The notes under the pieces were generated by a model that ran no database searches, had not been told where the DNA came from, and saw only the letters and a list, made by a program, of their open reading frames with translations. From Acidimicrobiia bacterium (lineage in GTDB: Bacteria; Actinomycetota; Acidimicrobiia; Acidimicrobiales; Bin134), in NCBI GenBank assembly GCA_022822265.1, contig JAJECA010000003.1, forward strand, positions 1 to 64,000: a DNA stretch of 64,000 bases, in the 5' to 3' direction. Shown here piece by piece: positions 1 through 64,000 of the stretch; the stretch's first letter is position 1; each line of letters begins with the position of its first letter. A program made the position numbers and the translations under genes.

Positions 1-9
1 GACTGGTGT

Positions 10-840
10 TCAGACGTCTGATCTACCGGACTGGCCGGCGGCGATGGCGGTGTAGCTGCCCTCGGGCGCATCGGTTCGGCCGCTTTCGCTGTTGCCCCAG
101 CAGTCGATGGCGCCCGCGGTGTCGATGGCGCACGACTGCTAGTCGCTGGCGGCGATGGCGGTATAGCGGCCCGCCGGAGCATCGGTTTGGCCGCTGTCGT
201 AGTTGCCCCAGCAGTCGATGGCGCCCGCGGTGTCGATGGCGCACGAATGGGACTGGCCGGCGGCGATGGCGGTGTAGCTGCCCTCGGGCGCATCAGCCTG
301 GCCGTAGCGGTTATAGCCCCAACACTTGATGGCGCCCGCGGTGTCGATGGCGCACGAGTGGTCGGAGCCGGCGGCGATGGCGGTGTAGCTGCCCGCCGGC
401 GTATCGGCTTCGCCGTCGTCGTTGTAGCCCCAGCAGTCGATGGCGCCCGCGGTGTCGATGGCGCACGAATGGGAGTAGCCGGCTGCGATGGCGGTGTAGC
501 GGCCCTCGGGCGCATCAGCTTCGCCAAGGCCTTCGCCGCCCCAGCAGTCGATGGTCTGGTCGGCGGCGATGGCGCACGAGTGCCAGCCGCCGGCGGCGAT
601 GGCGGTGTAGCCGCCCCCCTCGGGCGCATCGGTTCGGCCGAAGTCGTTGCCGCCCCAGCAGTCGATGGCGCCCGCGGTGTCGATGGCGCACGAATGCGAC
701 CAGCCGGCGGCGATGGCGGTGTAGCCGCCCTCGGGCGCATCGGTTCGGCCGTTCCCGTTGTAGCCCCAGCAGTCGATGGTCTGGTCGGCGGCGATGGCGC
801 ACGAGTGCGCGCCGGCGGCGGCGATGGCGCCCTTGTGCGC
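10..840 (-). repeat. Tandem 111-bp coding repeats (7 units) of the RCC1-like protein
   Basis: On the plus strand the motif gtcgatggcgcacga recurs every 111 bp (near 121, 232 and 343, and onward), matching a 37-residue protein unit. Some units carry GCGATGGCGCACGAG (the AADQT variant) instead of the DTAG variant. The repeat runs through the amber codon at 139-141 to the TGA at 10-12, showing that the reading frame once covered all seven units. Near-identical units make this stretch prone to copy-number change and assembly collapse. Confidence 0.8.
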
Positions 841-1002
841 GTGCGGTACCTGTTGGATGACTGTCTGGCACAGCTCCCCGAAGGGGGACTGCACACATTG
901 CTGATGGGCGGTGGAAACGTCGTGGGCAGCCGTGGAGCTGCTGGACACCGCGAGCACCCCAGCCGCCAGCCCCAAAACTAAGAAAAACGCTCTAAATCGC
1001 AT
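139..1002 (-). CDS. Secreted RCC1-like repeat protein, cut short by an in-frame amber codon
   Basis: The N-terminus MRFRAFFLVLGLAAGVLAVS reads as a Sec signal peptide, so I start at this Met rather than at an in-frame Met 16 codons upstream. After a short Cys-containing linker the protein is made of about 37-residue units of the form YTAIAAG..HSCAIDTAGAIDCWG..N..G.TDAPEG, the pattern of RCC1/BNR-type beta-propeller blades with paired Cys. Six units are read before a TAG at 139-141. The same frame then continues with another unit (QSCAIDTAGAIDCWG) and ends at a TGA at 10-12, so the true protein was probably 43 residues longer. The role is unknown; an exported binding propeller is likely. The stop may be a nonsense mutation or a base error. 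Confidence 0.7.
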   Translation of the reverse strand: MRFRAFFLVLGLAAGVLAVSSSSTAAHDVSTAHQQCVQSPFGELCQTVIQQVPHAHKGAIAAAGAHSCAIAADQTIDCWGYNGNGRTDAPEGGYTAIAAGWSHSCAIDTAGAIDCWGGNDFGRTDAPEGGGYTAIAAGGWHSCAIAADQTIDCWGGEGLGEADAPEGRYTAIAAGYSHSCAIDTAGAIDCWGYNDDGEADTPAGSYTAIAAGSDHSCAIDTAGAIKCWGYNRYGQADAPEGSYTAIAAGQSHSCAIDTAGAIDCWGNYDSGQTDAPAGRYTAIAASD

Positions 1003-1283
1003 TCTGGAGCGTACCCCCCGGCGCCACGACAACCACCGCCAAACGCGCACAGCCCACTACAGCCCCGCTGACCGCCCCGCGAATCTCGCCCTAACCCGCC
1101 TAGCCAAAGCCACGCAAGTATCGGAAAGAGGCCGAGCGCCGCCCACACCAGCATGGCTATATGACGAGACTCCGTGTTGAACAGGCCCGAAAACAAAGGC
1201 TCGAACACGAACCAGCCGAAAAGCAAAGAGGCGACCTGAGCGAGCGGGATATAGATGAAGATGATGCGGCTTAGTCTGGCCAC
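978..1283 (-). CDS. Small two-helix membrane protein, unknown
   Basis: The reading frame encodes two clear hydrophobic segments, IIFIYIPLAQVASLLFGWFVF and IAMLVWAALGLFPILAWLWL, separated by about 15 residues. I placed the start at a GTG (VARLSRIIF) because the upstream part of the frame is polar, Arg-rich and opens only with TTG. The C-terminal 35 residues are Gly/Arg-rich and overlap the signal-peptide start of the RCC1-like gene, so the real end may differ through a frameshift. It lies divergently next to another small membrane protein gene at 1383. No family recognised. Confidence 0.4.
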   Translation of the reverse strand: MARLSRIIFIYIPLAQVASLLFGWFVFEPLFSGLFNTESRHIAMLVWAALGLFPILAWLWLGGLGRDSRGGQRGCSGLCAFGGGCRGAGGYAPECDLERFS

Positions 1284-1382
1284 AGGGGGCTGTGATCGCT
1301 CACGCCCCCACCGGACGCCAGGGGTCGAAATTGGGGCGCTGTGCTGGGAAGGCCGCAATCACAGCGCGCCTAAGCTGGGGGC

Positions 1383-1850
1383 ATGAGTCAAAGCAACCCC
1401 CCGCCGCAGCGGCCCGACGGTACTGCTTTGGGGCCAGCTCGGGAATGGCTGGAGAGGCAGCGGCGGCGCGCTGAGGCCGCAGCGCCCCGGCCCGAAAGCG
1501 GCGAGCCGGAAGGGGCCGCGGACCCCGCAGGGCGGGAGGCCATGACCCCGGTGGTTCTCTACCTGCGGCGCTCCCGCCTTTTCCGGTCGTTTTTGGCCGC
1601 GAACATCGCCGTAGCCCCGGTGTTCGCCGTGTGGCCCGACCGGCCGGGCACCGCGTTTTTGGTTGGTGTGGCCGTGTTCGCCGCGGCCTATGTGGGATTT
1701 GAGAAGTGGTGCCAGCACAAGGGTTGGGGGGAGCTGTCGGATTATCCCGAAGCCCGCCAGAAAAAGCACCTGCGCTGGCTGTTGAACCTCTCCGTTCACG
1801 GCCTCATCGACGTTTTGCTGGTAGGGGCGCTCGTCCCCGAGCTGGGCTGA
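1383..1850 (+). CDS. Small integral membrane protein, unknown
   Basis: The 155-residue protein has a Pro/Arg/Ala-rich cytoplasmic-looking N-terminus of about 55 residues (WLERQRRRAEAAAPRP region). Hydrophobic segments follow around FLAANIAVAPVFAVWP and AFLVGVAVFAAAYVGF, then a basic loop (PEARQKKHLRW) and a last hydrophobic helix LLNLSVHGLIDVLLVGAL. The ATG start follows a purine-rich stretch (aagctgggggc). It is divergent from the small membrane protein on the opposite strand. No known family is recognised; codon use fits the neighbourhood, so I regard it as a real gene. Confidence 0.55.
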   Translation: MSQSNPPPQRPDGTALGPAREWLERQRRRAEAAAPRPESGEPEGAADPAGREAMTPVVLYLRRSRLFRSFLAANIAVAPVFAVWPDRPGTAFLVGVAVFAAAYVGFEKWCQHKGWGELSDYPEARQKKHLRWLLNLSVHGLIDVLLVGALVPELG

Positions 1851-2004
1851 GCTGGGAGGCCGCCACAGCGCCACCAGCGCCGGGGGATCGAGCCCAGGGC
1901 CTCGGGGAGGCCCCCGCCCCACGCTACCGGGGATCGGGCTGGCCACGACGCCCAACGGGACAGCTCAGAGGTTGAGCGCCACAAGCTCCGGGGATTGACA
2001 GTTT

Positions 2005-2601
2005 TCAGAGTCCGCAGGCGGCTAAAACCCGCTCTACTTCTCTGTCTGCGCCGATAGTGTCGAAAACGATTGTTCCGACTAGGGAGCCGTCGTGGTTCCA
2101 TGCTGTGAAAACGAGTTCTTGCGATGCGGCCAGCGATGCGGCGAACGCTGCGGGGTCGGGCGAGATAGCGTATTCGTTGAAGTCGGACTCACCCCATGCT
2201 TCGTCTGTTGGCGAGCCGTCAAGTTCGTAGTGGACGGGGATTCTGCCGCCTAGCGCTGGTTGGCCGCTCACGCTGTTGCTGACGAAGTCAACGTAAGCGT
2301 TGAGTGAGTCGCCATCGCAAACGATTTCGAGCGATGGGGAGAAGTCATCGCTGAGATATTCCGAAGTGTGGCTTTCTGAGACTAGGTAGCTGTGGAGAAT
2401 ACGCCCCGGATCGGGTTCGTCGCGTCGGAACCAGGACGTGTTTTCCACTTGGCACAGGAGGGTTTGGCCCTCAAATGTAAGGCGCGGCGTGCAGGCCGGT
2501 TCGACAGCCGGAACCCCCTCGGCGGGGCCATCGTTCCCGCAGGCCGAGCCCGCCAGCGCCAAGACAACCACAGCCAAGCCCATAAAGGCCGCTGCACGCA
2601 T
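2005..2601 (-). CDS. Secreted protein with TagO/VasI-like C-terminal domain
   Basis: The 198-residue protein starts with a signal peptide (MGLAVVVLALAGSACGND); the Cys could be a lipoprotein site, although the lipobox is imperfect. The mature part has the pattern CQVENTSWFRR, SLEIVCDGDSLNAYVDF, IPVHYELDGS...AWGESDFNEYAIS, a SLAASQELVFTAWN helix-strand and IGADREVERVLAACGL. This order (R/V-C-x-N-x-T/V strand, W..S, L..S..L, F...G....V...C) resembles the fold of TagO/VasI proteins. That is a remote resemblance, not an assignment to type VI secretion, because no T6SS gene is nearby. A close paralogue of the domain lies about 900 bp away at 3486-4127. Confidence 0.65.
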   Translation of the reverse strand: MRAAAFMGLAVVVLALAGSACGNDGPAEGVPAVEPACTPRLTFEGQTLLCQVENTSWFRRDEPDPGRILHSYLVSESHTSEYLSDDFSPSLEIVCDGDSLNAYVDFVSNSVSGQPALGGRIPVHYELDGSPTDEAWGESDFNEYAISPDPAAFAASLAASQELVFTAWNHDGSLVGTIVFDTIGADREVERVLAACGL

Positions 2602-2652
2602 ACCGGAGACTACCCCGCCAGGGTCGCCACTGCCCCGCTGAGCGTTGGCGGC

Positions 2653-3145
2653 CTAATGCCCGGTGGGGCCGCAGGCCGAGCTGTGGGCGGCGGTGGTTGT
2701 GTCGATGGCCTCCAGGGCTCGGGCCAGCTCGGCTGCGGCGTTTTGTCCGTGTTGGGCGGCGTGGCCGGTTACCAGCGTTTCGGCTGCGGCTGGCTCCCTG
2801 GTGGCTCCCGGCGGTCCAGGTCGGCCATCGCCGATTGATCCACTGGCTAGCAGCGTCTTCCCACACAGCGACCGCATAGCGGACCAGCCCCCCCGCCACC
2901 ACAGCCGCGGCGACACCGGCAACCAAGCTGGCGGGAAAAGCCAGCCCCACCGACTCAAACCGATCTACGAACCAGCGCATGGAAGCGGAGATAACGAGAA
3001 GCAACGCCAAAAAAGCGATCCGGTGGCCCCACCAGCGCTCCCAAGCCCGAGCGCCTGGGCTTGAGATTTCAGGGCCGCTCTCTCCTAGCACCAAGTCTGC
3101 CAACTTGGCTGCGCGGTCCACAACGCTTCGGGCCATGCCCCTCAC
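2653..3145 (-). CDS. Membrane protein, probably frameshifted, unknown
   Basis: From an ATG at 3145 the frame reads MRGMARSVVDRAAKLADLVL, then a hydrophobic helix IAFLALLLVISASMRWFV and a second, LVAGVAAAVVAGGLVRYAVAVW. After about residue 100 this frame turns Arg-rich, while the neighbouring frame reads a plausible tail (VTGHAAQHGQNAAAELARAL and onwards to a TGA at 2653). The most economical reading is one protein of about 163 residues with a single frameshift near 2845. Whether the shift is real decay or a base error cannot be told here. No family recognised. Confidence 0.4.
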
Positions 3146-3206
3146 TGTAGGGCAGCGGCCGGGCCGGTGCCGCTGGCTGGCCTAGGGGTCGGGGCGGCCG
3201 AAAAAG

Positions 3207-3392
3207 TCAATGTCCTGGCGGTCGCTTGCGAGAGCGGAGAAGCGACGGCTCAACCATTTCCCGGCATAGAAAGCCAAGCAGCCGCCGCCAAAATAGACGC
3301 AGACCAGGATTGGGATGGGGCAGCCAATCGCGGAGATGCTCAAGCATCACCACCATAAAGGGCATGGGCGCGAATACGTACCAGGGAACCAT
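3207..3392 (-). CDS. Possible small membrane-associated protein
   Basis: A 61-residue reading frame (MVPWYVFAPMPFMVVMLEHL, then basic residues ending RSRKRPPGH) lies in the otherwise empty gap between two secreted-protein genes. It has one hydrophobic segment followed by a basic tail, which is plausible for a tiny membrane peptide. No homologue recognised and no strong ribosome binding site. It could equally be the remnant of a larger gene. Confidence 0.22.
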   Translation of the reverse strand: MVPWYVFAPMPFMVVMLEHLRDWLPHPNPGLRLFWRRLLGFLCREMVEPSLLRSRKRPPGH

Positions 3393-3485
3393 TTTGCGGT
3401 TCTTCCAGAAGCTCGACGCAGCCCCATTATCGCCCAGCGCGGCGAGGGGGGACCGCCCCGCCGATGCTTCTAGGCTCAGCTCCCC

Positions 3486-4300
3486 TTATCTGATTCCGCA
3501 GGCGGTTAGAACCCGGTTTACCTCTGTGTCAGCGCCGGTTGTGTCGAAAACGATTGTTCCGACTAGCGAGCCGTCCGGGTTCCATGCTTCGAAAGCGAGT
3601 TCTTGCGATGCTGCTAGCGATTTTGCGAACGCTTCGGGGTCGGGGGAGAACGCGAATTCGTCGAAGTCGGATTCCTCCCATGCCTCTTCTGTTGCCGAGC
3701 CGTCGAATTCGTAGCGCACGGGGATTTGGCCTAGCACTGGTTCGCCGCTCACGTTCAGGCAGTAGAAGTCAATGAAGACGCTGAGCATACCGTTGTCGCA
3801 AACAATGTCCAGCGTCGGGGAGTCGGTTGGGTCGGGGTATTCCAGAGTGTGGCTTTCGGGTTCGAGATAGCCCCACGAGACGTTCGCCTCCTCGGGGCCA
3901 TCGAACCGGAACCAAGTCGTGTTCTCCACTTGGCACAGGACCACGAGGCCCCCAACATCGACATCGACGGTCGTGTAGACCGGCGAACAGCCCGAGGCGT
4001 GGGCTGTGCCGCAAACGCCTGCCGAGGGGATGCCCGCGTAATCGGTGAAAAGGCGGTCGGCCACGCAGCGGAAAATGTCGCCGCGCGAGCATGTCGCGTA
4101 TGGGTGGTCCGCGACCGTTGGGGGCATTCCTCCATTGAGGGGTGGTCCCTTGTCAGGGCGTGGGCCACCTCGTGAAGCAGCGTTGCGGTGAAAGGGTCTG
4201 AGCGGTCGATGTGGTGGTTATGCCAGTCGTAGCAACCCAAAAAGATGCTGCTGGTGGTCCACGGGTTTCGCGTAGGTTTGTTGTTGGATTCTGCTGTAAT
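3486..4300 (-). pseudogene. Broken secreted HExxH metallopeptidase-like / TagO-like fusion
   Basis: The 3' part (3486-4127) encodes a TagO/VasI-like domain closely related to the protein at 2005-2601 (CQVENTTWFRF, TLDIVCDNGMLSVFIDFYC, VRYEFDGSATEEAW, FDTTGADTEVNRVLTACG). Just upstream, in a frame shifted by one, is a clear HExxH segment, GCYDWHNHHIDRSDPFTATLLHEVAHALTR given here in two overlapping pieces: GCYDWHNHHIDRSDP and LLHEVAHALTRDHP. The following VADHPYATCSRGDIFRCVADRLFTDYAGIP matches the downstream half of actinobacterial HExxH proteins (key parts: DIFRCVADRLF, DYAGIP). So one gene was split by a frameshift near 4130, and its 5' end is cut at about 4300 where IS3 sequence begins. Confidence 0.6.
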
Positions 4301-5045
4301 GGACCTGGGGAGGTTCTATGGCACCGAGGGGTTATCCGGCGGAGTTCCGGCAGCGTGTGGTCGATCTGGTCGAGGCGGGGCGCCTGTCGCGCAGGTCGCT
4401 GCGGAGCTGGGGATCAGCGATCAGTCGATCTACACGTGGCGCCGGCAGGCGCGCATCGCCGCCGGGGTGGAGGCGGGGTTGACAACTGCTGAGAAGGCCG
4501 AGCTGGGCGGCGCTGCGCAAGCGAGTGCGAGAGCTCGAGTGCGAGTTGGCGATCCACCGGCGGGCGATGGAGTTGCTGAAGTCCGATGGCGACTCAAAAA
4601 AAGTTCGCGGCCATCCGAGTGATGGCCGCGGAGGGATTCCCGATTGAGAGGGCGTGCTCGGTGCTGGGGGTGTCGGTGTCTGGATACTACAGCTGGCTGA
4701 GGCGCCCGCCGTCGGCGCGTTCGGTCAGACATGCGTGGTTGAGCGAGGTGGTGGGGCAGATCTGTGCCGGCTCCCGGCAGACCTACGGGGCCAAGCGAGT
4801 TCACGCTGAGTTGACCCTCGGCCGGGGGATCGCCGTGTGCCGCCAGACGGTCGAGACGCCGATGCGCCGTGCCGGGCTGCGGGGCGTGTCAGGCCGCCCG
4901 AAATACCGCAAGATCGCCCATGCAGCAACGGCGTCGGATCTTGCCGACCGCGACTTCGCCCGTTCTGATCCGGATCGGCTGTGGGTGACCGACATCACCG
5001 AGCACCCCACCCGGGAGGGCAAGGTCTACTGCGCCGTCGTGACCG
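4301..5045 (+). mobile_element. IS3-family insertion sequence remnant, right end missing
   Basis: The segment carries a typical IS3 OrfA-OrfB arrangement, including the heptameric A tract (A7 then G at 4596-4603) where IS3 elements make the OrfAB fusion by -1 frameshifting. OrfA contains at least two extra frame disruptions. OrfB loses homology after KVYCAVV, before the second catalytic Asp and the Glu. I see no inverted copy of the left-end sequence tgtaatggacctggggaggt on the right side, so the element is truncated and immobile. Its left edge interrupts the HExxH metallopeptidase-like gene. Confidence 0.7.
4318..4622 (+). pseudogene. IS3 OrfA (transposase helix-turn-helix subunit), frameshifted
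   Basis: From the ATG at 4318 the frame gives MAPRGYPAEFRQRVVDLVEA, the usual start of an IS3 OrfA. It then needs a frame change near 4380 to continue as VAQVAAELGISDQSIYTWRR (the HTH) and AGLTTAEKAEL. A second change near 4503 (an extra G) is needed to reach LRKRVRELECELAIHRRAME, the leucine-zipper part. Two independent disruptions show that the gene is dead. It leads into the A7G slippery site for OrfB. Confidence 0.6.
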
Positions 5046-5104
5046 ACCGGCTCGTTCTCCGGAGCTGGGGCTGGTGGCCCGGCCTCAGGTGTGAAGGATG
5101 GTAG
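4586..5104 (+). CDS. IS3 OrfB (DDE transposase), C-terminally truncated
   Basis: The protein reads MATQKKFAAIRVMAAEGFPI, then ACSVLGVSVSGYYSWLRRPP, QTYGAKRVHAEL and LWVTDITEHPT with the first catalytic Asp of the rve integrase core. IS3 OrfB is normally about 280-300 residues. Here homology stops after VYCAVV, and the last about 17 residues (TDRLVLRSWGWWPGLRCEGW) are unrelated. The second Asp and the Glu are absent, so no activity is expected. Confidence 0.65.
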   Translation: MATQKKFAAIRVMAAEGFPIERACSVLGVSVSGYYSWLRRPPSARSVRHAWLSEVVGQICAGSRQTYGAKRVHAELTLGRGIAVCRQTVETPMRRAGLRGVSGRPKYRKIAHAATASDLADRDFARSDPDRLWVTDITEHPTREGKVYCAVVTDRLVLRSWGWWPGLRCEGW

Positions 5105-5108
5105 GGGA

Positions 5109-5339
5109 ATGAGCGATCACGACGCCTTCGGGTCGCCGATGCTCGGCATCGTCATTCAGGCCGTTGTTGCCCTTGCGTTGGTGTAAGGAACCACTTGGCT
5201 GTATTCCATATCGGAGCGGTTGGCCTGGATCGTTTGGGCAATCATGAGGCTGCCGGCGGCTGCGGCGACTCTCCGTTTCGACAAAGCTCGCCATGGCGTT
5301 GACACCCGTTCGACCGAATGGGCACGGCACCGGCAATGA
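5109..5339 (+). pseudogene. Tiny membrane protein interrupted by TAA
   Basis: An ATG with a purine-rich ribosome binding site (aggggaa) opens MSDHDAFGSPMLGIVIQAVV, then ALALV and an in-frame TAA at 5184-5186. The same frame goes on with GTTWLYSISERLAWIVWAIM and a basic tail to a TGA at 5337-5339. That TGA overlaps the ATG of the next small membrane ORF (ATGA), which suggests the readthrough frame is the ancestral one. Family not recognised. Confidence 0.35.
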
Positions 5340-5506
5340 GGGTTCCCCAGCCCAAGCCCTACAAGAACCTTTTGGGCATAACGGCAGTTGCGGCCGTATC
5401 GGCTTGGCCGCCATCCCCATTTACCCTGGCTGCAATTGCCATGTCGCTGTTGGTTGCCGCCTACTTGTACCGGCTGCAGGCAATGCCAAATCGTTGGGGG
5501 TGCTGA
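5336..5506 (+). CDS. Small membrane protein, 56 residues, unknown
   Basis: It starts at an ATG overlapping the previous stop (ATGA). It encodes MRVPQPKPYKNLLGITAVAA, then SPFTLAAIAMSLLVAAYLYR and ends QAMPNRWGC. It is strongly hydrophobic in the middle with a basic N-terminal stretch. The TGA overlaps a further ATG (TGATG), giving a row of three translationally coupled tiny membrane ORFs. Function unknown; part of an eroding locus next to the IS3 remnant. Confidence 0.35.
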   Translation: MRVPQPKPYKNLLGITAVAAVSAWPPSPFTLAAIAMSLLVAAYLYRLQAMPNRWGC

Positions 5507-5717
5507 TGGGCGGCCTCCCCGTCGAGACCCAAAAGGGCTCTGTCTGCGGTTGCCGCAAGAGTTGTCAGTCGTAGCGCTGATCGCCACAGCGGCTCTCGTT
5601 CAATACGTTTTCGACCTTCACTACCTGGCCAGCGTGTTCGCCGCCCTCAGCGCCTCAGCGACAGTTGAAGCGGCCTACCAATTCGCAGGCCGACCCCGCC
5701 GGGGCTCAGCGCCCTAG
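5506..5717 (+). pseudogene. Third small membrane ORF, frameshifted
   Basis: From the ATG overlapping the previous stop the frame gives MGGLPVETQKGS and soon stops. The neighbouring frame continues with LPQELSVVALIATAALVQYV, FDLHYLASVFAALSASATVE and AAYQFAGRPRRGSAP, ending TAG at 5715-5717. I infer one frameshift near 5545. The last 15 residues are shared with the end of the gene at 6946-7370 through a duplicated about 92-bp segment. Confidence 0.35.
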
Positions 5718-5758
5718 CCACTTCTCAGGAGCGGCCGCAGTGCCGGGTTATCTCATCG
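5667..5758. repeat. Dispersed repeat, copy 1 of 2
   Basis: This segment (gaagcggcctaccaattcgc ... gggttatctcat) recurs at 7320-7410 with only scattered differences. In both places it supplies the last about 15 codons and the TAG of a plus-strand gene, plus about 45 bp downstream. In copy 2 it also marks the exact point where a permease gene on the other strand is cut. It looks like a recombination or duplication module rather than a terminator. Confidence 0.75.
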
Positions 5759-5766
5759 GAGCTCGC

Positions 5767-6402
5767 TCACCAAGCGCAGTGGTATGGGAGCCGCGCCAGT
5801 GCCCACTCGGCACCCTCGATGATGAACTCGATGCTGACCGTTCCCCCGCCCTCGCCTGCCATGCTTAGCCGGAGCGGCGCGGAAGAGTGCGCCAATACAT
5901 CATCGAGGAAACCTCCGACATCCGAAGGGATCAGTATGGTGTCGTCGTCGCCGTAGCCGCGGCTCGCATACCACCTCTCGGTTCTCGACGCACCCCCGAT
6001 CCGATACGCCACCTCGGCGGTGCCGCCTGGTTCTATTCTGACCAAGGTATCCCACAACTGAAACTCGACCTGATAGGCGAATTCAGGTGCGGTCTCACAG
6101 GACACCTGCAAATTCGCCAGCGACTTTCCGGGGGGCGGCGCCGGCCTGTAAAAGCCATGTGCCGTGTACCAGTGCTGACCGCCCAGATCGCCAGAGTATT
6201 CCCAGTTGCGCGGCTCAAATGGCGACGGCTCAGAGCAACCGCCGTCCACCAATTCCAAATCGACGCCCAATAGGCAGCGGTAAACGTCCAGCAGGCGCTC
6301 CTGCTCAACGATGAGCCGGTCCCGATAGTCCGCCTCGTCGGCAGTCACCGCCTGCGAGAACAACACGAGAAGCGCGACAACCAGGGTTGCTATTCGACGC
6401 AC
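5767..6402 (-). CDS. Secreted protein, unknown (possibly TagO-like fold)
   Basis: A GTG start opens a clean signal peptide (RRIATLVVALLVLFSQAVTA followed by DEADY). The mature part has a heptad-like segment RDRLIVEQERLLDVYRCLLG. Later features are VSCETAPEFAYQVEFQLWDT, an ERWYASRGYGDDDTILIPSD stretch and a final SIEFIIEGAEWALARLPYHC. The late pattern (C-strand, W....., L.., F.i.G...a...l...C) resembles the TagO/VasI-like secreted proteins at 2005 and 3486, though more distantly. The gene is preceded by an 11-base G run on its own strand, 13 bp from the start. Confidence 0.5.
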   Translation of the reverse strand: MRRIATLVVALLVLFSQAVTADEADYRDRLIVEQERLLDVYRCLLGVDLELVDGGCSEPSPFEPRNWEYSGDLGGQHWYTAHGFYRPAPPPGKSLANLQVSCETAPEFAYQVEFQLWDTLVRIEPGGTAEVAYRIGGASRTERWYASRGYGDDDTILIPSDVGGFLDDVLAHSSAPLRLSMAGEGGGTVSIEFIIEGAEWALARLPYHCAW

Positions 6403-6414
6403 ATCGCAAATTTA

Positions 6415-6425
6415 CCCCCCCCCCC
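6415..6425 (-). promoter_or_regulatory. Homopolymeric G tract next to the start codon
   Basis: Eleven consecutive C on the plus strand (G on the coding strand) end about 12 bp before the GTG at 6402. They occupy the place where a ribosome binding site should be. Tracts this long slip during replication, so length change could alter translation or transcription of the secreted protein gene. This is a candidate phase-variable switch only. Confidence 0.35.
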
Positions 6426-6637
6426 GCTATGTCAAATACAAGTGCATGCTGCTGCTGTGACGCATGTATTCTGCGAGGGACTGACGTGAGGTGCTCACAG
6501 CAGCGCTCAGAGTCGAATCTGGGCGGTCGCTGGGTTCAGCGCCCAAACCACAGGTCCCCCGACTCGATCCCCCTTAGCGCTGGCGACCGCCAGGGGATAA
6601 TGGCCCAATGTTGAATGTCTGACAGAACCGAAGGAAG

Positions 6638-6790
6638 TTGCCCTGGCACGAGCCCCTACTCGGCGTTGTCGCCGTGTACGTCGGAATCCAAATCATCGAC
6701 TGGGTGAGCGGTATGGGCCTATCGCTTTCGCTTGTGGCCTCGTTGGCTGGCGACGCTGGGCGCTCCGAGCCTCTCCCGCTCGCTCCCTGA
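6638..6790 (+). CDS. Possible small hydrophobic peptide
   Basis: In the roughly 540-bp gap before the next gene, a TTG-initiated frame of 50 codons reads LPWHEPLLGVVAVYVGIQII, then DWVSGMGLSLSLVASLAGDA and ends EPLPLAP. It is hydrophobic and codon use is compatible with the region. There is no good ribosome binding site, and it may be a remnant. Apart from the G/C tract, I see nothing else in 6403-6637. Confidence 0.2.
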   Translation: MPWHEPLLGVVAVYVGIQIIDWVSGMGLSLSLVASLAGDAGRSEPLPLAP

Positions 6791-6945
6791 GGCTCTCAGC
6801 ACGGCCGCAGCCTGCCCGACGTTGTGGGCGCTCTTTCAGCTGGCATTGCGGCTGTTTGGGCCGGTGGCAGCACCCGGCCTTGCCCCCTACCGATAGTAAT
6901 GACGAGGGGAAACCCCCGAACCAGCCGGCCCAAAGGAGGCCACCC

Positions 6946-7370
6946 ATTACCGGCTTCGCCGCCTTCGTTGCCGCTTTGGCCCTGGTTTGCTCGGGGGCCG
7001 CGGTGGGCGCCGCAGCGCCCGCCCAGCCCGCTGGCGACTACGTGGCGCAACGGCGCTTCGAGCACCACCGGTTCGGCGCTTTGCCCGTCGATGTGGCCAA
7101 GACCGCCGATGGCCAGACGGTTTTGGCCCGCGTGAGCTGGCGGTGGCTTGACGCCATCGGCTGCTACCTGGTCCTTGACGCCGACGCCACCCCCAAGCTG
7201 TGCGCCACCCACACCGCCGCAGAACCCGGCGCTGCCCGGCTATCTTCGAGGGCGTGGGCGACAACGTGGTGAGCGCGGATCTCGGCGCTGGGGTGTGGGA
7301 AGTGTCGGCCGCCTACGAAGATGCGGCCTACCAATTCGCAGCCCGATCCCGCCGGGGCTCGCCACCCTAG
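6946..7370 (+). pseudogene. Secreted protein gene with lost ATG and a frameshift
   Basis: A strong ribosome binding site (aaaggagg, 6932-6939) sits six bases before an ATT codon at 6946, where the frame reads ITGFAAFVAALALVCSGAAV and AAAPAQPAGDYV, a good signal peptide. The start is therefore either a rare ATT or a mutated ATG. The mature part (RRFEHHRFGALPVDVAKTAD, VSWRWLDAIGCYLVLDADAT, PKLCATHT) runs to about 7230. A frame change is then needed to reach IFEGVGDNVVSADLGAGVWE and AAYQFAARSRRGSPP. Unknown family. Start loss plus frameshift argue for a dead gene. Confidence 0.4.
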
Positions 7371-7410
7371 CCACTTCTCGGGCGCGGCTGCAGTGCCGGG
7401 TTATCTCATG
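7320..7410. repeat. Dispersed repeat, copy 2 of 2
   Basis: Second copy of the segment at 5667-5758. Its right edge (ttatctcatg) supplies, on the minus strand, the codons Met-Arg-stop that end the truncated permease gene. Thus the edge of the repeat coincides with the loss of the permease 3' half. Confidence 0.75.
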
Positions 7411-8251
7411 GGCACGAAAACGTCGGCAAACACCAGGGGGGATGGGCGCCGAGGTCGCGGGCTGCCTCCATCTGCGCTCGGTCGATCCGCTCGGTTGCCG
7501 CGTACAGCGACAGCACCATGAACGGCAGCGCGGTGTAGACGAGTCCGAGGATCACTGCGAAACGGGTGTTGAGGAACACCACTCGATCCATTCCGAGCGT
7601 TTCCAGGAAATTGTTGATCGGCTCGGTGTTCGCCAGCAGGAACCGGATGGCGTAGGTTCGCACGAGCATCGACGTCCAAAACGGGATCATCACCGCGATC
7701 AGCAGGGCGTTCTTGGTCACCGTGCTGCGGCGCGACGAGATGAACACCGCCAGCAGCAGGGCGAGGGCGATGCAGAGCATCGTGGCCAGCGCCGAACACA
7801 CCGCCGACCGGGCGAAGACCGCGGTGTAGTTGTTGTATGCGCCGGCCAGGTGGTTTATTGCGACCAGCCCGCCGACGGTCCCGGCAATCGCCAGGCCCCG
7901 GGAGACTCAGCGGCCCAGATAGCGGGAAGCGGCGATGATCGGGATCGAAGTCACTGCTGCGGCAACGATGCCTCGCAATACCGCGGCGCCGATCGTGCCC
8001 CAGCCTGGGGTGGACCTGCGTCCCTTGGTCACGATCTGGTCCCAAGAATCGAGGGTTGCCTCCCAAACCACGCCGCCGCCGAGCGTGGGAGTAAAAGGCG
8101 AATAGACGACGATCAGCAAGCCGGGGACGACATAGGCCACCGAAATCCACAGCAGGCCGGGGGCGAGCAGCGGAGCAACGCGGCGCCGGTTGGGAGCAGG
8201 GGCGCGGGCAGGCTCCCCTGCTTTCGGCGGTGCGGTGTGCTCGGCCGTCAT
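7408..8251 (-). pseudogene. PotB-type ABC permease, truncated and with internal stop
   Basis: The start ATG overlaps the ATPase gene stop (ATGA). The N-terminus (PLLAPGLLWISVAYVVPGLL) and later LLIAVMIPFWTSMLVRTYAI, LGLVYTALPFMVLSLYAATE and RAQMEAARDLGAH are typical of spermidine/putrescine-type inner membrane permeases of the PotB class, including the start of the EAA loop. There is an in-frame TGA at 7907-7909 within ASRYLGR*VSRGLAIAG. A frame change near 7440 in a G run is followed by LVFADVFVPM and an abrupt end at the edge of the 7320-7410 repeat. The last transmembrane helices are missing. Not functional. Confidence 0.65.
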
Positions 8252-9384
8252 TCAACCAAGCACGCAGTGCCGTGCCTCCAGCCAGCGTCGACTCTGTCGC
8301 CGGGCCGCAGAAGGCCGAATGGATGGGTGCCGGCCTCGTTGTAGCGGGTGGCGACCAATTCCGAGCCGTCGGCAAGGCGGACGGTGCCGCGGGTGGAGTC
8401 GCCCAAGAACAGCAGCTCGCGCAGCTCGCCGGTCACGACCGCGTGATCGCGGGATTCGATGCCGCCCTCTGGGGCGAGCACGATGCGCTGGGGCCGGATG
8501 GCAATGACCACCTGCGTGCCAGGGCTCAGGCCAGCGGCACCCTCCGGAGCGCAAGTCAACCGGTGCCCCGACGGCAGCAGCACCTCGGTGCGGTCGCCGT
8601 CGCCCCCGACCACCGTGGCCTCCAGCATGTTCACCTCTCCGATGAACTCGGCGACAAAATGCAACGCAGGATGTTCGTAGACTTCCACAGGGGTGCCGAG
8701 TTGATGGATGCGCCCCTCGTCCATCACCGCGTTCCGATCGATCATCGTGATCGCCTCGGTCTGATCGTGGGTCACGAACGCGAAGGTCATGCCCAGGTCG
8801 TTGGGAAGGCGGGTCAACTCGAACCGCATGGCTCGACGGAGCTTGAGATCAAGGGCGCTGAGAGGTTCGTCGAGCAGCAACACGTCGGGCTTGATCACGA
8901 CTGCCCGGGCCAGCGCCATCCGCTGCTTTTGGCCTCCGGAGAGCTGGCCCGGGAAGCGGGACCGGAAGTCGGAGAGCTGCACGAGGTTCAGTGCTTCCTG
9001 CACCTTGCCCTCGATGGCCTGCTTGCTCCGCCGCTTCACCCGCAGCCCGAATGCGACGTTGTCGGCCTCCGTCATGTGGCCGAACAGCGCGTAGCCTTGT
9101 AAGATGGAGTTGACCGTCCTGCGGTGCGCCGGCGTGTCGGTCACGTCTTGGCCGCTGATGTACACCCGCCCCTCTGTGGGGCATTCGAACCCCGAGATCA
9201 TCCGAAGCGTGGTGGTCTTCCCGCACCCCGACGGGCCGAGCAGAGAGATGAACTCGCCGGCCTCGACTTCGAGGGCGACGGTATCGACGGCCACCGTCTG
9301 GCCGAAGCGCTTGGTCACCTTGCGCAGTGAGACCGTGCCCCACTCACCGTGCGGCTCCACGCTGTGAATCTCCCAATCCTGCAT
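8248..9384 (-). CDS. ABC transporter ATPase, polyamine/Fe-type (PotA-like)
   Basis: The 378-residue protein is an intact ABC ATPase. It has Walker A GPSGCGKTTT, Q-loop region ILQGYALFGHMTEADNVAFG, signature LSGGQKQRMALARAV, Walker B VLLLDEPLSALD, switch His in FVTHDQTEA and a C-terminal TOBE-like domain (VVIAIRPQRIVLAPEG). This is the PotA/FbpC class that energises PotB/PotC-type permeases. It is followed by a 4-bp overlap with the permease gene, which is broken. No PotC or PotD gene remains, so the ATPase is probably orphaned. An AT-rich promoter-like stretch lies upstream at about 9480-9510. Confidence 0.85.
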   Translation of the reverse strand: MQDWEIHSVEPHGEWGTVSLRKVTKRFGQTVAVDTVALEVEAGEFISLLGPSGCGKTTTLRMISGFECPTEGRVYISGQDVTDTPAHRRTVNSILQGYALFGHMTEADNVAFGLRVKRRSKQAIEGKVQEALNLVQLSDFRSRFPGQLSGGQKQRMALARAVVIKPDVLLLDEPLSALDLKLRRAMRFELTRLPNDLGMTFAFVTHDQTEAITMIDRNAVMDEGRIHQLGTPVEVYEHPALHFVAEFIGEVNMLEATVVGGDGDRTEVLLPSGHRLTCAPEGAAGLSPGTQVVIAIRPQRIVLAPEGGIESRDHAVVTGELRELLFLGDSTRGTVRLADGSELVATRYNEAGTHPFGLLRPGDRVDAGWRHGTACLVE

Positions 9385-9493
9385 CCTCCTCGCGGCCTTC
9401 AGCCACCAAGGGCTGAATCCGCGGCCTGCTAGGCCTCGGACCTGAGCATTTCCGGCAACATTGGCTCAGACCGCAGATAAATCAAAGAAATAT

Positions 9494-9499
9494 ATTATA
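9494..9499 (-). promoter_or_regulatory. Candidate -10 box of the potA-like gene
   Basis: In an unusually AT-rich stretch (9478-9512) the minus strand reads TATAAT at 9499-9494, about 110 bp upstream of the ATPase start. No convincing -35 hexamer is seen at 17 bp spacing. The stretch separates the ATPase gene from the end of the LysR pseudogene. Confidence 0.3.
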
Positions 9500-9563
9500 T
9501 GTAGACCATCATTCTCGTTTATGCAATGGGGCTGCTGCCTACCTGATCGGTGATCGGCGGACT

Positions 9564-10545
9564 ATTGACGGGGCAGCACCAGCGACGACCGCGCGAAAGC
9601 GGCGAAGACGTCGAGGCACCGGGGTGGTTTGCCATCTGCCCGGCGTGCGAGGCCCAGCCCGAGAGGCGGAATCTTGCTCTGACGGGGAACGTAGGAGACC
9701 CGACTCCCGTCTTGGGCGACATCCGTGGCCGGCAACAGGTTGAGAAGCTAGTACCCGAAGCCGTTGCCCACCAGTGTCCGCACCAGCGAGATGTCGGCGT
9801 GGCGGGCGACGGGGTCGTAGGCGACCCCGGTGGAGAGGAGCAGGGACATGAAGTACTCGCGGCTCAGCGGGAGGTCGAGCAGGATTTACGGTTCGCCCGC
9901 CAGGGCTTCGAGGACGATCTCCGCCTCCTCGGCAAGACGGTGAGAAGAACTGACCACCGCATGGGCTTCCTCGTCGAGAATGCGCTCGAAATCCACGCCT
10001 TGGCCCAGTTCGATGTCGTAGGTGGTGGCCGCATGCACGGCGCCGGATCGCAGCCACTCCAACAGCTCATCTTGAGTTCCTATGCGATTCTCCACGGCAA
10101 TTTCGGGATGGCGCTTGCGAAACCTGCGCACCAACGACGGGATGACGATGGGCGCCACTGTCACCAGCGATCCAACCATCACCCGCCCCGAGTCGTCCGA
10201 CACCGCCGCAGACATGCGAGCCTCGAACTCGGAGGCCCGAGACAGAGTAGCCCTTGCCACTGCCATCAACAGACTGCCCTCTGGAGTGCTCCTGGAACTG
10301 ACCGGACCCTAAACCCCAACACGACTTGCCACTGCCATCAACAGACCGCCCTCTGGAGTTAGCGAGACGCCCTGGCCGCGGTGTCGAACCAGAACACTGA
10401 CCCCCAGCATCCTCTCCAGATTCCGGATGGAAGTGGACAGGCCGGGCTGGGAGATGCCGATCTCATCGGCGACCCCGGTCATCGAGCCGTGCTCGGCCAC
10501 AGCCACAAAGTTCTCAAGCTCTCTCAGGGCGATACGCGTCTTCAT
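9564..10545 (-). pseudogene. LysR-type transcriptional regulator, two stops plus internal duplication
   Basis: The 5' part encodes a classic LysR winged HTH (LRELENFVAVAEHGSMTGVA, ISQPGLSTSIRNLERMLGVS, LVRHRGQGVSLTPEG). A 72-bp in-frame duplication carrying a TAG (10309-10311) follows. The effector domain then continues (VMVGSLVTVAPIVIPSLVRR, ILDEEAHAVVSSSHRLAEEA). The same frame runs through a TAA at 9886-9888 (GEP*ILLDLPLSREYF) and a TAG within GNGFGY*LLNLLPATDV, ending at 9564 after FAAFARSSLVLPRQ. Full length would be about 300 residues, normal for the family. It probably once controlled the adjacent polyamine-type transporter or a divergent gene. Confidence 0.75.
10253..10359. repeat. 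Short tandem duplication inside the LysR gene (72-bp period)
   Basis: The 35-bp block cttgccactgccatcaacag... occurs at 10253-10287 and again at 10325-10359 with one base difference. The 72-bp spacing keeps the frame, but the inserted codons include a TAG. This duplication alone would inactivate the regulator. Confidence 0.85.
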
Positions 10546-10677
10546 TTGTGAACAATGCAGTATCAGCCCACAACAGCACCATTTCTGCTGCCCGGGGTCG
10601 GCCGTCTGCTCTCCGGTATGGACCTTCCCGCTGTTCTATCCTGTTGCTTTGTCCCTACACGGGAGGCGACATCTATC

Positions 10678-10953
10678 GTGACGACGGAGCGATTCGAAGT
10701 GCCGCCAGCAGCGGTTCCGGCCCGGCGCACCCCTAGTTTCACCGCGGAATCCATGCCGCCTGCGCTCGGTCGTGCCCACCTCACCTCGGTGTGGGCTGAG
10801 TTGGTGGTGGAGAAGGGCTCGGTGCTGTTCACCGACGAGGCGTCACGCAACGTAAACGTGACAGCGGGACAGCGCACCGCCATACCTCCCGGCGTCCACC
10901 ACCACATCGAGCCAGCACAAGACGCGCTATTCCACATCCAGTTCTACCACTGA
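10678..10953 (+). CDS. DUF1971-like cupin protein
   Basis: I start at the GTG at 10678 because a gggaggcgac ribosome binding site sits 8 bp upstream; a longer in-frame opening overlaps the promoter region of the LysR gene. The 91-residue product (PSFTAESMPPALGRAHLTSV, WAELVVEKGSVLF, IPPGVHHHIEPAQDALFHIQ, FYH) fits the DUF1971/tellurite-resistance-associated cupin family in length and in the PGVHHH.EP..D..F.I.FY end. The conserved His cluster could bind a metal. Divergent from the LysR pseudogene. Physiological role unknown. Confidence 0.65.
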   Translation: MTTERFEVPPAAVPARRTPSFTAESMPPALGRAHLTSVWAELVVEKGSVLFTDEASRNVNVTAGQRTAIPPGVHHHIEPAQDALFHIQFYH

Positions 10954-10999
10954 ATGGCGCCGGGCTCGCCGCCTTCATCGACTCCGGGCCGCGGTCGCC

Positions 11000-11926
11000 C
11001 TAATACGGGACGATGACGACGCAGTCGGCCTGGACGGTGATCTCTTCGCCATTGCTGTTGGTGTAGGTGACGGGATCGAAGCAGACCGTGTACGGCTCGC
11101 CCCTGTCCCACAGCTGCTGCTCGAGGCTGAAGGCGTTTTCCTGCTGCTCGACCGACTGATAGCCGTTGGCGGCCTGGATCACGACCATGGAGTCTTCTGG
11201 AATATTGTCGACGGCCTCCCGCGCGTCTCTTCTGGCTTCCGCTTCCTCACGCGTCTTGGGGCGGACGGTTGCGTCGTAGTTGTGCTGTTCGTCGGTGTCG
11301 TCGACGCCGTTGTTGCCGTTGTCGATCGTGACCTTCTTGCCGTCGTTGTGGATGGCGACCACACCGTCGCCGGTGGGTGCCTCAGCCATGCAGGTGTATT
11401 GCGGATCGCCGGTGCAGGGATACTGGCCGGCGTTGCCGTCGTCGGCGTCTGTCTGCTGCGCTTGTTGAGAACCGGCTAGTTGCTGTGACTGGGCAACCGG
11501 AGCCGTCGAGCTCTGGTCGACGGTGCGGACGTCGCTCACCTCTACGGTCGCGCCGGGCTGTTGCGGCGCGAACGAGAAGCTGTAGCAGATGCCGTCGCTG
11601 TTCCCGCAGTTGGAACTGGTGCGGAAGCTGGCGTTCGTCTCCCCGGTCACTGTGACGGTTTGCGTCGATCCGCCAACGCTGGCGGTGAACGACACCCCCT
11701 CGCCGGGCGCGAAATAGCCGTCGCTGATCAACTGGCAAAAGACAAGTGGGTGCCTTGTCTCGCAGACCAGCGTGACCTCCGGGCCGTCGCCGCTGCCCTG
11801 AGTGCCACCCCCTCCACCGTCTCTTTGAGCGAGCGCGCCCGGGGCGGCGACAGCCAAGAGGCCGATGGTGAGGGCGACGAGGGCGACTACAGGCCGCGCC
11901 GTTAATTTTTGCCGGTGCTTGTGCAT
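11000..11926 (-). CDS. Secreted Gln/Asp-rich protein, unknown
   Basis: A 308-residue protein with a clear signal peptide (RPVVALVALTIGLLAVAAPG, cleavage near ALAQ) and then a Gly-rich linker. A Cys-containing beta-rich domain follows (LVCETRHPLVFCQLISDGYF, FSFAPQQPGATVEVSDV), then a Gln/Ala/Asp-rich linker, a CTGDPQYTCMAEAP motif and an acidic, charged C-terminal half (RPKTREEAEARRDAREAVDN, PYTVCFDPVTYTNSNGEEIT). Cys pairs suggest disulfides. No family recognised. Upstream of it lie two long C tracts (12078-12108). Confidence 0.5.
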   Translation of the reverse strand: MHKHRQKLTARPVVALVALTIGLLAVAAPGALAQRDGGGGGTQGSGDGPEVTLVCETRHPLVFCQLISDGYFAPGEGVSFTASVGGSTQTVTVTGETNASFRTSSNCGNSDGICYSFSFAPQQPGATVEVSDVRTVDQSSTAPVAQSQQLAGSQQAQQTDADDGNAGQYPCTGDPQYTCMAEAPTGDGVVAIHNDGKKVTIDNGNNGVDDTDEQHNYDATVRPKTREEAEARRDAREAVDNIPEDSMVVIQAANGYQSVEQQENAFSLEQQLWDRGEPYTVCFDPVTYTNSNGEEITVQADCVVIVPY

Positions 11927-12077
11927 TGTCGAACTCCTCGGTGGTTCCTAATTGTCGCGGACATTGCCGGTGGCGATGCGGTCGGAGGTGGCATTGGCGA
12001 CGGTGAGATAAGGGGCAAACTCCATGTCGACCTCGGAATCACCGCACCCTCATCCGTCCGCCTGCGGTCATCAAGTA

Positions 12078-12108
12078 CCCCCCCCCCCCCGCAAATCCAA
12101 CCCCCCCC
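12078..12108. repeat. Two homopolymeric C tracts (13 and 8)
   Basis: Thirteen C at 12078-12090 and eight C at 12101-12108 lie in the roughly 200-bp gap between the secreted protein gene (start 11926) and the MmgE/PrpD gene end (12128). They are similar in kind to the 11-base tract at 6415-6425. They may be slippage-prone. Otherwise I see nothing definite in this gap. Confidence 0.5.
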
Positions 12109-12127
12109 TCACGACTGGGGAGCAGGC

Positions 12128-13450
12128 TCATGGATGGGTTAGGCGGAGGAGTTTTTTTACCTCGGTGGTCTTGTCGAGGGGGTTGAGGCGGGCGGCGAGG
12201 TTCTCGGCATTCTGTTGGCCGATGACGGGCTGGGCGAGGTGGGCGAACTTGGCAAGGAGCCTGGCCCCTTGGGCCTCAGGGTCGGAGACCGGCTGGGCTA
12301 TGTCGTGGTGGGCGCGGAACTCGCCGTGATCGGCGCGGATCACAACTCTCGTTTGCGTTGCGGGCATCGAGGGATCGGCCTCGATGGCCACGCGGTCGAA
12401 AAATGCCTGCACCTCTGGCCGGTTGACAGGCTCGTCGCCGAAGCCGTCGATGCCGTCGAAACCGTGAACCAGCAGAGCCTGCGTGCCCCGGAGGCTGAAC
12501 TTGGCTTGCAGGCCCGTGGTCGGCGATGCGATCCCGCACACGTCGAGAATCGAGGGGTTCACCGTCAGGGTGATCTGCTCGATCTCGCCCACCTCCAAGC
12601 CCTGTCGGAGCAGCGACGAGGTGGCCTCGATTCCCGCATGGGTGAAATGGCAGGCGGCGTGGAACTTGAACAGGGTTCTCGGGGTGGCCCAGCCGTCGGC
12701 CCAACGGCCGAGCCTGCCTTCGTCGGCTGGGCCCGAGCCCGCGGCCTGGAACAGCCCTTGGTTGCCGTCGATGGCTTCTGGGGATGCGGTGTAGCCGCGT
12801 GCTGCGAGCAGCGCGGCGAGCAGGCCCCGCTCGGCTGCGGCGCCCGGATGCAGCGGTTTGGCCATGGTGCCGAAGTTGGCCTTCACACCGGCCGAGCTGC
12901 TGGCGGCCAGGCCCAGCGCCGCGCCGAACCGGTCGGCTTCAAGCCCCAGCAGCCAGCTGCATCCCGCCGCGGCGCCGAACACTCCGACAGTGGAGGTGAC
13001 ATGCCAGCCCTTGGCGTAGTGCTCCGGGCCGATCCCGGCGCCGATTCGGGCTTGGACTTCCGATCCCACCACATAGGCAGCAAGCAGGTCGGCCCCCGTC
13101 CGGCCTTCGGCCTCGCACAGGGCCAGCAACGCGGGAACCAGGGGCGCGGAGGGGTGGCCCCCCATGAAAGCAGACGAGTCGTCGAAGTCTAGCGCGTGGC
13201 CCGCCGCCCCGTTGATCAGCGCGGCCCGATATCGATCGGCTCGCTGCTTGGTCCCGATGAGGGTGCAATGGCCCGCTTGGGATGACAACTCGGCCCGCAG
13301 AATGGCCGAGAGGGGCTCCCGGCTGCCGGCCAGCGCGCACCCGAACCAGTCCAGAATGCTGTGGCCCGCGACTGCGGCCACTTCAGAGGGAACCTCGGCG
13401 ACCGCGAGTCTGCCGAATCGCTCCCAAAGCCGGTCGGCCAGGCCGCTCAT
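12128..13450 (-). CDS. MmgE/PrpD family protein (2-methylcitrate dehydratase-like)
   Basis: The 440-residue protein begins MSGLADRLWERFGRLAVAEV and has the family landmarks: ILDWFGCALAGSREPLSAIL, AALINGAAGHALDFDDSSAF with the following MGGHPSAPLVPALLAL, GWHVTSTVGVFGAAAGCSWL, HAACHFTHAGIEA and SLRGTQALLVHG. MmgE/PrpD enzymes are dehydratases or decarboxylases of tricarboxylic-like acids (PrpD, cis-aconitate decarboxylase, iminodisuccinate epimerase), so the substrate cannot be named from sequence. The start overlaps the stop of the upstream luciferase-like gene (ATGA), so the two are translated as a pair. Confidence 0.85.
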   Translation of the reverse strand: MSGLADRLWERFGRLAVAEVPSEVAAVAGHSILDWFGCALAGSREPLSAILRAELSSQAGHCTLIGTKQRADRYRAALINGAAGHALDFDDSSAFMGGHPSAPLVPALLALCEAEGRTGADLLAAYVVGSEVQARIGAGIGPEHYAKGWHVTSTVGVFGAAAGCSWLLGLEADRFGAALGLAASSSAGVKANFGTMAKPLHPGAAAERGLLAALLAARGYTASPEAIDGNQGLFQAAGSGPADEGRLGRWADGWATPRTLFKFHAACHFTHAGIEATSSLLRQGLEVGEIEQITLTVNPSILDVCGIASPTTGLQAKFSLRGTQALLVHGFDGIDGFGDEPVNRPEVQAFFDRVAIEADPSMPATQTRVVIRADHGEFRAHHDIAQPVSDPEAQGARLLAKFAHLAQPVIGQQNAENLAARLNPLDKTTEVKKLLRLTHP

Positions 13451-14214
13451 GGTCGCATCGCGTCCTGCACTGCCGCCAGATGGCTCTCGCTGGCTGTTTT
13501 GTCGAAGACCACCGCATCGTCGAATCCCATGGCGGCCAGCCGGTGGAGCCGCTCGACGGTCGGTCCGACATCGGCGCTGATCCGCACGTTTGCGACGATC
13601 GCCCGCCGCCCGCCCGCCTGCCGGAAGCGGGCCAAACCACCGGCGAGCTCCTCGTCGTCGGCAGAGGCGGCGGAGGCGATCCAGCCCGCCGCCTCTGCCG
13701 CGGCCCGCTCGATCCACGGTCCCCGCCAGCCGGCCAACAGCAGCTCTGGCCGATTGATCACTTGAGGCCAAGCACAGAGATCGCGCCCTTGTGCCCGGCC
13801 TTCCCGCACGAACATCCGCAGTTCCTGCCACTGCTGCTCGAACTGGGCGAAACGGGTATCGAACTCGCGGCCGAGCACCTCGAAATCCGCCCGGGTCGAA
13901 CCCGGTCCGACTCCGAACCGTACACGGCCCGGGGCGACGAGTTCGAGGGTGAACAGCCGGTGGGCCACCTCGGCGACATTGCGAACCGGGAGCTGCATGA
14001 TCCCGGTTCCCAACTCCACTGTTCGAGTGGCCCCGGCCGACACGGTGAGCGCCATCAGCGGATCGGGCAGCATGAAGCCCCGCCCGACAGCGTCGAAGGC
14101 CCACACCGACGAATAGCCCAGCCGCTCCATGGCCGCCGCCGCATCGGCGAGGCTGTCGGGCTCCAGCGGAACGCCGGAGCGGCCAAACACCGGAAGCGCT
14201 GCGCCGAGCCTCAT
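13447..14214 (-). CDS. Luciferase-like (LLM), probably F420-dependent oxidoreductase
   Basis: Starting at MRLGAALPVFGRSGVPLEPD, the 255-residue protein shows the LLM TIM-barrel pattern: RLGYSSVWAFDAV, GATRTVELGTGIMQLPVRNV, HRLFTLELVAPGRVRFGVGP and GSTRADFEVLGREFDTRFAQ. It is somewhat shorter than the typical 280-340 residues, lacking part of the insertion. The family uses FMN or F420; F420 is likely in an actinobacterium. It is coupled to the MmgE/PrpD gene by an ATGA overlap, implying a shared catabolic step on an unknown acid. Confidence 0.8.
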   Translation of the reverse strand: MRLGAALPVFGRSGVPLEPDSLADAAAAMERLGYSSVWAFDAVGRGFMLPDPLMALTVSAGATRTVELGTGIMQLPVRNVAEVAHRLFTLELVAPGRVRFGVGPGSTRADFEVLGREFDTRFAQFEQQWQELRMFVREGRAQGRDLCAWPQVINRPELLLAGWRGPWIERAAAEAAGWIASAASADDEELAGGLARFRQAGGRRAIVANVRISADVGPTVERLHRLAAMGFDDAVVFDKTASESHLAAVQDAMRP

Positions 14215-14401
14215 CTGTCCCCAATACTCCCACACCCAACGCCAGGGCCGCAGCCGATGCGACCGACCCCTCGGACCTGTCGCCGCCGTGTTGATTGCAG
14301 GGCCGCGGGGGTGCGGCAAGCCCACCTCGGCGACCGGCTCTGGGCCCTCCCGCTGAGCACCTTTTGGCAGGCGCCGCGGTAAACCCGCCCGGCCGACGCG
14401 A

Positions 14402-14427
14402 CCCCACCGCATCGGCGGGGATCTGAA
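14402..14427. repeat. Direct repeat flanking the MntA-HepT remnant, left copy
   Basis: The block ccccaccgcatcgg followed by a near-conserved tctgaag occurs here and at 15182-15208. The two copies bracket the toxin-antitoxin remnant almost exactly, about 780 bp apart. This may reflect insertion of the module or a deletion target. Confidence 0.5.
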
Positions 14428-14492
14428 GACTCCCTACAAGCCGGATCGCACTTCGATTTCGTGCGTGCTGGCCAGCGTGAGGGCTGGCTACG

Positions 14493-14791
14493 ATGATGGA
14501 CGTGAGTCGCCGCGATGAAGTGTTGGTGAAACAAGGGGTCGCGATCCGGGCCGCAGCCGAGCGCAACCGTGCCAGCGCCATCGCGCTGGTGGGATCGGTG
14601 GCCCGCGGCGAAGACTTTAATGACAGCGACTACGACTTTCTGGTCGACTTCGATAAGGGGGCCACCTTGTTCGACATCGGCGGGTTGGAGGCAGACCTCG
14701 AAGACCTGCTGGGTGCCCGAGTCGACGTTGTACCCCGGTCATGTCTGGTGATAGCTGTCGCGGGATGCTAGAAGACGCCATCCCGCTGTGA
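14493..14791 (+). pseudogene. mntA: MntA-type nucleotidyltransferase antitoxin, frameshifted
   Basis: The product begins [20 protein letters not shown] and has the hallmark minimal nucleotidyltransferase motif [20 protein letters not shown] (GSxARGxxxxxSDxD) and [15 protein letters not shown]. MntA antitoxins AMPylate their HepT partner. In the reading frame it ends early as [15 protein letters not shown] frame change near 14745 gives the expected end GMLEDAIPL and a TGA at 14789-14791 that overlaps the HepT GTG (GTGA). Broken. Confidence 0.6.
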
Positions 14792-15129
14792 CCCGAAGAG
14801 ACGATGAGCGGGTGTAAGACATCCTCGAGGTTTGCGGTCGCCTCGCCGAGATAGCGACCCAAGGCCGGTCCGCCTACGACGGCGACTGGGTGATCAGAGA
14901 CGCCGCGAATTACAACCTCACTGTCGTCTGAGAGGCCCTCGACAACCTCTCAGACGAGTTCGTTGTCCGCAATCCCGACCTTCCTGTGAGGCAGGCCAAG
15001 TCTCTTCGCAACAAGATAGCCCATGAGTACTTCATCGCAGACCACGTCATTTTGTGGGACACCGTCACCCAAGACGTGCCCGCCCTAGCGGCGATGCTCA
15101 CCGCAATCCGCGGCACGGCTAGTCGATAG
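14788..15129 (+). pseudogene. hepT: HepT-like toxin (HEPN RNase) with two in-frame stops
   Basis: From the GTG overlapping the antitoxin stop, the frame reads VTRRDDERV, TAA, DILEVCGRLAEIATQGRSAY, DWVIRDAANYNLTVV, TGA, EALDNLSDEFVVRNPDLPVR and KSLRNKIAHEYF. The last holds the RX4HXY catalytic motif (R-NKIA-H-E-Y) of HEPN/HepT ribonucleases. The length of 114 codons fits the family. Two nonsense codons of different kinds make it a dead toxin. Confidence 0.7.
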
Positions 15130-15181
15130 CACCTCAAGAATGCGCAGCTACTAGCGCAGTTGGCTAGTTGCTTGGTTGCGG

Positions 15182-15208
15182 CCCCACCGCATCGGCCAGG
15201 TTCTGAAG
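15182..15208. repeat. Direct repeat flanking the MntA-HepT remnant, right copy
   Basis: Second copy of the block at 14402-14427 (identical over ccccaccgcatcgg, then tctgaag). It lies between the dead hepT and the PQQ dehydrogenase gene. Confidence 0.5.
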
Positions 15209-15272
15209 GTTCTCCTGGGGGACGGTGGTTTTGCCGGGTCACGGTTTGAGGGCAGTGAGGGGCACCACGGCG

Positions 15273-16553
15273 ATGTCGTCGTCGGTTGGGAGGGTAGGGT
15301 TTGGCGGCGTGCGATTGGTTGTCCCCCGTCCTTTGCTGTTGGCGCTTGCGTTGGTTGCGCTTTTGGCGTCTGCGTGCGGGGGCGGCGGCGGACCGACTCC
15401 GGTGGTTTCGCAGCCCGCGCAGTGCCAGCTTGTGCGGGGAGGCCCGGGCCCGTCGGGCGAGGTCGAGCTGCATGTCGAGGTCGTAGCCGATGGTCTGGAG
15501 ATTCCCTGGGGGCTGGCGGTGGTTCCCTCTGGCGATCTGCTGGTGACCGAGCGGCCCGGCCGGCTGCGCCTGATCCAAGGCGGCGCGGTGGTTCCCGAGC
15601 CGGTGCTCGAGTTGGGCGTGTCGATGCCGCCGCCCCTGTACGGGTTAGCCCTTTTGGGGTCCGAGGGCGGGCTGCTGGGGGTGCTTTTGCACCCCGAGTT
15701 CGCCGCCAACCGCCAGTTCTACCTGTTTTACAACATCGACGACGAAGACGGCGTGCAGATCGGCCGCATCGAGCGCTATGCGCTCTCCGCCGACGGCCGC
15801 TCGGCGGCCTTCGACCGGGTCATCCTCGACAATCTGCCCGCAGGGCTCCACCATCAGGGCGGCCGCATGCGGATCGGGCCCGACGGCATGCTGTACGCAG
15901 GCGTCGGCGCCTACGAGCCCCATGACGCGCAAAACCCCGGCACCCTGGCGGGGAAACTGCTCAGAATGGACCTCGAAGGCGGCATCCCCGCCGACAACCC
16001 CGAACCCGGCAGCTACATCTTCGCCAGCGGAATCCGCAACACCCAGGGATACGACTGGCTCGACGACCAGCACATCGCGATGGTGGAGCACGGCCCGTCC
16101 GGCATCGAGCTGGGGATGCCGGAGTTGCGGGGCTACGACGAGGTCAACATCGTGACCGCCGGCGACAACCTGGGCTGGCCCAGCATCTGGGGGTGCGACA
16201 CGCAACAAGGACTGGTCAGCCCGGTGCTGGCCTGGGAGGAGCCGGTGCCGCCGACCGGAGCGGTCTTCTACCGGGGCGGCCTGATCCCGGAATGGACCGG
16301 CAGCTTCCTGTTCACGGCCGTCGGGCTCAGCGACAGCCCGGGCGGGCGGCATCTGCACCGCGTGGTGTTCGACCAGAACGACCCCCACACCGTGGTGTCC
16401 CACGAGGTGTACCTGAAGGACGCCTACGGGCGCCTGCGCACCATCGTCAGCGACACCGACGGATGGCTCTACGTGATGACCAGCAACTGCGACAACCGCG
16501 GCGAGTGCCCACCCGAAGGCGACCTCATCCTGCGAATCGGCCCCGTCAGTTGA
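15273..16553 (+). CDS. PQQ-dependent sugar dehydrogenase-like lipoprotein (GSDH family)
   Basis: I chose the ATG giving MSSSVGRVGFGGVRLVVPRP. The leader LLLALALVALLASACGGGGG has a lipobox (LASAC), so the enzyme is anchored outside the membrane. Typical GSDH six-bladed propeller motifs follow: GLEIPWGLAVVPSGDLLVTE, LLGVLLHPEFAANRQFYLFY, HHQGGRMRIGPDGMLYAGVG, GIRNTQGYDWLDDQHIAMVE (a variant of the usual RNPQGLAW) and DNLGWPSIWGC. Members oxidise sugars or other alcohols with PQQ. The canonical GD after the LYAGVG strand is replaced by AY, so activity is not certain. The 3' end overlaps the convergent lyase gene by 8 bp. A related domain is part of the giant protein at 40959. Confidence 0.8.
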   Translation: MSSSVGRVGFGGVRLVVPRPLLLALALVALLASACGGGGGPTPVVSQPAQCQLVRGGPGPSGEVELHVEVVADGLEIPWGLAVVPSGDLLVTERPGRLRLIQGGAVVPEPVLELGVSMPPPLYGLALLGSEGGLLGVLLHPEFAANRQFYLFYNIDDEDGVQIGRIERYALSADGRSAAFDRVILDNLPAGLHHQGGRMRIGPDGMLYAGVGAYEPHDAQNPGTLAGKLLRMDLEGGIPADNPEPGSYIFASGIRNTQGYDWLDDQHIAMVEHGPSGIELGMPELRGYDEVNIVTAGDNLGWPSIWGCDTQQGLVSPVLAWEEPVPPTGAVFYRGGLIPEWTGSFLFTAVGLSDSPGGRHLHRVVFDQNDPHTVVSHEVYLKDAYGRLRTIVSDTDGWLYVMTSNCDNRGECPPEGDLILRIGPVS

Positions 16554-17493
16554 TGAGGCCGCATTGGCGGGCTCGGTCGAGGGTGACCTCGAAGAGGCGG
16601 GTGGTGGCGGCGTCGATCATCATGCCCTTGTAGCTGGCCGCTCCCTGGCCTTCGGCTTCGGCGGCTCGAACCGCGTCCACCACGCCCTGCGCCTCGGCGA
16701 TCTCCTCCGGGGTTGGGGCGAACACCCGGTTGGCGATCTCGATCTGGCTGGGGTGGATGCACCACTTGCCCACGCCGCCCAGCATCGAGAAGGTGGCCGC
16801 GCTCTTCTCGTAGCCTCCGGGGTTGGCGATGTTGGCGTAGGGCCCGTCGATGGCGTCGATCCCCGCGGCCCGGCAGGCCACGATCATGCGGGTCCGGGCG
16901 TAGTGCCACACATCGCCCGGATAGCGAAGGGCGGCGTCGCCGTCGGTCACCCCGATGTGGCCGAGGCGCATCCCCTGGCTGGCCGACAAGTCGCCCACCC
17001 CCAGGGTGAGAGCCTCGAGGCGGGGGCTGCACCGGGCTATCTCGTCCACCGTCTGGACGGCCTCGACCTCTTCCACCAGGCACTCGATGCCGATGCGGCC
17101 CACCTCGAGGCCCAACTTGAGCTCGAGCTGGGTCAACATGTCGTCCACGAACCACACCTCGCGGGGGCCCTTGATCTTGGGCACCATGATCACGTCGATG
17201 TTGGCCCCGGCGCCGGTGACCACCTCGGCGATGTCGTCGTGGCACCACTGGGTGTCGACGCCGTTGATCCGGTAGGAGCGGATCTTGTCGCCCCAGTCCA
17301 GATCGTTGAGCCCGGCGATGATGTTGGCGCGGGCGCCCACCTTGGCCGACGGGGCCACCGCGTCCTCCAAGTCGAGGAACACCATGTCGGCGTCGCTCTG
17401 GGCGGCCTTGGCGATCATCTTGTCGGAGTGCCCCGGAGTGGACAGCTCCGAGCGTCGCACCCGCACCGGCTTCTGGCGTTCGTAGCTGCTCAT
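16546..17493 (-). CDS. HpcH/HpaI (CitE-like) acyl-CoA lyase, cluster A
   Basis: The 315-residue protein belongs to the CitE-like aldolase family, which splits or forms beta-hydroxyacyl-CoA (malyl-CoA, methylmalyl-CoA, citramalyl-CoA, HMG-CoA). Visible motifs are RRSELSTPGHSDKMIAKAAQ, MVFLDLEDAVAPSAKV, MVPKIKGPREVWFVDDML, IGIECLVEEVEAVQTVDEIA (metal-ligand Glu), LTLGVGDLSASQG and GKWCIHPSQIEIAN. It is the last gene of a five-gene minus-strand operon and overlaps the CoA-transferase stop (ATGA). It likely performs the chain-cleaving step. A close paralogue begins at 63600. The exact substrate is not readable. Confidence 0.85.
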   Translation of the reverse strand: MSSYERQKPVRVRRSELSTPGHSDKMIAKAAQSDADMVFLDLEDAVAPSAKVGARANIIAGLNDLDWGDKIRSYRINGVDTQWCHDDIAEVVTGAGANIDVIMVPKIKGPREVWFVDDMLTQLELKLGLEVGRIGIECLVEEVEAVQTVDEIARCSPRLEALTLGVGDLSASQGMRLGHIGVTDGDAALRYPGDVWHYARTRMIVACRAAGIDAIDGPYANIANPGGYEKSAATFSMLGGVGKWCIHPSQIEIANRVFAPTPEEIAEAQGVVDAVRAAEAEGQGAASYKGMMIDAATTRLFEVTLDRARQCGLIN

Positions 17494-18743
17494 TCAGGCT
17501 CCTTTTGCTGGTCGAGTTCGGCGATCACCTCGTCGGTGTGCTCGCCGAGCTTGGGGGCGGGGCGGTACACCCCGGTTGGCAGATGGGCGAAGCGGATCGG
17601 CGTGTTGGGGGTGATCACCGGGCGGGCCGAGCCGGGGTGGTCCACCGCCACCAGCATCTTGCGGGCCCTCACCTGCTCGTTGTCGTGCAGGTCTACGGCG
17701 TTGTTCACCGGGCCGCAGGGCACCTTGTCGGCCAGGGTGTCCACCACCTCGGCCTTGGTGAGGCCAGAGGTCCAGGCGGTGACCGCCTCGCGGACCTCCT
17801 CGCGGTGCAGCACCCGCCGCCGCGAGCTCTTGTAGCGGTCGTGGTCGATCATGTCCTCCCGCCCGATGATCCGGCACAGCCGCTCCCAGTGCCGAGGGCC
17901 GGGAGCGGCGATGGCCACCTGGCCGTCGGCGGTGTCGTATAGCTCGAACGGGCACAGCGAGGGGTGCTCGCTGCCGCGGGGGGCCTGGATCTCCCCGGTG
18001 TAGGAATAGCGCCAGGTCATCGACTCGCACAGCGCCATCAGCGAGTCCACCATGCCCACGTCCACAAACTGCCCCTCACCGGTGCGGCGGGCGTGGTGGA
18101 GCGCGGCCAGAACGCCCGACACCATCATGGCGGCGGGGTACAGGTCGCCCACGCTGGGGCCGCTGACCACCCGCTCGCCGTCTTTGGTGCCGGTGTAGCT
18201 GACGAGCCCCGACATCGACTGGGCCACGATGTCGTAGGCCGGCCAGTAGGTGTAGGGCCCCTCCCCGGTGCGGGGATCGCCGAAGCCCCGGATGGCCCCG
18301 TACACCAGATCAGGCTTGCGCTCCCGAAGCGCCTCGTAGCCCAGGCCGAGCTCGTCCATGACCCCGGCCCGGTAGTTCTCCACCACCACGTCCGCGGTGT
18401 CCACCAGCCGCAGGAACACCGAGACGTCGTCGGGTTCTTTGAGGTTTAGGACCACGCTGCGCTTGTTGCGGTTGTTGCTGGCGAAGTAGCCGCCGAAGAA
18501 GTGCTCGTCGTCGGCCTCGGTGTGGGGGCCGATCAGCCGGACGGTGTCGCCGTGGGGCGGCTCCACCTTGATCACGTCGGCGCCCATGTCGGCCAAGATC
18601 ATGGTGCAGAAGGGGCCGGCCAGCGCCTGGGTGAGATCCACGATGCGCACGTCGGCAAGCGGCCCCGAGCGCTCGGGCGACATCGCGGCGGCCTCCTCGT
18701 GGGCGGCCAGGTAGCTGCCCGACTCGTCGCGGACGGCGCTCAT
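17490..18743 (-). CDS. Family III CoA-transferase (CaiB/BaiF), cluster A
   Basis: The 417-residue protein starts MSAVRDESGSYLAAHEEAAA. It shows class III CoA-transferase motifs: VRIVDLTQALAGPFCTMILA, DMGADVIKVEPPHGDTVR, NRNKRSVVLNLKEPDDV, VVVENYRAGVMDELGLGYE, LVYGAIRGFGDPRTGEGP and SGPSVGDLYPAAMMVSGVLA with the catalytic Asp in VGD. It would activate a carboxylic acid using an acyl-CoA donor such as succinyl-CoA. It sits between the MaoC and lyase genes with 4-bp overlaps on both sides. The equivalent position in cluster B has no such gene. Confidence 0.88.
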   Translation of the reverse strand: MSAVRDESGSYLAAHEEAAAMSPERSGPLADVRIVDLTQALAGPFCTMILADMGADVIKVEPPHGDTVRLIGPHTEADDEHFFGGYFASNNRNKRSVVLNLKEPDDVSVFLRLVDTADVVVENYRAGVMDELGLGYEALRERKPDLVYGAIRGFGDPRTGEGPYTYWPAYDIVAQSMSGLVSYTGTKDGERVVSGPSVGDLYPAAMMVSGVLAALHHARRTGEGQFVDVGMVDSLMALCESMTWRYSYTGEIQAPRGSEHPSLCPFELYDTADGQVAIAAPGPRHWERLCRIIGREDMIDHDRYKSSRRRVLHREEVREAVTAWTSGLTKAEVVDTLADKVPCGPVNNAVDLHDNEQVRARKMLVAVDHPGSARPVITPNTPIRFAHLPTGVYRPAPKLGEHTDEVIAELDQQKEPE

Positions 18744-19228
18744 CGCGGCCCCCAGTGGCTTCGGCGCTTGATGAGCACGAGCCGCTCCAGCTCGCACACC
18801 ACGTCGCCGTGCTGGTTGCGGCCCCAGTGCTTGAACCGCACGACCCCGGCGTCGTCGCGGTCGGAGGCGTCGGCGGTTTCCAGCACCTCGGTGTAGGCGG
18901 TGATGGTGTCGCCGTGGTGTACCGGCTTTTTGAACCGCACCGCGTCGAGGCCCAGGTCGCCGAGCGCGTTCTCGGAGGTGTCCTGGCTGGCGAGTCCCAC
19001 CGCCATCGACCCGGTGATCAGCCCGAACACCAGCCGGCCGTCGCCCAAAGGCGATCCGGCCATGATCTCCTCGTTCCAATGCGACTGGGCGGTGTTCATC
19101 ACCTGCTTGGAGATGTAGTTGTTCTCCACCTCGTCGATGGTGGCCGAGCGGGCGTGGCGCATGCGCCGGCCCACTTCGAAGTCCTCGAAGTAGTTGTTCG
19201 AGCCGGTGAGCGTCGAAATCGCAGCCAC
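18740..19228 (-). CDS. MaoC-type hydratase (mesaconyl/itaconyl-CoA hydratase-like), cluster A
   Basis: This 162-residue single hot-dog protein reads NNYFEDFEVGRRMRHARSAT, IDEVENNYISKQVMNTAQSH, RLVFGLITGSMAVGLASQDT and PVHHGDTITAYTEVLETADA, ending RFKHWGRNQHGDVVCELERL. The MNTAQSHW segment takes the place of the classic GDxNPxH of R-hydratases. This Asn-for-Asp variant also occurs, as far as I recall, in mesaconyl-CoA or methylmalyl-CoA (de)hydratase-like proteins. It probably hydrates an enoyl-CoA before the CitE-like lyase. It overlaps the CoA-transferase gene by ATGA. Confidence 0.8.
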   Translation of the reverse strand: MAAISTLTGSNNYFEDFEVGRRMRHARSATIDEVENNYISKQVMNTAQSHWNEEIMAGSPLGDGRLVFGLITGSMAVGLASQDTSENALGDLGLDAVRFKKPVHHGDTITAYTEVLETADASDRDDAGVVRFKHWGRNQHGDVVCELERLVLIKRRSHWGPR

Positions 19229-19238
19229 AGCGGTCTCC

Positions 19239-20450
19239 CTATCGCAGCGGGGTCGGTGGTAGGAGGTGGTCGGAGACTATCCGCTGCATGATCTCGCTGG
19301 TGCCCTCGAAGATCTTGGTGAGCCGGGCGTCCCGCCAGTAGCGCTCGATGGGCAGGTCGGTGGTGTAGCCCGCCCCGCCGTGGATCTGGAGCGCCTCGGA
19401 GGCCACCCGCTCCGACATCTCCGACGCCAGGTACTTCACCATCGCCCCTGCCATGTCGGACCGCTCGCCGGCGTCGGCGTTGGCCGCCACCTGGTACATC
19501 AGGGCGCGGCACGCCTCGATCTCCGAGGCCATCCTGGCGATCTTGAACCGGGTCACCTGGAAGTCGCCGATGGGCCGGCCGAACTGCTCCCGCTCCTGCG
19601 CGTAGCCGATGGAGTCTTCCAGCGCGCCCCGGGCCAGCCCAATCGAGCGGGCTGCGGTGTGGATGCGGGGCGTGGTCATGCCCGCCGCCGCCCGCTTGAA
19701 CCCGGCGTCGTCGGCGGTCTCTGATACCTCATGGCCTACCAGGCAGTCGTCGGGCACGAAGCAGTCGTCGAACGAAAGCTCGTAGGTGCGCCGGCCGTGA
19801 TAGCCGATCTTGCGGATGGGGTTGCCCGACACGCCCTCGGGGAACTCGCCCGGCGCCTTGTGGACGGCGAACTGGCGGATGCCGGAGTGCCGCTTGTCGG
19901 GGTTGTAGGGCTTGTTCCGGGCCACCACCATGATGCAGTCGGCCTGGTCGGCGAACGTACACCACATCTTCTGGCCGTTGAGCAGCCATCCGCCGTCGGC
20001 CTTGTCGGCCCTGGTGCGGATCGACGCGATGTCGGAGCCCGCCCCCGGCTCGGACATGGCAAGACAGCCCAGCCACTGGCCGCGGGCGGCAAGGGGCATG
20101 TACTTCTCGCGTTGTGCGGAGTCCAGCGCGAACACGATCCCCGAGCGGGCGATGATGCTGGCCACGCTCATCCAGGCTCGGGACAGCTCCTCGGTAATGA
20201 GCGCGTACTCGAACACGCCGAGCCCCAGCCCTCCGTAGCGCTCCGGCATCAGTATCCCGAAGAACCCCAGCTCGCCCATCTCGGCGCGCAACTCGTCGGG
20301 GATGATGCCGTGCTCGGGGTCGAGTCGGTTGGCGATGGGCAGAACCCGGCTCATGGCGAAGTCGCGGGCCATCTGCTGGATCGCGGTCCGCTCGTCGGTG
20401 CGATACGGCGCGGGGATCGCCGGACGGGGGTCGGCAAGCGCAGCGGGCAC
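19239..20450 (-). CDS. Acyl-CoA dehydrogenase, cluster A
   Basis: The 403-residue FAD enzyme starts at a GTG (PAALADPRPAIPAPYRTDER). It has ACAD landmarks: MGELGFFGILMPERYGGLGL, CLAMSEPGAGSDIASIRTRA (FAD/substrate signature), WLLNGQKMWCTFADQADCIM, QREKYMPLAARGQW, REQFGRPIGDFQVTRFKIAR, ALQIHGGAGYTTDLPIERYW and RLTKIFEGTSEIMQRIVSDH with the catalytic Glu in FEGT. It introduces a 2,3-double bond into an acyl-CoA. Lies between two MaoC genes in the minus-strand arm. Paralogue at 61864 is nearly collinear. Confidence 0.93.
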   Translation of the reverse strand: MPAALADPRPAIPAPYRTDERTAIQQMARDFAMSRVLPIANRLDPEHGIIPDELRAEMGELGFFGILMPERYGGLGLGVFEYALITEELSRAWMSVASIIARSGIVFALDSAQREKYMPLAARGQWLGCLAMSEPGAGSDIASIRTRADKADGGWLLNGQKMWCTFADQADCIMVVARNKPYNPDKRHSGIRQFAVHKAPGEFPEGVSGNPIRKIGYHGRRTYELSFDDCFVPDDCLVGHEVSETADDAGFKRAAAGMTTPRIHTAARSIGLARGALEDSIGYAQEREQFGRPIGDFQVTRFKIARMASEIEACRALMYQVAANADAGERSDMAGAMVKYLASEMSERVASEALQIHGGAGYTTDLPIERYWRDARLTKIFEGTSEIMQRIVSDHLLPPTPLR

Positions 20451-20459
20451 CGTCAGTCC

Positions 20460-20987
20460 CTATTCGGCCTGCGCCTCTTGGCCACCAGGCTCGCGCGGTT
20501 TCGGCCTGCGCCTCTTGGCCACCAGGTTGGTGCGGTTCAGCTCCACCACCAGCTCGCCGCGCTGGTTGTGGGCCTCGGTGCGCCAGGTGACGATCCCGGT
20601 GGTCGGGCGGCTGTCCGACTCCCGGGCCTCCACCACCACGGAGCTGGCCGTGAGCGTGTCGCCCGGGTACACCGGCTGGTGGAACCTGACCCCCTCCATG
20701 CCCAGAAACGGCCCGCCGATCTCGCTGAGGTCCTGCACCGAGAGGCCGACCACGGTGCACAGCACCAGCATCGGGTTGACCACCACATCGCGATGGCCAT
20801 GGGCCTTGGCGAACTCGGCGTTCAGGTGCATCGGATTCCAGTTGCACATCGCCGTGGAGAACAGCGCGTTGTCGCCGTGGGTGACCGTACGGCCCCAGTG
20901 GTGAGAGAACTCCCGACCCTCGGCGAAATCTTCGAACTGGTTGCCGTGAAGCACCACAGGAAAGCTGTCGAAGTCAGGCTCGCCCAT
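20460..20987 (-). CDS. MaoC-type hydratase, first gene of the cluster A left arm
   Basis: A 175-residue hot-dog protein: PDFDSFPVVLHGNQFEDFAE, GDNALFSTAMCNWNPMHLNA, EFAKAHGHRDVVVNPMLVLC, RFHQPVYPGDTLTASSVVVE and TGIVTWRTEAHNQRGELVVE. CNWNPMHLN aligns with the catalytic GDxNPxHxD motif but has Asn where the catalytic Asp is expected. I start at ATG 20987 as in its paralogue. A 37-bp tandem duplication at the 3' end has replaced the original tail (paralogue ends KRRPPKGG) with PREPGGQEAQAE. It is divergent from the TIGR03083 gene across a conserved promoter element. Confidence 0.8.
   Translation of the reverse strand: MGEPDFDSFPVVLHGNQFEDFAEGREFSHHWGRTVTHGDNALFSTAMCNWNPMHLNAEFAKAHGHRDVVVNPMLVLCTVVGLSVQDLSEIGGPFLGMEGVRFHQPVYPGDTLTASSVVVEARESDSRPTTGIVTWRTEAHNQRGELVVELNRTNLVAKRRRPKPREPGGQEAQAE
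20463..20526. repeat. 37-bp-period tandem duplication at the MaoC 3' end
   Basis: The 27-bp block beginning ttcggcctgcgcctcttggc is present at 20463-20489 and 20500-20526. As 37 is not a multiple of three, the duplication changed the C-terminal reading frame of the MaoC gene and extended it by about a dozen codons compared with the cluster B paralogue. Confidence 0.85.
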
Positions 20988-21030
20988 CAAGCCCCGACGC
21001 TAACAACGAACCCCTCCCGCAACAAGCAGC
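20988..21030. promoter_or_regulatory. Conserved 43-bp divergent promoter element, cluster A copy
   Basis: Read on the minus strand, the 43 bp just upstream of the MaoC ATG match the 43 bp upstream of the paralogous MaoC at 61321-61363 at 33 of 43 positions with no gap. The match includes the identical 15-mer GTTGTTAGCGTCGGG and a shared TGCTTGTTG. Non-coding conservation between paralogous clusters suggests a common regulator site or promoter for both divergent arms. Confidence 0.55.
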
Positions 21031-21098
21031 TTGAATGGGCGATGCGCCGAGGGTGCGGCCTTCTTGACAATCACCGGTTGGCGGTCAACTATTGGCCG

Positions 21099-21902
21099 GT
21101 GACCGTCGAGGCCGCAGCGGCACACGAGACCTTCTACCGCCGGATCGCCGAAGTGGCCCGAACACTGTCTGAGGCCGAGTGGATCGCGCCGTCGGCGTGC
21201 GCGGGGTGGCGGGTGCGCGACGTGGTGGCCCACATCGGCGCCGGCGCCCGCAATCTGATCGACCCGCTGCCGGTGCCCGACGAGCGGCTGCCCCTGCCCG
21301 CAGTGCGCGAGCGGGAGCACGACGTTCATGTGGACATCCGCCGAGGCTGGCCGATCTCCGAAGTGCTGGACGAGTTCGAGCGCTACAGCGCCGAGCGGCT
21401 GGAGCGGCTCTCGGCCCTCCAGGAGGAGCCAGCGGCCTCCTCGATGCTGGAGTTGCCCGGCTTGGGCAGCTATCCCATGCACGCCGCGGCCAATGGCCTG
21501 GCCTTCGACTGCTACTGCCACCTGTACCATGACATCATCGCCCCCGGGGGCCCCGTCCAGAGGGAATTGCCGGCACCCGCCCACGACGAGATGTACCCGG
21601 TGGTGCAGTGGATGATGTGGGGGCTCCCCCAGATGCAGGGCCCCGAGCTCGACGAGTCGCTGATCGCGCCGGTGACCATTCGCCTGACCGGCCCCGGCGA
21701 GAGCACCTGGACTGTGCGGCGGCCCGACCCTGCCGGCGGCCTGGTGGTGGAAGAGGGCGCAGGGGGCGACGCGGCGGTCTCATCGGCGGCGACCGATTTC
21801 GTGTCGTGGGGAACAGGCCGCTCGCCGTGGCGGGCGACCTGCCGCGTCGAGGGCGACACCGCTCTCGTGTCCGGTTTTCTGTCCACGCTGAACATCATCT
21901 GA
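21099..21902 (+). CDS. TIGR03083/DinB-like protein (mycothiol-dependent isomerase-like), cluster A
   Basis: I start at the GTG (MTVEAAAAHETFYRRIAEVA) because the cluster B paralogue starts at the equivalent GTG; both give 267 residues. The pattern SEAEWIAPSACAGWRVRDVV, AHIGAGARNLIDPLP, LEELPGL-type core with LAFDCYCHLYHDI, and a C-terminal MDMPI-like domain (VTIRLTGPGESTWTVRRPDP, ATDFVSWGTGRSPWRATCRV) matches the maleylpyruvate isomerase/TIGR03083 superfamily. Members bind a metal and often use mycothiol. The His residues in VVAHI and CHLYHD are candidate ligands. First gene of the right arm, upstream of the P450. Confidence 0.8.
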   Translation: MTVEAAAAHETFYRRIAEVARTLSEAEWIAPSACAGWRVRDVVAHIGAGARNLIDPLPVPDERLPLPAVREREHDVHVDIRRGWPISEVLDEFERYSAERLERLSALQEEPAASSMLELPGLGSYPMHAAANGLAFDCYCHLYHDIIAPGGPVQRELPAPAHDEMYPVVQWMMWGLPQMQGPELDESLIAPVTIRLTGPGESTWTVRRPDPAGGLVVEEGAGGDAAVSSAATDFVSWGTGRSPWRATCRVEGDTALVSGFLSTLNII

Positions 21903-21926
21903 GCAACATCAACCCAAGGGGGGCAA

Positions 21927-23174
21927 ATGGCTCTAAAACCCGGTGACATCAACTTGGCCAAGCAGGACGACATCGCCCTGTTCGGCGGGCCGCCCTACGA
22001 GTACTTCGAGATGCTGCGCCGCGAGGCGCCGGTATCGTGGAACCCGCCGCCCGATCCCCAGAACCCCTGGTACATCCCCTGCCCCGGATTCTGGGTGCTG
22101 TCGAAGTACGAGGACGTGGCCCTGGCCTCCAAAGACCACGAGCGGTTCTCGGTGTGGGAGAACTCCGTTCTGTGGACCAACGTGAAAGAGGATCCGGCCG
22201 AGCTCGCCGCCCAGCGGGCGGGGCTGTTGGGCATGGACCCGCCCCAGCACACCCAGTTCCGCCGCCTCATCCAGCCCGGGCTTACCCCCCGCAAGGTGGC
22301 CGACCTGGAGCCCTTCATCCGCGGGCACGCCGAAGAGGTGATTGCCGAGCTGGCCGGCAAGAGCCAGGTGGAGTTCGTTTTCGACGTGGCCGCCGAGCTG
22401 CCCATGATCCTGTTGTGCCAGCTCATGGGCGTCCCCCAGGACCAGCGGGGCGAATACATGAGACTGGGCAACAAGGCGGCCAGCTTCGAGTACAACCCGG
22501 AGTTCCAGCAGGACATCCTCGATCTCTACGTGTTCTTGGACGAGGTGGTGAAGACGCGCGGCGACGCCCTAGACGACACCATGCTGTCGAAATACCTGCA
22601 CGGCGAGGTGGACGGGCGGCGGCTGACCAGAGACGAGATCACCCAGTTCTTCTTGACGCTGTCCATCGCCGGCCACGAGACCACCCGCAACACCACCGCC
22701 CACTTCGTTCGGCTCATGGACGAGCACCCCGACCAGAAGGAGCTGCTGCTCGACGACCTCGACGGCCGGCTGCCCAACGCGATCGAGGAGGTGCTGAGGT
22801 TCTCGCCGCCGGTCATGCAGTTCTGCCGCACCGCCACCTGCGACATCGAGCTGCGGGGCACCACCATCCCCAAAGACGGCAAGGTCTACCTCTCCTATAT
22901 CTCGGCCAACCGCGACGAGGAGGTGTTCGAGAACCCGAACCGCTTCGACATCGGCCGCCCCAACGCCGACGCCCACCTGGCCTTCGGCACCGGCCCCCAC
23001 TTCTGCCTCGGCGCCTCGCTGGCCCGCACCCAGCTCCGGTGCGTGCTCGGAGAGCTCTACCGGCAGCTCCCCGATATCGAGCTGGCCGGGCCGCCCACGC
23101 CCATGAACAGCGTGTGGTTCAACGGCATCAACGCCATGCCGCTGAGCGTGTGCCCGGTGTCGTCGCACCAGTGA
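21927..23174 (+). CDS. Cytochrome P450, cluster A
   Basis: A 415-residue P450 preceded by a strong ribosome binding site (aagggggg). The oxygen-binding I-helix motif AGHETTRNT begins near residue 248, the ExxR motif is IEEVLRFSPPVMQF, and the haem-ligand loop AFGTGPHFCLGASLAR has Cys360. The overall look (MDPPQHTQFRRLIQPGLTPR, soluble, no membrane anchor) is that of bacterial class I P450s such as the sterol/terpene/fatty acid CYP124/125/142 type. No ferredoxin or reductase gene is nearby. It likely starts degradation by hydroxylating a hydrophobic substrate. The stop lies in the first unit of a 35-bp tandem repeat. Confidence 0.93.
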   Translation: MALKPGDINLAKQDDIALFGGPPYEYFEMLRREAPVSWNPPPDPQNPWYIPCPGFWVLSKYEDVALASKDHERFSVWENSVLWTNVKEDPAELAAQRAGLLGMDPPQHTQFRRLIQPGLTPRKVADLEPFIRGHAEEVIAELAGKSQVEFVFDVAAELPMILLCQLMGVPQDQRGEYMRLGNKAASFEYNPEFQQDILDLYVFLDEVVKTRGDALDDTMLSKYLHGEVDGRRLTRDEITQFFLTLSIAGHETTRNTTAHFVRLMDEHPDQKELLLDDLDGRLPNAIEEVLRFSPPVMQFCRTATCDIELRGTTIPKDGKVYLSYISANRDEEVFENPNRFDIGRPNADAHLAFGTGPHFCLGASLARTQLRCVLGELYRQLPDIELAGPPTPMNSVWFNGINAMPLSVCPVSSHQ

Positions 23175-23252
23175 GCCCGAGCATCTGCCCGGTGTCGGCG
23201 CCCCAGTGAGCCCGAGCATCTGCCCGGTGTCGTCGCCCCAGTGAGCCCGAGC
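23151..23252. repeat. 35-bp tandem triplication after the P450 gene
   Basis: Units start at 23151, 23186 and 23221 (tgcccggtgtcgtcgc..cca, gtgagcccgagcatc). The first contains the last codons and stop of the P450 gene; the next two extend into the gap before the hydrolase gene. No unique spacers are present, so this is a slippage-type duplication and not a CRISPR. Confidence 0.9.
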
Positions 23253-23276
23253 CCGCTCGGCGGCTTCGGAGGCTGA

Positions 23277-24539
23277 ATGAGCCTCGATCCACCCGGGGCC
23301 GAGGAGTTCGCGGCGGCCTGCGCGGCCGACGGCGAGATGCGCCTGGCGGTGCGTCATTGGACCGGCGGGCTGCGGCTGGGCATCGGCGACCGCCTGACCG
23401 GCTTCACCGTTGCCGACGGCGAGATCGCCGCCGGGGTGCCCGAGGCCGGCGAGGGGGTGATCGCCGTCACCGGGCCGGCGGAGGTCTGGGCGCCGCTGCT
23501 GGAGGCCGTGCCGCCGAGGTTCGCCCAGATCTCGGTGCTCACCGCACAGGGCGAGTCCGGCCTTCAGCGGGGGTCCGCCCAACCGCTGCTGTGGTGGCAG
23601 TACCTCCCCGCCGTGCAGCGGGCCGTCGAGCTGCTCCGGGCGCCCAACGCGGCCCATGGGGCGGCGGTCTCTGAGAGCGGGCCGCTGCCCCGCCACGACA
23701 GCCCGGTGGGAAGATACCTGCACCTCGATCTCGACGGGTTTGACCACCGCGTCTACTACGAGGAGGCCGGAACGGGCATACCCATGCTCCTCCAGCACAC
23801 CGCCGGGGCCAACAGCCTCCAGTATCGGCACCTGTTCGAGGCGCCCGAGATCACCAGCCGCTTCCGCCTGATTGCCTACGACCTGCCCTACCACGGCAAG
23901 TCGGTGCCCCCCGTGCAGCAGCGGTGGTGGGAGACGGAGTACCGGCTCGAAGGCGGCTTTCTGCGACAGGTTCCCCGGGCGCTGGCCCAAGCGCTGGAAC
24001 TGCCGCGGCCGGTGTTCATGGGCTGCTCGGTGGGCGGGCTGCTGGCCCTGGATCTGGCGCTGCGCCACCCCGGGGAGTTCCGGGCCGTCGTCTCGCTGGA
24101 GGGAGCGCTGCACATTCCCGGCAACCGGGAGGCCTTCCTGGGGTTCTGGCATCCGCAGGTGAGCAACCACGCCAAGGCCGCCTTGATGGAGGAGCTTTGC
24201 TCTCCCACCTCTCCGCGGCCCTATGTGAAGGAGGTGTCGCAGGTGTACTCGTCGGGTTGGCCTCCCTCGTTTTGGGGCGACCTCCACTACTACCTGGCCG
24301 ACTTCGACATCCGCGACCGCGCCGGCGAGATCGACACCGGCCTCACCGCGGTACACATCATGAACGGCGAGCACGACTTCTCCGGCACCGTCGAGGCCGG
24401 CCTCGAGGCCCACCAGGCCATCGCCGGATCGACGCACACCACCATGGAGGACGTGGGACACTTCCCGATGCAGGAGAACCCCGCCGCGTTCATCGGCTAC
24501 CTGCTGCCCGTGCTCGACCAGATCGAAGCGCTCGCATGA
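23277..24539 (+). CDS. SCP2-like domain fused to alpha/beta hydrolase, cluster A
   Basis: The 420-residue protein has two parts. Residues 1-125 (AAACAADGEMRLAVRHWTGG, LTGFTVADGEIAAGVPEAGE, VIAVTGPAEVWAPLLEAVPP) look like an SCP2/sterol-carrier-type lipid-binding domain. From about 140 an alpha/beta hydrolase follows: YLHLDLDGFDHRVYYEEAGT, AYDLPYHGKSVPP, nucleophile elbow MGCSVGGLLALDLALRHPGE with Ser251, LTAVHIMNGEHDFSGT with the acid residue, and DVGHFPMQENP with His395. It would hydrolyse an ester, lactone or C-C bond of a hydrophobic compound. The SCP2 assignment is weaker than the hydrolase one. Same fusion in cluster B. Confidence 0.75.
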   Translation: MSLDPPGAEEFAAACAADGEMRLAVRHWTGGLRLGIGDRLTGFTVADGEIAAGVPEAGEGVIAVTGPAEVWAPLLEAVPPRFAQISVLTAQGESGLQRGSAQPLLWWQYLPAVQRAVELLRAPNAAHGAAVSESGPLPRHDSPVGRYLHLDLDGFDHRVYYEEAGTGIPMLLQHTAGANSLQYRHLFEAPEITSRFRLIAYDLPYHGKSVPPVQQRWWETEYRLEGGFLRQVPRALAQALELPRPVFMGCSVGGLLALDLALRHPGEFRAVVSLEGALHIPGNREAFLGFWHPQVSNHAKAALMEELCSPTSPRPYVKEVSQVYSSGWPPSFWGDLHYYLADFDIRDRAGEIDTGLTAVHIMNGEHDFSGTVEAGLEAHQAIAGSTHTTMEDVGHFPMQENPAAFIGYLLPVLDQIEALA

Positions 24540-24622
24540 CGACCCCGACACAAAGGTGGTGGACACCGCGGCCCACGAGTTGGCCCGATCGAAGCGCTCG
24601 CATGACGACCCCAACGCAAAGG
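24521..24622. repeat. 36-bp duplication at the hydrolase/SDR junction
   Basis: The block beginning gatcgaagcgctcgcatgac is present at 24521-24556 (covering the hydrolase stop) and again at 24587-24622 with two mismatches. The second copy supplies the aaaggaga ribosome binding site of the SDR gene. It is another short duplication at a gene border in this cluster. Confidence 0.85.
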
Positions 24623-24630
24623 AGAGCGCC

Positions 24631-25512
24631 ATGGCCATGGTCGTAGAGGGACAACCGGTGGTGGTAACCGGCGGAGGCAGCGGCATCGGTGCGGCGCTGG
24701 CCGCGGAGGCCGCGGCCCGGGGGGCCTCGGCAGTGGCCGTCGCCGATGTGGATTTGGAGGCCGCCGAAGCCGTCGCCCGCGCCATCGCCGACAGCGGCGG
24801 CACCGCCCGGGCCTACGACTGCGACGTGACCAGCCCCGAATCAGTGGGCGAGCTCGCCGATGCCGTCGCCCGCGACCACGGGACGCCCGCCCTGGCCTGC
24901 GCCAACGCCGGCGTCATGGCCCCGCTGGCGCCGCTGCTGGAAGCCTCCGGGGCCGACGCCGAGTGGACGATGAGGGTCAACGTCTTGGGCACGCTCCACA
25001 CCCTTCAGAGCTTCGGGCGCCTCATGGCCACCGGCGACGAGCCCGGATGGCTCATGGCCACCGGCTCAGAGCACTCGGTGGGCGTCCCCCACCTGCGCGC
25101 CGCGGCCTACACCGCATCCAAGCACGCCGTGCTCGCCATGTGCGACGTGCTCCGCGGCGAGCTGCCCGACCATATGGGCGTGAGCGTGGTGTGCCCGGGC
25201 ATCACCACGAGCCGGCTGTGGGACTCCGCCCGACTCCGCCCCGAGGAGTATGGAGGGGCCGCCGAGAGCGATCCGATGTCTGGGATGCTCATGGAGCAGA
25301 AGGGCATGAGCGCCGCCACCGTGGCCCGGCGCGCCTTCGACGGCATAGCCGAGGGGCATTTCTTGATCCCCACCCACTACCACCCCCGCATCTACGCCCA
25401 GCTCCGGGCCGACGAGATGGCCGAAGCCTACGACCGCCTCGCCGAGATCGACACCGCAGACTACGACCTCAACACGATCGTCGCCCAGTACCTGTCTGAG
25501 GCTGACGAGTAG
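24631..25512 (+). CDS. Short-chain dehydrogenase/reductase, cluster A
   Basis: The ATG at 24631 follows an aaaggaga ribosome binding site. The 293-residue protein has the NAD(P)-binding motif VVVTGGGSGIGAALAAEAAA, an acidic residue after strand 2 (VAVADVDLEAAEAVARA) favouring NAD, the ACANAGVMAPLA segment (NAG), Ser in ATGSEHSVG and the catalytic YTASKHAVLAMCDVLRGELP (YxxxK). The C-terminal extension FLIPTHYHPRIYAQLRADEM is shared with the cluster B paralogue. It probably oxidises the alcohol made by the P450. Last gene of the right arm. Confidence 0.9.
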   Translation: MAMVVEGQPVVVTGGGSGIGAALAAEAAARGASAVAVADVDLEAAEAVARAIADSGGTARAYDCDVTSPESVGELADAVARDHGTPALACANAGVMAPLAPLLEASGADAEWTMRVNVLGTLHTLQSFGRLMATGDEPGWLMATGSEHSVGVPHLRAAAYTASKHAVLAMCDVLRGELPDHMGVSVVCPGITTSRLWDSARLRPEEYGGAAESDPMSGMLMEQKGMSAATVARRAFDGIAEGHFLIPTHYHPRIYAQLRADEMAEAYDRLAEIDTADYDLNTIVAQYLSEADE

Positions 25513-25563
25513 CGGGCCGCCTGGCGGGAGGTGTCCCGTAGGCGGCCGGTGGGCGACTCCCGT

Positions 25564-28090
25564 TTATGAGCCGCTGGTTTTGCGCAGTATCTGTTGGGTG
25601 ATCACTTTCGACCACTGACCGGCGATGGACGCGCCTGGCTGCGTTGCGGCGCCTGGCAGATACGACTCCTGGGTATACGACCAGGCTCGAAGCCGGAACT
25701 CGTATGTGCCACGGCGAAGGAAGGAGATCCACTCCGAATCCTTCCATGCGTTGTATTGCGACCTCACCGCGGTGAAGGAGTACCCGGACGTGCCTCGCAC
25801 GCGGTCGCAGATGCTCCCGTCAAAGGTGGTGTTGAGAGCCTGCTGCCATTCGCCGGCGCCGACGAGTCGATACTGGACTTCGCATCCGTCCAAGTAATTC
25901 AGCGTTCCCTCGGGCAGCGTCCCGCCAAGCGGTTAGCAGCCTTGATGCGCCCGATGGTTGCTGGGCCTCCACACGTCGGTGGCAATGCTGCCGCCGACAG
26001 TGTCTCGTCGCTACCGATGCCTTGCCCCCAGTACAGGCTGTACACGGGAATGCCGGTGTCCCTCGTCATCGTCAAAGTGGCAAAAGCCCCGGTGAACTGG
26101 GCTGGCATCTTGTATTTGACCACCTCGCTGTAATCGCTGTATCCGATGCCGTTTCGCGCCCAGACGCGCGTCTCGTAGGCGGCGCCGGGGGTCGCGCCCG
26201 CGATGGTGTGGCTGCGGGCATCGTGGCCGAGCGTGTGCGTCGTCCAGGGGTTCTCATCCTCGTCGTCGGCCACGGCAATTCGGTGGCTGAACTCATAGGC
26301 ATTCGGACTTGCCACATAGGCGTCGTCAGGCGCGGCCCACTCGACCGTGAAGCTCATCGCACCGTTTTCGTCCTGCTCGATGGTGTGATGCTCATTGGTG
26401 ATCGCAGGCGCTCCCGGCACCGGGTCGGAGCCGCAGCGGAAGCGGGGCTCCGATCCATTGCTGACGCCGACCTCGTTGAACACGACCACCGTTACCTTAT
26501 ACATCAGGTCGGCATAGACACGATTGCTGCCATGGGTCTCGATCAGGTACGTGTTGTTGTCGCCGGGCACGGTAATCACATGACCTGACGGGCTGCTCTG
26601 GCCGGGCGCGTTCTGGGTGCTCGTTGCCCGCACGGCATAGCTCGTGATCTCAGAGCCGCCGTCATTCGGCCGATTCCAGCTCACCGAGATGCCCCCATTC
26701 GACGCGCCGATGGCCACGATCTCGGGAGCATCGGGCAGACACGTCGGAGCGAACTCGGCTTTGCCCCAGGCGCCGTTTCCGGCAGTGGAGCGCACCCGCA
26801 CCTGCACTCTGTATTCGGCGCCGCACTCCAAGCCCGCTATCCGGGTGTGCATCGTCCGGCTCGGCAGGCTGGATGTGGTCCAGTCTGCGTCGCCTGCTTT
26901 GCGGCACCGCAGGCCGTAGCCTTCCACGCCGAGGCCTTCAGGCATTTCGGGATCGCTCCACTCGACAACCAGAACACCCCGGTTCTTGTCCGTTCCCGAG
27001 CGCTCATACGAAACCGTGCGGCTCTCCTCCATGTCGATCGTCACAGCAAGCGAGGGAGCGAAGGGCGTCGCCTGGCGGGTCCTCGACTAGATCGACAGGC
27101 CGGCGTCGTTGACGGAGCAGATCCTGAACTCATAGGTCGTGCCGTTGGTCAGGTAGGTGAAGGTGTGCGAAGTCCTCGCCGGATTCAGCGAGGCCGTCTG
27201 CCACTCCTGGCCTTGGGCCCTCATCTGCAATTCCAGCCTGGTCGGGGCCGCTCCGTCGGCGAGCGCCGGGTTCGTCCACACGGCAGTGACCCACTGATCG
27301 CCGGCATTCGCGGCCTCAAGCGTGAGGGGGCCGGGCGCTCGATCACCGTCAACCGGTCGATGCAGCGCGACCAGTCTGCGGCCGGCGTGCTGTTCCTCGC
27401 GGTGCCGGTCAACGGACGCACCCGCACCCAATAGGTGCCGGTGCTCACATTCGACACAACGCCGCCGACCTGTTGGCTGCTGTTGACGGCGTGACGGGGA
27501 ATCGAGAAGTGGACGGGCTCGGACCACCCCACATTGCCGCTCGGATCGCTGGTATACGACACAAGGAAGCTGTAGATGTCCTTCCCGTTGACATGGTAGA
27601 GGAAGGTGGAGTTGTAATCCCGGTCGGCACAGCTCCACCTGACCCGGAGCTCGCTGGCATTGCTGGACGGCTCCGCCCACACATGGCTGCGCACCCTCGG
27701 CGACGGCGTCCAACCGCTCCATTCGCCGTCGCCGGTCAGGCTAATAGCCTTGACCGAGGTGGAATGCACCTCGCCGAAGGTCAAGTGCTCGAAGACATGC
27801 TCCAGCTTCTGATCGGCAGCGACGGCTGAGACCTCACAGCCGCGCGGCTCGGCGGCCTCGGTCTCGCACATCCGCACTGCGGACGAGCCGACCGCAGACG
27901 AGCCCTGGCTGCCCGGCGGCGACCACGCAACTCTCAGGGTGCCGCGCCGGTCGCGGTCGATGCGCGGCGCGCTTGGCACCGATAGTGCGAGGTTCGACGA
28001 TCCGCCGCTCGGGCGATAGCCGGACGACGCCTCCTGAGAACCCCTATAGCGGTAAGGCATCGTGCCAACTCCTGCCACGGCACCCCACAA
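25564..28090 (-). pseudogene. Large fibronectin type III repeat protein, decayed
   Basis: Three successive stretches on the minus strand encode FN3-like modules: SAPRIDRDRRGTLRVAWSPP, VRWSCADRDYNSTFLYHVNG, WTNPALADGAAPTRLELQMR, VLVVEWSDPEMPEGLGVEGY, GGISVSWNRPNDGGSEITSY, FTVEWAAPDDAYVASPNAYE and DGCEVQYRLVGAGEWQQALN. To join them one needs a frame change near 27330, readthrough of a TAG at 27087-27089 (GLSI*SRTRQATPF) and another frame change near 25915. No signal peptide is evident at the start (MWGAVAGVGTMPYRYRGSQE). I read it as one ancestral surface-type protein of about 840 residues, now dead. Confidence 0.65.
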
Positions 28091-28161
28091 ATCTGCCGCC
28101 TGGCTTGCCCCAAAGCCGGCGACTTCGCCCAGCTCGGTCCCCCGGAGCGGCGGCCCTCAGC

Positions 28162-28401
28162 CTAACAGCGCGTGGTCGCCACCATTTTCGCCCCCGCCTC
28201 AAAGAGCCATACTCTCAGCGCGTGGCTCTCGCACATGACCCAGCGGTTGCCGTTGACGCTCTGCGCGGGGACAATCACCGTGTGGGTCGCCAAGGCAGGG
28301 CAGTCGGCTACTGCCCAACCCCCCTTCGCAGCCGCGTACGCAGCCTGCTGGCAGTGCTGCTCCGTCTCAGTGCTCACGCCTCCAATCCTACGGATAGCCA
28401 C
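28162..28401 (-). CDS. Small Cys/Trp-containing protein, unknown
   Basis: A 79-residue frame reads GGVSTETEQHCQQAAYAAAK, GGWAVADCPALATHTVIVPA and RWVMCESHALRVWLFEAGAK. The composition looks like a real protein and not an antisense shadow, since there is no competing plus-strand gene. The three Cys and two His could bind a metal. No family recognised. The remaining gap to 28653 shows nothing I can name. Confidence 0.35.
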   Translation of the reverse strand: MAIRRIGGVSTETEQHCQQAAYAAAKGGWAVADCPALATHTVIVPAQSVNGNRWVMCESHALRVWLFEAGAKMVATTRC

Positions 28402-28653
28402 ACCGGTGCTGCTGGCTCCAGGGCTCCCAAAGCACCGAGGGTGCGGTGTTAGCCCGCGCTCGGGGCTCCCAAAGCAGCCCTCGGAGATCGCCTGCCGTCC
28501 AACACCAACGCCACCGCGTCAGCCTTGAGCTCTTTGGAGAGAGGACTTGGCGGGGCTTGGAGCGGCGTGTGACTATCTCCTAGTGGATGGGCGCTCGGTA
28601 TAACCGCAGTGATCCGTTTTGTTGTTTCCGCTACCCCCGACCTGCAGTTCCCG

Positions 28654-29718
28654 ATGCCCCTACGGCGGTTGCTCTTGGCGGCTGGCACGGTGGTTGTTGC
28701 GGTTGCTGCTATGGCGGGCTGCTCCCTAGGGGAGGCCCCCGCCGCTGACCCACCGGGGGAAACGCTAATATTGCCAGCGGTAAACACCTGGTGCGCCCCA
28801 GGCCAGGTCCTCAATTTCGCGTTCTTGACCGATTTCGCACCGGTCAGCTACGGCGTCGGAGACGCCGGCGACCCCGAGGGGTCGGTGGTCCATGGAGGCT
28901 ACGAGTCTGATCTCGTCGACGCGCTCGAAGCGATGGACGGCTCGGGGCTGCGATTCCGCCGCATTCCCGTGTCGGAATGGACCGATATCTGGCTATTGCC
29001 CGCTACCGGCGGTGTCGACATCGCAGGGGGAGGCATATCCATTGTCGAATCGCGTACCCGCGACGACCAAGGCACCACGGTCGTGGCATTCACATCGGGG
29101 CACATCCAATACCGCCAATCGTTGCTGGTGCGAGAAGGCGAGGTTCAGCGCTACGCCAGCTTCGACCACCTGTCGGGCGGCGACCGAGTGGGGGCCTCCC
29201 GCAACACGACCAACGAGCAGAGGCTGCTTGAGCTGACCGGGATCACCGGCCCCAACGGCGTGCTCGCCGCGGGAACAAGGGTTCACACGGCCGACGGCGT
29301 CGTCATCGCCGACGGGACGAGCGACTACGTCATCACCGCGGCAGGCGCCAGTGGCAATATCAAGACCAGAATCCGGATCGAGCCGCCGTCGCCCACCCAG
29401 CCGGAGGTGTACTACGAATTCAGCGAGCCCACCGCCCTCGACGCGCTCGCCGCCGGAGGGATCGACGCCGTGGTGAGCGAGGCCATTAGCAACACCGAGG
29501 CCGCCGCTGCTTACCGCGGCGGCGGAGTGCTGGCGGTCTCGGCGCTCGACGAGACCGTCGAGTTGGGCGGGTGGACGCTGCGAGCAGGCGACGCCGCGCT
29601 GCTGGCCTGCCTGAACGCGAAAATCGACTACCTGACCGACAACCAGCGCATCGGGTTCCCCGAATGGCACCAAGACAACCAGGTGTTCATACAGCGCGCC
29701 CTCGCCTGGACCCCATGA
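28654..29718 (+). CDS. Periplasmic solute-binding lipoprotein (amino-acid-type, SBP family 3-like)
   Basis: I start at the ATG giving MPLRRLLLAAGTVVVAVAAM; an in-frame GTG lies 15 codons upstream. The leader ends in AAMAGCSLGE, a lipobox. The mature protein has the binding-protein pattern VLNFAFLTDFAPVSY, GGYESDLVDALEAMDGSGLR, FRRIPVSEWTDIWLLPATGG, VDIAGGGISIVESRTRD, DRVGASRNTTNEQRLLELTG and ALDALAAGGIDAVVSEAISN. It binds a small polar solute, perhaps for an ABC importer or for sensing. No permease or ATPase gene accompanies it. Confidence 0.7.
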   Translation: MPLRRLLLAAGTVVVAVAAMAGCSLGEAPAADPPGETLILPAVNTWCAPGQVLNFAFLTDFAPVSYGVGDAGDPEGSVVHGGYESDLVDALEAMDGSGLRFRRIPVSEWTDIWLLPATGGVDIAGGGISIVESRTRDDQGTTVVAFTSGHIQYRQSLLVREGEVQRYASFDHLSGGDRVGASRNTTNEQRLLELTGITGPNGVLAAGTRVHTADGVVIADGTSDYVITAAGASGNIKTRIRIEPPSPTQPEVYYEFSEPTALDALAAGGIDAVVSEAISNTEAAAAYRGGGVLAVSALDETVELGGWTLRAGDAALLACLNAKIDYLTDNQRIGFPEWHQDNQVFIQRALAWTP

Positions 29719-29722
29719 TCGC

Positions 29723-30388
29723 TCAGCCGTCTTTTCTGCCGGTCGCCATCCCGGCCACCAGTCGGGCCACGGCGATGGCGATGTAGAACTGCCCGGCCAT
29801 GGCTTCCAGTGTTACCAGAGTCCTGCCGCTCGACGCCGCCGGGGTGAGGTCGCCGAACCCGAGCGTGGTCAGGGTGACGAAGCTGAAGTAGATGGCCGAT
29901 TCGGGGGTGAGCGCCTCACCCGACGCTAAGAACGCACTGTCGGCGATGCGGTCGATCAGTATGTAGAGGCTGGCGAACGAATACCCGATCAGAAGGTAGG
30001 CGCACGCCGACGCGGCGATCGAGGTGGTGTCGGGCAATGGCTGCGACAGCACCTGCCTGGAGATGGTGACAACGGCCACAACGCCTATGGACATCACTAT
30101 GGCCGGGCCGATGCGGGCGTCGTCTGGGCCTGTCACGACAAGCTCAATCGCAGTGGCACACCCCAGGCCGACCAAAAGCGCCCACGCCTTGCCCCGGCCC
30201 ACGGCGAGCGCAGACGACTCGATCAGCGTCCCGGTGATGAGCACGAGCCCGACGATGCCCGAAGCCGCGGTCAAGGCATCGACACCAGTGGCCGACAGCC
30301 CCACCATGGCCACGCACAAGGCCAAAATCACGTCATACCGCTCCTCGCCGAGGATGCGAGCAATTCGGCGAAGCGGAACTATCAACAT
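29723..30388 (-). CDS. Ion channel-type membrane protein (K+ channel pore)
   Basis: The 221-residue protein has several hydrophobic helices (YDVILALCVAMVGLSATGVD, IVGLVLITGTLIESSALAVG, AIVMSIGVVAVVTISRQVLS, ACAYLLIGYSFASLYILIDR). A pore loop AIYFSFVTLTTLGFGDLTPA precedes a final helix. TLGFGD is a variant of the K+ selectivity filter TVGYGD. It resembles Ion_trans_2 proteins with extra N-terminal helices and has no RCK domain. It ends 4 bp from the convergent solute-binding gene. Confidence 0.8.
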   Translation of the reverse strand: MLIVPLRRIARILGEERYDVILALCVAMVGLSATGVDALTAASGIVGLVLITGTLIESSALAVGRGKAWALLVGLGCATAIELVVTGPDDARIGPAIVMSIGVVAVVTISRQVLSQPLPDTTSIAASACAYLLIGYSFASLYILIDRIADSAFLASGEALTPESAIYFSFVTLTTLGFGDLTPAASSGRTLVTLEAMAGQFYIAIAVARLVAGMATGRKDG

Positions 30389-30417
30389 TCCCTCAAACTA
30401 GCGGTGTGGGACGGGCG

Positions 30418-31365
30418 CTAGATGCGGGCTTCGCGGACGTCTAGGCGGCGGAGGAGTTCGTCGCCCACGAAGTTCAGCGCCATGAGGGTGGCGAACATGA
30501 CGCCGCCGGTGGTCAGGGCGATGTGGGGGGACTCCTCAAGCCGACCGCGCCCGGCGGCCAAGATGTTGCCCCAGGTGATGCTGGGCGAGCCGACGCTGAC
30601 GCCGATGAACGACAGGCTGCCCTCGGCGATGATCACGATGCCCATGGCCAGAAATGCGATCGAAGCCAGAGCGGGCACCACATTGGGCAGCACATCGCGG
30701 AACAGTATCCGAGGCCATCGGGCCCCCATCGTCTTGGCCACCATCACGAACTCCCGGGCAGCAAAGCGAAGCGCCTGGGCCCGGGCAATGCGGGCGATGG
30801 CCGGGATCGACAAAACGGTCACGGCAATGGTCACGTTCACGTAGCTCTGGCCCAGCACCGTCACGATGAACAGGGCGAACACCAGCGCGGGCAGCGCCAG
30901 CGCCACGTTCACCACGCTGCTGACAACGAGGTCGATCCACTTGCCGAAATAGCCGGCCATCACCCCCAGGACACCGCCCACCACCACCCCGATGCCCACG
31001 GCCGGACCGGCGATGGAAAGGGAGAGGCGGCTGCCCCACACTGAGCGGGCGAACATGTCCCGCCCAAGCTGGTCGGTGCCGAACCAATGCGACCAAGACG
31101 GCCCGAGCTCCGGGTCCCCGGCCAAAGGCCTGTTGGGATCCTCCAGAAATCCCAGCCAAGGCGCCAGAACCGCGCCGGCCAGCACCAAGGCGAGCCATCC
31201 CACCGACAGCCAAAGGGCGATGTTGATCTTGCCCCTCCTCGGTCCCCCTCTGGATTCGGCATCCACCAGCGTGGCCCTGAATCTGCCCCCGATCGGGATC
31301 CGCAGAAATCTTGTCGGCATCCGGGGCTTGATGGCCGCGGTGGTGGTTTCAGACGGATCGGTCAT
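30418..31365 (-). CDS. ABC transporter permease, peptide/nickel type (DppC-like)
   Basis: A 315-residue inner membrane permease of the DppC/OppC class. It has an N-terminal extension, helix WLSVGWLALVLAGAVLAPWL, the DPNRPLAGDPELGPSWSHWF loop leading to GTDQLGRDMFARSVWGSRLS (typical LGTDxxGRDxxSR motif) and a C-terminal EAA-type region AREFVMVAKTMGARWPRILF. It partners with the DppB-like gene by a 4-bp ATGA overlap. No DppD/DppF ATPase genes follow, so the transporter must use ATPases encoded elsewhere. Confidence 0.9.
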   Translation of the reverse strand: MTDPSETTTAAIKPRMPTRFLRIPIGGRFRATLVDAESRGGPRRGKINIALWLSVGWLALVLAGAVLAPWLGFLEDPNRPLAGDPELGPSWSHWFGTDQLGRDMFARSVWGSRLSLSIAGPAVGIGVVVGGVLGVMAGYFGKWIDLVVSSVVNVALALPALVFALFIVTVLGQSYVNVTIAVTVLSIPAIARIARAQALRFAAREFVMVAKTMGARWPRILFRDVLPNVVPALASIAFLAMGIVIIAEGSLSFIGVSVGSPSITWGNILAAGRGRLEESPHIALTTGGVMFATLMALNFVGDELLRRLDVREARI

Positions 31366-32306
31366 CGTCGCCGCACCCTGGGGTCGAGCATGGAGTAGAC
31401 CACGTCAACCAGCGCAGTCACGGTCACGAACACGGCAGCGATCAGCGCCACCAGGGTCTGGACCAGCAGATATTCCCGGGCCGCCACCCAAGACACCAAC
31501 AGCGATCCAACCCCGTCGAGATCGAACAAGTACTCCACCACGATGGCGCCGTTCACCGCTTGGGCGGCCTGGATGCCGAAAATGGTCAAAAGCGTGAAGC
31601 TCGAGGGGCGCAGCACATGGGTGAGCAGCACCCGGTGGACTGGCAGGCCCTTGGCTCGGGCGGTGCCCACGAAGTCCTCCTGCAAGGTGCCGATAACGTC
31701 GGTCCGCAGCAGTCTCAGATAGATGGGCAGCAGTCCCACAGCCAGCGTCACCGCGGGAAGGAACATCACCTTGAAATGCGCGACCAGACCCTCCGATATC
31801 GGCCGATAGCCGCCCAAGTCGAACCAATCCAGCTTCACCGCGAAAACCAGGATGAGCACCAAGCCGACCACGAAGACCGGTGACGACAGCAGCGCGAACG
31901 CGCCGCCGCTCACAACCTTGTCGCCCACGCTGTCTTGGCGGTACCCCGACCACAACCCCAGCGGAATGGCCGCGCCCAGAGCCAGCGCTTGGGAATAGCC
32001 CAACAGCAGAAGGGTGCGGGGCAGCGCATTGGAGATGGCCTCGCCAAAGGTGCGCCCGGTGAGGTACGACTTGCCGAAATCGCCGGTGAGAACGTCGCCG
32101 CCCCATTTGGCCCATTGCACGATCACCGGGTCGTCCAGGTTGCGGTCTTGCTCGCACTCGGCGATCTGCTCTTGGGTGGCGGCACCGCCGAACGCAGCCA
32201 CACACGGGTTGCCGGGCAGGAGGTTCAGCATCCAGTAGAACAGCAGCGTCACCACCAGCACCACCACCGCCAGCTGCGCCAAGCGCGTGCCTATGAACCG
32301 GAGCAC
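31362..32306 (-). CDS. ABC transporter permease, peptide/nickel type (DppB-like)
   Basis: A 314-residue permease starting MLRFIGTRLAQLAVVVLVVT, the usual DppB/OppB opening, followed by FYWMLNLLPGNPCVAAFGGA, a periplasmic loop containing LDDPVIVQWAKWGGDVLTGD, FGKSYLTGRTFGEAISNALP and a cytoplasmic EAA loop region VIGTLQEDFVGTARAKGLPV. Six membrane helices are expected. It is translated with the DppC-like gene and lies downstream of the substrate-binding lipoprotein gene. Confidence 0.9.
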   Translation of the reverse strand: MLRFIGTRLAQLAVVVLVVTLLFYWMLNLLPGNPCVAAFGGAATQEQIAECEQDRNLDDPVIVQWAKWGGDVLTGDFGKSYLTGRTFGEAISNALPRTLLLLGYSQALALGAAIPLGLWSGYRQDSVGDKVVSGGAFALLSSPVFVVGLVLILVFAVKLDWFDLGGYRPISEGLVAHFKVMFLPAVTLAVGLLPIYLRLLRTDVIGTLQEDFVGTARAKGLPVHRVLLTHVLRPSSFTLLTIFGIQAAQAVNGAIVVEYLFDLDGVGSLLVSWVAAREYLLVQTLVALIAAVFVTVTALVDVVYSMLDPRVRRR

Positions 32307-32359
32307 CGACTCTTGTCTCCCCCTGCTTGTTAGCGTTCCCTCCTAGCCAGTGCCTGCTG

Positions 32360-34162
32360 TTATTGCTCGATCCAGGCCTCGGTGAGGAATACCCTGCCCG
32401 CGAGCACTTTGACGTGCTCTTGTCCCCCGCGAAGGGTGAGGTTGTCGATGCCGTGTACATGGTCGTGAGCGGCGATCAGCCAGTTGGAGAAGTAGAACCA
32501 GAGGTTGTGGACCTCCTCGGCGAACGCCCGGTTTATGTCTTCGGCGAGCTCTGTGAGACGGTCGAAGTCGTTGGTGGTCAACGACTCGTCCAGCGCGGCG
32601 TCGATCACCGGGTTGTTGATGCGCCCGAAGTTCAGCGCAATGCCCTGGCCGAACTCGCTGTGCCACCAGATCCGCTCCGCGGCCACATGGAAGCTCGGGT
32701 GGTTGCGCCACAAGAATGCGGTGAAGTTCCCGAACACCGCGTTGGTGATCAACTCCGCCTGGTCCACCTGGGTGATTGACACGTCGAGCCCGCAGTCTCC
32801 CCACATGGCGGCCAAAAGCTCGGTGTTGAGAAGGTTTGCCGGGTCGGTGGTGGTGCCGAGATCCACATCGGTCACGCCGAGGCGGGCGATGGCGGCACTA
32901 CCGGCATCGGGGTCGAAGCCCGGGAACCCGGAGTCTTCCAGGTAGCCGGGCGTCCCCGGCGAGAACGGGCCGGTGGCCGGCGCCTGCCCATCCCAGCGGA
33001 TGGTGTTGAACACCTGGCGGTCGGTGCATTGCGCCAGCGCCCGGCGGAACTCCGCGTTGTCGAATGGAGGCCGCGAGTGGTTGAACATCAGGTAAGTGGG
33101 CTCTGCGTATGCCTCTCCCTGCCAGAAGGTCTTGAACTGCTCGTTGTAGTCGTCAACTCGAATGCCCGTGTTGTCCACGTTGGCATCGAGGTCGCCAGAC
33201 CTCAGGGCCGCATACCGGGCGTCGCTGTCGTTGTTGGGCCGGAACTCCAAGGCGTCGAGGTAGGGAAGCTGGCGTCCCTCGGCATCGGTGCGCCAGTAGT
33301 CGGGGTTGCGCACCATCCGCGTCACCTCGTTGGGAATCCACTCGTCCAGCATGAATGGTCCGGTGCCGATGGGGTTGCGGGCCGCGCCTTCCGCGCCCAA
33401 GTCGTGCATCGACGGCGCCCCGAAGTATCCGAGGTGGCTGGTCAGGTACTCCGGCAACGCGGCAAACGGCTTCGCCAGCACCATCTTCACGGTCAAGTCG
33501 TCCACGATGTCGATGCTCTCGATTTCCCAGGAGCGCACCGAGATGCCGGTAAGGGTACCCAGGAGCTGCTCCTCGAAGTGCCGCTTCAGCGCCGCTGCGT
33601 CCGCCGGCGAGCCGTCGTGGAAGGTGATGCCCGCTGGCAGCACCATGGTCCACTCGGTGAAGTCGTCGTTCGGGCTGATGCTCTCCAGCAGGTTGGGCAC
33701 GGCCCTGCCGTCCACTCCTTCAATGGTCAAAGTGTCGTACAACGCTCGGAATAAGATGTGGCCCGACACCGCGGCCTGGGCGTTCACCGGGTTCAGCCCG
33801 TTGGTGGTCTCCGCCTCCAAGCCCATAACCAGCGTGCCGCCGTACTGGGGCGCCATCTCGGCGGCTGGGGCCTCGGTGGCCTCGGTCGCCGGCGCGGCAG
33901 TGGCCGCGGGGGCCTCTCCGCCCTGGTCACCGCTGTCATCAGGGGTTGGCTGGCCATCGCCTCCATCGTCGCCGCTGGGAGCAGATGCGCCGTCATCTCC
34001 CGAAGGCGCCTCCGGGGCGGCGGTGGCCTCGGCGGCTACACCACCGTCGGCGTCATCGTCGTCGTTCCCGCCTCCACAGGCCGAAGCCACGAGCGCCAGA
34101 GCGCAGACCAAAACCAGCCAGCGCCACCGCGCCGGCTTTGAAACCCGCCAAGTGCTTGTCAT
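32360..34162 (-). CDS. Substrate-binding lipoprotein, SBP family 5 (DppA/OppA type)
   Basis: I start at ATG 34162 (MTSTWRVSKPARWRWLVLVC) because the lipoprotein leader LALVASACGGGNDDDD begins there; an upstream in-frame extension looks non-coding. After the lipobox Cys comes a long acidic/Ala/Pro/Glu low-complexity linker of about 75 residues. The SBP_bac_5 fold follows: GGTLVMGLEAETTNGLNPVN, LTIEGVDGRAVPNLLESISP, WTMVLPAGITFHDGSPADAA, NPIGTGPFMLDEWIPNEVTR and FNHSRPPFDNAEFRRALAQC. It delivers oligopeptides or similar solutes to the DppB/C-like permeases. Confidence 0.92.
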   Translation of the reverse strand: MTSTWRVSKPARWRWLVLVCALALVASACGGGNDDDDADGGVAAEATAAPEAPSGDDGASAPSGDDGGDGQPTPDDSGDQGGEAPAATAAPATEATEAPAAEMAPQYGGTLVMGLEAETTNGLNPVNAQAAVSGHILFRALYDTLTIEGVDGRAVPNLLESISPNDDFTEWTMVLPAGITFHDGSPADAAALKRHFEEQLLGTLTGISVRSWEIESIDIVDDLTVKMVLAKPFAALPEYLTSHLGYFGAPSMHDLGAEGAARNPIGTGPFMLDEWIPNEVTRMVRNPDYWRTDAEGRQLPYLDALEFRPNNDSDARYAALRSGDLDANVDNTGIRVDDYNEQFKTFWQGEAYAEPTYLMFNHSRPPFDNAEFRRALAQCTDRQVFNTIRWDGQAPATGPFSPGTPGYLEDSGFPGFDPDAGSAAIARLGVTDVDLGTTTDPANLLNTELLAAMWGDCGLDVSITQVDQAELITNAVFGNFTAFLWRNHPSFHVAAERIWWHSEFGQGIALNFGRINNPVIDAALDESLTTNDFDRLTELAEDINRAFAEEVHNLWFYFSNWLIAAHDHVHGIDNLTLRGGQEHVKVLAGRVFLTEAWIEQ

Positions 34163-34272
34163 GACACAAACCCCTATATCTCCTGTCGTCAAAACGCTAC
34201 CCCAAATAGAGGATGGGCACGCCCTCTCTTCTCCTTGAGGCGACAAGGATGCATTGAGCCGTTGACCGAGTC

Positions 34273-35973
34273 TCACGGTGCCTGGGCGATAAACCAGTGC
34301 GAACGGGAGAGGTATGGGGAATAGTCGTCATAATGCTGTATGCGGGCGAGCACGAACCCGTCGCCAACGGCCAGCTCTACCAGTCTGTCGTCGGCCTCAG
34401 ACGGTTCGATTCCAAATGCATCAGCGGGAGTTTGCCACCCCCATTCGACACCGTCGGCAGACCACCCCAGCCATTGTTCCTCTTGTTCGGGGCCGTCAAC
34501 AGTCAGCCCCGTAATGAGCCACAGGGGGAAGGAGGGCAGTAGCTCGCCACGAGTGAACGACGCCAGTTCGGCCCCAGTCTGCTGGTCTTCGAACACCAGC
34601 ACCACTGAGTCCATGTCTGCGTTGTCGGTTATCGGATACACAAACTCGCAGGCCCCCTCAGCAAAGGCCCGTCCCTGCACCCAGAGAACCTCCCGCCCGC
34701 ACTCGTAGACCGCGGTGCCTGTCGCCAGATCCCAGAGACTGAAGCCTCCCTCGGGCTCGTTGAGCCGTAATTCGTAGCCCTCCTTGGCAATTCGCTGGTT
34801 GGGGAGTGTGAAGAGGTCGGTGCCGGGAATGGTCATCACGTTGACCGCGACCCCGGACGGCCCCGCGTACACGAGGATCGGGAGCGAGTTATCGAGAGCA
34901 ACCTTGGTTGTCTGAACCCCCTCCCGATCGTATCGGTGCAGTCCGTAACCGGCACCCAGCCAGGTTGTCCGCCATAGCGACCCGTCGGGGCCGAACGCCG
35001 TTGAGACATAGCGGTCGGCAGACTCGCTCTGGCTCCAGATGCGGCCATCGGGGGAAGTCAGAGTGGATGGCCGAGCAGGTTGATATCCGGTTCCGTCCTC
35101 AACATAGAAAAGAGAAAAGCCCGCAGGAGTGCCGAAGCTCCAGCCGAAGAAGCCGCCGTAGATGGAGCCGTCGTAATCGGCAACTTGTTCAAAGGTCCCG
35201 CCGTCGCTGGCAAATATCCAGGATTTGTGATTCTCCCCGGTGTCGTCCTCCGACCCGCTGAACGCCCCACTTCCGGAGTCGGGCACTGTACTAGCGCCCA
35301 CTTCCTCGCCCCATAGCACGATCACCATGTGCTCTCCCGAGGTCAATGCCTCGGAGATGAAGAAAGGAGGAAATTCGCAAGCAGGGGGCACTTGAATGGA
35401 GCTTGAGGAGAAGTCGAAATCCAACTCAGCCCAGTTCGCCCCCTGGTCATCGGAGAAGAACGCCCGAAGCACGGAAAGAGCCCGGCTACAGATGCCTTCT
35501 GTTTCCATGGCAGACAGGAGGGACTCGCCGGCGAGGTCATATCCCGCAACCAGCCAGCGTTCACCGGTCAAGTCATGGGAGAGCGGCCAGATGCCCGGCG
35601 GCATCGGCACCTCAGACCAGTCGACTCCGTTCTCGGTGACCAGGAACCTGAGGCCAGGCACCGCGCCATCATCCTCCTCGCCAGAAGCGCTGACAAGGAT
35701 CCGGCCGTCGCCGAGGGAAATGAGAATCCCCGAAAGCGCAGCCTCATCTAAGCCCGGGTCGAACTCGACCCATTCAAGCGCTGGCCCAGTGGAGACGAGC
35801 CCTGGGCCGGTGACGTGAACATCGTTGTCAGGCCCGTTGCGCTCCAATATCCGCCAAACACCGATACCGCCAGCGACCAGGACGAGCGCCGCGACGGCGG
35901 CAATCGCCTTCCGGCGACCATGTCGGGCTTTGGCCGAGGCCTCCCCTTGGCCCTCACCTGACAGCGCTTCCAC
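34273..35973 (-). CDS. Single-pass membrane protein with sialidase-like extracellular repeats
   Basis: The 566-residue protein has a short cytoplasmic basic N-terminus (AKARHGRRK), a membrane helix AIAAVAALVLVAGGIGVWRI, and a long extracellular part. That part carries repeated BNR/sialidase-type strands such as FLVTENGVDWSEVPMPPG, FSDDQGANWAELDFDFSS, STLTSPDGRIWSQSESADRY and LGWSADGVEWGWQTPADAFG. The Asp-box-like S.DG..W pattern suggests a beta-propeller. Catalytic sialidase residues are not evident. The topology resembles anti-sigma-like or sensor proteins, but no partner gene is adjacent. Function unknown. Confidence 0.6.
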   Translation of the reverse strand: MEALSGEGQGEASAKARHGRRKAIAAVAALVLVAGGIGVWRILERNGPDNDVHVTGPGLVSTGPALEWVEFDPGLDEAALSGILISLGDGRILVSASGEEDDGAVPGLRFLVTENGVDWSEVPMPPGIWPLSHDLTGERWLVAGYDLAGESLLSAMETEGICSRALSVLRAFFSDDQGANWAELDFDFSSSSIQVPPACEFPPFFISEALTSGEHMVIVLWGEEVGASTVPDSGSGAFSGSEDDTGENHKSWIFASDGGTFEQVADYDGSIYGGFFGWSFGTPAGFSLFYVEDGTGYQPARPSTLTSPDGRIWSQSESADRYVSTAFGPDGSLWRTTWLGAGYGLHRYDREGVQTTKVALDNSLPILVYAGPSGVAVNVMTIPGTDLFTLPNQRIAKEGYELRLNEPEGGFSLWDLATGTAVYECGREVLWVQGRAFAEGACEFVYPITDNADMDSVVLVFEDQQTGAELASFTRGELLPSFPLWLITGLTVDGPEQEEQWLGWSADGVEWGWQTPADAFGIEPSEADDRLVELAVGDGFVLARIQHYDDYSPYLSRSHWFIAQAP

Positions 35974-36046
35974 AACGAGAATGTACTTCGAGCATCCCCT
36001 CTTGTCTGGTCACCTTGATTGGGAGGCAATAGGGCTCGCTGTATTG

Positions 36047-37612
36047 CTAGGCGATCTCTGCGGCGATCAGGTGTGGTCCGTCGTCGGCGAAGGCCGCGGC
36101 CAGCGCACGGTCGAATTCCTCGGCGGTGGTTGCGGTGGTCGACGGCACTCCCATTGAGCGGGCAAGGCTGGCGAAGTCGATCGGCGGGTTGCTCAAAGAC
36201 AAAAGGTGCTGTGCGGTTGGCCCGGGTGCGCCGGCGCCGGTGCGGGCGAGCTCGATGTTGAGGATCCGGTAGGACCGGTTGACGAACACGACCGTGACGA
36301 TGTCAGTTCCTTCGCGCGCCATCGTCCACAACGCCTGGTTGGTGTACATGGCGGCACCGTCTCCAACGAGGCACAGACCCTTGCGGTCGGGGGCGGCGAT
36401 GGCCGCCCCGAGGGCGACGGGGAGTCTCTGGCCGAGTGCGCCGCCGGTCAGCGGCATCCAGTCGTGCGGCGCGGCAGATGCGGTTGCTGCCCATGTCGGG
36501 CCACCGCTGGTGCCGGCTTCGTCGGACACGAACGCCCCTTCTGGGAGGTGGCGGGCGATCGACAGCCCGATGGTCTGCACGCTGAGCCCGCCCTGCGGCG
36601 TGACCGGCATCACAAGCTCGGAGACGGGCGCAACGTCGGTGCCGGTGGCGCCGAGAGCGTCGGCGAGCTGGACGACGGACTCGGCGCTGTCGATTTCGGG
36701 GCCGCCGAGCGAGATCACCTTGCAGCGATCGGGGCTCAATTCGCAGGGCTGGTTCGGGTAGGAGAAGAACGCGACCGGCGGCCGGGCCTCGGCGAGGACG
36801 ATCACGTCGGTTCCATCCAGGCTCTGGACGACGCGTTCGGCGAAGTACTCCATGCGCTCGGGGGCGTAGCGGCCTGCGCCGCGCTGGAGCCGGGGAAAGA
36901 AGAACTCGACCAGCACCCGCACTCCTGCGCCGGCGAGGCGGCGGGCGGCCCGCAGGCCGGGTTCGGTCAGGGCCGGGCCGGTCATCAAGAGCGTGGGATT
37001 TCGGGCGGCACGCAAGGCGCGAGCCGCGTGCTCAACCGCGTCGGCTTCCGGGCCCGTCCGCTCCGGTGCGGCGAGCCGCTCGGGGATCGACGCGCCCGGC
37101 AGCCAGGCCACATCGGCAGGCAGCAATAGCGAGACCGGTCCGGTGGTGGCTTGGAGGCTGGCGTGCCATACCTCGGCCGCGAGCCGCCCCGCGTCCTCGG
37201 GGGCCGCTGCGGTTTGCAGCCACTTCGAGTTCGGCTCGGCCATCGCCTGGATGCCGGAGGTAAGCGGCGCATCATTGCCGAGGTGGTAGGTGGCGTGGTC
37301 GCCGATAACGTTGATTATCGGCGACCGGGCTCGCCGGGCGTTGTGGATGTTGGCGCCGCCGTTGAGGTAGCCGCTGCCCAGGTGCAGCAGCGTCATCGCC
37401 GGGTTGCCGCTCACGCGGGCGTAGCCGTCGGCCGCGCCGGTCACGACGCCTTCGAACAGCCCGAGGATTGAGCGAATCCTGGGTTCGCCGTCGAGAGCCG
37501 TCACGGCGTGTATCTCGGATGTGCCTGGGTTGGCGAAGCACGCGGTGACACCGTGGTGGGCCAAGGTGCCAACAAGCGCCTGGGCGCCGGTCAAGGGGTC
37601 AGAAGGCGACAT
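36047..37612 (-). CDS. Thiamine diphosphate-dependent enzyme (acetolactate synthase/benzoylformate decarboxylase-like)
   Basis: The 521-residue protein shows the three-domain ThDP layout. The Pyr domain is QALVGTLAHHGVTACFANPG and ILGLFEGVVTGAADGYARVS with the catalytic Glu. The central domain is around NPTLLMTGPALTEPGLRAAR. The PP domain has LTGGALGQRLPVALGAAIAA and the GDG...N cofactor motif LVGDGAAMYTNQALWTMARE followed by VTVVFVNRSYRILN. The short central domain without an FAD-type insert, together with this length, fits decarboxylases or MenD/benzoylformate-like enzymes annotated as acetolactate synthase large subunit-like. Substrate not determined. No small regulatory subunit nearby. 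Confidence 0.85.
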   Translation of the reverse strand: MSPSDPLTGAQALVGTLAHHGVTACFANPGTSEIHAVTALDGEPRIRSILGLFEGVVTGAADGYARVSGNPAMTLLHLGSGYLNGGANIHNARRARSPIINVIGDHATYHLGNDAPLTSGIQAMAEPNSKWLQTAAAPEDAGRLAAEVWHASLQATTGPVSLLLPADVAWLPGASIPERLAAPERTGPEADAVEHAARALRAARNPTLLMTGPALTEPGLRAARRLAGAGVRVLVEFFFPRLQRGAGRYAPERMEYFAERVVQSLDGTDVIVLAEARPPVAFFSYPNQPCELSPDRCKVISLGGPEIDSAESVVQLADALGATGTDVAPVSELVMPVTPQGGLSVQTIGLSIARHLPEGAFVSDEAGTSGGPTWAATASAAPHDWMPLTGGALGQRLPVALGAAIAAPDRKGLCLVGDGAAMYTNQALWTMAREGTDIVTVVFVNRSYRILNIELARTGAGAPGPTAQHLLSLSNPPIDFASLARSMGVPSTTATTAEEFDRALAAAFADDGPHLIAAEIA

Positions 37613-37639
37613 GGCTACTCCGTCTTTCTCGCGGGCAGA

Positions 37640-38950
37640 TCAGGTTTCCCAGAGGTACGACATCGGGAGGGCGAAGATTCGGTTTGATATGGGCTGCGGG
37701 CTCTGTCCTGTGTGCAATATGACGCCGACTTCGAACCGGTCGCCCATCAGGTCTCGCAGCCAGGCCAGCGATTTGGCGTCAGTTGAGCGCACTGTTGCCC
37801 CTGCCTTCACTTCCACTGCGATGATTCGTCCGTCTGACCGCTCGATCAGGAGGTCGATTTCCCTGCCCCGAGCATCACGGAAGTGGCTAAAGCGGAGCGG
37901 TTCGTCAAGTGCCGCCGCCTGACGGCGCAATTCGTTGACGGCGTAGGTTTCATGCAGCGGTCCGCGGCTCGGTTCGCCGGCCTCGCCGAGGCGCTGTGCG
38001 TCCACGCCGAGCGTTGCCGCTGTCAGACCGCTGTCGGTCACCAGCACCTTGGGTCGTCGCTTGGCTTGTGTGGCTGCGTTCGGTGCCCAGCCGCCTAGGC
38101 GCACCACTAAATGTGTCATCTCGAGATGCGACAGGTAGTCGGCGGTGGTCTCGACTCGGCCGAATCCGAGATCGCGATGCAAATCTGCCAGCACCAGTTC
38201 TCCCGCCGTGCGCGCCGCCACAGCCCGCAGCAGCCGCGGCAGCTCTGCTGAGCGCCGCGCTCCCGTGGCCTCGATGATGTCGCGAGTGACTGAGGTGAGG
38301 ATGTACGACTCGAACCAGCGGACGCGGTCAGCATCGTTCAGACCGAGAGCCTCGGGGTAGCCGCCCCGACAGATCCGCTGGGCATAGTCCGACTGCCCGA
38401 GTGTGGACGGGGGAGCGTGGAGGAGGTCGGAAACGGTCTCTGCGATGCCTCCGCCTGCTCCCGCGCTAGTGCAGAGGCGCGCGAGCATGCCGCCGGACCC
38501 GGTATGTAGTTCGACTGCCGAGAAGGGCGACAGGCCGAAGAACACAGCCCGCCCTGCCAGCGACTCCGACAAGACGGGGACCGTGAGAAAGTCGGCCGAT
38601 CCGGTGAGCAAGAAGCTGCCCGGTGTCGGATCGGCATCGACCGCAAGCTTGATCGCTCGCACGAGATCGTCACCGCCTCGCTGGATCTCGTCGATGACCA
38701 CGGGTCGGCGACGGTCGGCGATAAAGCCGATGGGGTCATCCACCGCGAGCGACAACTCTGCCGGGTCGTCAAGGCTCAAGAACGTGCCCCCGTCTGTGAT
38801 GTGGCGGGCCAGCGTGGTCTTGCCCGACTGGCGCGGTCCTTGCAGCACCACGATGCGGAATGTGTCGAGCGCGCGACGGAGTACCGGCTCGATCCGCCGC
38901 TGCACGACATGGGGCTGGAAAGCTGGCACAGAGCCTCCCGGTAGACGCAA
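37640..38950 (-). CDS. AAA_14 / DUF4143 ATPase
   Basis: A 436-residue protein with an N-terminal AAA_14 P-loop domain: FRIVVLQGPRQSGKTTLARH (Walker A), Walker B RRRPVVIDEIQRGGDDLVRA and sensor SFLLTGSADFLTVP. The C-terminal DUF4143 domain carries HFRDARGREIDLLIERSDGR and IIAVEVKAGATVRSTDAKSL, the (E)ID...EVKAG pattern of restriction-endonuclease-like folds. Such proteins are widespread, of unclear function and often mobile, linked with toxin-antitoxin or defence-like loci. A perfect palindrome lies 41 bp upstream of the start, suggesting autoregulation. Confidence 0.88.
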   Translation of the reverse strand: MRLPGGSVPAFQPHVVQRRIEPVLRRALDTFRIVVLQGPRQSGKTTLARHITDGGTFLSLDDPAELSLAVDDPIGFIADRRRPVVIDEIQRGGDDLVRAIKLAVDADPTPGSFLLTGSADFLTVPVLSESLAGRAVFFGLSPFSAVELHTGSGGMLARLCTSAGAGGGIAETVSDLLHAPPSTLGQSDYAQRICRGGYPEALGLNDADRVRWFESYILTSVTRDIIEATGARRSAELPRLLRAVAARTAGELVLADLHRDLGFGRVETTADYLSHLEMTHLVVRLGGWAPNAATQAKRRPKVLVTDSGLTAATLGVDAQRLGEAGEPSRGPLHETYAVNELRRQAAALDEPLRFSHFRDARGREIDLLIERSDGRIIAVEVKAGATVRSTDAKSLAWLRDLMGDRFEVGVILHTGQSPQPISNRIFALPMSYLWET

Positions 38951-38990
38951 AGATACGCAAGCTTGATTATATCTTGCTAATAGGTACTTT

Positions 38991-39011
38991 ATCTACTATT
39001 CAATAGTAGAT
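38991..39011. promoter_or_regulatory. Perfect 21-bp palindrome, candidate operator
   Basis: The plus strand reads ATCTACTATT, C, AATAGTAGAT: 10-bp arms exactly reverse-complementary around one base. It lies in an AT-rich stretch (38960-39015) that stands out from the GC-rich surroundings, 41 bp upstream of the AAA_14/DUF4143 start and about 135 bp upstream of the divergent monooxygenase. Its size and symmetry suit a dimeric repressor. No repressor gene is adjacent, so the ATPase itself or a distant regulator may bind. Confidence 0.6.
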
Positions 39012-39145
39012 TTCTAACCTAGCTGCATGGTCAATCTTCGACATTATCCTCGCGGGGGCCTTGAATGATGCGCTCGGCGTGGAAGCTGACGGTGCTGGCC
39101 GGAAGGCCGAGGCCATACAATGAGGCGTTGGAGTTAGGGAGGACG

Positions 39146-40738
39146 ATGACCGAAGTTCCTGTCTGCATCATCGGCTGCGGGCCGATCGGGCTCACCGGGG
39201 CGCTGCTGCTGTCGCGCCATGGCGTGCCGTCGCTTCTGGTGGAGCGGCGAAGCGAGCTCAACACCCATCCCCGATCCCGCTTCGTCGACACCAACACCAT
39301 GGAGTTGTTCCGAGAGTTCGGCATCGACAAGGCGGTGGAAGCCACCGGCCTCGGGCCGGACTGGACCGCCTACAACCGGTGGTCCGACAGCCTGGCCTCC
39401 GAGCCTTACGCCAACATCCCGAGCCCCACCTTCTACAGCGTTGCGGGGCCGAACAGCCCGTGCATCCCCGTGATGACGGTGCAAGACGAGGTCGAGGCCG
39501 CGCTGATGACCCGAGTCGCCGCCGACCCCATGATCACGGTCCGGTTTGACACCGAGGCCATCGACGTGACCCAGACCGATGACGCCACCCATCTCTGGCT
39601 GCGCGACACCAACACCGATGAGCGCCAGCCGGTGACCGCGCAGTACACCATCGGCGCCGACGGGCCCGGCAGCGAAACGCGCCGGGTGATCGGCACCCAT
39701 CTCGAGGCCGAGCCGCGGCCGGTGTACTCCCAGGATGTGATCTTCCACGCCGATCTCGAGGCGTACGTGGGCGACCGCAAAGGATCGCTGCTTTACACCA
39801 CGACCCCCGAGGGCATCGTCATCTTCCAGCCGCTCGACGGGCGCAGGCGGTGGCGCTGCCAGGTGGTCGTGGGCGATGAGAACCTGAACTCCGAGAAGGC
39901 GGTCAGCCGGCGGATCCGGGTGGCTCTCGGCACCGACGACGATGTGGAGTTCGCGATCCTCAGCATGCGCATGTGGCAGCCCACTCCGGGATGCGTGACC
40001 CGGTTCTCCTCAGGGCGCATTTTCTTGGCCGGAGACGCCGCGCACGTCTCGGTTCCCACCGGGGGTATGGGCAACAACACCGGATTCGCCGGCATCCGCA
40101 ACCTGGCGTGGAAGCTGGCTTATGTGGTGCGGGGCCTGGCGCCCGCGTCGATCCTAGAGACCTACGAAACCGAGCATCGGCCCATCGCAGTCGAGCGGAT
40201 CGCCTTCGGGGTCAGCACCACCGATCACATGACCCGGATGATGCTCGGCCACCGTCGAGGCGACGACGTCTCCGAGCACATCCAGGCCACCCACCAGTAC
40301 GCCGACTACGACCACCTCCTGCTCGGCTTCGAAATGTCATCGGGGCTCATCGCGCCGAACGCCGAGCCCGCACCACACCTCGACGATTCGAGCGGTGATT
40401 TCGTCCCAGTGGTCAGATCGGGCCGCCGCGCCCCCCACGTGTGGGTCGATACCGACCAAACCGAGTCCGTCCTCGACTGGTACGGAACCTCATATGTGCT
40501 GCTGCTCGGCCCGGAGTGCTCCCGCCCCGCATGGGAGGCCGCCATCGCGGAGTTGCCACCACAAGGCGTGCCGGTCGCGGTGCGCCAGCTCCCGGCTGAT
40601 ATCCCCACCAGCCCCTACGAAGCCGACTCCGTCACACTGGTTAGGCCCGACGGGATCATCGCTTGCTGCCAAAAAGACCCCGGCGGCCCAGCCGCCCCGT
40701 CGGAACTCTCGAAGTATCTGCCCAATCGCGAAAGCTGA
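39146..40738 (+). CDS. FAD-dependent aromatic-type monooxygenase (PheA/TfdB family)
   Basis: I start at ATG 39146, five bases after a gggagga ribosome binding site. The 530-residue protein has the FAD-binding CIIGCGPIGLTGALLLSRHG, a conserved PRSRFVDTNTMELFREFGID segment, the DG motif TIGADGPGSETRRVIG and the second FAD motif RIFLAGDAAHVSVPTGGMGN with the following NTGFAGIRNLAWKLAYV. A C-terminal thioredoxin-like region closes it. This family hydroxylates phenols or other polyketide/aromatic substrates with NAD(P)H. No ring-cleavage genes lie beside it. The downstream hairpin at 40779 may terminate its transcript. Confidence 0.9.
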   Translation: MTEVPVCIIGCGPIGLTGALLLSRHGVPSLLVERRSELNTHPRSRFVDTNTMELFREFGIDKAVEATGLGPDWTAYNRWSDSLASEPYANIPSPTFYSVAGPNSPCIPVMTVQDEVEAALMTRVAADPMITVRFDTEAIDVTQTDDATHLWLRDTNTDERQPVTAQYTIGADGPGSETRRVIGTHLEAEPRPVYSQDVIFHADLEAYVGDRKGSLLYTTTPEGIVIFQPLDGRRRWRCQVVVGDENLNSEKAVSRRIRVALGTDDDVEFAILSMRMWQPTPGCVTRFSSGRIFLAGDAAHVSVPTGGMGNNTGFAGIRNLAWKLAYVVRGLAPASILETYETEHRPIAVERIAFGVSTTDHMTRMMLGHRRGDDVSEHIQATHQYADYDHLLLGFEMSSGLIAPNAEPAPHLDDSSGDFVPVVRSGRRAPHVWVDTDQTESVLDWYGTSYVLLLGPECSRPAWEAAIAELPPQGVPVAVRQLPADIPTSPYEADSVTLVRPDGIIACCQKDPGGPAAPSELSKYLPNRES

Positions 40739-40958
40739 CATTGCTCTTGTGCTTTCGACGAGGCGGTGGGTCCAGGTACTGGGCAGGTGCCCAGTTTTTC
40801 CCCGTCCCAAGTGGACTGCTAGGTTGATTCGCCGTAGGAACCCCTTGGCACGGAGTCTGATGAGGTTTGGCGACCCCAGAGTCCCGTAGCCAGAGGGTTC
40901 TTTCGCGTTGCAATACAGGTAAACGACCCGTGTCCAACATGGCGGGAGGGCTTGAAGT
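40739..40958 (+). promoter_or_regulatory. Conserved leader of giant gene 1
   Basis: These 220 bp match the region in front of giant gene 2 (47802-48022) almost base for base from gtgctttcg to the ATG, with only scattered substitutions. Shared blocks include tttggcgaccccagagt, cgtag.yagagggttct, aatacaggtaa and tccaacatggcgggagggct. The GGGAGGG in the last block is the ribosome binding site. It includes a hairpin plus T run at 40779-40799. Conservation beyond a promoter's needs suggests a shared leader RNA or a recent duplication. Confidence 0.6.
40779..40799 (+). terminator. Hairpin with T run (terminator or attenuator)
   Basis: CTGGGC (40779-40784), loop AGGT, GCCCAG (40789-40794) and five T. 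It is 41 bp after the monooxygenase stop, so it could end that transcript. However, an equivalent hairpin is conserved in front of giant gene 2, where no gene lies upstream on this strand, so attenuation of the giant gene is also possible. Confidence 0.6.
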
Positions 40959-43900
40959 ATGACGTTGTCGAGAGCAGCCGCGGGGTTCCTAACCCCCTTT
41001 GTGACTAGAGCCGCTCGTCTTTTTCTGCTGGTCATCGTCGTTGTGGGCGCGGTCGGTGCCGGGGTGGTTCCTGTGCCCTCCTTAGCGCAAACCGATCTTG
41101 GCAACCGTGTGGGGCGAGTCGTGGCAGAGAACCAACCGGCTGGAACCCTTGTGGGCAGTCCGGTTACCCTGACCGGCCTTGTCGGCGCTGTGACCTACGA
41201 GCTCGGCGGTTCCGATGCCGACAGCTTCAGCATCGACAGCGCCAGCGGCCAGCTTCGCACCAACGGGCTGCTGGATTTTGAGGAGCAGCGCAGGTACGAG
41301 GTGACCGTAACTATCAATGACGACAATGGCTCCGCTGAAGTCGAGGTGTGGATCAACGTCACCGATTTGGAGGAGCCGGGGGAGATGTCCGCAGGCCCGG
41401 CCTCACTTCGGGCCGGGACGATAATCCGGGCAAGGTTCACCGACCCGGACGGAGGGGTGGATCCCAGCTTGGTCATCTGGCGTTGGGCCGTCTCAGATGA
41501 CGGCATGAACTTTACTCGAGTGGCCGGGGGTATCTCTGGAGAGACCCCCGGCAAGGGGGCGGAGGCGGCAGCCTTCACGCCGGCCGCCGAACACGCTGGG
41601 AAGTTCCTCAGGGTGCGGGTTACCTACGCCGACCGCCGCAGCCCAAATGGCTCAAACTTAGATAAATCGGCAGAATGGGTCTCCGGCACCAGGATTGCAC
41701 CGGGATCAACCCCGCCGGCGCTGACGGTGCGACCGCTGCTGTCGGGGCTCACCATCCCTTGGGATGTCGCCTTCACGCCGGACGGCACGATGCTGGTCAC
41801 CGAGCGGGGCGGAAGGTTGTTGAGCCGGTTCCCCGACGGGAGGGTGAAGGAGGTCAGCGCAGACTTCCGCGATCTCTACAGCAATATCTACGTCGGGCTG
41901 ATGGGCCTTGCCGTCGATCCCGATTTTGAGACCAATCGGCGCTTCTACACCTGCCAAGCCCATACCGGTGTCCGAGTTGAGGTGATCGCCTGGACCATGG
42001 CCGATGACTACAGCACCGCCACACGCGTCGCCGACCCGCTGGTTGGTGGTATTGGCTTCTCACAGTTTCCGCGGCACGGCGGCTGTCGAGTGCTCTTCGG
42101 CCCCGACGGATTTCTATGGATCACCACGGGCGACGGGGACAACCACACCGCAGCGCAGAACCTCAACTCGCTCAACGGCAAAGTGCTGCGCGTCGACTCC
42201 CAAACCGGCCAGGGCGCGCCCGACAACCCGTTCAACAGCCGCGTCTACACCTACGGGCACCGCAATCCCCAGGGTCTCGCCTTCCGCCCGGGCACCAATC
42301 AGGTGTGGACAGTAGAGCACGGTCCCTCCCACGACGACGAGATCAACCTCCTAGCCAGCGGGGGCAACTACGGCTGGGATCCCGCTGGCCCGGGATACGA
42401 CGAGAACGTCCCGATGACCGACCTCAAGGCATTCCCCGATGCCGTCGAGGCCAAATGGCATTCGGGGTTTCCGGCCATCGCCACCAGCGGCGCCGCGTTC
42501 TTGGATGGCTCGTGCTGGGGCGAGTGGAACGGCCGTCTGGCCGTGGCGCAGTTGAAGCAACAGGAACTCAAGGTGTTCGAGTTCACCGCTGATGGCACGC
42601 TGCTCAGCGAGATCCTCGTGCCGGAGCTCGATCAGGTCTACGGCCGGCTGCGCTCCCCGGTGCTCGGACCCGACTGCGCCCTTTACGTCACCACATCCAA
42701 CGGCTCTGGCACCGACCATGTGCTCCAGGTCTACGGCCCTTCGTCGCCGCGATTGAGCGGGCCGTCCACCGTCGAATACCGCGAGGGGGACACCCAGCCG
42801 GTGGCTACCTTCACTTCCCACAACCTCGACGGGTCCGTGAGCTGGACGCTGGATGGCCAAGACGCATCAGCCTTCCGCATAACCGCCAGCGGCGAGCTGC
42901 ACTTCCGCACCCCACCCCAGTTCCATGCGTCGACAGATCCCAACTCTGACAACGTCTACCACGCGGCAGTCAAAGCCGACAACGGCACTTCCTCAGCCCA
43001 AATAGGCGTTGCCGTCTCAGTGGCCCACACCACGACGCAAGAACCGGAGGTCAGCATCGCGGCCGGGGGCGGGGTCACCGAGGGCGGCGACGCGACGTTC
43101 ACTGTGACTGCCGACCCGGCGCCTTCGGCGGCTCTGGACGTGACCGTGGCGATCACTCAGACCGGCGATTTCGGTGTTTCGCCGGGCTCTCATACGGTCA
43201 CGATCCCGACCTCGGGCACCGTTGCGCTCACCGTGTCGACGACCAACGACACCGCCGATGAGGCCGACGGGTCGGTCACTGCAACGGTCGACCCCGGTGC
43301 CGGCTACACGGTCTCCTCCACTGCGTCATCGGCTGCGGTTGCGGTGGCCGATGACGACGATCCGCCGTGTGACACTGCGGATGCCATCGTGCGGGCACGC
43401 GCTGCGTTCGCGTGGCACACCGACAACAACGGCGGCAGCGAGACTCTGTTCTGGCAGATCCTTGCCTACCTCGGTGCCGACTCGATGCCTGCACCTCCTG
43501 GTGGCATCATCCCGGCCTCGACCACCCCCGAAGCGGTGAGGACGTTCAGCGACGGCAGGACATGGCCCGGCTGGGTGCCCATCAACGCCGCTATGACATG
43601 CCACACCCCGACGACACCGTCCACGGCACCCGAGGTGAGCATCGCCGCCGGTGCCGGGGTGGGTGAGGGCGGCGACGCGGTGTTCACGGTCATCGCCGAC
43701 CCGGCGCCGACAGCCGCGCTGGATGTGACCGTAGCGATCACGCAGTCCGGCGATTTCGGGGTTTCACCGGGCTCGCGGATGGTCACGGTGCCCACGACCG
43801 GGACTGCCACGCTGACGGTCGCGACGACAAACGATGCCGCGGACGAGGCGGACGGGTCGGTCACCGCCACGGTCGGCGCCGGCTCCGGTTACACGGTGTC

Positions 43901-46253
43901 GGCGACTGCGGGCACGGCTGCGGTCGCGGTGCGAGACGACGATGTGCCTGAGATCAGCATCGCCGCGGGCGCTGACATAGACGAAGGCGGCAGTGCTTCT
44001 TTCACGGTGACTGCCGATCCGGCGCCGACAGCCGCGCTCGATGTGACGGTGGCGGTCACGACATCGGGTGATTTCGGTGTGTCGCCGGGCTCGCGTCAGG
44101 TGACGGTGCCCACGTCGGGGACTGCCACGCTGTCGGTGGCGACGGCGAACGACTCGACGGACGAGGCTGACGGGTCGGTGACGGCGAACCTCAGCACCGG
44201 CACTGGCTACACGATCTCTGCGACGGCGGGCTCTGCGACCGTGGCGGTGTCTGATGACGACGATCCGGCGCCGGTGGGCGATCCGTGTGTGGCTGCGCTG
44301 TCGGGTGATGGGAGCGTCACCGGGCAATGGGCTGCGGGCTGCGGTTCGTCGGCGCGTGCCGGCCGCTATGCGCGGTTCTATACGTTCTCCTTGGACAGCC
44401 CGAGCCGGCTGACGATCGATCTGGAGTCGACCGCTGACACATTCATGTATCTGCGCCGGGGTGCGGCCCAGAAGTCGGGTGCTGCGCTGGTGTCCAACGA
44501 CGACGGCGGCGACGGGTACAACTCGCGGATCAGCCGCCAGCTCGCGGCGGGCGACTACACCATCGAGGCAACCACCTATCGCGCATCGACGGCGAGATCG
44601 TTCACGCTGACCGTCGACGGCATTCCGGCACAGACCGTGGTGCAACCGGACCCCGAGATCAGCGTCACAGCAGGCGCCGACGTCACCGAGGGCGGCAACG
44701 CGGTGTTCACCGTCACCGCCGACCCCGCGCCGGCGTCGGCTCTGGATGTGACCGTGGCGGTCACAGTGGCGGGCGATTTCGGCGTGTCGCCGGGCTCGCG
44801 GACGGTCACGGTGCCCACGACCGGGACTGCCACGCTGACGGTGGCGACGACGAACGATGCCGCGGACGAGACGGACGGGTCGGTCACCGCCACCCTCAAC
44901 ACCGGCAGCGGCTACACAGTCTCCGCCACCGCCAGCACGGCCTTTGTCGCGGTGGCCGACGACGATCCGCCGCCGGCGGTGTGCGTGCCGAGTCTGCCGT
45001 CGGATGCGGTGACGGTGTCCGAGGTGACCGGCTGGCGCAACCAGTACTCCCATGCCGAGCACCAGCAGCGCTGGAACCGGGTGCTGGCCGCCTTGGGCGT
45101 GGACACCGGCGAGACGGCGATGACCGTCGCCGACGCGCAGGCCGTCAAGGCCCAGCACGACAACACCCGCTGGGATCGCACCGTGCGCACGCTTCAGGCC
45201 ATGGCGCAATGCGACGACCCGCCGCCCGCGGTGACGCCTGAGGTCAGCATCACCGGCGGCGCCGGGATCACCGAGGGCGGCGACGCGACCTTCACCATCA
45301 CCGCCGACCCCGCGCCGACGGCACCGCTGACAGTCACCGTGTCCGTCGCTCAAACAGGCGACTTCGGCGTCACGACCGGTCCGCAGTCGGTCACGGTCCC
45401 CACCACCGGGACTGCCACCCTCACCGTGGCCACAACGAACGACAGCGCTGACGAGGGCGCCGGGTCGGTCACCACCACCATCAACACCGGCACCGGCTAC
45501 ACCTTCTCCGCGACCGCGGGATCGGCCTCTGTCGCAGTAGCCGACGACGACAACCCGCCGCCCCCGCCTGCCACTCCGGAAGTGAGCATCACCGCGGGCG
45601 CGAGTATCACAGAGGGCGGCGACGCGATCTTCACGGTCACCGCCGACCCCGCGCCGACAGCACCGCTGGCAGTGTCTGTGTCGGTCTCGCAGTCCGGCGA
45701 CTTCGGCATCACTGGCGGCTCGCGTCAGGTGACCATCCCCTCCTCCGGGACCGCGACGCTCACCGTGGCCACAACGAACGACAGCGCTGACGAGGCCGAC
45801 GGGTCGGTCACCGCGACGGTCGGCGCTGGCCAGGGCTACACGGTGTCAGCGACCGCGGGATCGGCGTCTGTGGCGGTGGCCGACGACGACGATCCGCCCC
45901 CGCCGCCGGTGAACGCGACCCCGTCTTTTTCGATCAGCGACGCATCGGGCGCCGAGGGCGGGACCCTGACGTTCACCGTGACGCTCAGCCCCTCCAGCAA
46001 CCGCTACGCGTGGGTGCACTACTACGCGCGGCCCGCATTCGGGGCCGCGGCGTCGGCGACCTTCGCGGACTTCGCCCAAACATACGGAATACTCACCTTC
46101 GAACCCGGCGACACAGCCCAAACCATCACCGTGGCACTAGTCGACGACAACACACCAGAGGGAAACGAGACATTCAAACTCGTCCTATACACCCCAGCCC
46201 AAGCAGCAATCACCGACGGCGAAGCAACCGGCACCATCACCGACAACGACTAG
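40959..46253 (+). CDS. Giant secreted protein 1: PQQ sugar dehydrogenase domain plus Calx-beta repeats
   Basis: This 1764-residue protein has an export leader (LFLLVIVVVGAVGAGVVPVP). A cadherin-like domain lies at about 48-145 (AENQPAGTLVG, YELGGSDADSFSIDSASGQL, VTVTINDDNG). A PQQ-dependent GSDH propeller lies at about 258-593 (TIPWDVAFTPDGTMLVTERG, FPRHGGCRVLFGPDGFLWIT with the following TGDGDN, YGHRNPQGLAFRPGTNQVWT, EHGPSHDDEINLL). Calx-beta modules begin near 694, 890, 998, 1231, 1427, 1540 and 1651 (PEVSIAAG..VTEGGDATF). A pre-peptidase-type PPC domain spans about 1108-1230 and two Cys-flanked helical inserts start near 804 and 1341. It ends TGTITDND without an LPXTG or helix anchor. Likely an extracellular sugar-oxidising adhesin. 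Confidence 0.85.
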   Translation: MTLSRAAAGFLTPFVTRAARLFLLVIVVVGAVGAGVVPVPSLAQTDLGNRVGRVVAENQPAGTLVGSPVTLTGLVGAVTYELGGSDADSFSIDSASGQLRTNGLLDFEEQRRYEVTVTINDDNGSAEVEVWINVTDLEEPGEMSAGPASLRAGTIIRARFTDPDGGVDPSLVIWRWAVSDDGMNFTRVAGGISGETPGKGAEAAAFTPAAEHAGKFLRVRVTYADRRSPNGSNLDKSAEWVSGTRIAPGSTPPALTVRPLLSGLTIPWDVAFTPDGTMLVTERGGRLLSRFPDGRVKEVSADFRDLYSNIYVGLMGLAVDPDFETNRRFYTCQAHTGVRVEVIAWTMADDYSTATRVADPLVGGIGFSQFPRHGGCRVLFGPDGFLWITTGDGDNHTAAQNLNSLNGKVLRVDSQTGQGAPDNPFNSRVYTYGHRNPQGLAFRPGTNQVWTVEHGPSHDDEINLLASGGNYGWDPAGPGYDENVPMTDLKAFPDAVEAKWHSGFPAIATSGAAFLDGSCWGEWNGRLAVAQLKQQELKVFEFTADGTLLSEILVPELDQVYGRLRSPVLGPDCALYVTTSNGSGTDHVLQVYGPSSPRLSGPSTVEYREGDTQPVATFTSHNLDGSVSWTLDGQDASAFRITASGELHFRTPPQFHASTDPNSDNVYHAAVKADNGTSSAQIGVAVSVAHTTTQEPEVSIAAGGGVTEGGDATFTVTADPAPSAALDVTVAITQTGDFGVSPGSHTVTIPTSGTVALTVSTTNDTADEADGSVTATVDPGAGYTVSSTASSAAVAVADDDDPPCDTADAIVRARAAFAWHTDNNGGSETLFWQILAYLGADSMPAPPGGIIPASTTPEAVRTFSDGRTWPGWVPINAAMTCHTPTTPSTAPEVSIAAGAGVGEGGDAVFTVIADPAPTAALDVTVAITQSGDFGVSPGSRMVTVPTTGTATLTVATTNDAADEADGSVTATVGAGSGYTVSATAGTAAVAVRDDDVPEISIAAGADIDEGGSASFTVTADPAPTAALDVTVAVTTSGDFGVSPGSRQVTVPTSGTATLSVATANDSTDEADGSVTANLSTGTGYTISATAGSATVAVSDDDDPAPVGDPCVAALSGDGSVTGQWAAGCGSSARAGRYARFYTFSLDSPSRLTIDLESTADTFMYLRRGAAQKSGAALVSNDDGGDGYNSRISRQLAAGDYTIEATTYRASTARSFTLTVDGIPAQTVVQPDPEISVTAGADVTEGGNAVFTVTADPAPASALDVTVAVTVAGDFGVSPGSRTVTVPTTGTATLTVATTNDAADETDGSVTATLNTGSGYTVSATASTAFVAVADDDPPPAVCVPSLPSDAVTVSEVTGWRNQYSHAEHQQRWNRVLAALGVDTGETAMTVADAQAVKAQHDNTRWDRTVRTLQAMAQCDDPPPAVTPEVSITGGAGITEGGDATFTITADPAPTAPLTVTVSVAQTGDFGVTTGPQSVTVPTTGTATLTVATTNDSADEGAGSVTTTINTGTGYTFSATAGSASVAVADDDNPPPPPATPEVSITAGASITEGGDAIFTVTADPAPTAPLAVSVSVSQSGDFGITGGSRQVTIPSSGTATLTVATTNDSADEADGSVTATVGAGQGYTVSATAGSASVAVADDDDPPPPPVNATPSFSISDASGAEGGTLTFTVTLSPSSNRYAWVHYYARPAFGAAASATFADFAQTYGILTFEPGDTAQTITVALVDDNTPEGNETFKLVLYTPAQAAITDGEATGTITDND

Positions 46254-46343
46254 AACGCCTGTGCAGGGGGCGGTGTTGTCAGCTTTGGATGTCTTTGAGC
46301 AGCAGCATGAGTGTGGGGGAGTGCCTTGTCCTCGTTGCAGTCA

Positions 46344-47663
46344 TCATAGTTTTGAACGGCATCCCCCACGATGGTTGGGAGGCAGGACACATCGTGCTTT
46401 TGCACGCGGCATCCATTTGCGACATAAATGTTCTACTCTAGGATGAGATATGTCTGCATCTAAGACAACGTTAGGGGCTTGGGTGTAGGTATGTTCAAAT
46501 AGATGATCTTGGGGGATGACTCTTACTGGTACAAGATTGGTGAGAGTGACAATCCCTCTATCGTTTTTGTTGACATAACCTGACAAAGTTAGCCTACGGG
46601 ATATTTTTCTGCCCTCTCGGTCGTTTAGTCCCATTTGACGTGTAATAGCTACTGCCGACCCGGTTCCATCTAATGCGGCTAGTTCAATCAAGAATTCTTG
46701 TTCCCTGTCCGACAGTTCGTAAAATGCTGATTCACTGATATTTTCATCAACAACTTGTTCCGCAATGCTGATTGCTTGCTCAACAGCATATTCGTCAATA
46801 ACTCTGTTAGGCGCATCAGCGACAGTCCAAGCTGTATGTCCAATGACTTGAAGTGTGTAAGGTAAATCACCTACCGCACTCGCACCTAATGTTAAGGCTT
46901 CTCTTGTAATCTGTCCCCCTGCATCCTCAATTGGAAAACGCAGACCTTTGATTGCTTCAGGATGGGTCAAAGGAGGCATTTCGTATTTGTTGCATCTTCT
47001 AAAAAATGTGTTTCTTTTGTCTTCCAATAGCGTATATTTCATTTCCAGTAGTCCAGCCCCAACGAACGCTAGAGGCAATTGTTGCCGTTTTGTAATCATC
47101 TGAAGATCATTAGCTAACCTACGCGCTTCCTCTCGATCAGCCGCATGAAGTTCGTCTACGGTGAGCAGTACCGAAGTATCAAACTGCTGGACAGTTCTGG
47201 CTAACATCGTCAATCGTTCCAATAGACCCATATCGATATTGGGGTCAAAGAATTCTTGCTCCGACCATTTTCCTTTATAGGGGCCAAGTGTGATTTCCGA
47301 ACTTCGTTCTTTTGATTTTCGAGTATTACTACCTCCTAAACCAAGACTCTCGTAATCTCTCGATACTTGTGTAATAGCGTTGGAAATTCTGCCCAGAATT
47401 CCTGGGGTGCTAGCGTCAACGGAGAGAATTACCCATCCATTAGGTTTCACACGATTTTCAATCTCTGAGAGGGCAACCGTTTTGCCCGTTCCTCTAACTC
47501 CTAGCAGCACACTTGTAAAACGGATGTCGGCAGGGCCAGTGGCTAGTCCTGTTTCTATGTCAGCCAACAGGTCGTCACGCCCTACGAGAGAAGCAGGTGC
47601 TTGTCCGAAATCTGGTGAGAAGGGATTGGGAACGGTGGATCGTTGTGGCGACACATCGTCCAT
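46344..47663 (-). CDS. AAA ATPase with winged helix and Cys/His tail, foreign composition
   Basis: A 439-residue P-loop protein of the Orc1/Cdc6-STAND-like type: ASLVGRDDLLADIETGLATG, Walker A SVLLGVRGTGKTVALSEIEN, Walker B TSVLLTVDELHAADREEARR, and a lid region LPYTLQVIGHTAW. A winged-helix region follows (LSDREQEFLIELAALDGTGS, AITRQMGLNDREGRKISRRL). The tail CRKWMPRAKARCVLPPNHRG then GC has a C-x10-C-x5-H-x3-C pattern that could bind zinc. Codon use is AT-rich, unlike both giant neighbours, a sign of recent transfer. Four 20-bp repeats precede the start. Role unknown; DNA-binding regulation or defence is possible. Confidence 0.75.
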   Translation of the reverse strand: MDDVSPQRSTVPNPFSPDFGQAPASLVGRDDLLADIETGLATGPADIRFTSVLLGVRGTGKTVALSEIENRVKPNGWVILSVDASTPGILGRISNAITQVSRDYESLGLGGSNTRKSKERSSEITLGPYKGKWSEQEFFDPNIDMGLLERLTMLARTVQQFDTSVLLTVDELHAADREEARRLANDLQMITKRQQLPLAFVGAGLLEMKYTLLEDKRNTFFRRCNKYEMPPLTHPEAIKGLRFPIEDAGGQITREALTLGASAVGDLPYTLQVIGHTAWTVADAPNRVIDEYAVEQAISIAEQVVDENISESAFYELSDREQEFLIELAALDGTGSAVAITRQMGLNDREGRKISRRLTLSGYVNKNDRGIVTLTNLVPVRVIPQDHLFEHTYTQAPNVVLDADISHPRVEHLCRKWMPRAKARCVLPPNHRGGCRSKL

Positions 47664-47680
47664 GCAGTCACTTTAGCACT

Positions 47681-47760
47681 CACAAAAGGGCCGTACAACG
47701 CATAAAAAGGCCGGCACCCACATAAAGAGACCGCTACTCGCACTAACAGGCCTCTTGACG
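47681..47760 (-). repeat. Four contiguous degenerate 20-bp repeats upstream of the AAA ATPase
   Basis: Units occupy 47681-47700, 47701-47720, 47721-47740 and 47741-47760 exactly, beginning CACAAAAGGGCCG, CATAAAAAGGCCG, CATAAAGAGACCG and CACTAACAGGCCT. Shared positions are CA at the start, an A-rich block and a (G/A)(G/A)CC core. On the gene's strand each unit reads roughly GGCCTTTTTATG. The array ends 17 bp before the ATG. It looks like an operator or iteron array; there are no spacers, so it is not a CRISPR. Confidence 0.7.
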
Positions 47761-47801
47761 GGGGTCATGGACGTTGGTCGAACAGCCTCATCGCGACAGC
47801 T

Positions 47802-48022
47802 GATATTGCTTTTGTGCTTTCGGCGAGGGGGTAGGTCCAGGTTTTGGGCGGGTGCCCAGTTTTCTCCGTCCCGAGTGGGCTGCTAGGTTGGTTCGCCGTA
47901 GGGACCCCTTGGTTCGGAGTCTGTGGAGGTTTGGCGACCCCAGAGTGCCGTAGCTAGAGGGTTCTCTCGCGTTTCAATACAGGTAATCGATCCGAGTCCA
48001 ACATGGCGGGAGGGCTTGAAGC
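47802..48022 (+). promoter_or_regulatory. Conserved leader of giant gene 2
   Basis: Near-copy of 40739-40958, continuing into the first codons of the gene (SSRAAAGFLT versus TLSRAAAGFLT). It keeps the hairpin, the tttggcgaccccagag block, the aatacaggtaa block and the gggaggg ribosome binding site. The only gene upstream is on the opposite strand, so this leader must contain its own promoter. Confidence 0.6.
47845..47863 (+). terminator. Leader hairpin with T run, giant gene 2
   Basis: TGGGC (47845-47849), loop GGGT, GCCCA (47854-47858), then G and four T. It lies about 160 bp before the start codon and matches the hairpin at 40779-40799, with one compensated weaker outer pair. Since no plus-strand gene precedes it, an attenuator role is more likely than termination of an upstream gene. 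Confidence 0.45.
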
Positions 48023-51000
48023 ATGTCGTCGTCGAGAGCAGCCGCGGGGTTCCTAACCCACCTTTTGCGCGCGGTAGGCCTCGTTGCGGCGCTTGGCATG
48101 CTGGTCGCCGCTGCGCTGATACCGCTGCCAGCGGACGCGGAGACCCCGCCGCCGGGGCCGTGCGAGCCCGGCTATGTCGCGCCGACTCCTGCTTCCGTGG
48201 CCGTCACCGAAGTCCCGATCGAGGTGACCTCGACCACTGACGACTACTTCGTGCTGTATGCGAAGCACACTCTCAATGGGGAAACCACTGATATCCCTGT
48301 TTCGGTGACGCTGGGGGAGGACGGCACGACCACGCTGTCGGACAATCTGGAACCCTTGGCCGTAAACCAGTATCGGGTGGAGAAATACCAGGTCGCCAAA
48401 CCCGCTGACGTGGACGGTGACTGCGTCGACGACATCACCGAACTGGGCGACTTCGGTGCCTATAACCCGATCAATTCAGCCGAGAAGATCAATCCCATCA
48501 ACGGTGCCGTCGCCATAGACTCCCATTCAGCGTTCCAGGAGTTGGCGTTCCAAGGCACTTCGCATGAGTCCCACCTCGATGGCATCGCGTTCGTGAAATT
48601 CTGGATCTTCGACCCGTATTCCGACAGCCCCGAAGTCTTCTTCATGAATACGAAGAGATTCGTGTACCACAATTCGTTCCTCAGGGCGATCGGTTACACG
48701 AAAGACACGACAGGTGCCATGGCCGGGCAGTTGGTCTGGCATCCTAACGTACCCGCTCCCGACGGGACCCTGGGTTCCTATCGGTTCGAGTGGGGCGCGT
48801 ACGCGGCCCGTTCGTTCGAAGGGACAGAGCGTGTGTACATGTTGCTGGCCGCAGCGATGCCGTTTTTGGAGGACAACCTGTACTTCTACCCGGAGACGAC
48901 TCGCTTCTTCTCAAGCTACTGGGATGAGAGGGAGAAATTTGACGGCTCCAGAATTCGCATCCTGCTGGAACACCAGGTGCTGGCGGATGTGGATTACATC
49001 GCCCTCAACCCGGCGGAGGGCTACGGACGGCTGCGGCTGATGGAGGATGATGACCGCCCCAGCCCGTTCGACGTGGCCATCTACACAAGCCTGCCCAACG
49101 ATCTGCCCCGAGTGGCCGGAACCATCACCACCGTGCCGCAAACGCCGCTGTCGCACGTCAACCTGCGCGCCATCCAGAACGGCCTGCCCAATGCCTTCAT
49201 CCGCGACGCACTGGAAGTGGATGCCATCAGCTCCCTGCTGGATAGCTACGTCTATTACGCGGTCACCGCTGACGGCTACACCATCAGAGCCGCCACCAAA
49301 AAGGAAGTGGACGACCACCACGCGAGCCTGCGTCCCCAGAGCGCCCAAACCCTGCAAAGCGACCTGACGGCCAAGACGATTGTCTCGTTGGCGAATGTCG
49401 ACTTCGACGACTGGACTTCCTACGGCGTCAAGGCGGCCAACGTGGCTGAATTGGCCTCCCTATCCCTGCCTGAAGGCACGACACCCGTAGGATTCGCGGT
49501 TCCCTTCTATTTCTACGATGAATTCATGAAGCAGGCGACTGTTTCTGAGAAGACGCTTCTCGGCAAGAAGAAGTGGCCCGACGACGAGAAGATTGAGTTA
49601 GCGGCTGGAACGACGCTGGCGAGCGCGGTCACGCAGGTGCTGGCACACACCAAATTTCAGACAGACTATGACGTCCAGGAAGAGATGCTGGACGATCTGC
49701 GCGACGCCATCAAGGACGCGACCACACCAAAGTTCATCATCGACGCGCTGACCGCCATGCATGCCAAGTATCCCGACGGCCAGTCGTTGCGCTACCGGTC
49801 CAGCACCAACAACGAGGACCTGCCATCGTTCAACGGCGCCGGCCTGTACAGTTCCAAGACTCAGGATCCCGACGAAACGGCTGACGATGGCATCGACAAG
49901 TCCATCAAGGCTGTCTGGGCCAGCCTGTGGAACTACCGCGCCTTTCTAGAGCGCGACTTCCACCGGGTCGATCACAGTACCGTGTACATGGGGGTGCTGG
50001 TTCATCCCAACTACTCCGACGAGACGGTCAACGGCGTCGCGGTCAGCTATGACCCCGTTACCTTCCAGGACAATGCCTATTTCGTCAACTCGCAGGTGGG
50101 CGAGGATCTGGTAACCAATCCGGAGGCCTACTCCCAACCCGAGCAACTGCTGTTGGGCGCCACCGGCACCGCCACCGTGCTGTCCCGATCCAACCTAGTG
50201 ACTTCAGACCAGCTCCTGATGAGCGACGCCCAGATGCGTCAACTGCGCAGCAACCTCGAGACCATCCATAACCATTTCAAGACCCTATACGGGGTTCAGG
50301 ATGGCGATGACTACGCCATTGAAATCGAGTTCAAGATCACTGCCGCCAACAAGCTGGCCATCAAGCAGGCCCGGCCGTGGATCTTCGCCGAGCCGCTCGT
50401 CATTCCGAATCCGACGGTATCGCTTGCCATTGCCGACGATGAGATCACCGAAGGCACCGGCCTCCAACTGATGGTCACTCGCAGCGGCGGCATTCTGTCC
50501 TCGCCCCTCCGCGTTGGCTTGGCCTGGAGCGAGACCGGCGCGATGCTCACCAGCGAACCGTCTTCGGTCACGATTCCCGGGAATCAGACAAGTGCAACTG
50601 TCACCGTCCCGACGCAATCAGACTCCCAAGACGAGCATGACAGCGTGGTGTCCGTGAGCATCGTCGACAACAGTGGTTATGTCATCGGGACTCCCGGCTC
50701 GGCGACTGCCACTGTAACCGATGATGATCTGACTCAGGTCGCCGTGCGCGCTCAAGCCGGAACGGTGACCGAGGGATCGCCTGCCGTCTTCACGTTCACC
50801 CGCTCCGGCACAGTCTTGGAGAATCCGCTGACTGTGCAGATCAGCGTCAGCGAGACCGGTTCCAGGCTCGCTGGTACATCACCCACCGAAGTTGTGTTTG
50901 CCGCCAACAGCGCAACTGCGTCTGTATCCCTAACATCCACAGATGACTCTGTGAGGACTCCCGAGAGCACAGTGGTCGTGCAGATCAGTTCGAGCAGTCA

Positions 51001-54000
51001 ATATGGGATCGACACTGGTATTGCGAGACTCAAGATTGAAGATGACGAATTGCCGGGCCCGAGCATTCGGACTCCTCTTGATCATGTGGTGGAGCACAAC
51101 CAAGTGAATGTGGTCGTGCTGAACGCCAGCAAACGAGATGTGAGCTATGCGATTGCTGGCCCGGACACCGACGATTTCACTCTCTATTCGGAAGTCGGAT
51201 TGTTGATCCTTGAATCGCGTAGTTTCGCGAATCCTGTCGACGCAAATCGAGATGGCGTCTATGAGATCGATCTCACGGCTTCTGCCACAAATACGGTTCC
51301 TACCACGGTGCGGATGAGATTCGTCGTCAGCCACGACGCTTTCCTATCGGTCACCGAGCAAAGCTGGGATCAACTCAGCCTCAACGACCGCACTGCCCTC
51401 CTTCCCGACATCGCGACCTCGCATCTCAACCGCGCTTTCGCCAATCTGGAGGATCACATTCAGGCCGCCGTGGCGATCCTCTCGAGACAGGGCCAGATCC
51501 CGGCGCCTGGACCCACGATCAGCGTCAGCAACAGCAGCGATGTCACAGAAGGCAACAACGCCGCCTTCACGGTCACCGCGAACCCGGCCCCGGCGGCTGA
51601 TCTCGATGTCGCTGTGAGCATTGCACAGACTGGCGACTTCGGTGTCGACACCACCGCCCGCACTGTGACCATTCCAAGCAGCGGCACCCAGACGCTGACC
51701 CTGGCCACCGCCGACGACGAAATCGACGAGAACAACGGCTCGGTGACTGCCACCGTCGACCGGGGCAGCGGATACTTGGTGTCCCATGCAGGCGGACAAG
51801 CGACAATCGGAATCAACGATGACGACGACCCTCCAGCGGTCACGCCGGAGGTCAGCATCGCGGCGGGCGCTGGTGTGACGGAGGGTGGTGACGCCACGTT
51901 CACGGTCACGGCAAGCCCGGCGCCGTCGAGCGCGTTGACGGTGGCTGTGGCGGTCGCCCAGAGCGGCGACTTCGGGGTTGCCATGGGGTCGAATACGGTG
52001 GTCATCCCGACCACGGGCAGTTACACACTGACGGTTGCGACTGTGAATGACAGCGTCGACGAGGCCGACGGCTCGGTTACCGCCACGCTCAGCGACGGTC
52101 AGGGCTACACCGTCTCCGCGTCCGCCAACACGGCCACAGTCGCAGTCTCAGACGACGATGTGCCTGAGGTCAGCATCGCGGCAGGCAGCGGGATCATCGA
52201 GGGCGGCGGTGCGGTGTTCACGATCACTGCCGACCCCGCACCCGCGAGCACGCTCACCGTCGACGTGACCGTCACGCAGACCGGCGACTACGGCCTGAAC
52301 ACCGGACCCCGGCAGGTCACGATCCCCACCAGCGGCACGGCGACGTTGAACCTGTCCACCACCAACGACAGCCTCGACGAAGCCGACGGTTCCGTCACCG
52401 CGGCCATAAGCGCAGGCACCGGTTACACGGTTTCGAGCACAGCAGGATCCGCCGCCGTCGCTGTATCCGACGACGATGATCCGCCGGTGATTCCGGAAGT
52501 TAGCATCACCGCGGGCACCGGCGTGACAGAGGGCACCGACGCGACATTCACGCTCACAGCAACTCCTGCGCCGACCGCGGCGTTGTCGGTAAGCGTGGCT
52601 GTCACCCAGACCGGTGACTACGCCGCTCCCGGCTCTCGCACTGTGACGATCCCGACCTCTGGCAGCGCGACGTTGGCACTCTCTACCACCAATGACAGCG
52701 CCGACGAACCTGACGGGTCGGTTACTGCGACGGTCAGCGCTGGCTCGGGCTACACGGTCTCGTCCACGGCCGGCTCCGCGACGGTCGCGGTCGCCGATGA
52801 CGACGACCCTCCAGTGGTCACTCCGGAGGTCAGTATCGCGGCGGGCGGCGGTGTGACGGAGGGTGGTGACGCCAGGTTCATGATCACGGCCGATCCTGCG
52901 CCGTCGGCTGCGTTGACAGTCACCGTGTCGGTCTCCCAGACCGGCGACTATGGCATCACTGGCGGTTCGCGTCAGGTGACCATCCCCGCCTCCGGGACTG
53001 CGACGCTGACCGTGGCCACTGTGAACGACTCGGCCGATGAGGCGGACGGGTCGGTGACGGCGACGGTCCGTGTTGGCTCGGGCTACACGGTGTCGTCGTC
53101 GGCGGGCTCTGCGACCGTGGCAGTGGCCGATGACGACCCGGCGCCGCCGGCCGATCCGTGTGTGGCGGCGTTGTCGGGCGACGGCAGCGTGAGCGGTGTG
53201 TGGGCCGCGGGCTGTGGTTCGTCGGCGCGCAGCGGCCGGTTTGCGCGTTTCTATTCGTTCTCGCTGGATAGCCCGGGCCGGGTGACGATCGATCTGGAGT
53301 CCACGGCTGACACGTATCTGTATCTGCGCCGAGGTGTGGGCCAGAGGTCGGGCGCCGCACTGGCGTCCAACGACGACAGCGGCGGCAGCTACAACTCGCG
53401 GATCAGCCGCCAGCTTGCGGCGGGCGGCTACACGATCGAGGCGACGACGTATCGCGCGTCGACGGCGGGGTCGTTCACGCTGACCGTCGACGGCATTGGG
53501 GCGCAGACCGTGGTGCAGCCCATGCCCGAGGTCAGCGTCGCAGCGGGCGCCGACGTCGACGAGGGCGGCGACGCGACCTTCACGGTGTCTGCTGTTCCGG
53601 CGCCGTCTGCGGCGTTGGATGTGACGGTGGCGGTCACCGCGACCGGTGATTTCGGTGTGTCGCCGGGCTCGCACACTGTCACGGTCCCCACGACCGGCAC
53701 AGCCACCCTCACCATCGCCACGGCCGGTGACAGCGCCGACGAGGCTGACGGCACGGTCACCGCCACGCTCAGCAGCGGTTCGGGTTACACGGTCTCGGCG
53801 ACTGCGTCATCGGCGGTGGTCGCGGTGGCCGATGACGATGCGGCTGTGTGTGTGCCGTCTTTGCCGTCTGATGCGGTGACGGTGTCGGTGGTGACCGGCT
53901 GGCGCGACCAGTACTCTCACGCCGAGCACCAGCAGCGCTGGGATCGGGTGCTGGCCGCGCTGGGGGTGGACACTGGCGAGACGGCGATGACGGTGGCCGA

Positions 54001-55111
54001 CGCGCAGGCGGTCAAGGCGCAGTTCGACAACTCTCGTTGGGACCGCACCGTGCGCACACTCCAGGCCATGGCGCAGTGCGACAGCGACCCGCCGCCAGCG
54101 GCCGACCCGGAGGTGAGCATCACCGCTGGGGCTGGTGTCACCGAGGGCGGCGACGCGACGTTCACGATCACCGCGGACCCTGCGCCGTTGGCGGCTTTGA
54201 CAGTCGAGGTGACCGTGGCCCAGTCGGGCGACTTCGGCGTGTCGCCGGGTTCGCGGTCGGTGACGGTGCCCACGTCGGGCAGCGTCACGCTCACCGTCGC
54301 CACCGCCGACGACAGCGCCGACGAGGCCGACGGGTCGGTCACCGTCACCGTCGACACCGGCAGCGGCTACACCGTGTCGCAGTCAGCGGGCACCGCGACA
54401 GTCGCGGTCGCCGACGACGACGACCCGCCTGCGGTGACGCCCGAGGTCAGCATCACCGCCGGCGGCAACATCACCGAGGGCGGCGACGCGACGTTCACGA
54501 TCACCGCCGACCCCGCGCCGGCGGCCGCTTTGACGGTGGACGTGACCGTCGCGCAGTCGGGCGACTACGGCGCCACGACCGGCACGCGCCAAGTGACCGT
54601 AACCACATCAGGCAGCGTCACTTTCACCGTCGCCACGACAAACGACTCGGCCGACGAGACCGACGGCACGGTCACAGCGACCGTCGACGGCGGCAACGGC
54701 TACACCGTCTCCGCCACTGCGGGCACCGCGACGGTGGCGGTGGCTGATGACGACGACCCGGCGCCGCCGGCGTCGAAGCCGTCGATCACGGTCGGCGACG
54801 CGACCGCCGGCGAGGGCGACGGCGCGGTCGAGTTCACCGTGGAGCTCAGCGCCGCGAGCGCCGGCACTGTGACGGTGTACTACTCCATATGGGGCGGCAC
54901 CGCGACGGCCTATGACGACTACCTGCCCGCCTGGGGCAGCGTCGTCTTCGCCCCAGGCGAGACCTCCAAAACCGTGCCGGTCTCGCTCGTCGACGACCGC
55001 GCCTCCGGCGAGGGAGCCGAGACCTTCACACTGAGGCTGCGCCTCTTCGACACCACCCACGCCACACTCACAGACACCAGCGCCCAAGGCACCATCACCG
55101 ACAACGACTAA
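48023..55111 (+). CDS. Giant secreted protein 2: swivelling-His plus PEP/pyruvate-binding ATP-grasp and Calx-beta repeats
   Basis: This 2362-residue protein has an export leader (GLVAALGMLVAAALIPLPAD) and a calcium-type ADVDGDCVDDITEL near residue 129. A phosphohistidine swivel domain follows (TITTVPQTPLSHVNLRAIQN, His378). A PPDK/PEP-synthase-type ATP-grasp domain spans about 585-785 (SLRYRSSTNNEDLPSFNGAG, AVWASLWNYRAFLERDFHRV, DDYAIEIEFKITAANKLAIK, QARPW). A cadherin-like stretch lies at about 1012-1163. Calx-beta modules start near 796, 904, 1164, 1275, 1381, 1491, 1601, 1835, 2029, 2140 and 2252, a PPC domain lies at about 1710-1832 and a Cys-flanked insert near 1943. The His-before-ATP-grasp order resembles glucan water dikinase. 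It is probably cell-surface or released; ATP supply outside the cell is the puzzle. Confidence 0.85.
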   Translation: MSSSRAAAGFLTHLLRAVGLVAALGMLVAAALIPLPADAETPPPGPCEPGYVAPTPASVAVTEVPIEVTSTTDDYFVLYAKHTLNGETTDIPVSVTLGEDGTTTLSDNLEPLAVNQYRVEKYQVAKPADVDGDCVDDITELGDFGAYNPINSAEKINPINGAVAIDSHSAFQELAFQGTSHESHLDGIAFVKFWIFDPYSDSPEVFFMNTKRFVYHNSFLRAIGYTKDTTGAMAGQLVWHPNVPAPDGTLGSYRFEWGAYAARSFEGTERVYMLLAAAMPFLEDNLYFYPETTRFFSSYWDEREKFDGSRIRILLEHQVLADVDYIALNPAEGYGRLRLMEDDDRPSPFDVAIYTSLPNDLPRVAGTITTVPQTPLSHVNLRAIQNGLPNAFIRDALEVDAISSLLDSYVYYAVTADGYTIRAATKKEVDDHHASLRPQSAQTLQSDLTAKTIVSLANVDFDDWTSYGVKAANVAELASLSLPEGTTPVGFAVPFYFYDEFMKQATVSEKTLLGKKKWPDDEKIELAAGTTLASAVTQVLAHTKFQTDYDVQEEMLDDLRDAIKDATTPKFIIDALTAMHAKYPDGQSLRYRSSTNNEDLPSFNGAGLYSSKTQDPDETADDGIDKSIKAVWASLWNYRAFLERDFHRVDHSTVYMGVLVHPNYSDETVNGVAVSYDPVTFQDNAYFVNSQVGEDLVTNPEAYSQPEQLLLGATGTATVLSRSNLVTSDQLLMSDAQMRQLRSNLETIHNHFKTLYGVQDGDDYAIEIEFKITAANKLAIKQARPWIFAEPLVIPNPTVSLAIADDEITEGTGLQLMVTRSGGILSSPLRVGLAWSETGAMLTSEPSSVTIPGNQTSATVTVPTQSDSQDEHDSVVSVSIVDNSGYVIGTPGSATATVTDDDLTQVAVRAQAGTVTEGSPAVFTFTRSGTVLENPLTVQISVSETGSRLAGTSPTEVVFAANSATASVSLTSTDDSVRTPESTVVVQISSSSQYGIDTGIARLKIEDDELPGPSIRTPLDHVVEHNQVNVVVLNASKRDVSYAIAGPDTDDFTLYSEVGLLILESRSFANPVDANRDGVYEIDLTASATNTVPTTVRMRFVVSHDAFLSVTEQSWDQLSLNDRTALLPDIATSHLNRAFANLEDHIQAAVAILSRQGQIPAPGPTISVSNSSDVTEGNNAAFTVTANPAPAADLDVAVSIAQTGDFGVDTTARTVTIPSSGTQTLTLATADDEIDENNGSVTATVDRGSGYLVSHAGGQATIGINDDDDPPAVTPEVSIAAGAGVTEGGDATFTVTASPAPSSALTVAVAVAQSGDFGVAMGSNTVVIPTTGSYTLTVATVNDSVDEADGSVTATLSDGQGYTVSASANTATVAVSDDDVPEVSIAAGSGIIEGGGAVFTITADPAPASTLTVDVTVTQTGDYGLNTGPRQVTIPTSGTATLNLSTTNDSLDEADGSVTAAISAGTGYTVSSTAGSAAVAVSDDDDPPVIPEVSITAGTGVTEGTDATFTLTATPAPTAALSVSVAVTQTGDYAAPGSRTVTIPTSGSATLALSTTNDSADEPDGSVTATVSAGSGYTVSSTAGSATVAVADDDDPPVVTPEVSIAAGGGVTEGGDARFMITADPAPSAALTVTVSVSQTGDYGITGGSRQVTIPASGTATLTVATVNDSADEADGSVTATVRVGSGYTVSSSAGSATVAVADDDPAPPADPCVAALSGDGSVSGVWAAGCGSSARSGRFARFYSFSLDSPGRVTIDLESTADTYLYLRRGVGQRSGAALASNDDSGGSYNSRISRQLAAGGYTIEATTYRASTAGSFTLTVDGIGAQTVVQPMPEVSVAAGADVDEGGDATFTVSAVPAPSAALDVTVAVTATGDFGVSPGSHTVTVPTTGTATLTIATAGDSADEADGTVTATLSSGSGYTVSATASSAVVAVADDDAAVCVPSLPSDAVTVSVVTGWRDQYSHAEHQQRWDRVLAALGVDTGETAMTVADAQAVKAQFDNSRWDRTVRTLQAMAQCDSDPPPAADPEVSITAGAGVTEGGDATFTITADPAPLAALTVEVTVAQSGDFGVSPGSRSVTVPTSGSVTLTVATADDSADEADGSVTVTVDTGSGYTVSQSAGTATVAVADDDDPPAVTPEVSITAGGNITEGGDATFTITADPAPAAALTVDVTVAQSGDYGATTGTRQVTVTTSGSVTFTVATTNDSADETDGTVTATVDGGNGYTVSATAGTATVAVADDDDPAPPASKPSITVGDATAGEGDGAVEFTVELSAASAGTVTVYYSIWGGTATAYDDYLPAWGSVVFAPGETSKTVPVSLVDDRASGEGAETFTLRLRLFDTTHATLTDTSAQGTITDND

Positions 55112-55172
55112 CACACCGCATATCAAAGCAACCCACGAGGGCCGCTGACATGGCTGAAGTTCCCCCTGTCAC

Positions 55173-55199
55173 CCGGTCACCCCCTATCGAGGTGACCGG
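55173..55199. terminator. 9-bp perfect inverted repeat between convergent genes
   Basis: CCGGTCACC (55173-55181), a 9-base loop and GGTGACCGG (55191-55199). It lies in the roughly 200-bp gap between the end of giant gene 2 and the end of the convergent ligase gene, a position that fits a bidirectional terminator. There is no clear T run on either side, so a protein-binding site is an alternative. Confidence 0.4.
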
Positions 55200-55311
55200 C
55201 CAAAGGGGGGATACTCATAATATTTGTGGAGTTTCCCCTGTTGTCTGGACACTTGGTTCATTCGCCGGTTACAGCTCGCAAGCGAGACTGGATCCGGCAC
55301 AGCGGCCAGGT

Positions 55312-56889
55312 TCAGATGGAGCGGCCAGTGTCGTCCCAGTGGTGGGAGCGGAGGGCTTTCTTGTCGATCTTGCCGATGGGCGTGCGGGGGAGTGCGTCGA
55401 CGAGGTCCACCGTCTTGGGGGCCATGACCGACCCGATCGCCTGCTTTGAGCGGGCGATGATGTCGGCCTCGGTGAGGTCGGCGCCGGGGTGGAGGCGGAC
55501 GATGGCCTTCACCTCTTCGCCCCAGCGGTCGCTGGGAACCCCGATGACGGCGGCTTCGGCGATGCCGTCGATGGTGAGGAGGGCCTGTTCGACTTCGCCG
55601 GAATAGACGTTGAACCCGCCGGTGATGATCATGTCTTTTTTGCGGTCGATCACATAGATTCGGCCGCTTTCGTCTACCACGCCGATGTCGCCGGTGAGGT
55701 GCCAGCCGTTGCGCCTGATTTTCGCCGTTTCCTCTGGATTCCGGTAGTAGCCCTCCGACACCATGGGCCCTTTGACCGCTATTTCGCCGCGGGTGCCGTC
55801 TGGGACCGGGTTGGCGTCCTCGTCGACGATGGCGACGGTCGACAGGACCGTCTCCCGGCCCACCGAGCGCAGGGCGGCGTCGTCGAGGAGCTCGCCGTGG
55901 ATGTCGCCGTCGACGAAATGGTCGGCGGTCTCTCGCTGCGCGATGTAGATGGGGCTCTCGGTCTGCCCGAACCCGCCGACCATGACCGGGCCGAACACGT
56001 CGAAGGCCTGGCGCAGGCGGGGGATCGACATCGGTGCCGATCCGTAGGCGAAGCGGCGCAGGGAGCTGAAGTCGGTGGTGAGCGTGGCCGGGTGGTCGAG
56101 GAGGCTGTAGATGGCGGTCGGGGGGAGGAACAGGTCGGTGACGCGCTCGCGTTGGATCGCTTCGAGGATGGAGGCCGGGTGGGGGGCGCCCAAGATCACC
56201 AGCCGGACGCCGATGCCGAGCGAGATGAGCGCGGCGCGCCCGCCTACGTGGGTCATCGGCGCGGCGCACAGCATCACCCGGGGCTCGCCGTCCCAGCGCT
56301 GGCGCCCGGCCCACGCCAAGGCGACGAAGTTCCGGTGGCTGAGCATCACCCCCTTCGGGGTTCCGGTGGTGCCGCCGGTTTGGGGCAGCGCAAGCGTGTC
56401 ACGCCCGTCGCGCTCCACGAGCGGCGCGGTCGGGGACGCGTCGGCGAGCCAGGTTGCGAGCGAGTCGGCGGGGAAGTCGTCTATGGGGACGAGGGTCGCA
56501 TCGCCGATCGCTTCGGCTGCGCCCGCGGCGGCTTCGGCGAAGGCCGGCTGGTGGAACAGCACACCGCACCCGAAGCGCGACAGGATCTCGATGTTGGCGG
56601 CCGGCGAGTGGCGCGGGTTGATGGGAACCCAGACCCCCCCGGCCCGCACGATGCCGAGGGCAGCGGCGAACGCGGCGATGCTGTTGGCGCTGTAGACCCC
56701 GCCGAGGTCGCCCGGCGCGAATCCGCCGCGCTGGAGCGCGTTGGCCACCCGTGCAGATAGCGCGTCGAGTTCGGCGTAGGTCAGCCGGTCGTCTCCATGG
56801 ATTGCGCAGACTTGGTGGGCGTAGGTGCGGAAGGCATCGTTCAGGTAGGGAAGAAACGACCGGTCGAAGTCGGGGAAATCGCGATCCAT
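55312..56889 (-). CDS. AMP-forming acyl-CoA synthetase/ligase, cluster B
   Basis: I start at the ATG giving MDRDFPDFDRSFLPYLNDAF; the frame also opens three codons earlier with GTG. The 525-residue protein has the adenylate-forming motifs TLALPQTGGTTGTPKGVMLS (A3), YGSAPMSIPRLRQAFDVFGP, GGFGQTESP, NGWHLTGDIGVVDESGRIYV (A7/A8), DRKKDMIITGGFNVYSGEVE and PRTPIGKIDKKALR with the catalytic Lys. It forms an acyl-CoA from a free acid with ATP. It is next to the P450 and lies at the end of the cluster B left arm, where cluster A has no ligase. I infer that it replaces the CaiB CoA-transferase step. Confidence 0.9.
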   Translation of the reverse strand: MDRDFPDFDRSFLPYLNDAFRTYAHQVCAIHGDDRLTYAELDALSARVANALQRGGFAPGDLGGVYSANSIAAFAAALGIVRAGGVWVPINPRHSPAANIEILSRFGCGVLFHQPAFAEAAAGAAEAIGDATLVPIDDFPADSLATWLADASPTAPLVERDGRDTLALPQTGGTTGTPKGVMLSHRNFVALAWAGRQRWDGEPRVMLCAAPMTHVGGRAALISLGIGVRLVILGAPHPASILEAIQRERVTDLFLPPTAIYSLLDHPATLTTDFSSLRRFAYGSAPMSIPRLRQAFDVFGPVMVGGFGQTESPIYIAQRETADHFVDGDIHGELLDDAALRSVGRETVLSTVAIVDEDANPVPDGTRGEIAVKGPMVSEGYYRNPEETAKIRRNGWHLTGDIGVVDESGRIYVIDRKKDMIITGGFNVYSGEVEQALLTIDGIAEAAVIGVPSDRWGEEVKAIVRLHPGADLTEADIIARSKQAIGSVMAPKTVDLVDALPRTPIGKIDKKALRSHHWDDTGRSI

Positions 56890-56917
56890 GGGCGTCACAG
56901 GGCGGCGGTCGCCCGCT

Positions 56918-58174
56918 TCAGCGGGAGGCGGCAGGGCAGGTGAGCACCGGCATCTCGGTGATCGCGTTGAACCAGGCGCTGTACATCGGCGTCGGCGCGT
57001 CGGCCAGCGCGATGTCGGGCAGGCGGGTGTAGAGCTCGTTGAGGATGCAGCGGAGCTGGAGCCGCGCCAGGCTGGCGCCCAGGCAGAAGTGGGCGCCCGT
57101 GCCGAAGGCGAGGTGCTTGTCGGCGTTCGGGCGCAGGATGTCGAACCGCTCCGGGTCTTCGAACACGTCTTCGTCGCGGTTGGCGGAGATGTAGGACATG
57201 TAGACCTTGTCGCCCTTGGCGATGTCGGCGCCGCGGAGGGTCACGTCTTCGGTGGCTGTGCGGCAGAACTGCATGACCGGCGGTGAGAACCGGAGCACCT
57301 CTTCGATGGCGTTCGGGAGCCGGCCCTCGAGGTCTTCGAGCAGCAGCGCCTTCTGGTCCGGGTGCTCGTCCATGAGCCGGACGAAGTGGGCGGTGGTGTT
57401 GCGGGTGGTCTCGTGGCCCGCAATCGACAGGGTCTGGAAGAACTGGGTTATCTCGCCCTCGGCGAGCTTGCGGCCGTCCACCTCCCCGTGGACGTACTTC
57501 GATACCAGCGTGTCGTCTGGAGCGTCTTTGCGGGTCTTGACGATGTCGTCGAGCAAGAGGAACAGGTTGATCTGGTCCTCGACGAAGTTCTCGTTGAACT
57601 CGAAGCTGGCGGTGGCGTTGCCCAGCTCCAGGTACTCGTTGCGCCGGTCTTGGGGCACGCCCATCAACTCGCACAAGAGGATCATGGGCAGCTCTGCGGC
57701 CACCTCGAACACGAACTCTGCCCGGTCGCGCTCGGCCAGTTCGCCGATCACCTTGGCGGCCTCCTCGCGGATGTGGGGTTCCATCGCCGCCACCGACCGG
57801 GGGGTGAACCCCGGCTGGACCAGTCGCCGGAACTGTGTGTGCTGGGGCGGGTCCATGCCCATCAGGCCCGCTCGCTGCGCGGCGAGGGCCATCGGGCTCT
57901 GCTTGACGTCGATCCACAAGATGGCGTTCTCCCAACACGAGAAGCGCTCGGTGTCCTTGGACACCGCCGCAACATCGTCGTACTTGCTCAGCACCCAGAA
58001 GCCGCAGGGCTTGTAGTTTTCCACGTCTCGCAGCACGGCGCCGTCCACCGGCGGCGGGTTCCAGAACACCGGCGCTTCCCGCCGAAGCACCGCAAGGTAA
58101 TCGAAGGGCACGCCTCCGACCTTCACCATATCGCCGCTGCTGGCGAGGTTGATGTCACCGGGCTTGAGGGTCAT
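56918..58174 (-). CDS. Cytochrome P450, cluster B
   Basis: A 418-residue P450 closely paralogous to the one at 21927: MTLKPGDINLASSGDMVKVG, MGMDPPQHTQFRRLVQPGFT, I-helix SIAGHETTRNTTAHF, ExxR in IEEVLRFSPPVMQFCRTATE, and haem loop AFGTGAHFCLGASLARLQLR with Cys364. Differences concentrate in the N-terminal B-C region (ENYKPCGFWVLSKYDDVAAV versus PWYIPCPGFWVLSKYEDVAL), which can shape substrate choice. It lies between the ligase and SDR genes. No dedicated electron-transfer partner is seen. Confidence 0.93.
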   Translation of the reverse strand: MTLKPGDINLASSGDMVKVGGVPFDYLAVLRREAPVFWNPPPVDGAVLRDVENYKPCGFWVLSKYDDVAAVSKDTERFSCWENAILWIDVKQSPMALAAQRAGLMGMDPPQHTQFRRLVQPGFTPRSVAAMEPHIREEAAKVIGELAERDRAEFVFEVAAELPMILLCELMGVPQDRRNEYLELGNATASFEFNENFVEDQINLFLLLDDIVKTRKDAPDDTLVSKYVHGEVDGRKLAEGEITQFFQTLSIAGHETTRNTTAHFVRLMDEHPDQKALLLEDLEGRLPNAIEEVLRFSPPVMQFCRTATEDVTLRGADIAKGDKVYMSYISANRDEDVFEDPERFDILRPNADKHLAFGTGAHFCLGASLARLQLRCILNELYTRLPDIALADAPTPMYSAWFNAITEMPVLTCPAASR

Positions 58175-58183
58175 TGGCTTCTC

Positions 58184-59080
58184 CTATCTGGCTTCTTGTT
58201 CTTCTGTCGCTGCTGTCAGGAATGCGGCGACGGTTCTGTTGAGGTCGTAGTCGGCGGTGTCGATTTTGGCGAGGCGATCGTAGGCCTCGGCCATGTCGTC
58301 GGCTCGCTGCTGGGCGTAGGCGCGGGCGTGGTAGTGGGTGGGGATCAGGAAATAGCCTTCCGCTATTGCGTCGAAGGCCCGCTGGGCGACGGTTTCGGCG
58401 CTCATGCCCATCTGCTCCGTGAACACCCCTGCGCCCGGGTCGCTGTCGGCGTTGCCGCCGTATTGCCGGGGGCGCCGGCGGGTGGCGTTCCACAGCTTGC
58501 TCACGGTGAGGCCGGGGCAGACCACACTGATCCCAACGTGGTCGGGCAGCTCGGCTCGTAGCACGTCGCACATGCCCAGCACCGCGTGCTTGGATGCGGT
58601 GTAGGCGCCGGAGTTGGCGTGGGGAACGCCCACGGAGTGCTCCGAGCCGGTGGCCATGAGCCAGCCTTGCTGTTGGCCGTCGGCCATGAGCCGACCGAAG
58701 CTCTGGAGCGTGTTGATGGTGCCCAGCACGTTGACCCTGACCACCCACTCGGCGTCGCTCGAAGCGGTGTGGAGCAGCGGTGCCATCGCCGACATCACCC
58801 CGGCATTGGCGCAGACCAGGCCGGGGATGCCGTGTTCGGCGGCGACAGCCTGAGCCAGCTCTTCCATGGCCGACGCGTCGGTCACGTCGCACTGGCGGGC
58901 TGCCGCGGCGCCGCCCTGGGCGGCGATGCTCTCGGCCACCGCCTGGGCGTCTTCGACGTCCACGTCTGAGACCGTGATGTGGCCGGCGCCGCGGTTTGCG
59001 GCCTCCAGTGCCAGCGCCGCTCCTATTCCGCTGCCTCCGCCGGTGACCACCACCGGCCTTCCCTTGATCTGCGCTCCCAT
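58184..59080 (-). CDS. Short-chain dehydrogenase/reductase, cluster B
   Basis: The 298-residue protein begins MGAQIKGRPVVVTGGGSGIG and shares the whole layout of the cluster A SDR: ITVSDVDVEDAQAVAESIAA, LVCANAGVMSAMAPLLHTAS, GWLMATGSEHSVGVPHANSG, AYTASKHAVLGMCDVLRAEL (catalytic YxxxK) and FLIPTHYHARAYAQQRADDM. Asp after strand 2 favours NAD. It would oxidise the P450-generated alcohol or a later hydroxyacyl compound. It ends in EEQEAR, ten bases before the P450 start. Confidence 0.9.
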   Translation of the reverse strand: MGAQIKGRPVVVTGGGSGIGAALALEAANRGAGHITVSDVDVEDAQAVAESIAAQGGAAAARQCDVTDASAMEELAQAVAAEHGIPGLVCANAGVMSAMAPLLHTASSDAEWVVRVNVLGTINTLQSFGRLMADGQQQGWLMATGSEHSVGVPHANSGAYTASKHAVLGMCDVLRAELPDHVGISVVCPGLTVSKLWNATRRRPRQYGGNADSDPGAGVFTEQMGMSAETVAQRAFDAIAEGYFLIPTHYHARAYAQQRADDMAEAYDRLAKIDTADYDLNRTVAAFLTAATEEQEAR

Positions 59081-59103
59081 AGCTCCCTCCTGTTCTGCTT
59101 GGG

Positions 59104-60369
59104 TCAGCTTGCCCGTGCTTCGATCTGATCCAACACCGGCAGCAGGTACCGCACGAATGCCTCGGGGTTCTCCTGCATCGGGAAGTGCCCCACATCGGCC
59201 ATCTCGGTGTGGGTGGATCCGGCGATGGCCAGATGGGCCTCCCGGCCCGCCTCGACGGTTCCGGTGTAGTCGTACTCGCCGTTCATGATGTGTACCGCGG
59301 TGGCGCCTATGTCGATCTCGCTGGCCCGGTCGCGGATGTCGTAGTCCTCCATGTAGTAGAAGAGGTCGCCCAAGAACGAGGGGGGCCAGCCGGAGGAGTA
59401 CACCTGCGACACCTCCTTCACATAGGGCAGGGGCGAGGTGGGCGAGCACAGGCCCTCCATCATCCGGGCCTTGGAGTGGTTGCTCACCTGCGGGTGCCAG
59501 AAGCCGAAGAACTCGTCCCGGTTGCCGCCGATGTGCAGCGCCCCCTCGAGGGCGATGACCGCCTGGAACTCGCCGGGGTGGCGAAGCGCCAAATCCAGGG
59601 CCAGCAAACCGCCCACCGAGCAGCCCATGAACACCGGCCGCTCCAGCCCCAGAGCTTTGGCCAGGGCCAGGGGCACCTGTCGCAAGAACTCCCCGCGCAG
59701 CTCGTAGCTTTGCTCCCACCAGCGCTTTTGCACCGGCGGCACCGACTTGCCGTGGAAGGGCAGATCGTAGGCCACCAGGCGGAAGCGGTCGGTGATCTCG
59801 GCCACCTCGAAAAGGTGCCGGTACTGGATGCTGTCGGCCCCGGCGGTGTGCTGGCAGAGCAGGGGGATGCCCGAGCCCGCCTCCTCGTAGTAGATGCGGT
59901 GGTCGAGCCCATCGACCTCAAGGTGGATATAGCGGCCCACCGGGCTGTCGTGGCGGGGCATGGGGCCGCTCTCGTTGACCTCGGTTGGGCGGTGGGCGCC
60001 GGGCGCCCGCAACAGCTCGCTGGCCCGCTCCACCGCGGGCAGGTACTGCCACAGCAGCAGCGGGTCGGTTTGGCCCCGCTGAAAGCCCATCTCGCCGAGG
60101 GCCAGCATCACCGAGATCTGGGCGAACCGGGGCGGAACGGCCTCCATCAGCGGCGCCCACAGCTCTGCCGGACCCGTGATGGTGATCACCCCGTCGCCCT
60201 CGGCCGGCACACCGGCGCTGATCTCTCCGTCGACCACGGTGAAGCCGGTCCACGACTCGCCGATGCCCAACCGAAGCCCGCCTGTCCAGTGGCGGACCGC
60301 CAAGCGCATCTCGCCATCTGCGACACAGGCCGCCGCGAAGTCAACGGGGTCAGGGGCGGTGATGGTCAT
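59104..60369 (-). CDS. SCP2-like domain fused to alpha/beta hydrolase, cluster B
   Basis: I start at ATG 60369 (MTITAPDPVDFAAACVADGE) and not at a TTG two codons upstream. As in the cluster A paralogue, the first about 125 residues look like an SCP2-type domain (GESWTGFTVVDGEISAGVPA, ITITGPAELWAPLMEAVPPR). The rest is an alpha/beta hydrolase with MGCSVGGLLALDLALRHPGE (nucleophile Ser), NGEYDYTGTVEAGREAH and DVGHFPMQENPEAFVRYLLP (His). The two paralogues align without gaps over most of their length. Probably acts on a hydrophobic ester, lactone or ring-cleavage product. Confidence 0.75.
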   Translation of the reverse strand: MTITAPDPVDFAAACVADGEMRLAVRHWTGGLRLGIGESWTGFTVVDGEISAGVPAEGDGVITITGPAELWAPLMEAVPPRFAQISVMLALGEMGFQRGQTDPLLLWQYLPAVERASELLRAPGAHRPTEVNESGPMPRHDSPVGRYIHLEVDGLDHRIYYEEAGSGIPLLCQHTAGADSIQYRHLFEVAEITDRFRLVAYDLPFHGKSVPPVQKRWWEQSYELRGEFLRQVPLALAKALGLERPVFMGCSVGGLLALDLALRHPGEFQAVIALEGALHIGGNRDEFFGFWHPQVSNHSKARMMEGLCSPTSPLPYVKEVSQVYSSGWPPSFLGDLFYYMEDYDIRDRASEIDIGATAVHIMNGEYDYTGTVEAGREAHLAIAGSTHTEMADVGHFPMQENPEAFVRYLLPVLDQIEARAS

Positions 60370-60410
60370 CGGCAAAGTCAGCTGGGTCGGGGGCGGTGGC
60401 GGTCATCGGC
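60340..60410. repeat. 37-bp-period imperfect tandem duplication at the hydrolase start
   Basis: The block gtcaacggggtcaggggcgg... (60340-60373) recurs at 60377-60410 as gtcagctgggtcgggggcgg..., with about five differences. It covers the first codons of the hydrolase gene and its upstream region. The period equals that of the duplication at 20463-20526 in cluster A, although the sequences differ. Confidence 0.65.
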
Positions 60411-60455
60411 CTGTGAATTCGGAGGTTTTGGGGGCACTGTCAAGCGACAGCCCTG

Positions 60456-61259
60456 TCAAACAATGTCCAGGGTGGACAAGAACGCGGTGGCTACCGCCAT
60501 GTCACCCTCCACTTCGCATGCGGTGTGCCACGCAGAGCGGCCTGTGCCCCACGACACGAAGTCTACTGCTGTCGAGGCCACCACCACCTCTGCGCCCCCG
60601 CCGGATGCCACCACCAGCCCACCCTCGGGGTCGGGCCGGCGCACCGTCCACTCGCTCTCGCCGGGGCCGGTAAGGCGAATGGTGACGGGCGCCAGCAGGG
60701 AGTCGTCCAACTCGGGGCCCTGCATCTGGGGCAGCCCCCACATCATCCACTGCACTACCGGCAGCATCTCCTCGTGGGTGGGCGCCGGCAATTCCCGCTG
60801 GATCGGGCCGGCCGGAGCGGCGATGTCGTGGTAGAGATGGCAGAAGCAGTCGAAGGCCAGCCCGTTGGCCGCGGCGTGCATGGGGTAGGTGCCCAGCCCC
60901 GGTATCTCGATCTCGGTGGAGGCCAGCGGCTCCTCCTGAAGCCCCGGCAGGCGCTCCAGCCGCTCGGCGCCGAACCGCTCGAACTCGTCCACCACCTCCG
61001 CTACCGTCCAGCTTCGGCGGATGTCCACATGCACATCATGCTCCCGCTCCCGGTTGGCGGGCAGCGGCTGCCTGTCCTCGGGCACCGGCAGCGGGTCGAT
61101 CACGCTGCGGGCACCCGCTCCGATATGGGCAATCACATCCCGCACCCGCCACCCCGGACAGGCCGAAGGGGCTATCCACTCGGCATCCGAGAAGGTTCTG
61201 GCCACCTCGACGATCCTGTTGTGAAAAGCTCCCAGCGCGGCAACACCCTCAACAGTCAC
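60456..61259 (-). CDS. TIGR03083/DinB-like protein (mycothiol-dependent isomerase-like), cluster B
   Basis: A GTG-started 267-residue protein paralogous to that at 21099: NRIVEVARTFSDAEWIAPSA, CPGWRVRDVIAHIGAGARSV, REHDVHVDIRRSWTVAEVVD, LAFDCFCHLYHDIAAPAGPI, VVQWMMWGLPQMQGPELDDS and VTIRLTGPGESEWTVRRPDP. The His in IAHI and CHLYHD are candidate metal ligands. It may perform a thiol-assisted isomerisation in the pathway. It is the first gene of the left arm, divergent from the MaoC gene across the conserved promoter element. Confidence 0.8.
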   Translation of the reverse strand: MTVEGVAALGAFHNRIVEVARTFSDAEWIAPSACPGWRVRDVIAHIGAGARSVIDPLPVPEDRQPLPANREREHDVHVDIRRSWTVAEVVDEFERFGAERLERLPGLQEEPLASTEIEIPGLGTYPMHAAANGLAFDCFCHLYHDIAAPAGPIQRELPAPTHEEMLPVVQWMMWGLPQMQGPELDDSLLAPVTIRLTGPGESEWTVRRPDPEGGLVVASGGGAEVVVASTAVDFVSWGTGRSAWHTACEVEGDMAVATAFLSTLDIV

Positions 61260-61320
61260 CGGCCCATCCTTGACCGCGAATCACCCCCTGTCAAGAGGAT
61301 GGGCGGTGAGGTTCATGGTG

Positions 61321-61363
61321 GTTGCTTGTTGTTGTGGGGCTTGGTTGTTAGCGTCGGGCGGTG
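61321..61363. promoter_or_regulatory. Conserved 43-bp divergent promoter element, cluster B copy
   Basis: The plus-strand 43 bp immediately before the MaoC ATG match the minus-strand 43 bp at 20988-21030 at 33 positions, including GTTGTTAGCGTCGGG. The adjoining 61260-61320 region shows no such conservation. A shared activator or repressor site for both clusters is the simplest reading. Confidence 0.55.
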
Positions 61364-61861
61364 ATGGGCGAGCCTGATTTCGACAGCTTCCCGGTAGTTG
61401 TCCACGGCCACCAGTTCGAGGACTTTCCCGAGGGGCGGGAGTTCGCCCACCACTGGGGCCGCACGATCACCGCCGGCGACAACGCGCTGTTCTCCACGGC
61501 GACGTGCAACTGGAATCCGATGCACCTCAACGCCGAGTTCGCCAAGGCGCACGGCCATCCCGACGTGGTGGTCAACCCGATGCTGGTGCTGTGTACGGTG
61601 GTCGGACTCTCGGTGGAGGATCTGAGCGAGATCGGCGGCCCCTTTCTGGGCATGGAGAACGTGAGATTCCACCGCCCGGTGCATCCGGGCGACACGCTCA
61701 CGGCCTCCTCCAAGGCGGTCGAGGCCCGCGAGTCGAAGACCCGGCCCCACACCGGGATCGTCACCTGGCACACCGAGGCCCACAACCAACACGGTGAGCT
61801 GGTGGTCGACTACCAGCGCACCAACCTGGTGGCCAAAAGGCGCCCCCCAAAGGGCGGCTGA
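61364..61861 (+). CDS. MaoC-type hydratase, first gene of the cluster B right arm
   Basis: A 165-residue hot-dog protein collinear with that at 20460: GEPDFDSFPVVVHGHQFEDF, DNALFSTATCNWNPMHLNAE, VVVNPMLVLCTVVGLSVEDL and RTNLVAKRRPPKGG. The catalytic GDxNPxH motif is CNWNPMH, with Asn instead of Asp. The tail is the shorter, presumably original one. The stop lies three bases from the acyl-CoA dehydrogenase start, so the two are probably translated together. Confidence 0.82.
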   Translation: MGEPDFDSFPVVVHGHQFEDFPEGREFAHHWGRTITAGDNALFSTATCNWNPMHLNAEFAKAHGHPDVVVNPMLVLCTVVGLSVEDLSEIGGPFLGMENVRFHRPVHPGDTLTASSKAVEARESKTRPHTGIVTWHTEAHNQHGELVVDYQRTNLVAKRRPPKGG

Positions 61862-61863
61862 GG

Positions 61864-63075
61864 ATGCCCCGCACTCTGGTGGACCCGCGTCCCCCGATCC
61901 CGGTGCCCTACCGCACCGACGAGCGGGTGGCGATCCAGGAGATGGCCCGCGACTTCGCCATGAGCCGGGTGCTGCCCATCGCCAACCGCCTCGACCCCGA
62001 GCACGGCCTCATCCCCGAGGAGCTGCGCGCCGAGATGGGGGAGCTGGGGTTCTTCGGGGTCATGGTGCCGGAGCACTACGGGGGCCTCGGCCTCGGCGTG
62101 TTCGAGTACGCGCTCATAACCGAGGAGCTCTCCCGGGCCTGGATGAGCGTGGCCAGCATCATCGCCCGCGCCGGGATCGCCCTCTCGCTCGACCCCGCCC
62201 AGCGCGAGCAGTACCTGCCGCTGGCCGCCAAGGGCGAGTGGCTGGGCTGTTTCGCCATGTCGGAGCCCGGCGCCGGCTCCGACATCGCCTCGATCCGCAC
62301 CCGGGCCGACAAAGCCGAGGGCGGCTGGCTGCTCAACGGCCAGAAGATGTGGTGTACATTCGCCGACCAGGCCGACTGCATCCTGGTGGTGGCCCGCAAC
62401 AAGCCCTACGACCCCGACAACCGCCACTCCGGGATCCGCCAGTTCGCCGTCCACAAGGCGCCGGGGGTATTCCCCGAAGGGGTGTCGGGCAGCCCCATCA
62501 GAAAGATCGGCTACCACGGCTGGCGCACCTTCGAGCTGTCGTTCGACGACTGCTTCGTGCCCGACGACTGCTTGGTGGGCTACCAGAAGGCCGAAACGGC
62601 CGACGACATCGGCTTCAGGCAGACCGCAGCGGCCATGGCCACACCCCGCATCCACACCGCGGCCCGGTCGATCGGCCTGGCCCGGGGCGCACTGGAGGAT
62701 TCGATTGCCTACGCCCAGCAAAGAGAGCAGTTCGGCCGGCCCATCGGCGACTTCCAGGTGACCCGCTTCAAGATCGCCAAGATGGCCTCGGAAGTCGAGG
62801 CCTGCCGGGCCCTGATGTATCAGGTTGCAGCCGGCGCCGACGCGGGGGAGAAGCCCGACATGGCAGCGGCGATGGTGAAGTATCTGGCCGCCGAGATGTC
62901 GGAGAAGGTCACCTCAGAGGCGCTCCAGATCCACGGCGGCGCGGGCTACACCACCGATTTCCCTATCGAGCGCTACTGGCGCGACGCCCGGCTCACCAAG
63001 ATCTTCGAGGGAACCAGCGAGATCATGCAGCGGATCATCTCCGACCACCTGCTACCCCCCTCGCCGCTGCGCTAG
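61864..63075 (+). CDS. Acyl-CoA dehydrogenase, cluster B
   Basis: A 403-residue ACAD, same length as its cluster A paralogue and highly similar throughout: MGELGFFGVMVPEHYGGLGL, CFAMSEPGAGSDIASIRTRA, QKMWCTFADQADCILVVARN, SIAYAQQREQFGRPIGDFQV, LQIHGGAGYTTDFPIERYWR and KIFEGTSEIMQRIISDHLLP (catalytic Glu in FEGT). It introduces a double bond into the CoA-activated substrate. Electron transfer flavoprotein genes are not in the window. Confidence 0.94.
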   Translation: MPRTLVDPRPPIPVPYRTDERVAIQEMARDFAMSRVLPIANRLDPEHGLIPEELRAEMGELGFFGVMVPEHYGGLGLGVFEYALITEELSRAWMSVASIIARAGIALSLDPAQREQYLPLAAKGEWLGCFAMSEPGAGSDIASIRTRADKAEGGWLLNGQKMWCTFADQADCILVVARNKPYDPDNRHSGIRQFAVHKAPGVFPEGVSGSPIRKIGYHGWRTFELSFDDCFVPDDCLVGYQKAETADDIGFRQTAAAMATPRIHTAARSIGLARGALEDSIAYAQQREQFGRPIGDFQVTRFKIAKMASEVEACRALMYQVAAGADAGEKPDMAAAMVKYLAAEMSEKVTSEALQIHGGAGYTTDFPIERYWRDARLTKIFEGTSEIMQRIISDHLLPPSPLR

Positions 63076-63084
63076 AACAAGACA

Positions 63085-63603
63085 ATGAGCGATCTGTCCG
63101 CCCTGACCGGCTCCGACAACTACTTCGAGGACTTCGCGGCGGGGCAGCGGATGCGCCACGCCCGGTCGGCCACCATCGACGAGGTGGAGAACAACTACAT
63201 CTCCAAGCAGGTGATGAACACCGCCCAGGGGCATTGGAATGAGGAGTACTTGGCCGGGCCTCCGCTGGGCGGCGGCCGACTGGTGTTCGGACTCATCACC
63301 GGGTCGATGACGGTGGGGCTCGCCAGCCAGGACACCGCAGAGAATGCCTTGGGCGAGCTCGGGCTCGACGCGGTGCGGTTCTCCAAACCGGTACACCACG
63401 GCGACACCATCACCGCCTACACCGAGGTGCTGGATACCGCCGATGCCCCCGACCGAGACGACGCGGGTATCGTGCGCTTCAAGCACTGGGGCCGCAACCA
63501 GCACGGCGAGGTGGTGTGCGAGCTGGAGCGGCTGGTGCTCATCAAGCGCCGCACCCACTGGGCGGCAGCCACGCCCCAAACCGAGACCAGGGAGGTCCAA
63601 TGA
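63085..63603 (+). CDS. MaoC-type hydratase (mesaconyl/itaconyl-CoA hydratase-like), cluster B
   Basis: A 172-residue paralogue of the protein at 18740: DNYFEDFAAGQRMRHARSAT, ISKQVMNTAQGHWNEEYLAG, RLVFGLITGSMTVGLASQDT, KPVHHGDTITAYTEVLDTAD and RFKHWGRNQHGEVVCELERL. It has a C-terminal extension (AAATPQTETREVQ) relative to its paralogue. Its stop overlaps the lyase ATG (ATGA) directly. In cluster A the CoA-transferase gene sits at this junction, so the gene has been cleanly lost here or gained there. Confidence 0.83.
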   Translation: MSDLSALTGSDNYFEDFAAGQRMRHARSATIDEVENNYISKQVMNTAQGHWNEEYLAGPPLGGGRLVFGLITGSMTVGLASQDTAENALGELGLDAVRFSKPVHHGDTITAYTEVLDTADAPDRDDAGIVRFKHWGRNQHGEVVCELERLVLIKRRTHWAAATPQTETREVQ

Positions 63604-64000
63604 GCAGTTATGAACACCAGAAGCCGGTGCGAGTGCGGCGCTCGGAGCTGTCCACTCCGGGGCACTCCGAGAAGATGATCGCCAAGGCCGCGCAGAGCGA
63701 CGCCGACATGGTGTTCTTGGATCTCGAGGACGCAGTGGCCCCGTCGGCCAAGGTGGATGCCCGCCAGAACATCATCGCCGGGCTTAACGAGCTGGACTGG
63801 GGCAACAAGATCCGCTCCTACCGCATCAACAGCGTCGAAACCGAGTGGTGCCACGACGACATCGCCGAGGTGGTGACCGGCGCCGGGGCCAACATCGACG
63901 TGATCATGGTGCCCAAGATCAAAGGCCCCCGCGAGGTGTGGTTCGTGGACGACATGTTGACCCAGCTTGAGCTCAAGCTGGGCCTCGAGGTGGGTCGGAT
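63600..64000 (+). CDS. HpcH/HpaI (CitE-like) acyl-CoA lyase, cluster B, cut by window edge
   Basis: The visible 133 residues (SSYEHQKPVRVRRSELSTPG, HSEKMIAKAAQSDADMVFLD, LEDAVAPSAKV, IDVIMVPKIKGPREVWFVDD, LTQLELKLGLEVGR) are nearly identical to the cluster A lyase. It starts in an ATGA overlap with the MaoC gene. The 3' two thirds lie outside the window. Presumed to cleave a beta-hydroxyacyl-CoA. Confidence 0.88.
   Translation, partial: MSSYEHQKPVRVRRSELSTPGHSEKMIAKAAQSDADMVFLDLEDAVAPSAKVDARQNIIAGLNELDWGNKIRSYRINSVETEWCHDDIAEVVTGAGANIDVIMVPKIKGPREVWFVDDMLTQLELKLGLEVGR

Follow-up and report, generated by a model that had tools for sequence, protein, structure and literature searches.

The window, that is, the whole 64,000-nucleotide stretch analysed, carries two gene clusters of closely similar make-up, A (16546–25512) and B. 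They raise the questions of what pathway such genes encode and how the two copies came to differ.

Two related clusters and their distribution

Both clusters consist of two divergent arms (Table 1). In A the minus-strand arm specifies CitE, CaiB, MaoC2, acyl-CoA dehydrogenase (ACAD) and MaoC1, and the plus-strand arm TIGR03083, P450, alpha/beta-hydrolase and SDR. In B the minus-strand arm holds ligase, P450, SDR, hydrolase and TIGR03083, and the plus-strand arm MaoC1, ACAD, MaoC2 and CitE; both CaiB and PrpD are missing. The initial annotation had called these mirror-image paralogous clusters, inverted, with a different P450/hydrolase/SDR order, CaiB between MaoC2 and CitE in A, and a direct MaoC2/CitE overlap and a terminal ligase in B, and all of this is borne out. 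The overlap is of 4 bases (63600–63603), as is that of CaiB and CitE in A (17490–17493). The eight homologous pairs share 68–92% protein identity: CitE 92.1%, ACAD 86.4%, MaoC1 86.1%, MaoC2 84.6%, hydrolase 77.1%, TIGR03083 75.3%, P450 71.8% and SDR 68.3%. Similarity of this extent over eight whole proteins rules out chance likeness. Cluster A may extend to the MmgE/PrpD gene, beyond the range first assigned to it, a sorbosone-dehydrogenase-type gene (15225–16553) lying between.

Table 1. Features of clusters A and B and the neighbouring MmgE/PrpD gene (window coordinates)
Feature	Position	Strand	Basis or remark
MmgE/PrpD protein, possible isomerase of 2-substituted succinate	12131..13450	-	Pfam MmgE_PrpD_N/C
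A CitE-type lyase	16546..17493	-	Pfam HpcH_HpaI; closest solved are malyl-CoA/beta-methylmalyl-CoA lyases (5ugr, 4l9y)
A CaiB family III CoA-transferase, closest to succinyl-CoA:mesaconate CoA-transferase	17490..18683	-	NCBIfam NF041294
A MaoC2, putative C-terminal half of split mesaconyl-CoA-hydratase-type enzyme, catalytic Asn/His	18740..19228	-	Family models, alignment
A acyl-CoA dehydrogenase (ACAD)	19239..20450	-	Pfam
A MaoC1, putative N-terminal half of split hydratase, malate-binding Ser/Arg	20460..20987	-	Pfam PF19315, alignment
A divergent intergenic region	20988..21098	.	Holds TTGTTAGCGTC a short way upstream of MaoC1 start
A TIGR03083 (MDMPI_N) mycothiol-dependent-enzyme family protein	21099..21902	+	NCBIfam TIGR03083
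A cytochrome P450, closest solved CYP125, CYP124	21927..23174	+	Annotation, PDB comparison; AGHET and FGTGPHFCLG motifs
A alpha/beta-hydrolase, N-terminal domain of ~120 residues	23277..24539	+	Annotation, alignment, structure model
A short-chain dehydrogenase (SDR)	24631..25512	+	Annotation
B AMP-forming acyl-CoA ligase	55312..56889	-	Annotation; terminal gene of B
B cytochrome P450	56918..58174	-	Nearer to L059/L161/L162 than the P450 of A
B short-chain dehydrogenase	58184..59080	-	Annotation, A/B identity
B alpha/beta-hydrolase	59104..60369	-	Annotation
B TIGR03083 protein	60456..61259	-	NCBIfam 61.1 bits, cut-off 50
B divergent intergenic region	61260..61363	.	Same TTGTTAGCGTC motif as in A
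B MaoC1	61364..61861	+	Annotation, alignment
B acyl-CoA dehydrogenase	61864..63075	+	Annotation
B MaoC2	63085..63603	+	Annotation, family models, alignment
B CitE-type lyase	63600..64000	+	Cut by window end; stop at 64547 of contig

Among related genomes A and B each form a conserved orthologue type. Trees were compared for TIGR03083, P450 (part), ACAD, MaoC1 and part of MaoC2; members of A and B fall into separate groups for TIGR03083 and P450, and are not separated for ACAD, MaoC1 and part of MaoC2. The duplication first suggested thus stands in so far as their members are paralogues and not of unrelated origin, but the P450s may have split deeper than the rest of the cluster. The P450 of A is of another sublineage than that of B, and from L059, L161 and L162 (L numbers denote surveyed loci) an accelerated A enzyme was first read. 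Those of L163 and L096, however, lie at much the same distance from both, so that an older split or an exchange is as likely as acceleration.

The proposed linkage of the families was supported, in that the gene set is linked, not scattered, across genomes and phyla in a survey of 32 distinct loci. Its core is MaoC1-ACAD-MaoC2-CaiB-CitE, often with MmgE/PrpD. In more divergent relatives all five core genes (L164, L166, L169, L170 and L171) or some of them (L165, L167 and L168) are present but the P450 module is not; in this survey no close ACAD was found in L165 and no close CaiB in L168, and in the L161 stretch ACAD, hydrolase and CaiB were not found. The carriers are Acidimicrobiia and some Proteobacteria, including the named strain Polymorphobacter arshaanensis DJ1R-1. 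The Acidimicrobiia among them are mostly known as metagenome-assembled genomes, some being kin of Candidatus Poriferisocius.

The CoA arm

We take A and B to encode a real pathway, probably a variant related to known methylsuccinate/mesaconate metabolism. The nearest CaiB and hydratase, and the nearest CitE among solved proteins, are those of Mct-Mch-Mcl (Haloarcula methylaspartate cycle) and MeaC/Mcl (ethylmalonyl-CoA pathway, 3-hydroxypropionate bicycle). The CaiB of A finds its best family in NF041294, succinyl-CoA:mesaconate CoA-transferase (447 bits, next family 310; NCBIfam), though outside this equivalog (cut-off 700).

MaoC1 and MaoC2 match the N and C halves of PF19315, NF041625 and PDB 8hgn, and by these matches are halves of one mesaconyl-CoA-hydratase-type enzyme. 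Malate contacts described for MeaC (PMC10164722) include S79, R142, N226 and H231. The first two correspond to S88/R152 of MaoC1 and the last two to N45/H50 of MaoC2, the catalytic Asn/His; both pairs are unchanged in all 13 orthologues aligned. Our own reading is that S79/R142 recognise the free carboxylate. The Arg is absent from three comparison MaoC proteins (1q6w, 4ffu and PaaZ), while the Ser is present in 1q6w; two further MeaC contacts are altered in MaoC1 (F71 to V and N85, a backbone contact, to F). The alignment shows the PhaJ-like His not conserved in MaoC1, which implies that MaoC1 and MaoC2 would act as a heteromer. Unlike Mct-Mch-Mcl and MeaC, the A/B hydratase is split into two genes with ACAD embedded, and the set has P450, hydrolase, SDR and a thiol enzyme as linked neighbours; its proteins score under the curated cut-offs of the Mct-Mch-Mcl families and B lacks CaiB. 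Both the split hydratase and the match of the arm to mesaconate/methylsuccinate chemistry had escaped the initial annotation.

The pseudomonadal itaconate/methylsuccinate cluster (Ict, Ich, Ccl, methylsuccinyl-CoA dehydrogenase and an MmgE/PrpD methylsuccinate isomerase) has five functional classes in common with the core. All five are present in A (CaiB, ACAD, the MaoC pair, CitE and PrpD, 3.1 kb away) and, in a single stretch, in L164, L166, L169 and L170; B has neither CaiB nor PrpD. A C4 route of this type, with activation at the carboxyl far from the branch and cleavage of citramalyl-CoA-like esters to acetyl-CoA and a 2-oxo acid, is the foremost alternative to the glyoxylate-forming reading favoured below, though an unlikely one. 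The five classes recur in the Pseudomonas/Cupriavidus cluster (PMC12290011). MaoC2 scores about equally with itaconate RipB/Ich (71.6 bits) and methylfumaryl-CoA hydratase (69–75), and NCBIfam places the CitE of A with citE (172.6 bits) and RipC/Ccl (158.1) ahead of haloarchaeal malyl-CoA lyase (92.4), all below cut-off; for the Ich-type hydratase model NF038241 the score is 106 (cut-off 340), and for the Ccl-type lyase model NF038242 it is 158 (cut-off 375). Among solved proteins the order is the opposite: the malyl/beta-methylmalyl-CoA lyases reach 245 and 235 bits, whereas 5vxc gives 103 and the acyl-CoA lyase beta chain 8khl no more than 65. CitE of A is 39.9% identical to Mcl of R. sphaeroides with its catalytic residues kept, but these are conserved across the whole superfamily (PMC3832036). 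A point against the C4 route is that the transferase closest to CaiB is reported to form mesaconyl-C1-CoA only (PMC5592240). With the transferase on the Mct side and the lyase nearer Mcl, CoA position and products probably differ from those of the pseudomonadal cluster. We retain the C4 route as a rival because of the NCBIfam ranking of CitE, the RipB/Ich score of MaoC2, the F71/N85 changes and the superfamily-wide nature of the CitE residues.

Glyoxylate handling is suggested, against the C4 route, by a second CitE in two of four proteobacterial loci (L096 and L102; none was found in L113 or L127 in the survey). It has Glu at Mcl D299, a mark of the malyl-CoA thioesterase group (PMC3832036), and would turn glyoxylate back to malate. 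The genome of the window encodes malate synthase and isocitrate lyase, the latter ruling out this pathway as sole source of glyoxylate there. The EGTSE motif of ACAD is present in 15 of 15 aligned sequences; a glutaryl-CoA-dehydrogenase-like dicarboxylate motif was also looked for, and we make no claim for it.

The MmgE/PrpD protein, a further point missed at first, is a probable partner of cluster A. Homologues (40–69%) occur in the CoA-arm loci L043, L059, L065, L102 and L127, and at least 40% identity within the same locus is found in 12 of the 32 distinct loci, those of the window and L059 being the query sequences themselves; the survey found none in the A-type loci L036 and L044 or in B loci. 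H85, D88, H99, Y145, H150, K198 and K262 are invariant in five aligned sequences (L127 left out) and agree with the residues of the two-base isomerases (PMC12290011).

The oxidative module

To the CoA core an oxidative module has been added: a CYP124/125-related P450 with hydrolase, SDR, a thiol enzyme and, in many cases, ALDH. The closest solved P450s being CYP125 and CYP124, the hydrophobic substrate first proposed is reasonable. Hopanoids were considered, a family name being the sole hint, and literature searches gave no support.

The mycobacterial cholesterol side-chain genes (CYP125/124/142, ChsE, ChsH1-H2 and Ltp2) share with our clusters the P450 kinship and paired MaoC genes adjoining ACAD. 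Aldolytic shortening of that kind, in which oxidation of a terminal methyl by P450, SDR and ALDH leads to a 2-methylacyl-CoA, and a monocarboxylic substrate then loses propionyl-CoA through ACAD, MaoC1/2 and CitE, would suit the ligase of B and the heteromeric MaoC beside ACAD, which recalls ChsH1-ChsH2/ChsE logic. CitE would then replace the thiolase-like aldolase. We think it rather improbable, since MaoC1 has the malate-binding Ser/Arg, CaiB is closest to a dicarboxylate transferase, PrpD is a partner and the core also occurs without an orthologous P450.

A thiol enzyme accompanies the orthologous P450 in all 17 clusters which have one. In Actinobacteria it is TIGR03083, in Proteobacteria a GST; this exchange between phyla had likewise gone unnoticed. 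Fourteen of the 17 come from the locus survey. The others are L206; L102, whose P450 lies beyond the locus on its contig; and L056, at first taken to lack a P450, which with a ligase is similarly placed. L113 has the GST and no close P450 anywhere in its genome. TIGR03083 (64.8 bits in A, 61.1 in B) is the only scanned cluster protein among the pathway functions to pass its curated NCBIfam cut-off (50); an MshC-like match reached 436 bits, below its cut-off of 485. The two GSTs scored gave 67.2 and 59.5 bits with IsoI (NF049950, cut-off 300, thus well below), 58.8 and 59.5 with FzlA, and 42.8 and 44.0 with maiA, the weakness of the last speaking against a plain maleylacetoacetate isomerase.

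The MDMPI family and the GST family each include thiol-dependent maleylpyruvate isomerases. One might therefore imagine, given that P450 and thiol enzyme occur together, that the P450 opens a 3-substituted furan or other ring to a cis-enedial, which the thiol enzyme converts from cis to trans before SDR/ALDH yield a 2-alkylfumarate for the CoA arm; this is a slender prospect, as ACAD is left without a clear role and IsoI and FzlA outscore maiA. Equally slight is the case for an isoprene-like conjugation. Here an alkene would be epoxidised by the P450 and conjugated when the thiol enzyme opens the ring; SDR and ALDH would turn the conjugate into an acid for activation by CaiB. The isoprene cluster isoGHIJ-aldH similarly unites a monooxygenase with thiol transferase, SDR, ALDH and family III CoA-transferase (IsoMO, IsoI, IsoH, AldH and IsoG; PMC10057887), and IsoI is the best NCBIfam match of the GST, but its score is far under cut-off, FzlA equals it for L113, and the dicarboxylate signatures in the CoA arm go unexplained. 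Unlike the isoprene cluster, ours have a P450 in place of the isoprene monooxygenase (isoABCDEF are not among the annotated cluster genes), a mycothiol-type enzyme in Actinobacteria, and ACAD, hydratase and lyase to follow.

The hydrolase had been named an SCP2-hydrolase, a label to be dropped: none of 72 aligned family members matches the SCP2 model (Pfam, E up to 0.1). S251, D367 and H395 are invariant in all 72. A structure model from these sequences (pLDDT 90.6; one from nine sequences, at 55.7, was too poor for use) has the enol-lactonase 2xua as its best fold match, and the 50 matches listed appear, by titles and lengths, to cover the alpha/beta-hydrolase part. It is no marker of the pathway, 63 of the 80 loci kept showing neither MaoC gene.

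Proposed route and origin of the two copies

What we observe is which genes are present and linked, their orthologue types, their active-site signatures and the tree groupings that resolve; from these we infer the reactions and their order, the heteromer, the substrate and the products. Our leading interpretation, held at somewhat below even confidence, is a two-module route of aerobic catabolism, the CoA arm ending in glyoxylate and an acyl-CoA; a greasy molecule would probably be oxidised to a branched diacid of four carbons, which is cleaved in turn. The P450 would hydroxylate a hydrophobic substrate, probably methyl-branched or isoprenoid, the hydrolase open an ester or lactone, and SDR (with ALDH in several relatives) oxidise alcohol to acid, a reactive intermediate presumably being handled by the low-molecular-weight-thiol enzyme, TIGR03083 or GST. 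The resulting 2-substituted succinate or fumarate would be activated by CaiB in A (likely donor succinyl-CoA) and by the ligase in B, with the MmgE/PrpD isomerase taking part in some clusters. ACAD would yield a 2-substituted fumaryl-CoA, the putative MaoC1/MaoC2 heteromer hydrate it to a beta-substituted malyl-CoA, and the Mcl-like CitE cleave this to glyoxylate and an acyl-CoA destined for beta-oxidation.

A more specific and rather improbable form of this glyoxylate-forming route is an undescribed aerobic bypass of the beta-methyl block in isoprenoid or 3-methyl-branched acids. The P450 would oxidise the branch methyl, the gamma-hydroxy acid form a lactone which the hydrolase reopens, and SDR/ALDH produce a 2-alkylsuccinate; the CoA arm would take off the blocked end in the form of glyoxylate, so that an unbranched acyl-CoA is left, with a thiol-dependent step by TIGR03083 (Actinobacteria) or GST (Proteobacteria).

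CaiB occurs in 21 of the 32 distinct loci and the ligase is found outside the genus as well. A-only genomes have no ligase orthologue and B-only genomes no CaiB orthologue, yet two outgroup loci (L059 and L162) hold both enzymes. Hence, in place of the re-specialisation by a swapped activation step first envisaged, we prefer reciprocal loss of ligase and CaiB, which explains the difference at least as well: an ancestral cluster would have been duplicated to give A and B before these losses, and the two would employ P450s from different sublineages.

If true, the route would couple the chemistry of methylsuccinate and mesaconate, familiar from central metabolism and the breakdown of small diacids, to the oxidation of hydrophobic compounds by a P450. 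That mycothiol and glutathione enzymes replace each other beside one P450 would serve as a natural experiment to show where the thiol is needed, and A and B, with a similar CoA arm and different P450 and activator, would reveal how a catabolic route changes. Polymorphobacter arshaanensis DJ1R-1 offers a named strain in which the question can be put to a direct test.

Organization and relatives of the two clusters

The window occupies bases 1–64000 of contig C32 (147,966 bases), in a 3.48 Mb genome which shares one genus with genome G012. The initial annotation had laid out two clusters, A and B, each with a CoA arm (MaoC1, the acyl-CoA dehydrogenase ACAD, MaoC2 and a CitE-type lyase, plus a CaiB protein in A) and an oxidative arm (TIGR03083 protein, P450, hydrolase and SDR), with an AMP-forming ligase in B, and gene annotation bore this out. 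Eight homologous pairs join A and B at 68–92% protein identity, that is, 85–92% in the CoA arm and 68–77% in the oxidative arm; the activating enzyme aside, divergence is larger in the latter.

Positions of the features discussed (window coordinates unless a locus or contig is named)
Feature	Position	Remark
MmgE/PrpD protein (PrpD)	12131–13450	
Cluster A	16546–25512	
Divergent intergenic region, A	20988–21098	holds TTGTTAGCGTC just upstream of MaoC1 start
ABC-transporter permease and SBP_bac_5-kind solute-binding genes, thiamine-diphosphate enzyme	30418–34276 and 36050–37612	between A and B
Giant protein	40959–46253	1764 residues; Calx-beta domains
Giant protein	48023–55111	2362 residues; Calx-beta domains
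Cluster B	55312–64547 of contig C32	
Divergent intergenic region, B	61260–61363	holds TTGTTAGCGTC just upstream of MaoC1 start
CitE-like fragment downstream of B	L035:6067–6303 (C32:66067–66303)	81 residues, 51%
Remnant loci L204/L205	G008:C44:5124–25831	
Second CitE	L096:13398–14321; L102:4430–5305	

The sequence TTGTTAGCGTC is also found just upstream of MaoC1 in six relatives (loci L049, L050, L051, L053, L054 and L055), and is kept neither in L056 nor in the loci outside this group; it is perhaps the shared promoter of a short-leader transcript. Between the clusters, one of the two giant proteins carries sorbosone-dehydrogenase and cadherin domains and the other a PPDK_N domain, while the thiamine-diphosphate enzyme matches PRK07586 (661 bits against a cut-off of 363). 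L037, L045 and L046 likewise have short CitE-like matches downstream of B.

Mapping the window's proteins onto related loci gave two conserved types, several of the loci being the same contigs as the genome regions and hence non-independent. Type A, TIGR03083-P450-hydrolase-SDR diverging from MaoC1-ACAD-MaoC2-CaiB-CitE, occurs in genomes G001 (L049) and G012 (L050) and in part in G009 (L043). Type B, TIGR03083-hydrolase-SDR-P450-ligase diverging from MaoC1-ACAD-MaoC2-CitE, occurs in G003 (L051), G013 (L053) and G019 (L055), piecemeal in G005 and G006, and in G293 (L054) with an extra ALDH. The trees separate the two groups most sharply for TIGR03083 (A 100/97, B 81/83) and P450 (A 92/81), and do not separate them for ACAD, MaoC1 or the portion of the MaoC2 tree seen.

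Both types are present in the window's genome, and in G008 decayed copies of the two lie next to each other. In its loci L204/L205 the A-type remnants comprise nearly full-length CitE and CaiB, MaoC2, MaoC1 and fragments of ACAD, PrpD and TIGR03083; adjoining them are B-type TIGR03083, SDR and a hydrolase fragment, plus another CaiB fragment. This is an eroding cluster pair. Besides the window's genome, G1166 (L206, L207/L056) also has two paralogous clusters: a B-type one whose P450 and ligase lie elsewhere on the same contig and, at a contig end, a third arrangement, TIGR03083-P450-MaoC1-ACAD-hydrolase-MaoC2.

Of 397 genomes sampled across the order, 23, the window's own among them, have a MaoC2 ortholog (210 bits or more); they represent 14 of 203 genera. 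In a phylum sample of 396 only that genome exceeded 200 bits, five others scoring 124–137; in the order of Polymorphobacter (n = 396) one passed and 26 more scored 124–135. Eight further Acidimicrobiia loci (L164–L171) have no P450, hydrolase, SDR or TIGR03083 ortholog within the locus stretches searched. Five of these (L164, L166, L169, L170, L171) possess the full MaoC1-ACAD-MaoC2-CaiB-CitE set; L165 lacks a close ACAD, L167, at a contig start, lacks MaoC1, and L168 lacks a close CaiB. PrpD is present in five of the eight. Among the Proteobacteria, L096 (Polymorphobacter arshaanensis) and L102 carry the CoA arm, hydrolase, SDR, ALDH, GST and P450, the last lying 5.8 kb from MaoC1 in L102. 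L113 (Caulobacteraceae) begins inside CaiB at a contig end, and the Pseudomonadales locus L127 combines the CoA arm with the hydrolase and PrpD.

Proposed chemistry of the CoA arm

MaoC1 corresponds to the N half, and MaoC2 to the C half, of both PF19315 and haloarchaeal 2-methylfumaryl-CoA hydratase. The malate contacts of the solved hydratase MeaC include N-domain S79 and R142 and C-domain N226 and H231 (accessible text of PMC10164722). The residues aligned to these, MaoC1 S88 and R152 and MaoC2 N45 and H50, do not vary in any of 13 sequences from Acidimicrobiia, Alphaproteobacteria and Pseudomonadales. Of the remaining contacts listed in that text, G249 is retained, position 248 has F or Y, F71 is replaced by V, and N85, which makes its contact through the backbone, by F in the window. 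By our reading of the alignment the Arg is missing from three other MaoC proteins (1q6w, 4ffu and PaaZ), the first of which retains the Ser.

The closest solved proteins to CitE are malyl/beta-methylmalyl-CoA lyases (Mcl), and it retains D42, E44, D45, R76, E141, D168 and D299 of the Rhodobacter enzyme, residues superfamily-wide or nearly so (PMC3832036, in part). For the core we infer, more firmly than for any upstream step, that a 2-substituted fumaryl-CoA is hydrated and cleaved. As a whole we tentatively favor a route of two modules, oxidative and CoA, which would yield glyoxylate and an acyl-CoA. The NCBIfam ranking of CitE, all below cut-off (citE 172.6 > RipC/Ccl 158.1 > haloarchaeal malyl-CoA lyase 92.4), counts against an Mcl-type lyase, and adds some weight to a C4 route of the itaconate/methylsuccinate type giving acetyl-CoA and a 2-oxo acid, which we consider unlikely. 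A version of the two-module route with a lactone and a beta-methyl group seems quite improbable.

The closest family to CaiB is succinyl-CoA:mesaconate CoA-transferase; the Haloarcula enzyme also accepts methylsuccinate, with a higher kcat/Km than mesaconate (PMC5592240, in part). Seven residues of PrpD, among them the Tyr of the two-base mechanism, match iminodisuccinate epimerase and methylsuccinate isomerase by position and motif rather than by alignment to these enzymes, five sequences being aligned (residues from the available part of PMC12290011). According to the same source, the known substrates of this family all contain a C4 dicarboxylate. In L096 and L102 the second CitE carries Glu at the position of Mcl D299, a feature of the malyl-CoA thioesterase group (PMC3832036, in part); none was found in the L113 or L127 loci.

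No description of these clusters was found in searches of the open-licence PMC literature, and the accessible portion of PMC8262859 does not concern them. A Poriferisocius bin has been reported in corals (PMC12625765, in part).

The oxidative arm

Every cluster with an orthologous P450 also encodes a low-molecular-weight-thiol enzyme (14 of 14 in the locus survey, 17 of 17 with L056, L102 and L206 added), TIGR03083 in Actinobacteria and GST in the two P450-bearing proteobacterial clusters, L096 and L102. Such pairing points to a thiol cofactor being needed by the P450 product or by whatever is made from it next, for either conjugation or cis-trans isomerization. The converse is incomplete: L113 has a GST (66% to that of L096) and no close P450 in its genome (best 38%), and L043 and L058 have TIGR03083 without P450, their contigs ending there. 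Neither partner is present in L060, L062, L065, L100, L127 or L164–L171; for L127 no thiol enzyme was found by the queries used, nor a close P450 (best 37%). The best NCBIfam matches of the GSTs, all far below cut-off, are IsoI (67.2 bits) and FzlA (58.8) for L096, and the two equally (59.5) for L113.

The alpha/beta-hydrolase, called SCP2-hydrolase in the initial annotation, has no SCP2 match in Pfam. Its Ser251, Asp367 and His395 are invariant across 72 aligned sequences, and we take them as the putative triad; in fold, the predicted model (pLDDT 90.6) resembles lactonases and esterases, with enol-lactonase 2xua as the top match. In L067 and similar Acidimicrobiia loci this family sits beside a putative carotenoid oxygenase, Baeyer-Villiger monooxygenase and phytanoyl-CoA dioxygenase (labels assigned by eye), neighborhoods hinting at terpenoid catabolism.

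Divergence of the P450s and of the activating enzymes

The P450 of A is 68–69% and that of B 81–84% identical to those of L059, L161 and L162; for all other shared genes the gap between A and B is at most 5 points toward every outgroup tried. More distant P450s are nearly equidistant (57 and 58% for L163, 45 and 47% for L096), and that of L206 is closer to A (75%) than to B (71%). On these identities the P450s of A and B belong to different sublineages, and fast evolution of A, an earlier split or exchange are all compatible with the gap.

CaiB orthologs (60% or more) are carried by the A-type genomes G001 and G012 and by three others, G007, G008 and G025; none of these five has a ligase match above 39%. 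The B-only genomes G003, G013 and G019 have the ligase at 89–95% (in two pieces in G019), and among their matches to CaiB at E up to 1e-60 none exceeds 39%. Beyond the genus, both enzymes are present in L059 and L162, and L161 has the ligase with no close CaiB within its stretch. CaiB at 44% or more is found in 21 of 32 distinct loci, including all four proteobacterial ones (L160, a 33rd row, duplicates the L065 contig and was excluded from the counts). By parsimony, CaiB would be ancestral and the ligase old within the P450-bearing lineage. Most simply, therefore, A and B may each have lost one activating enzyme.
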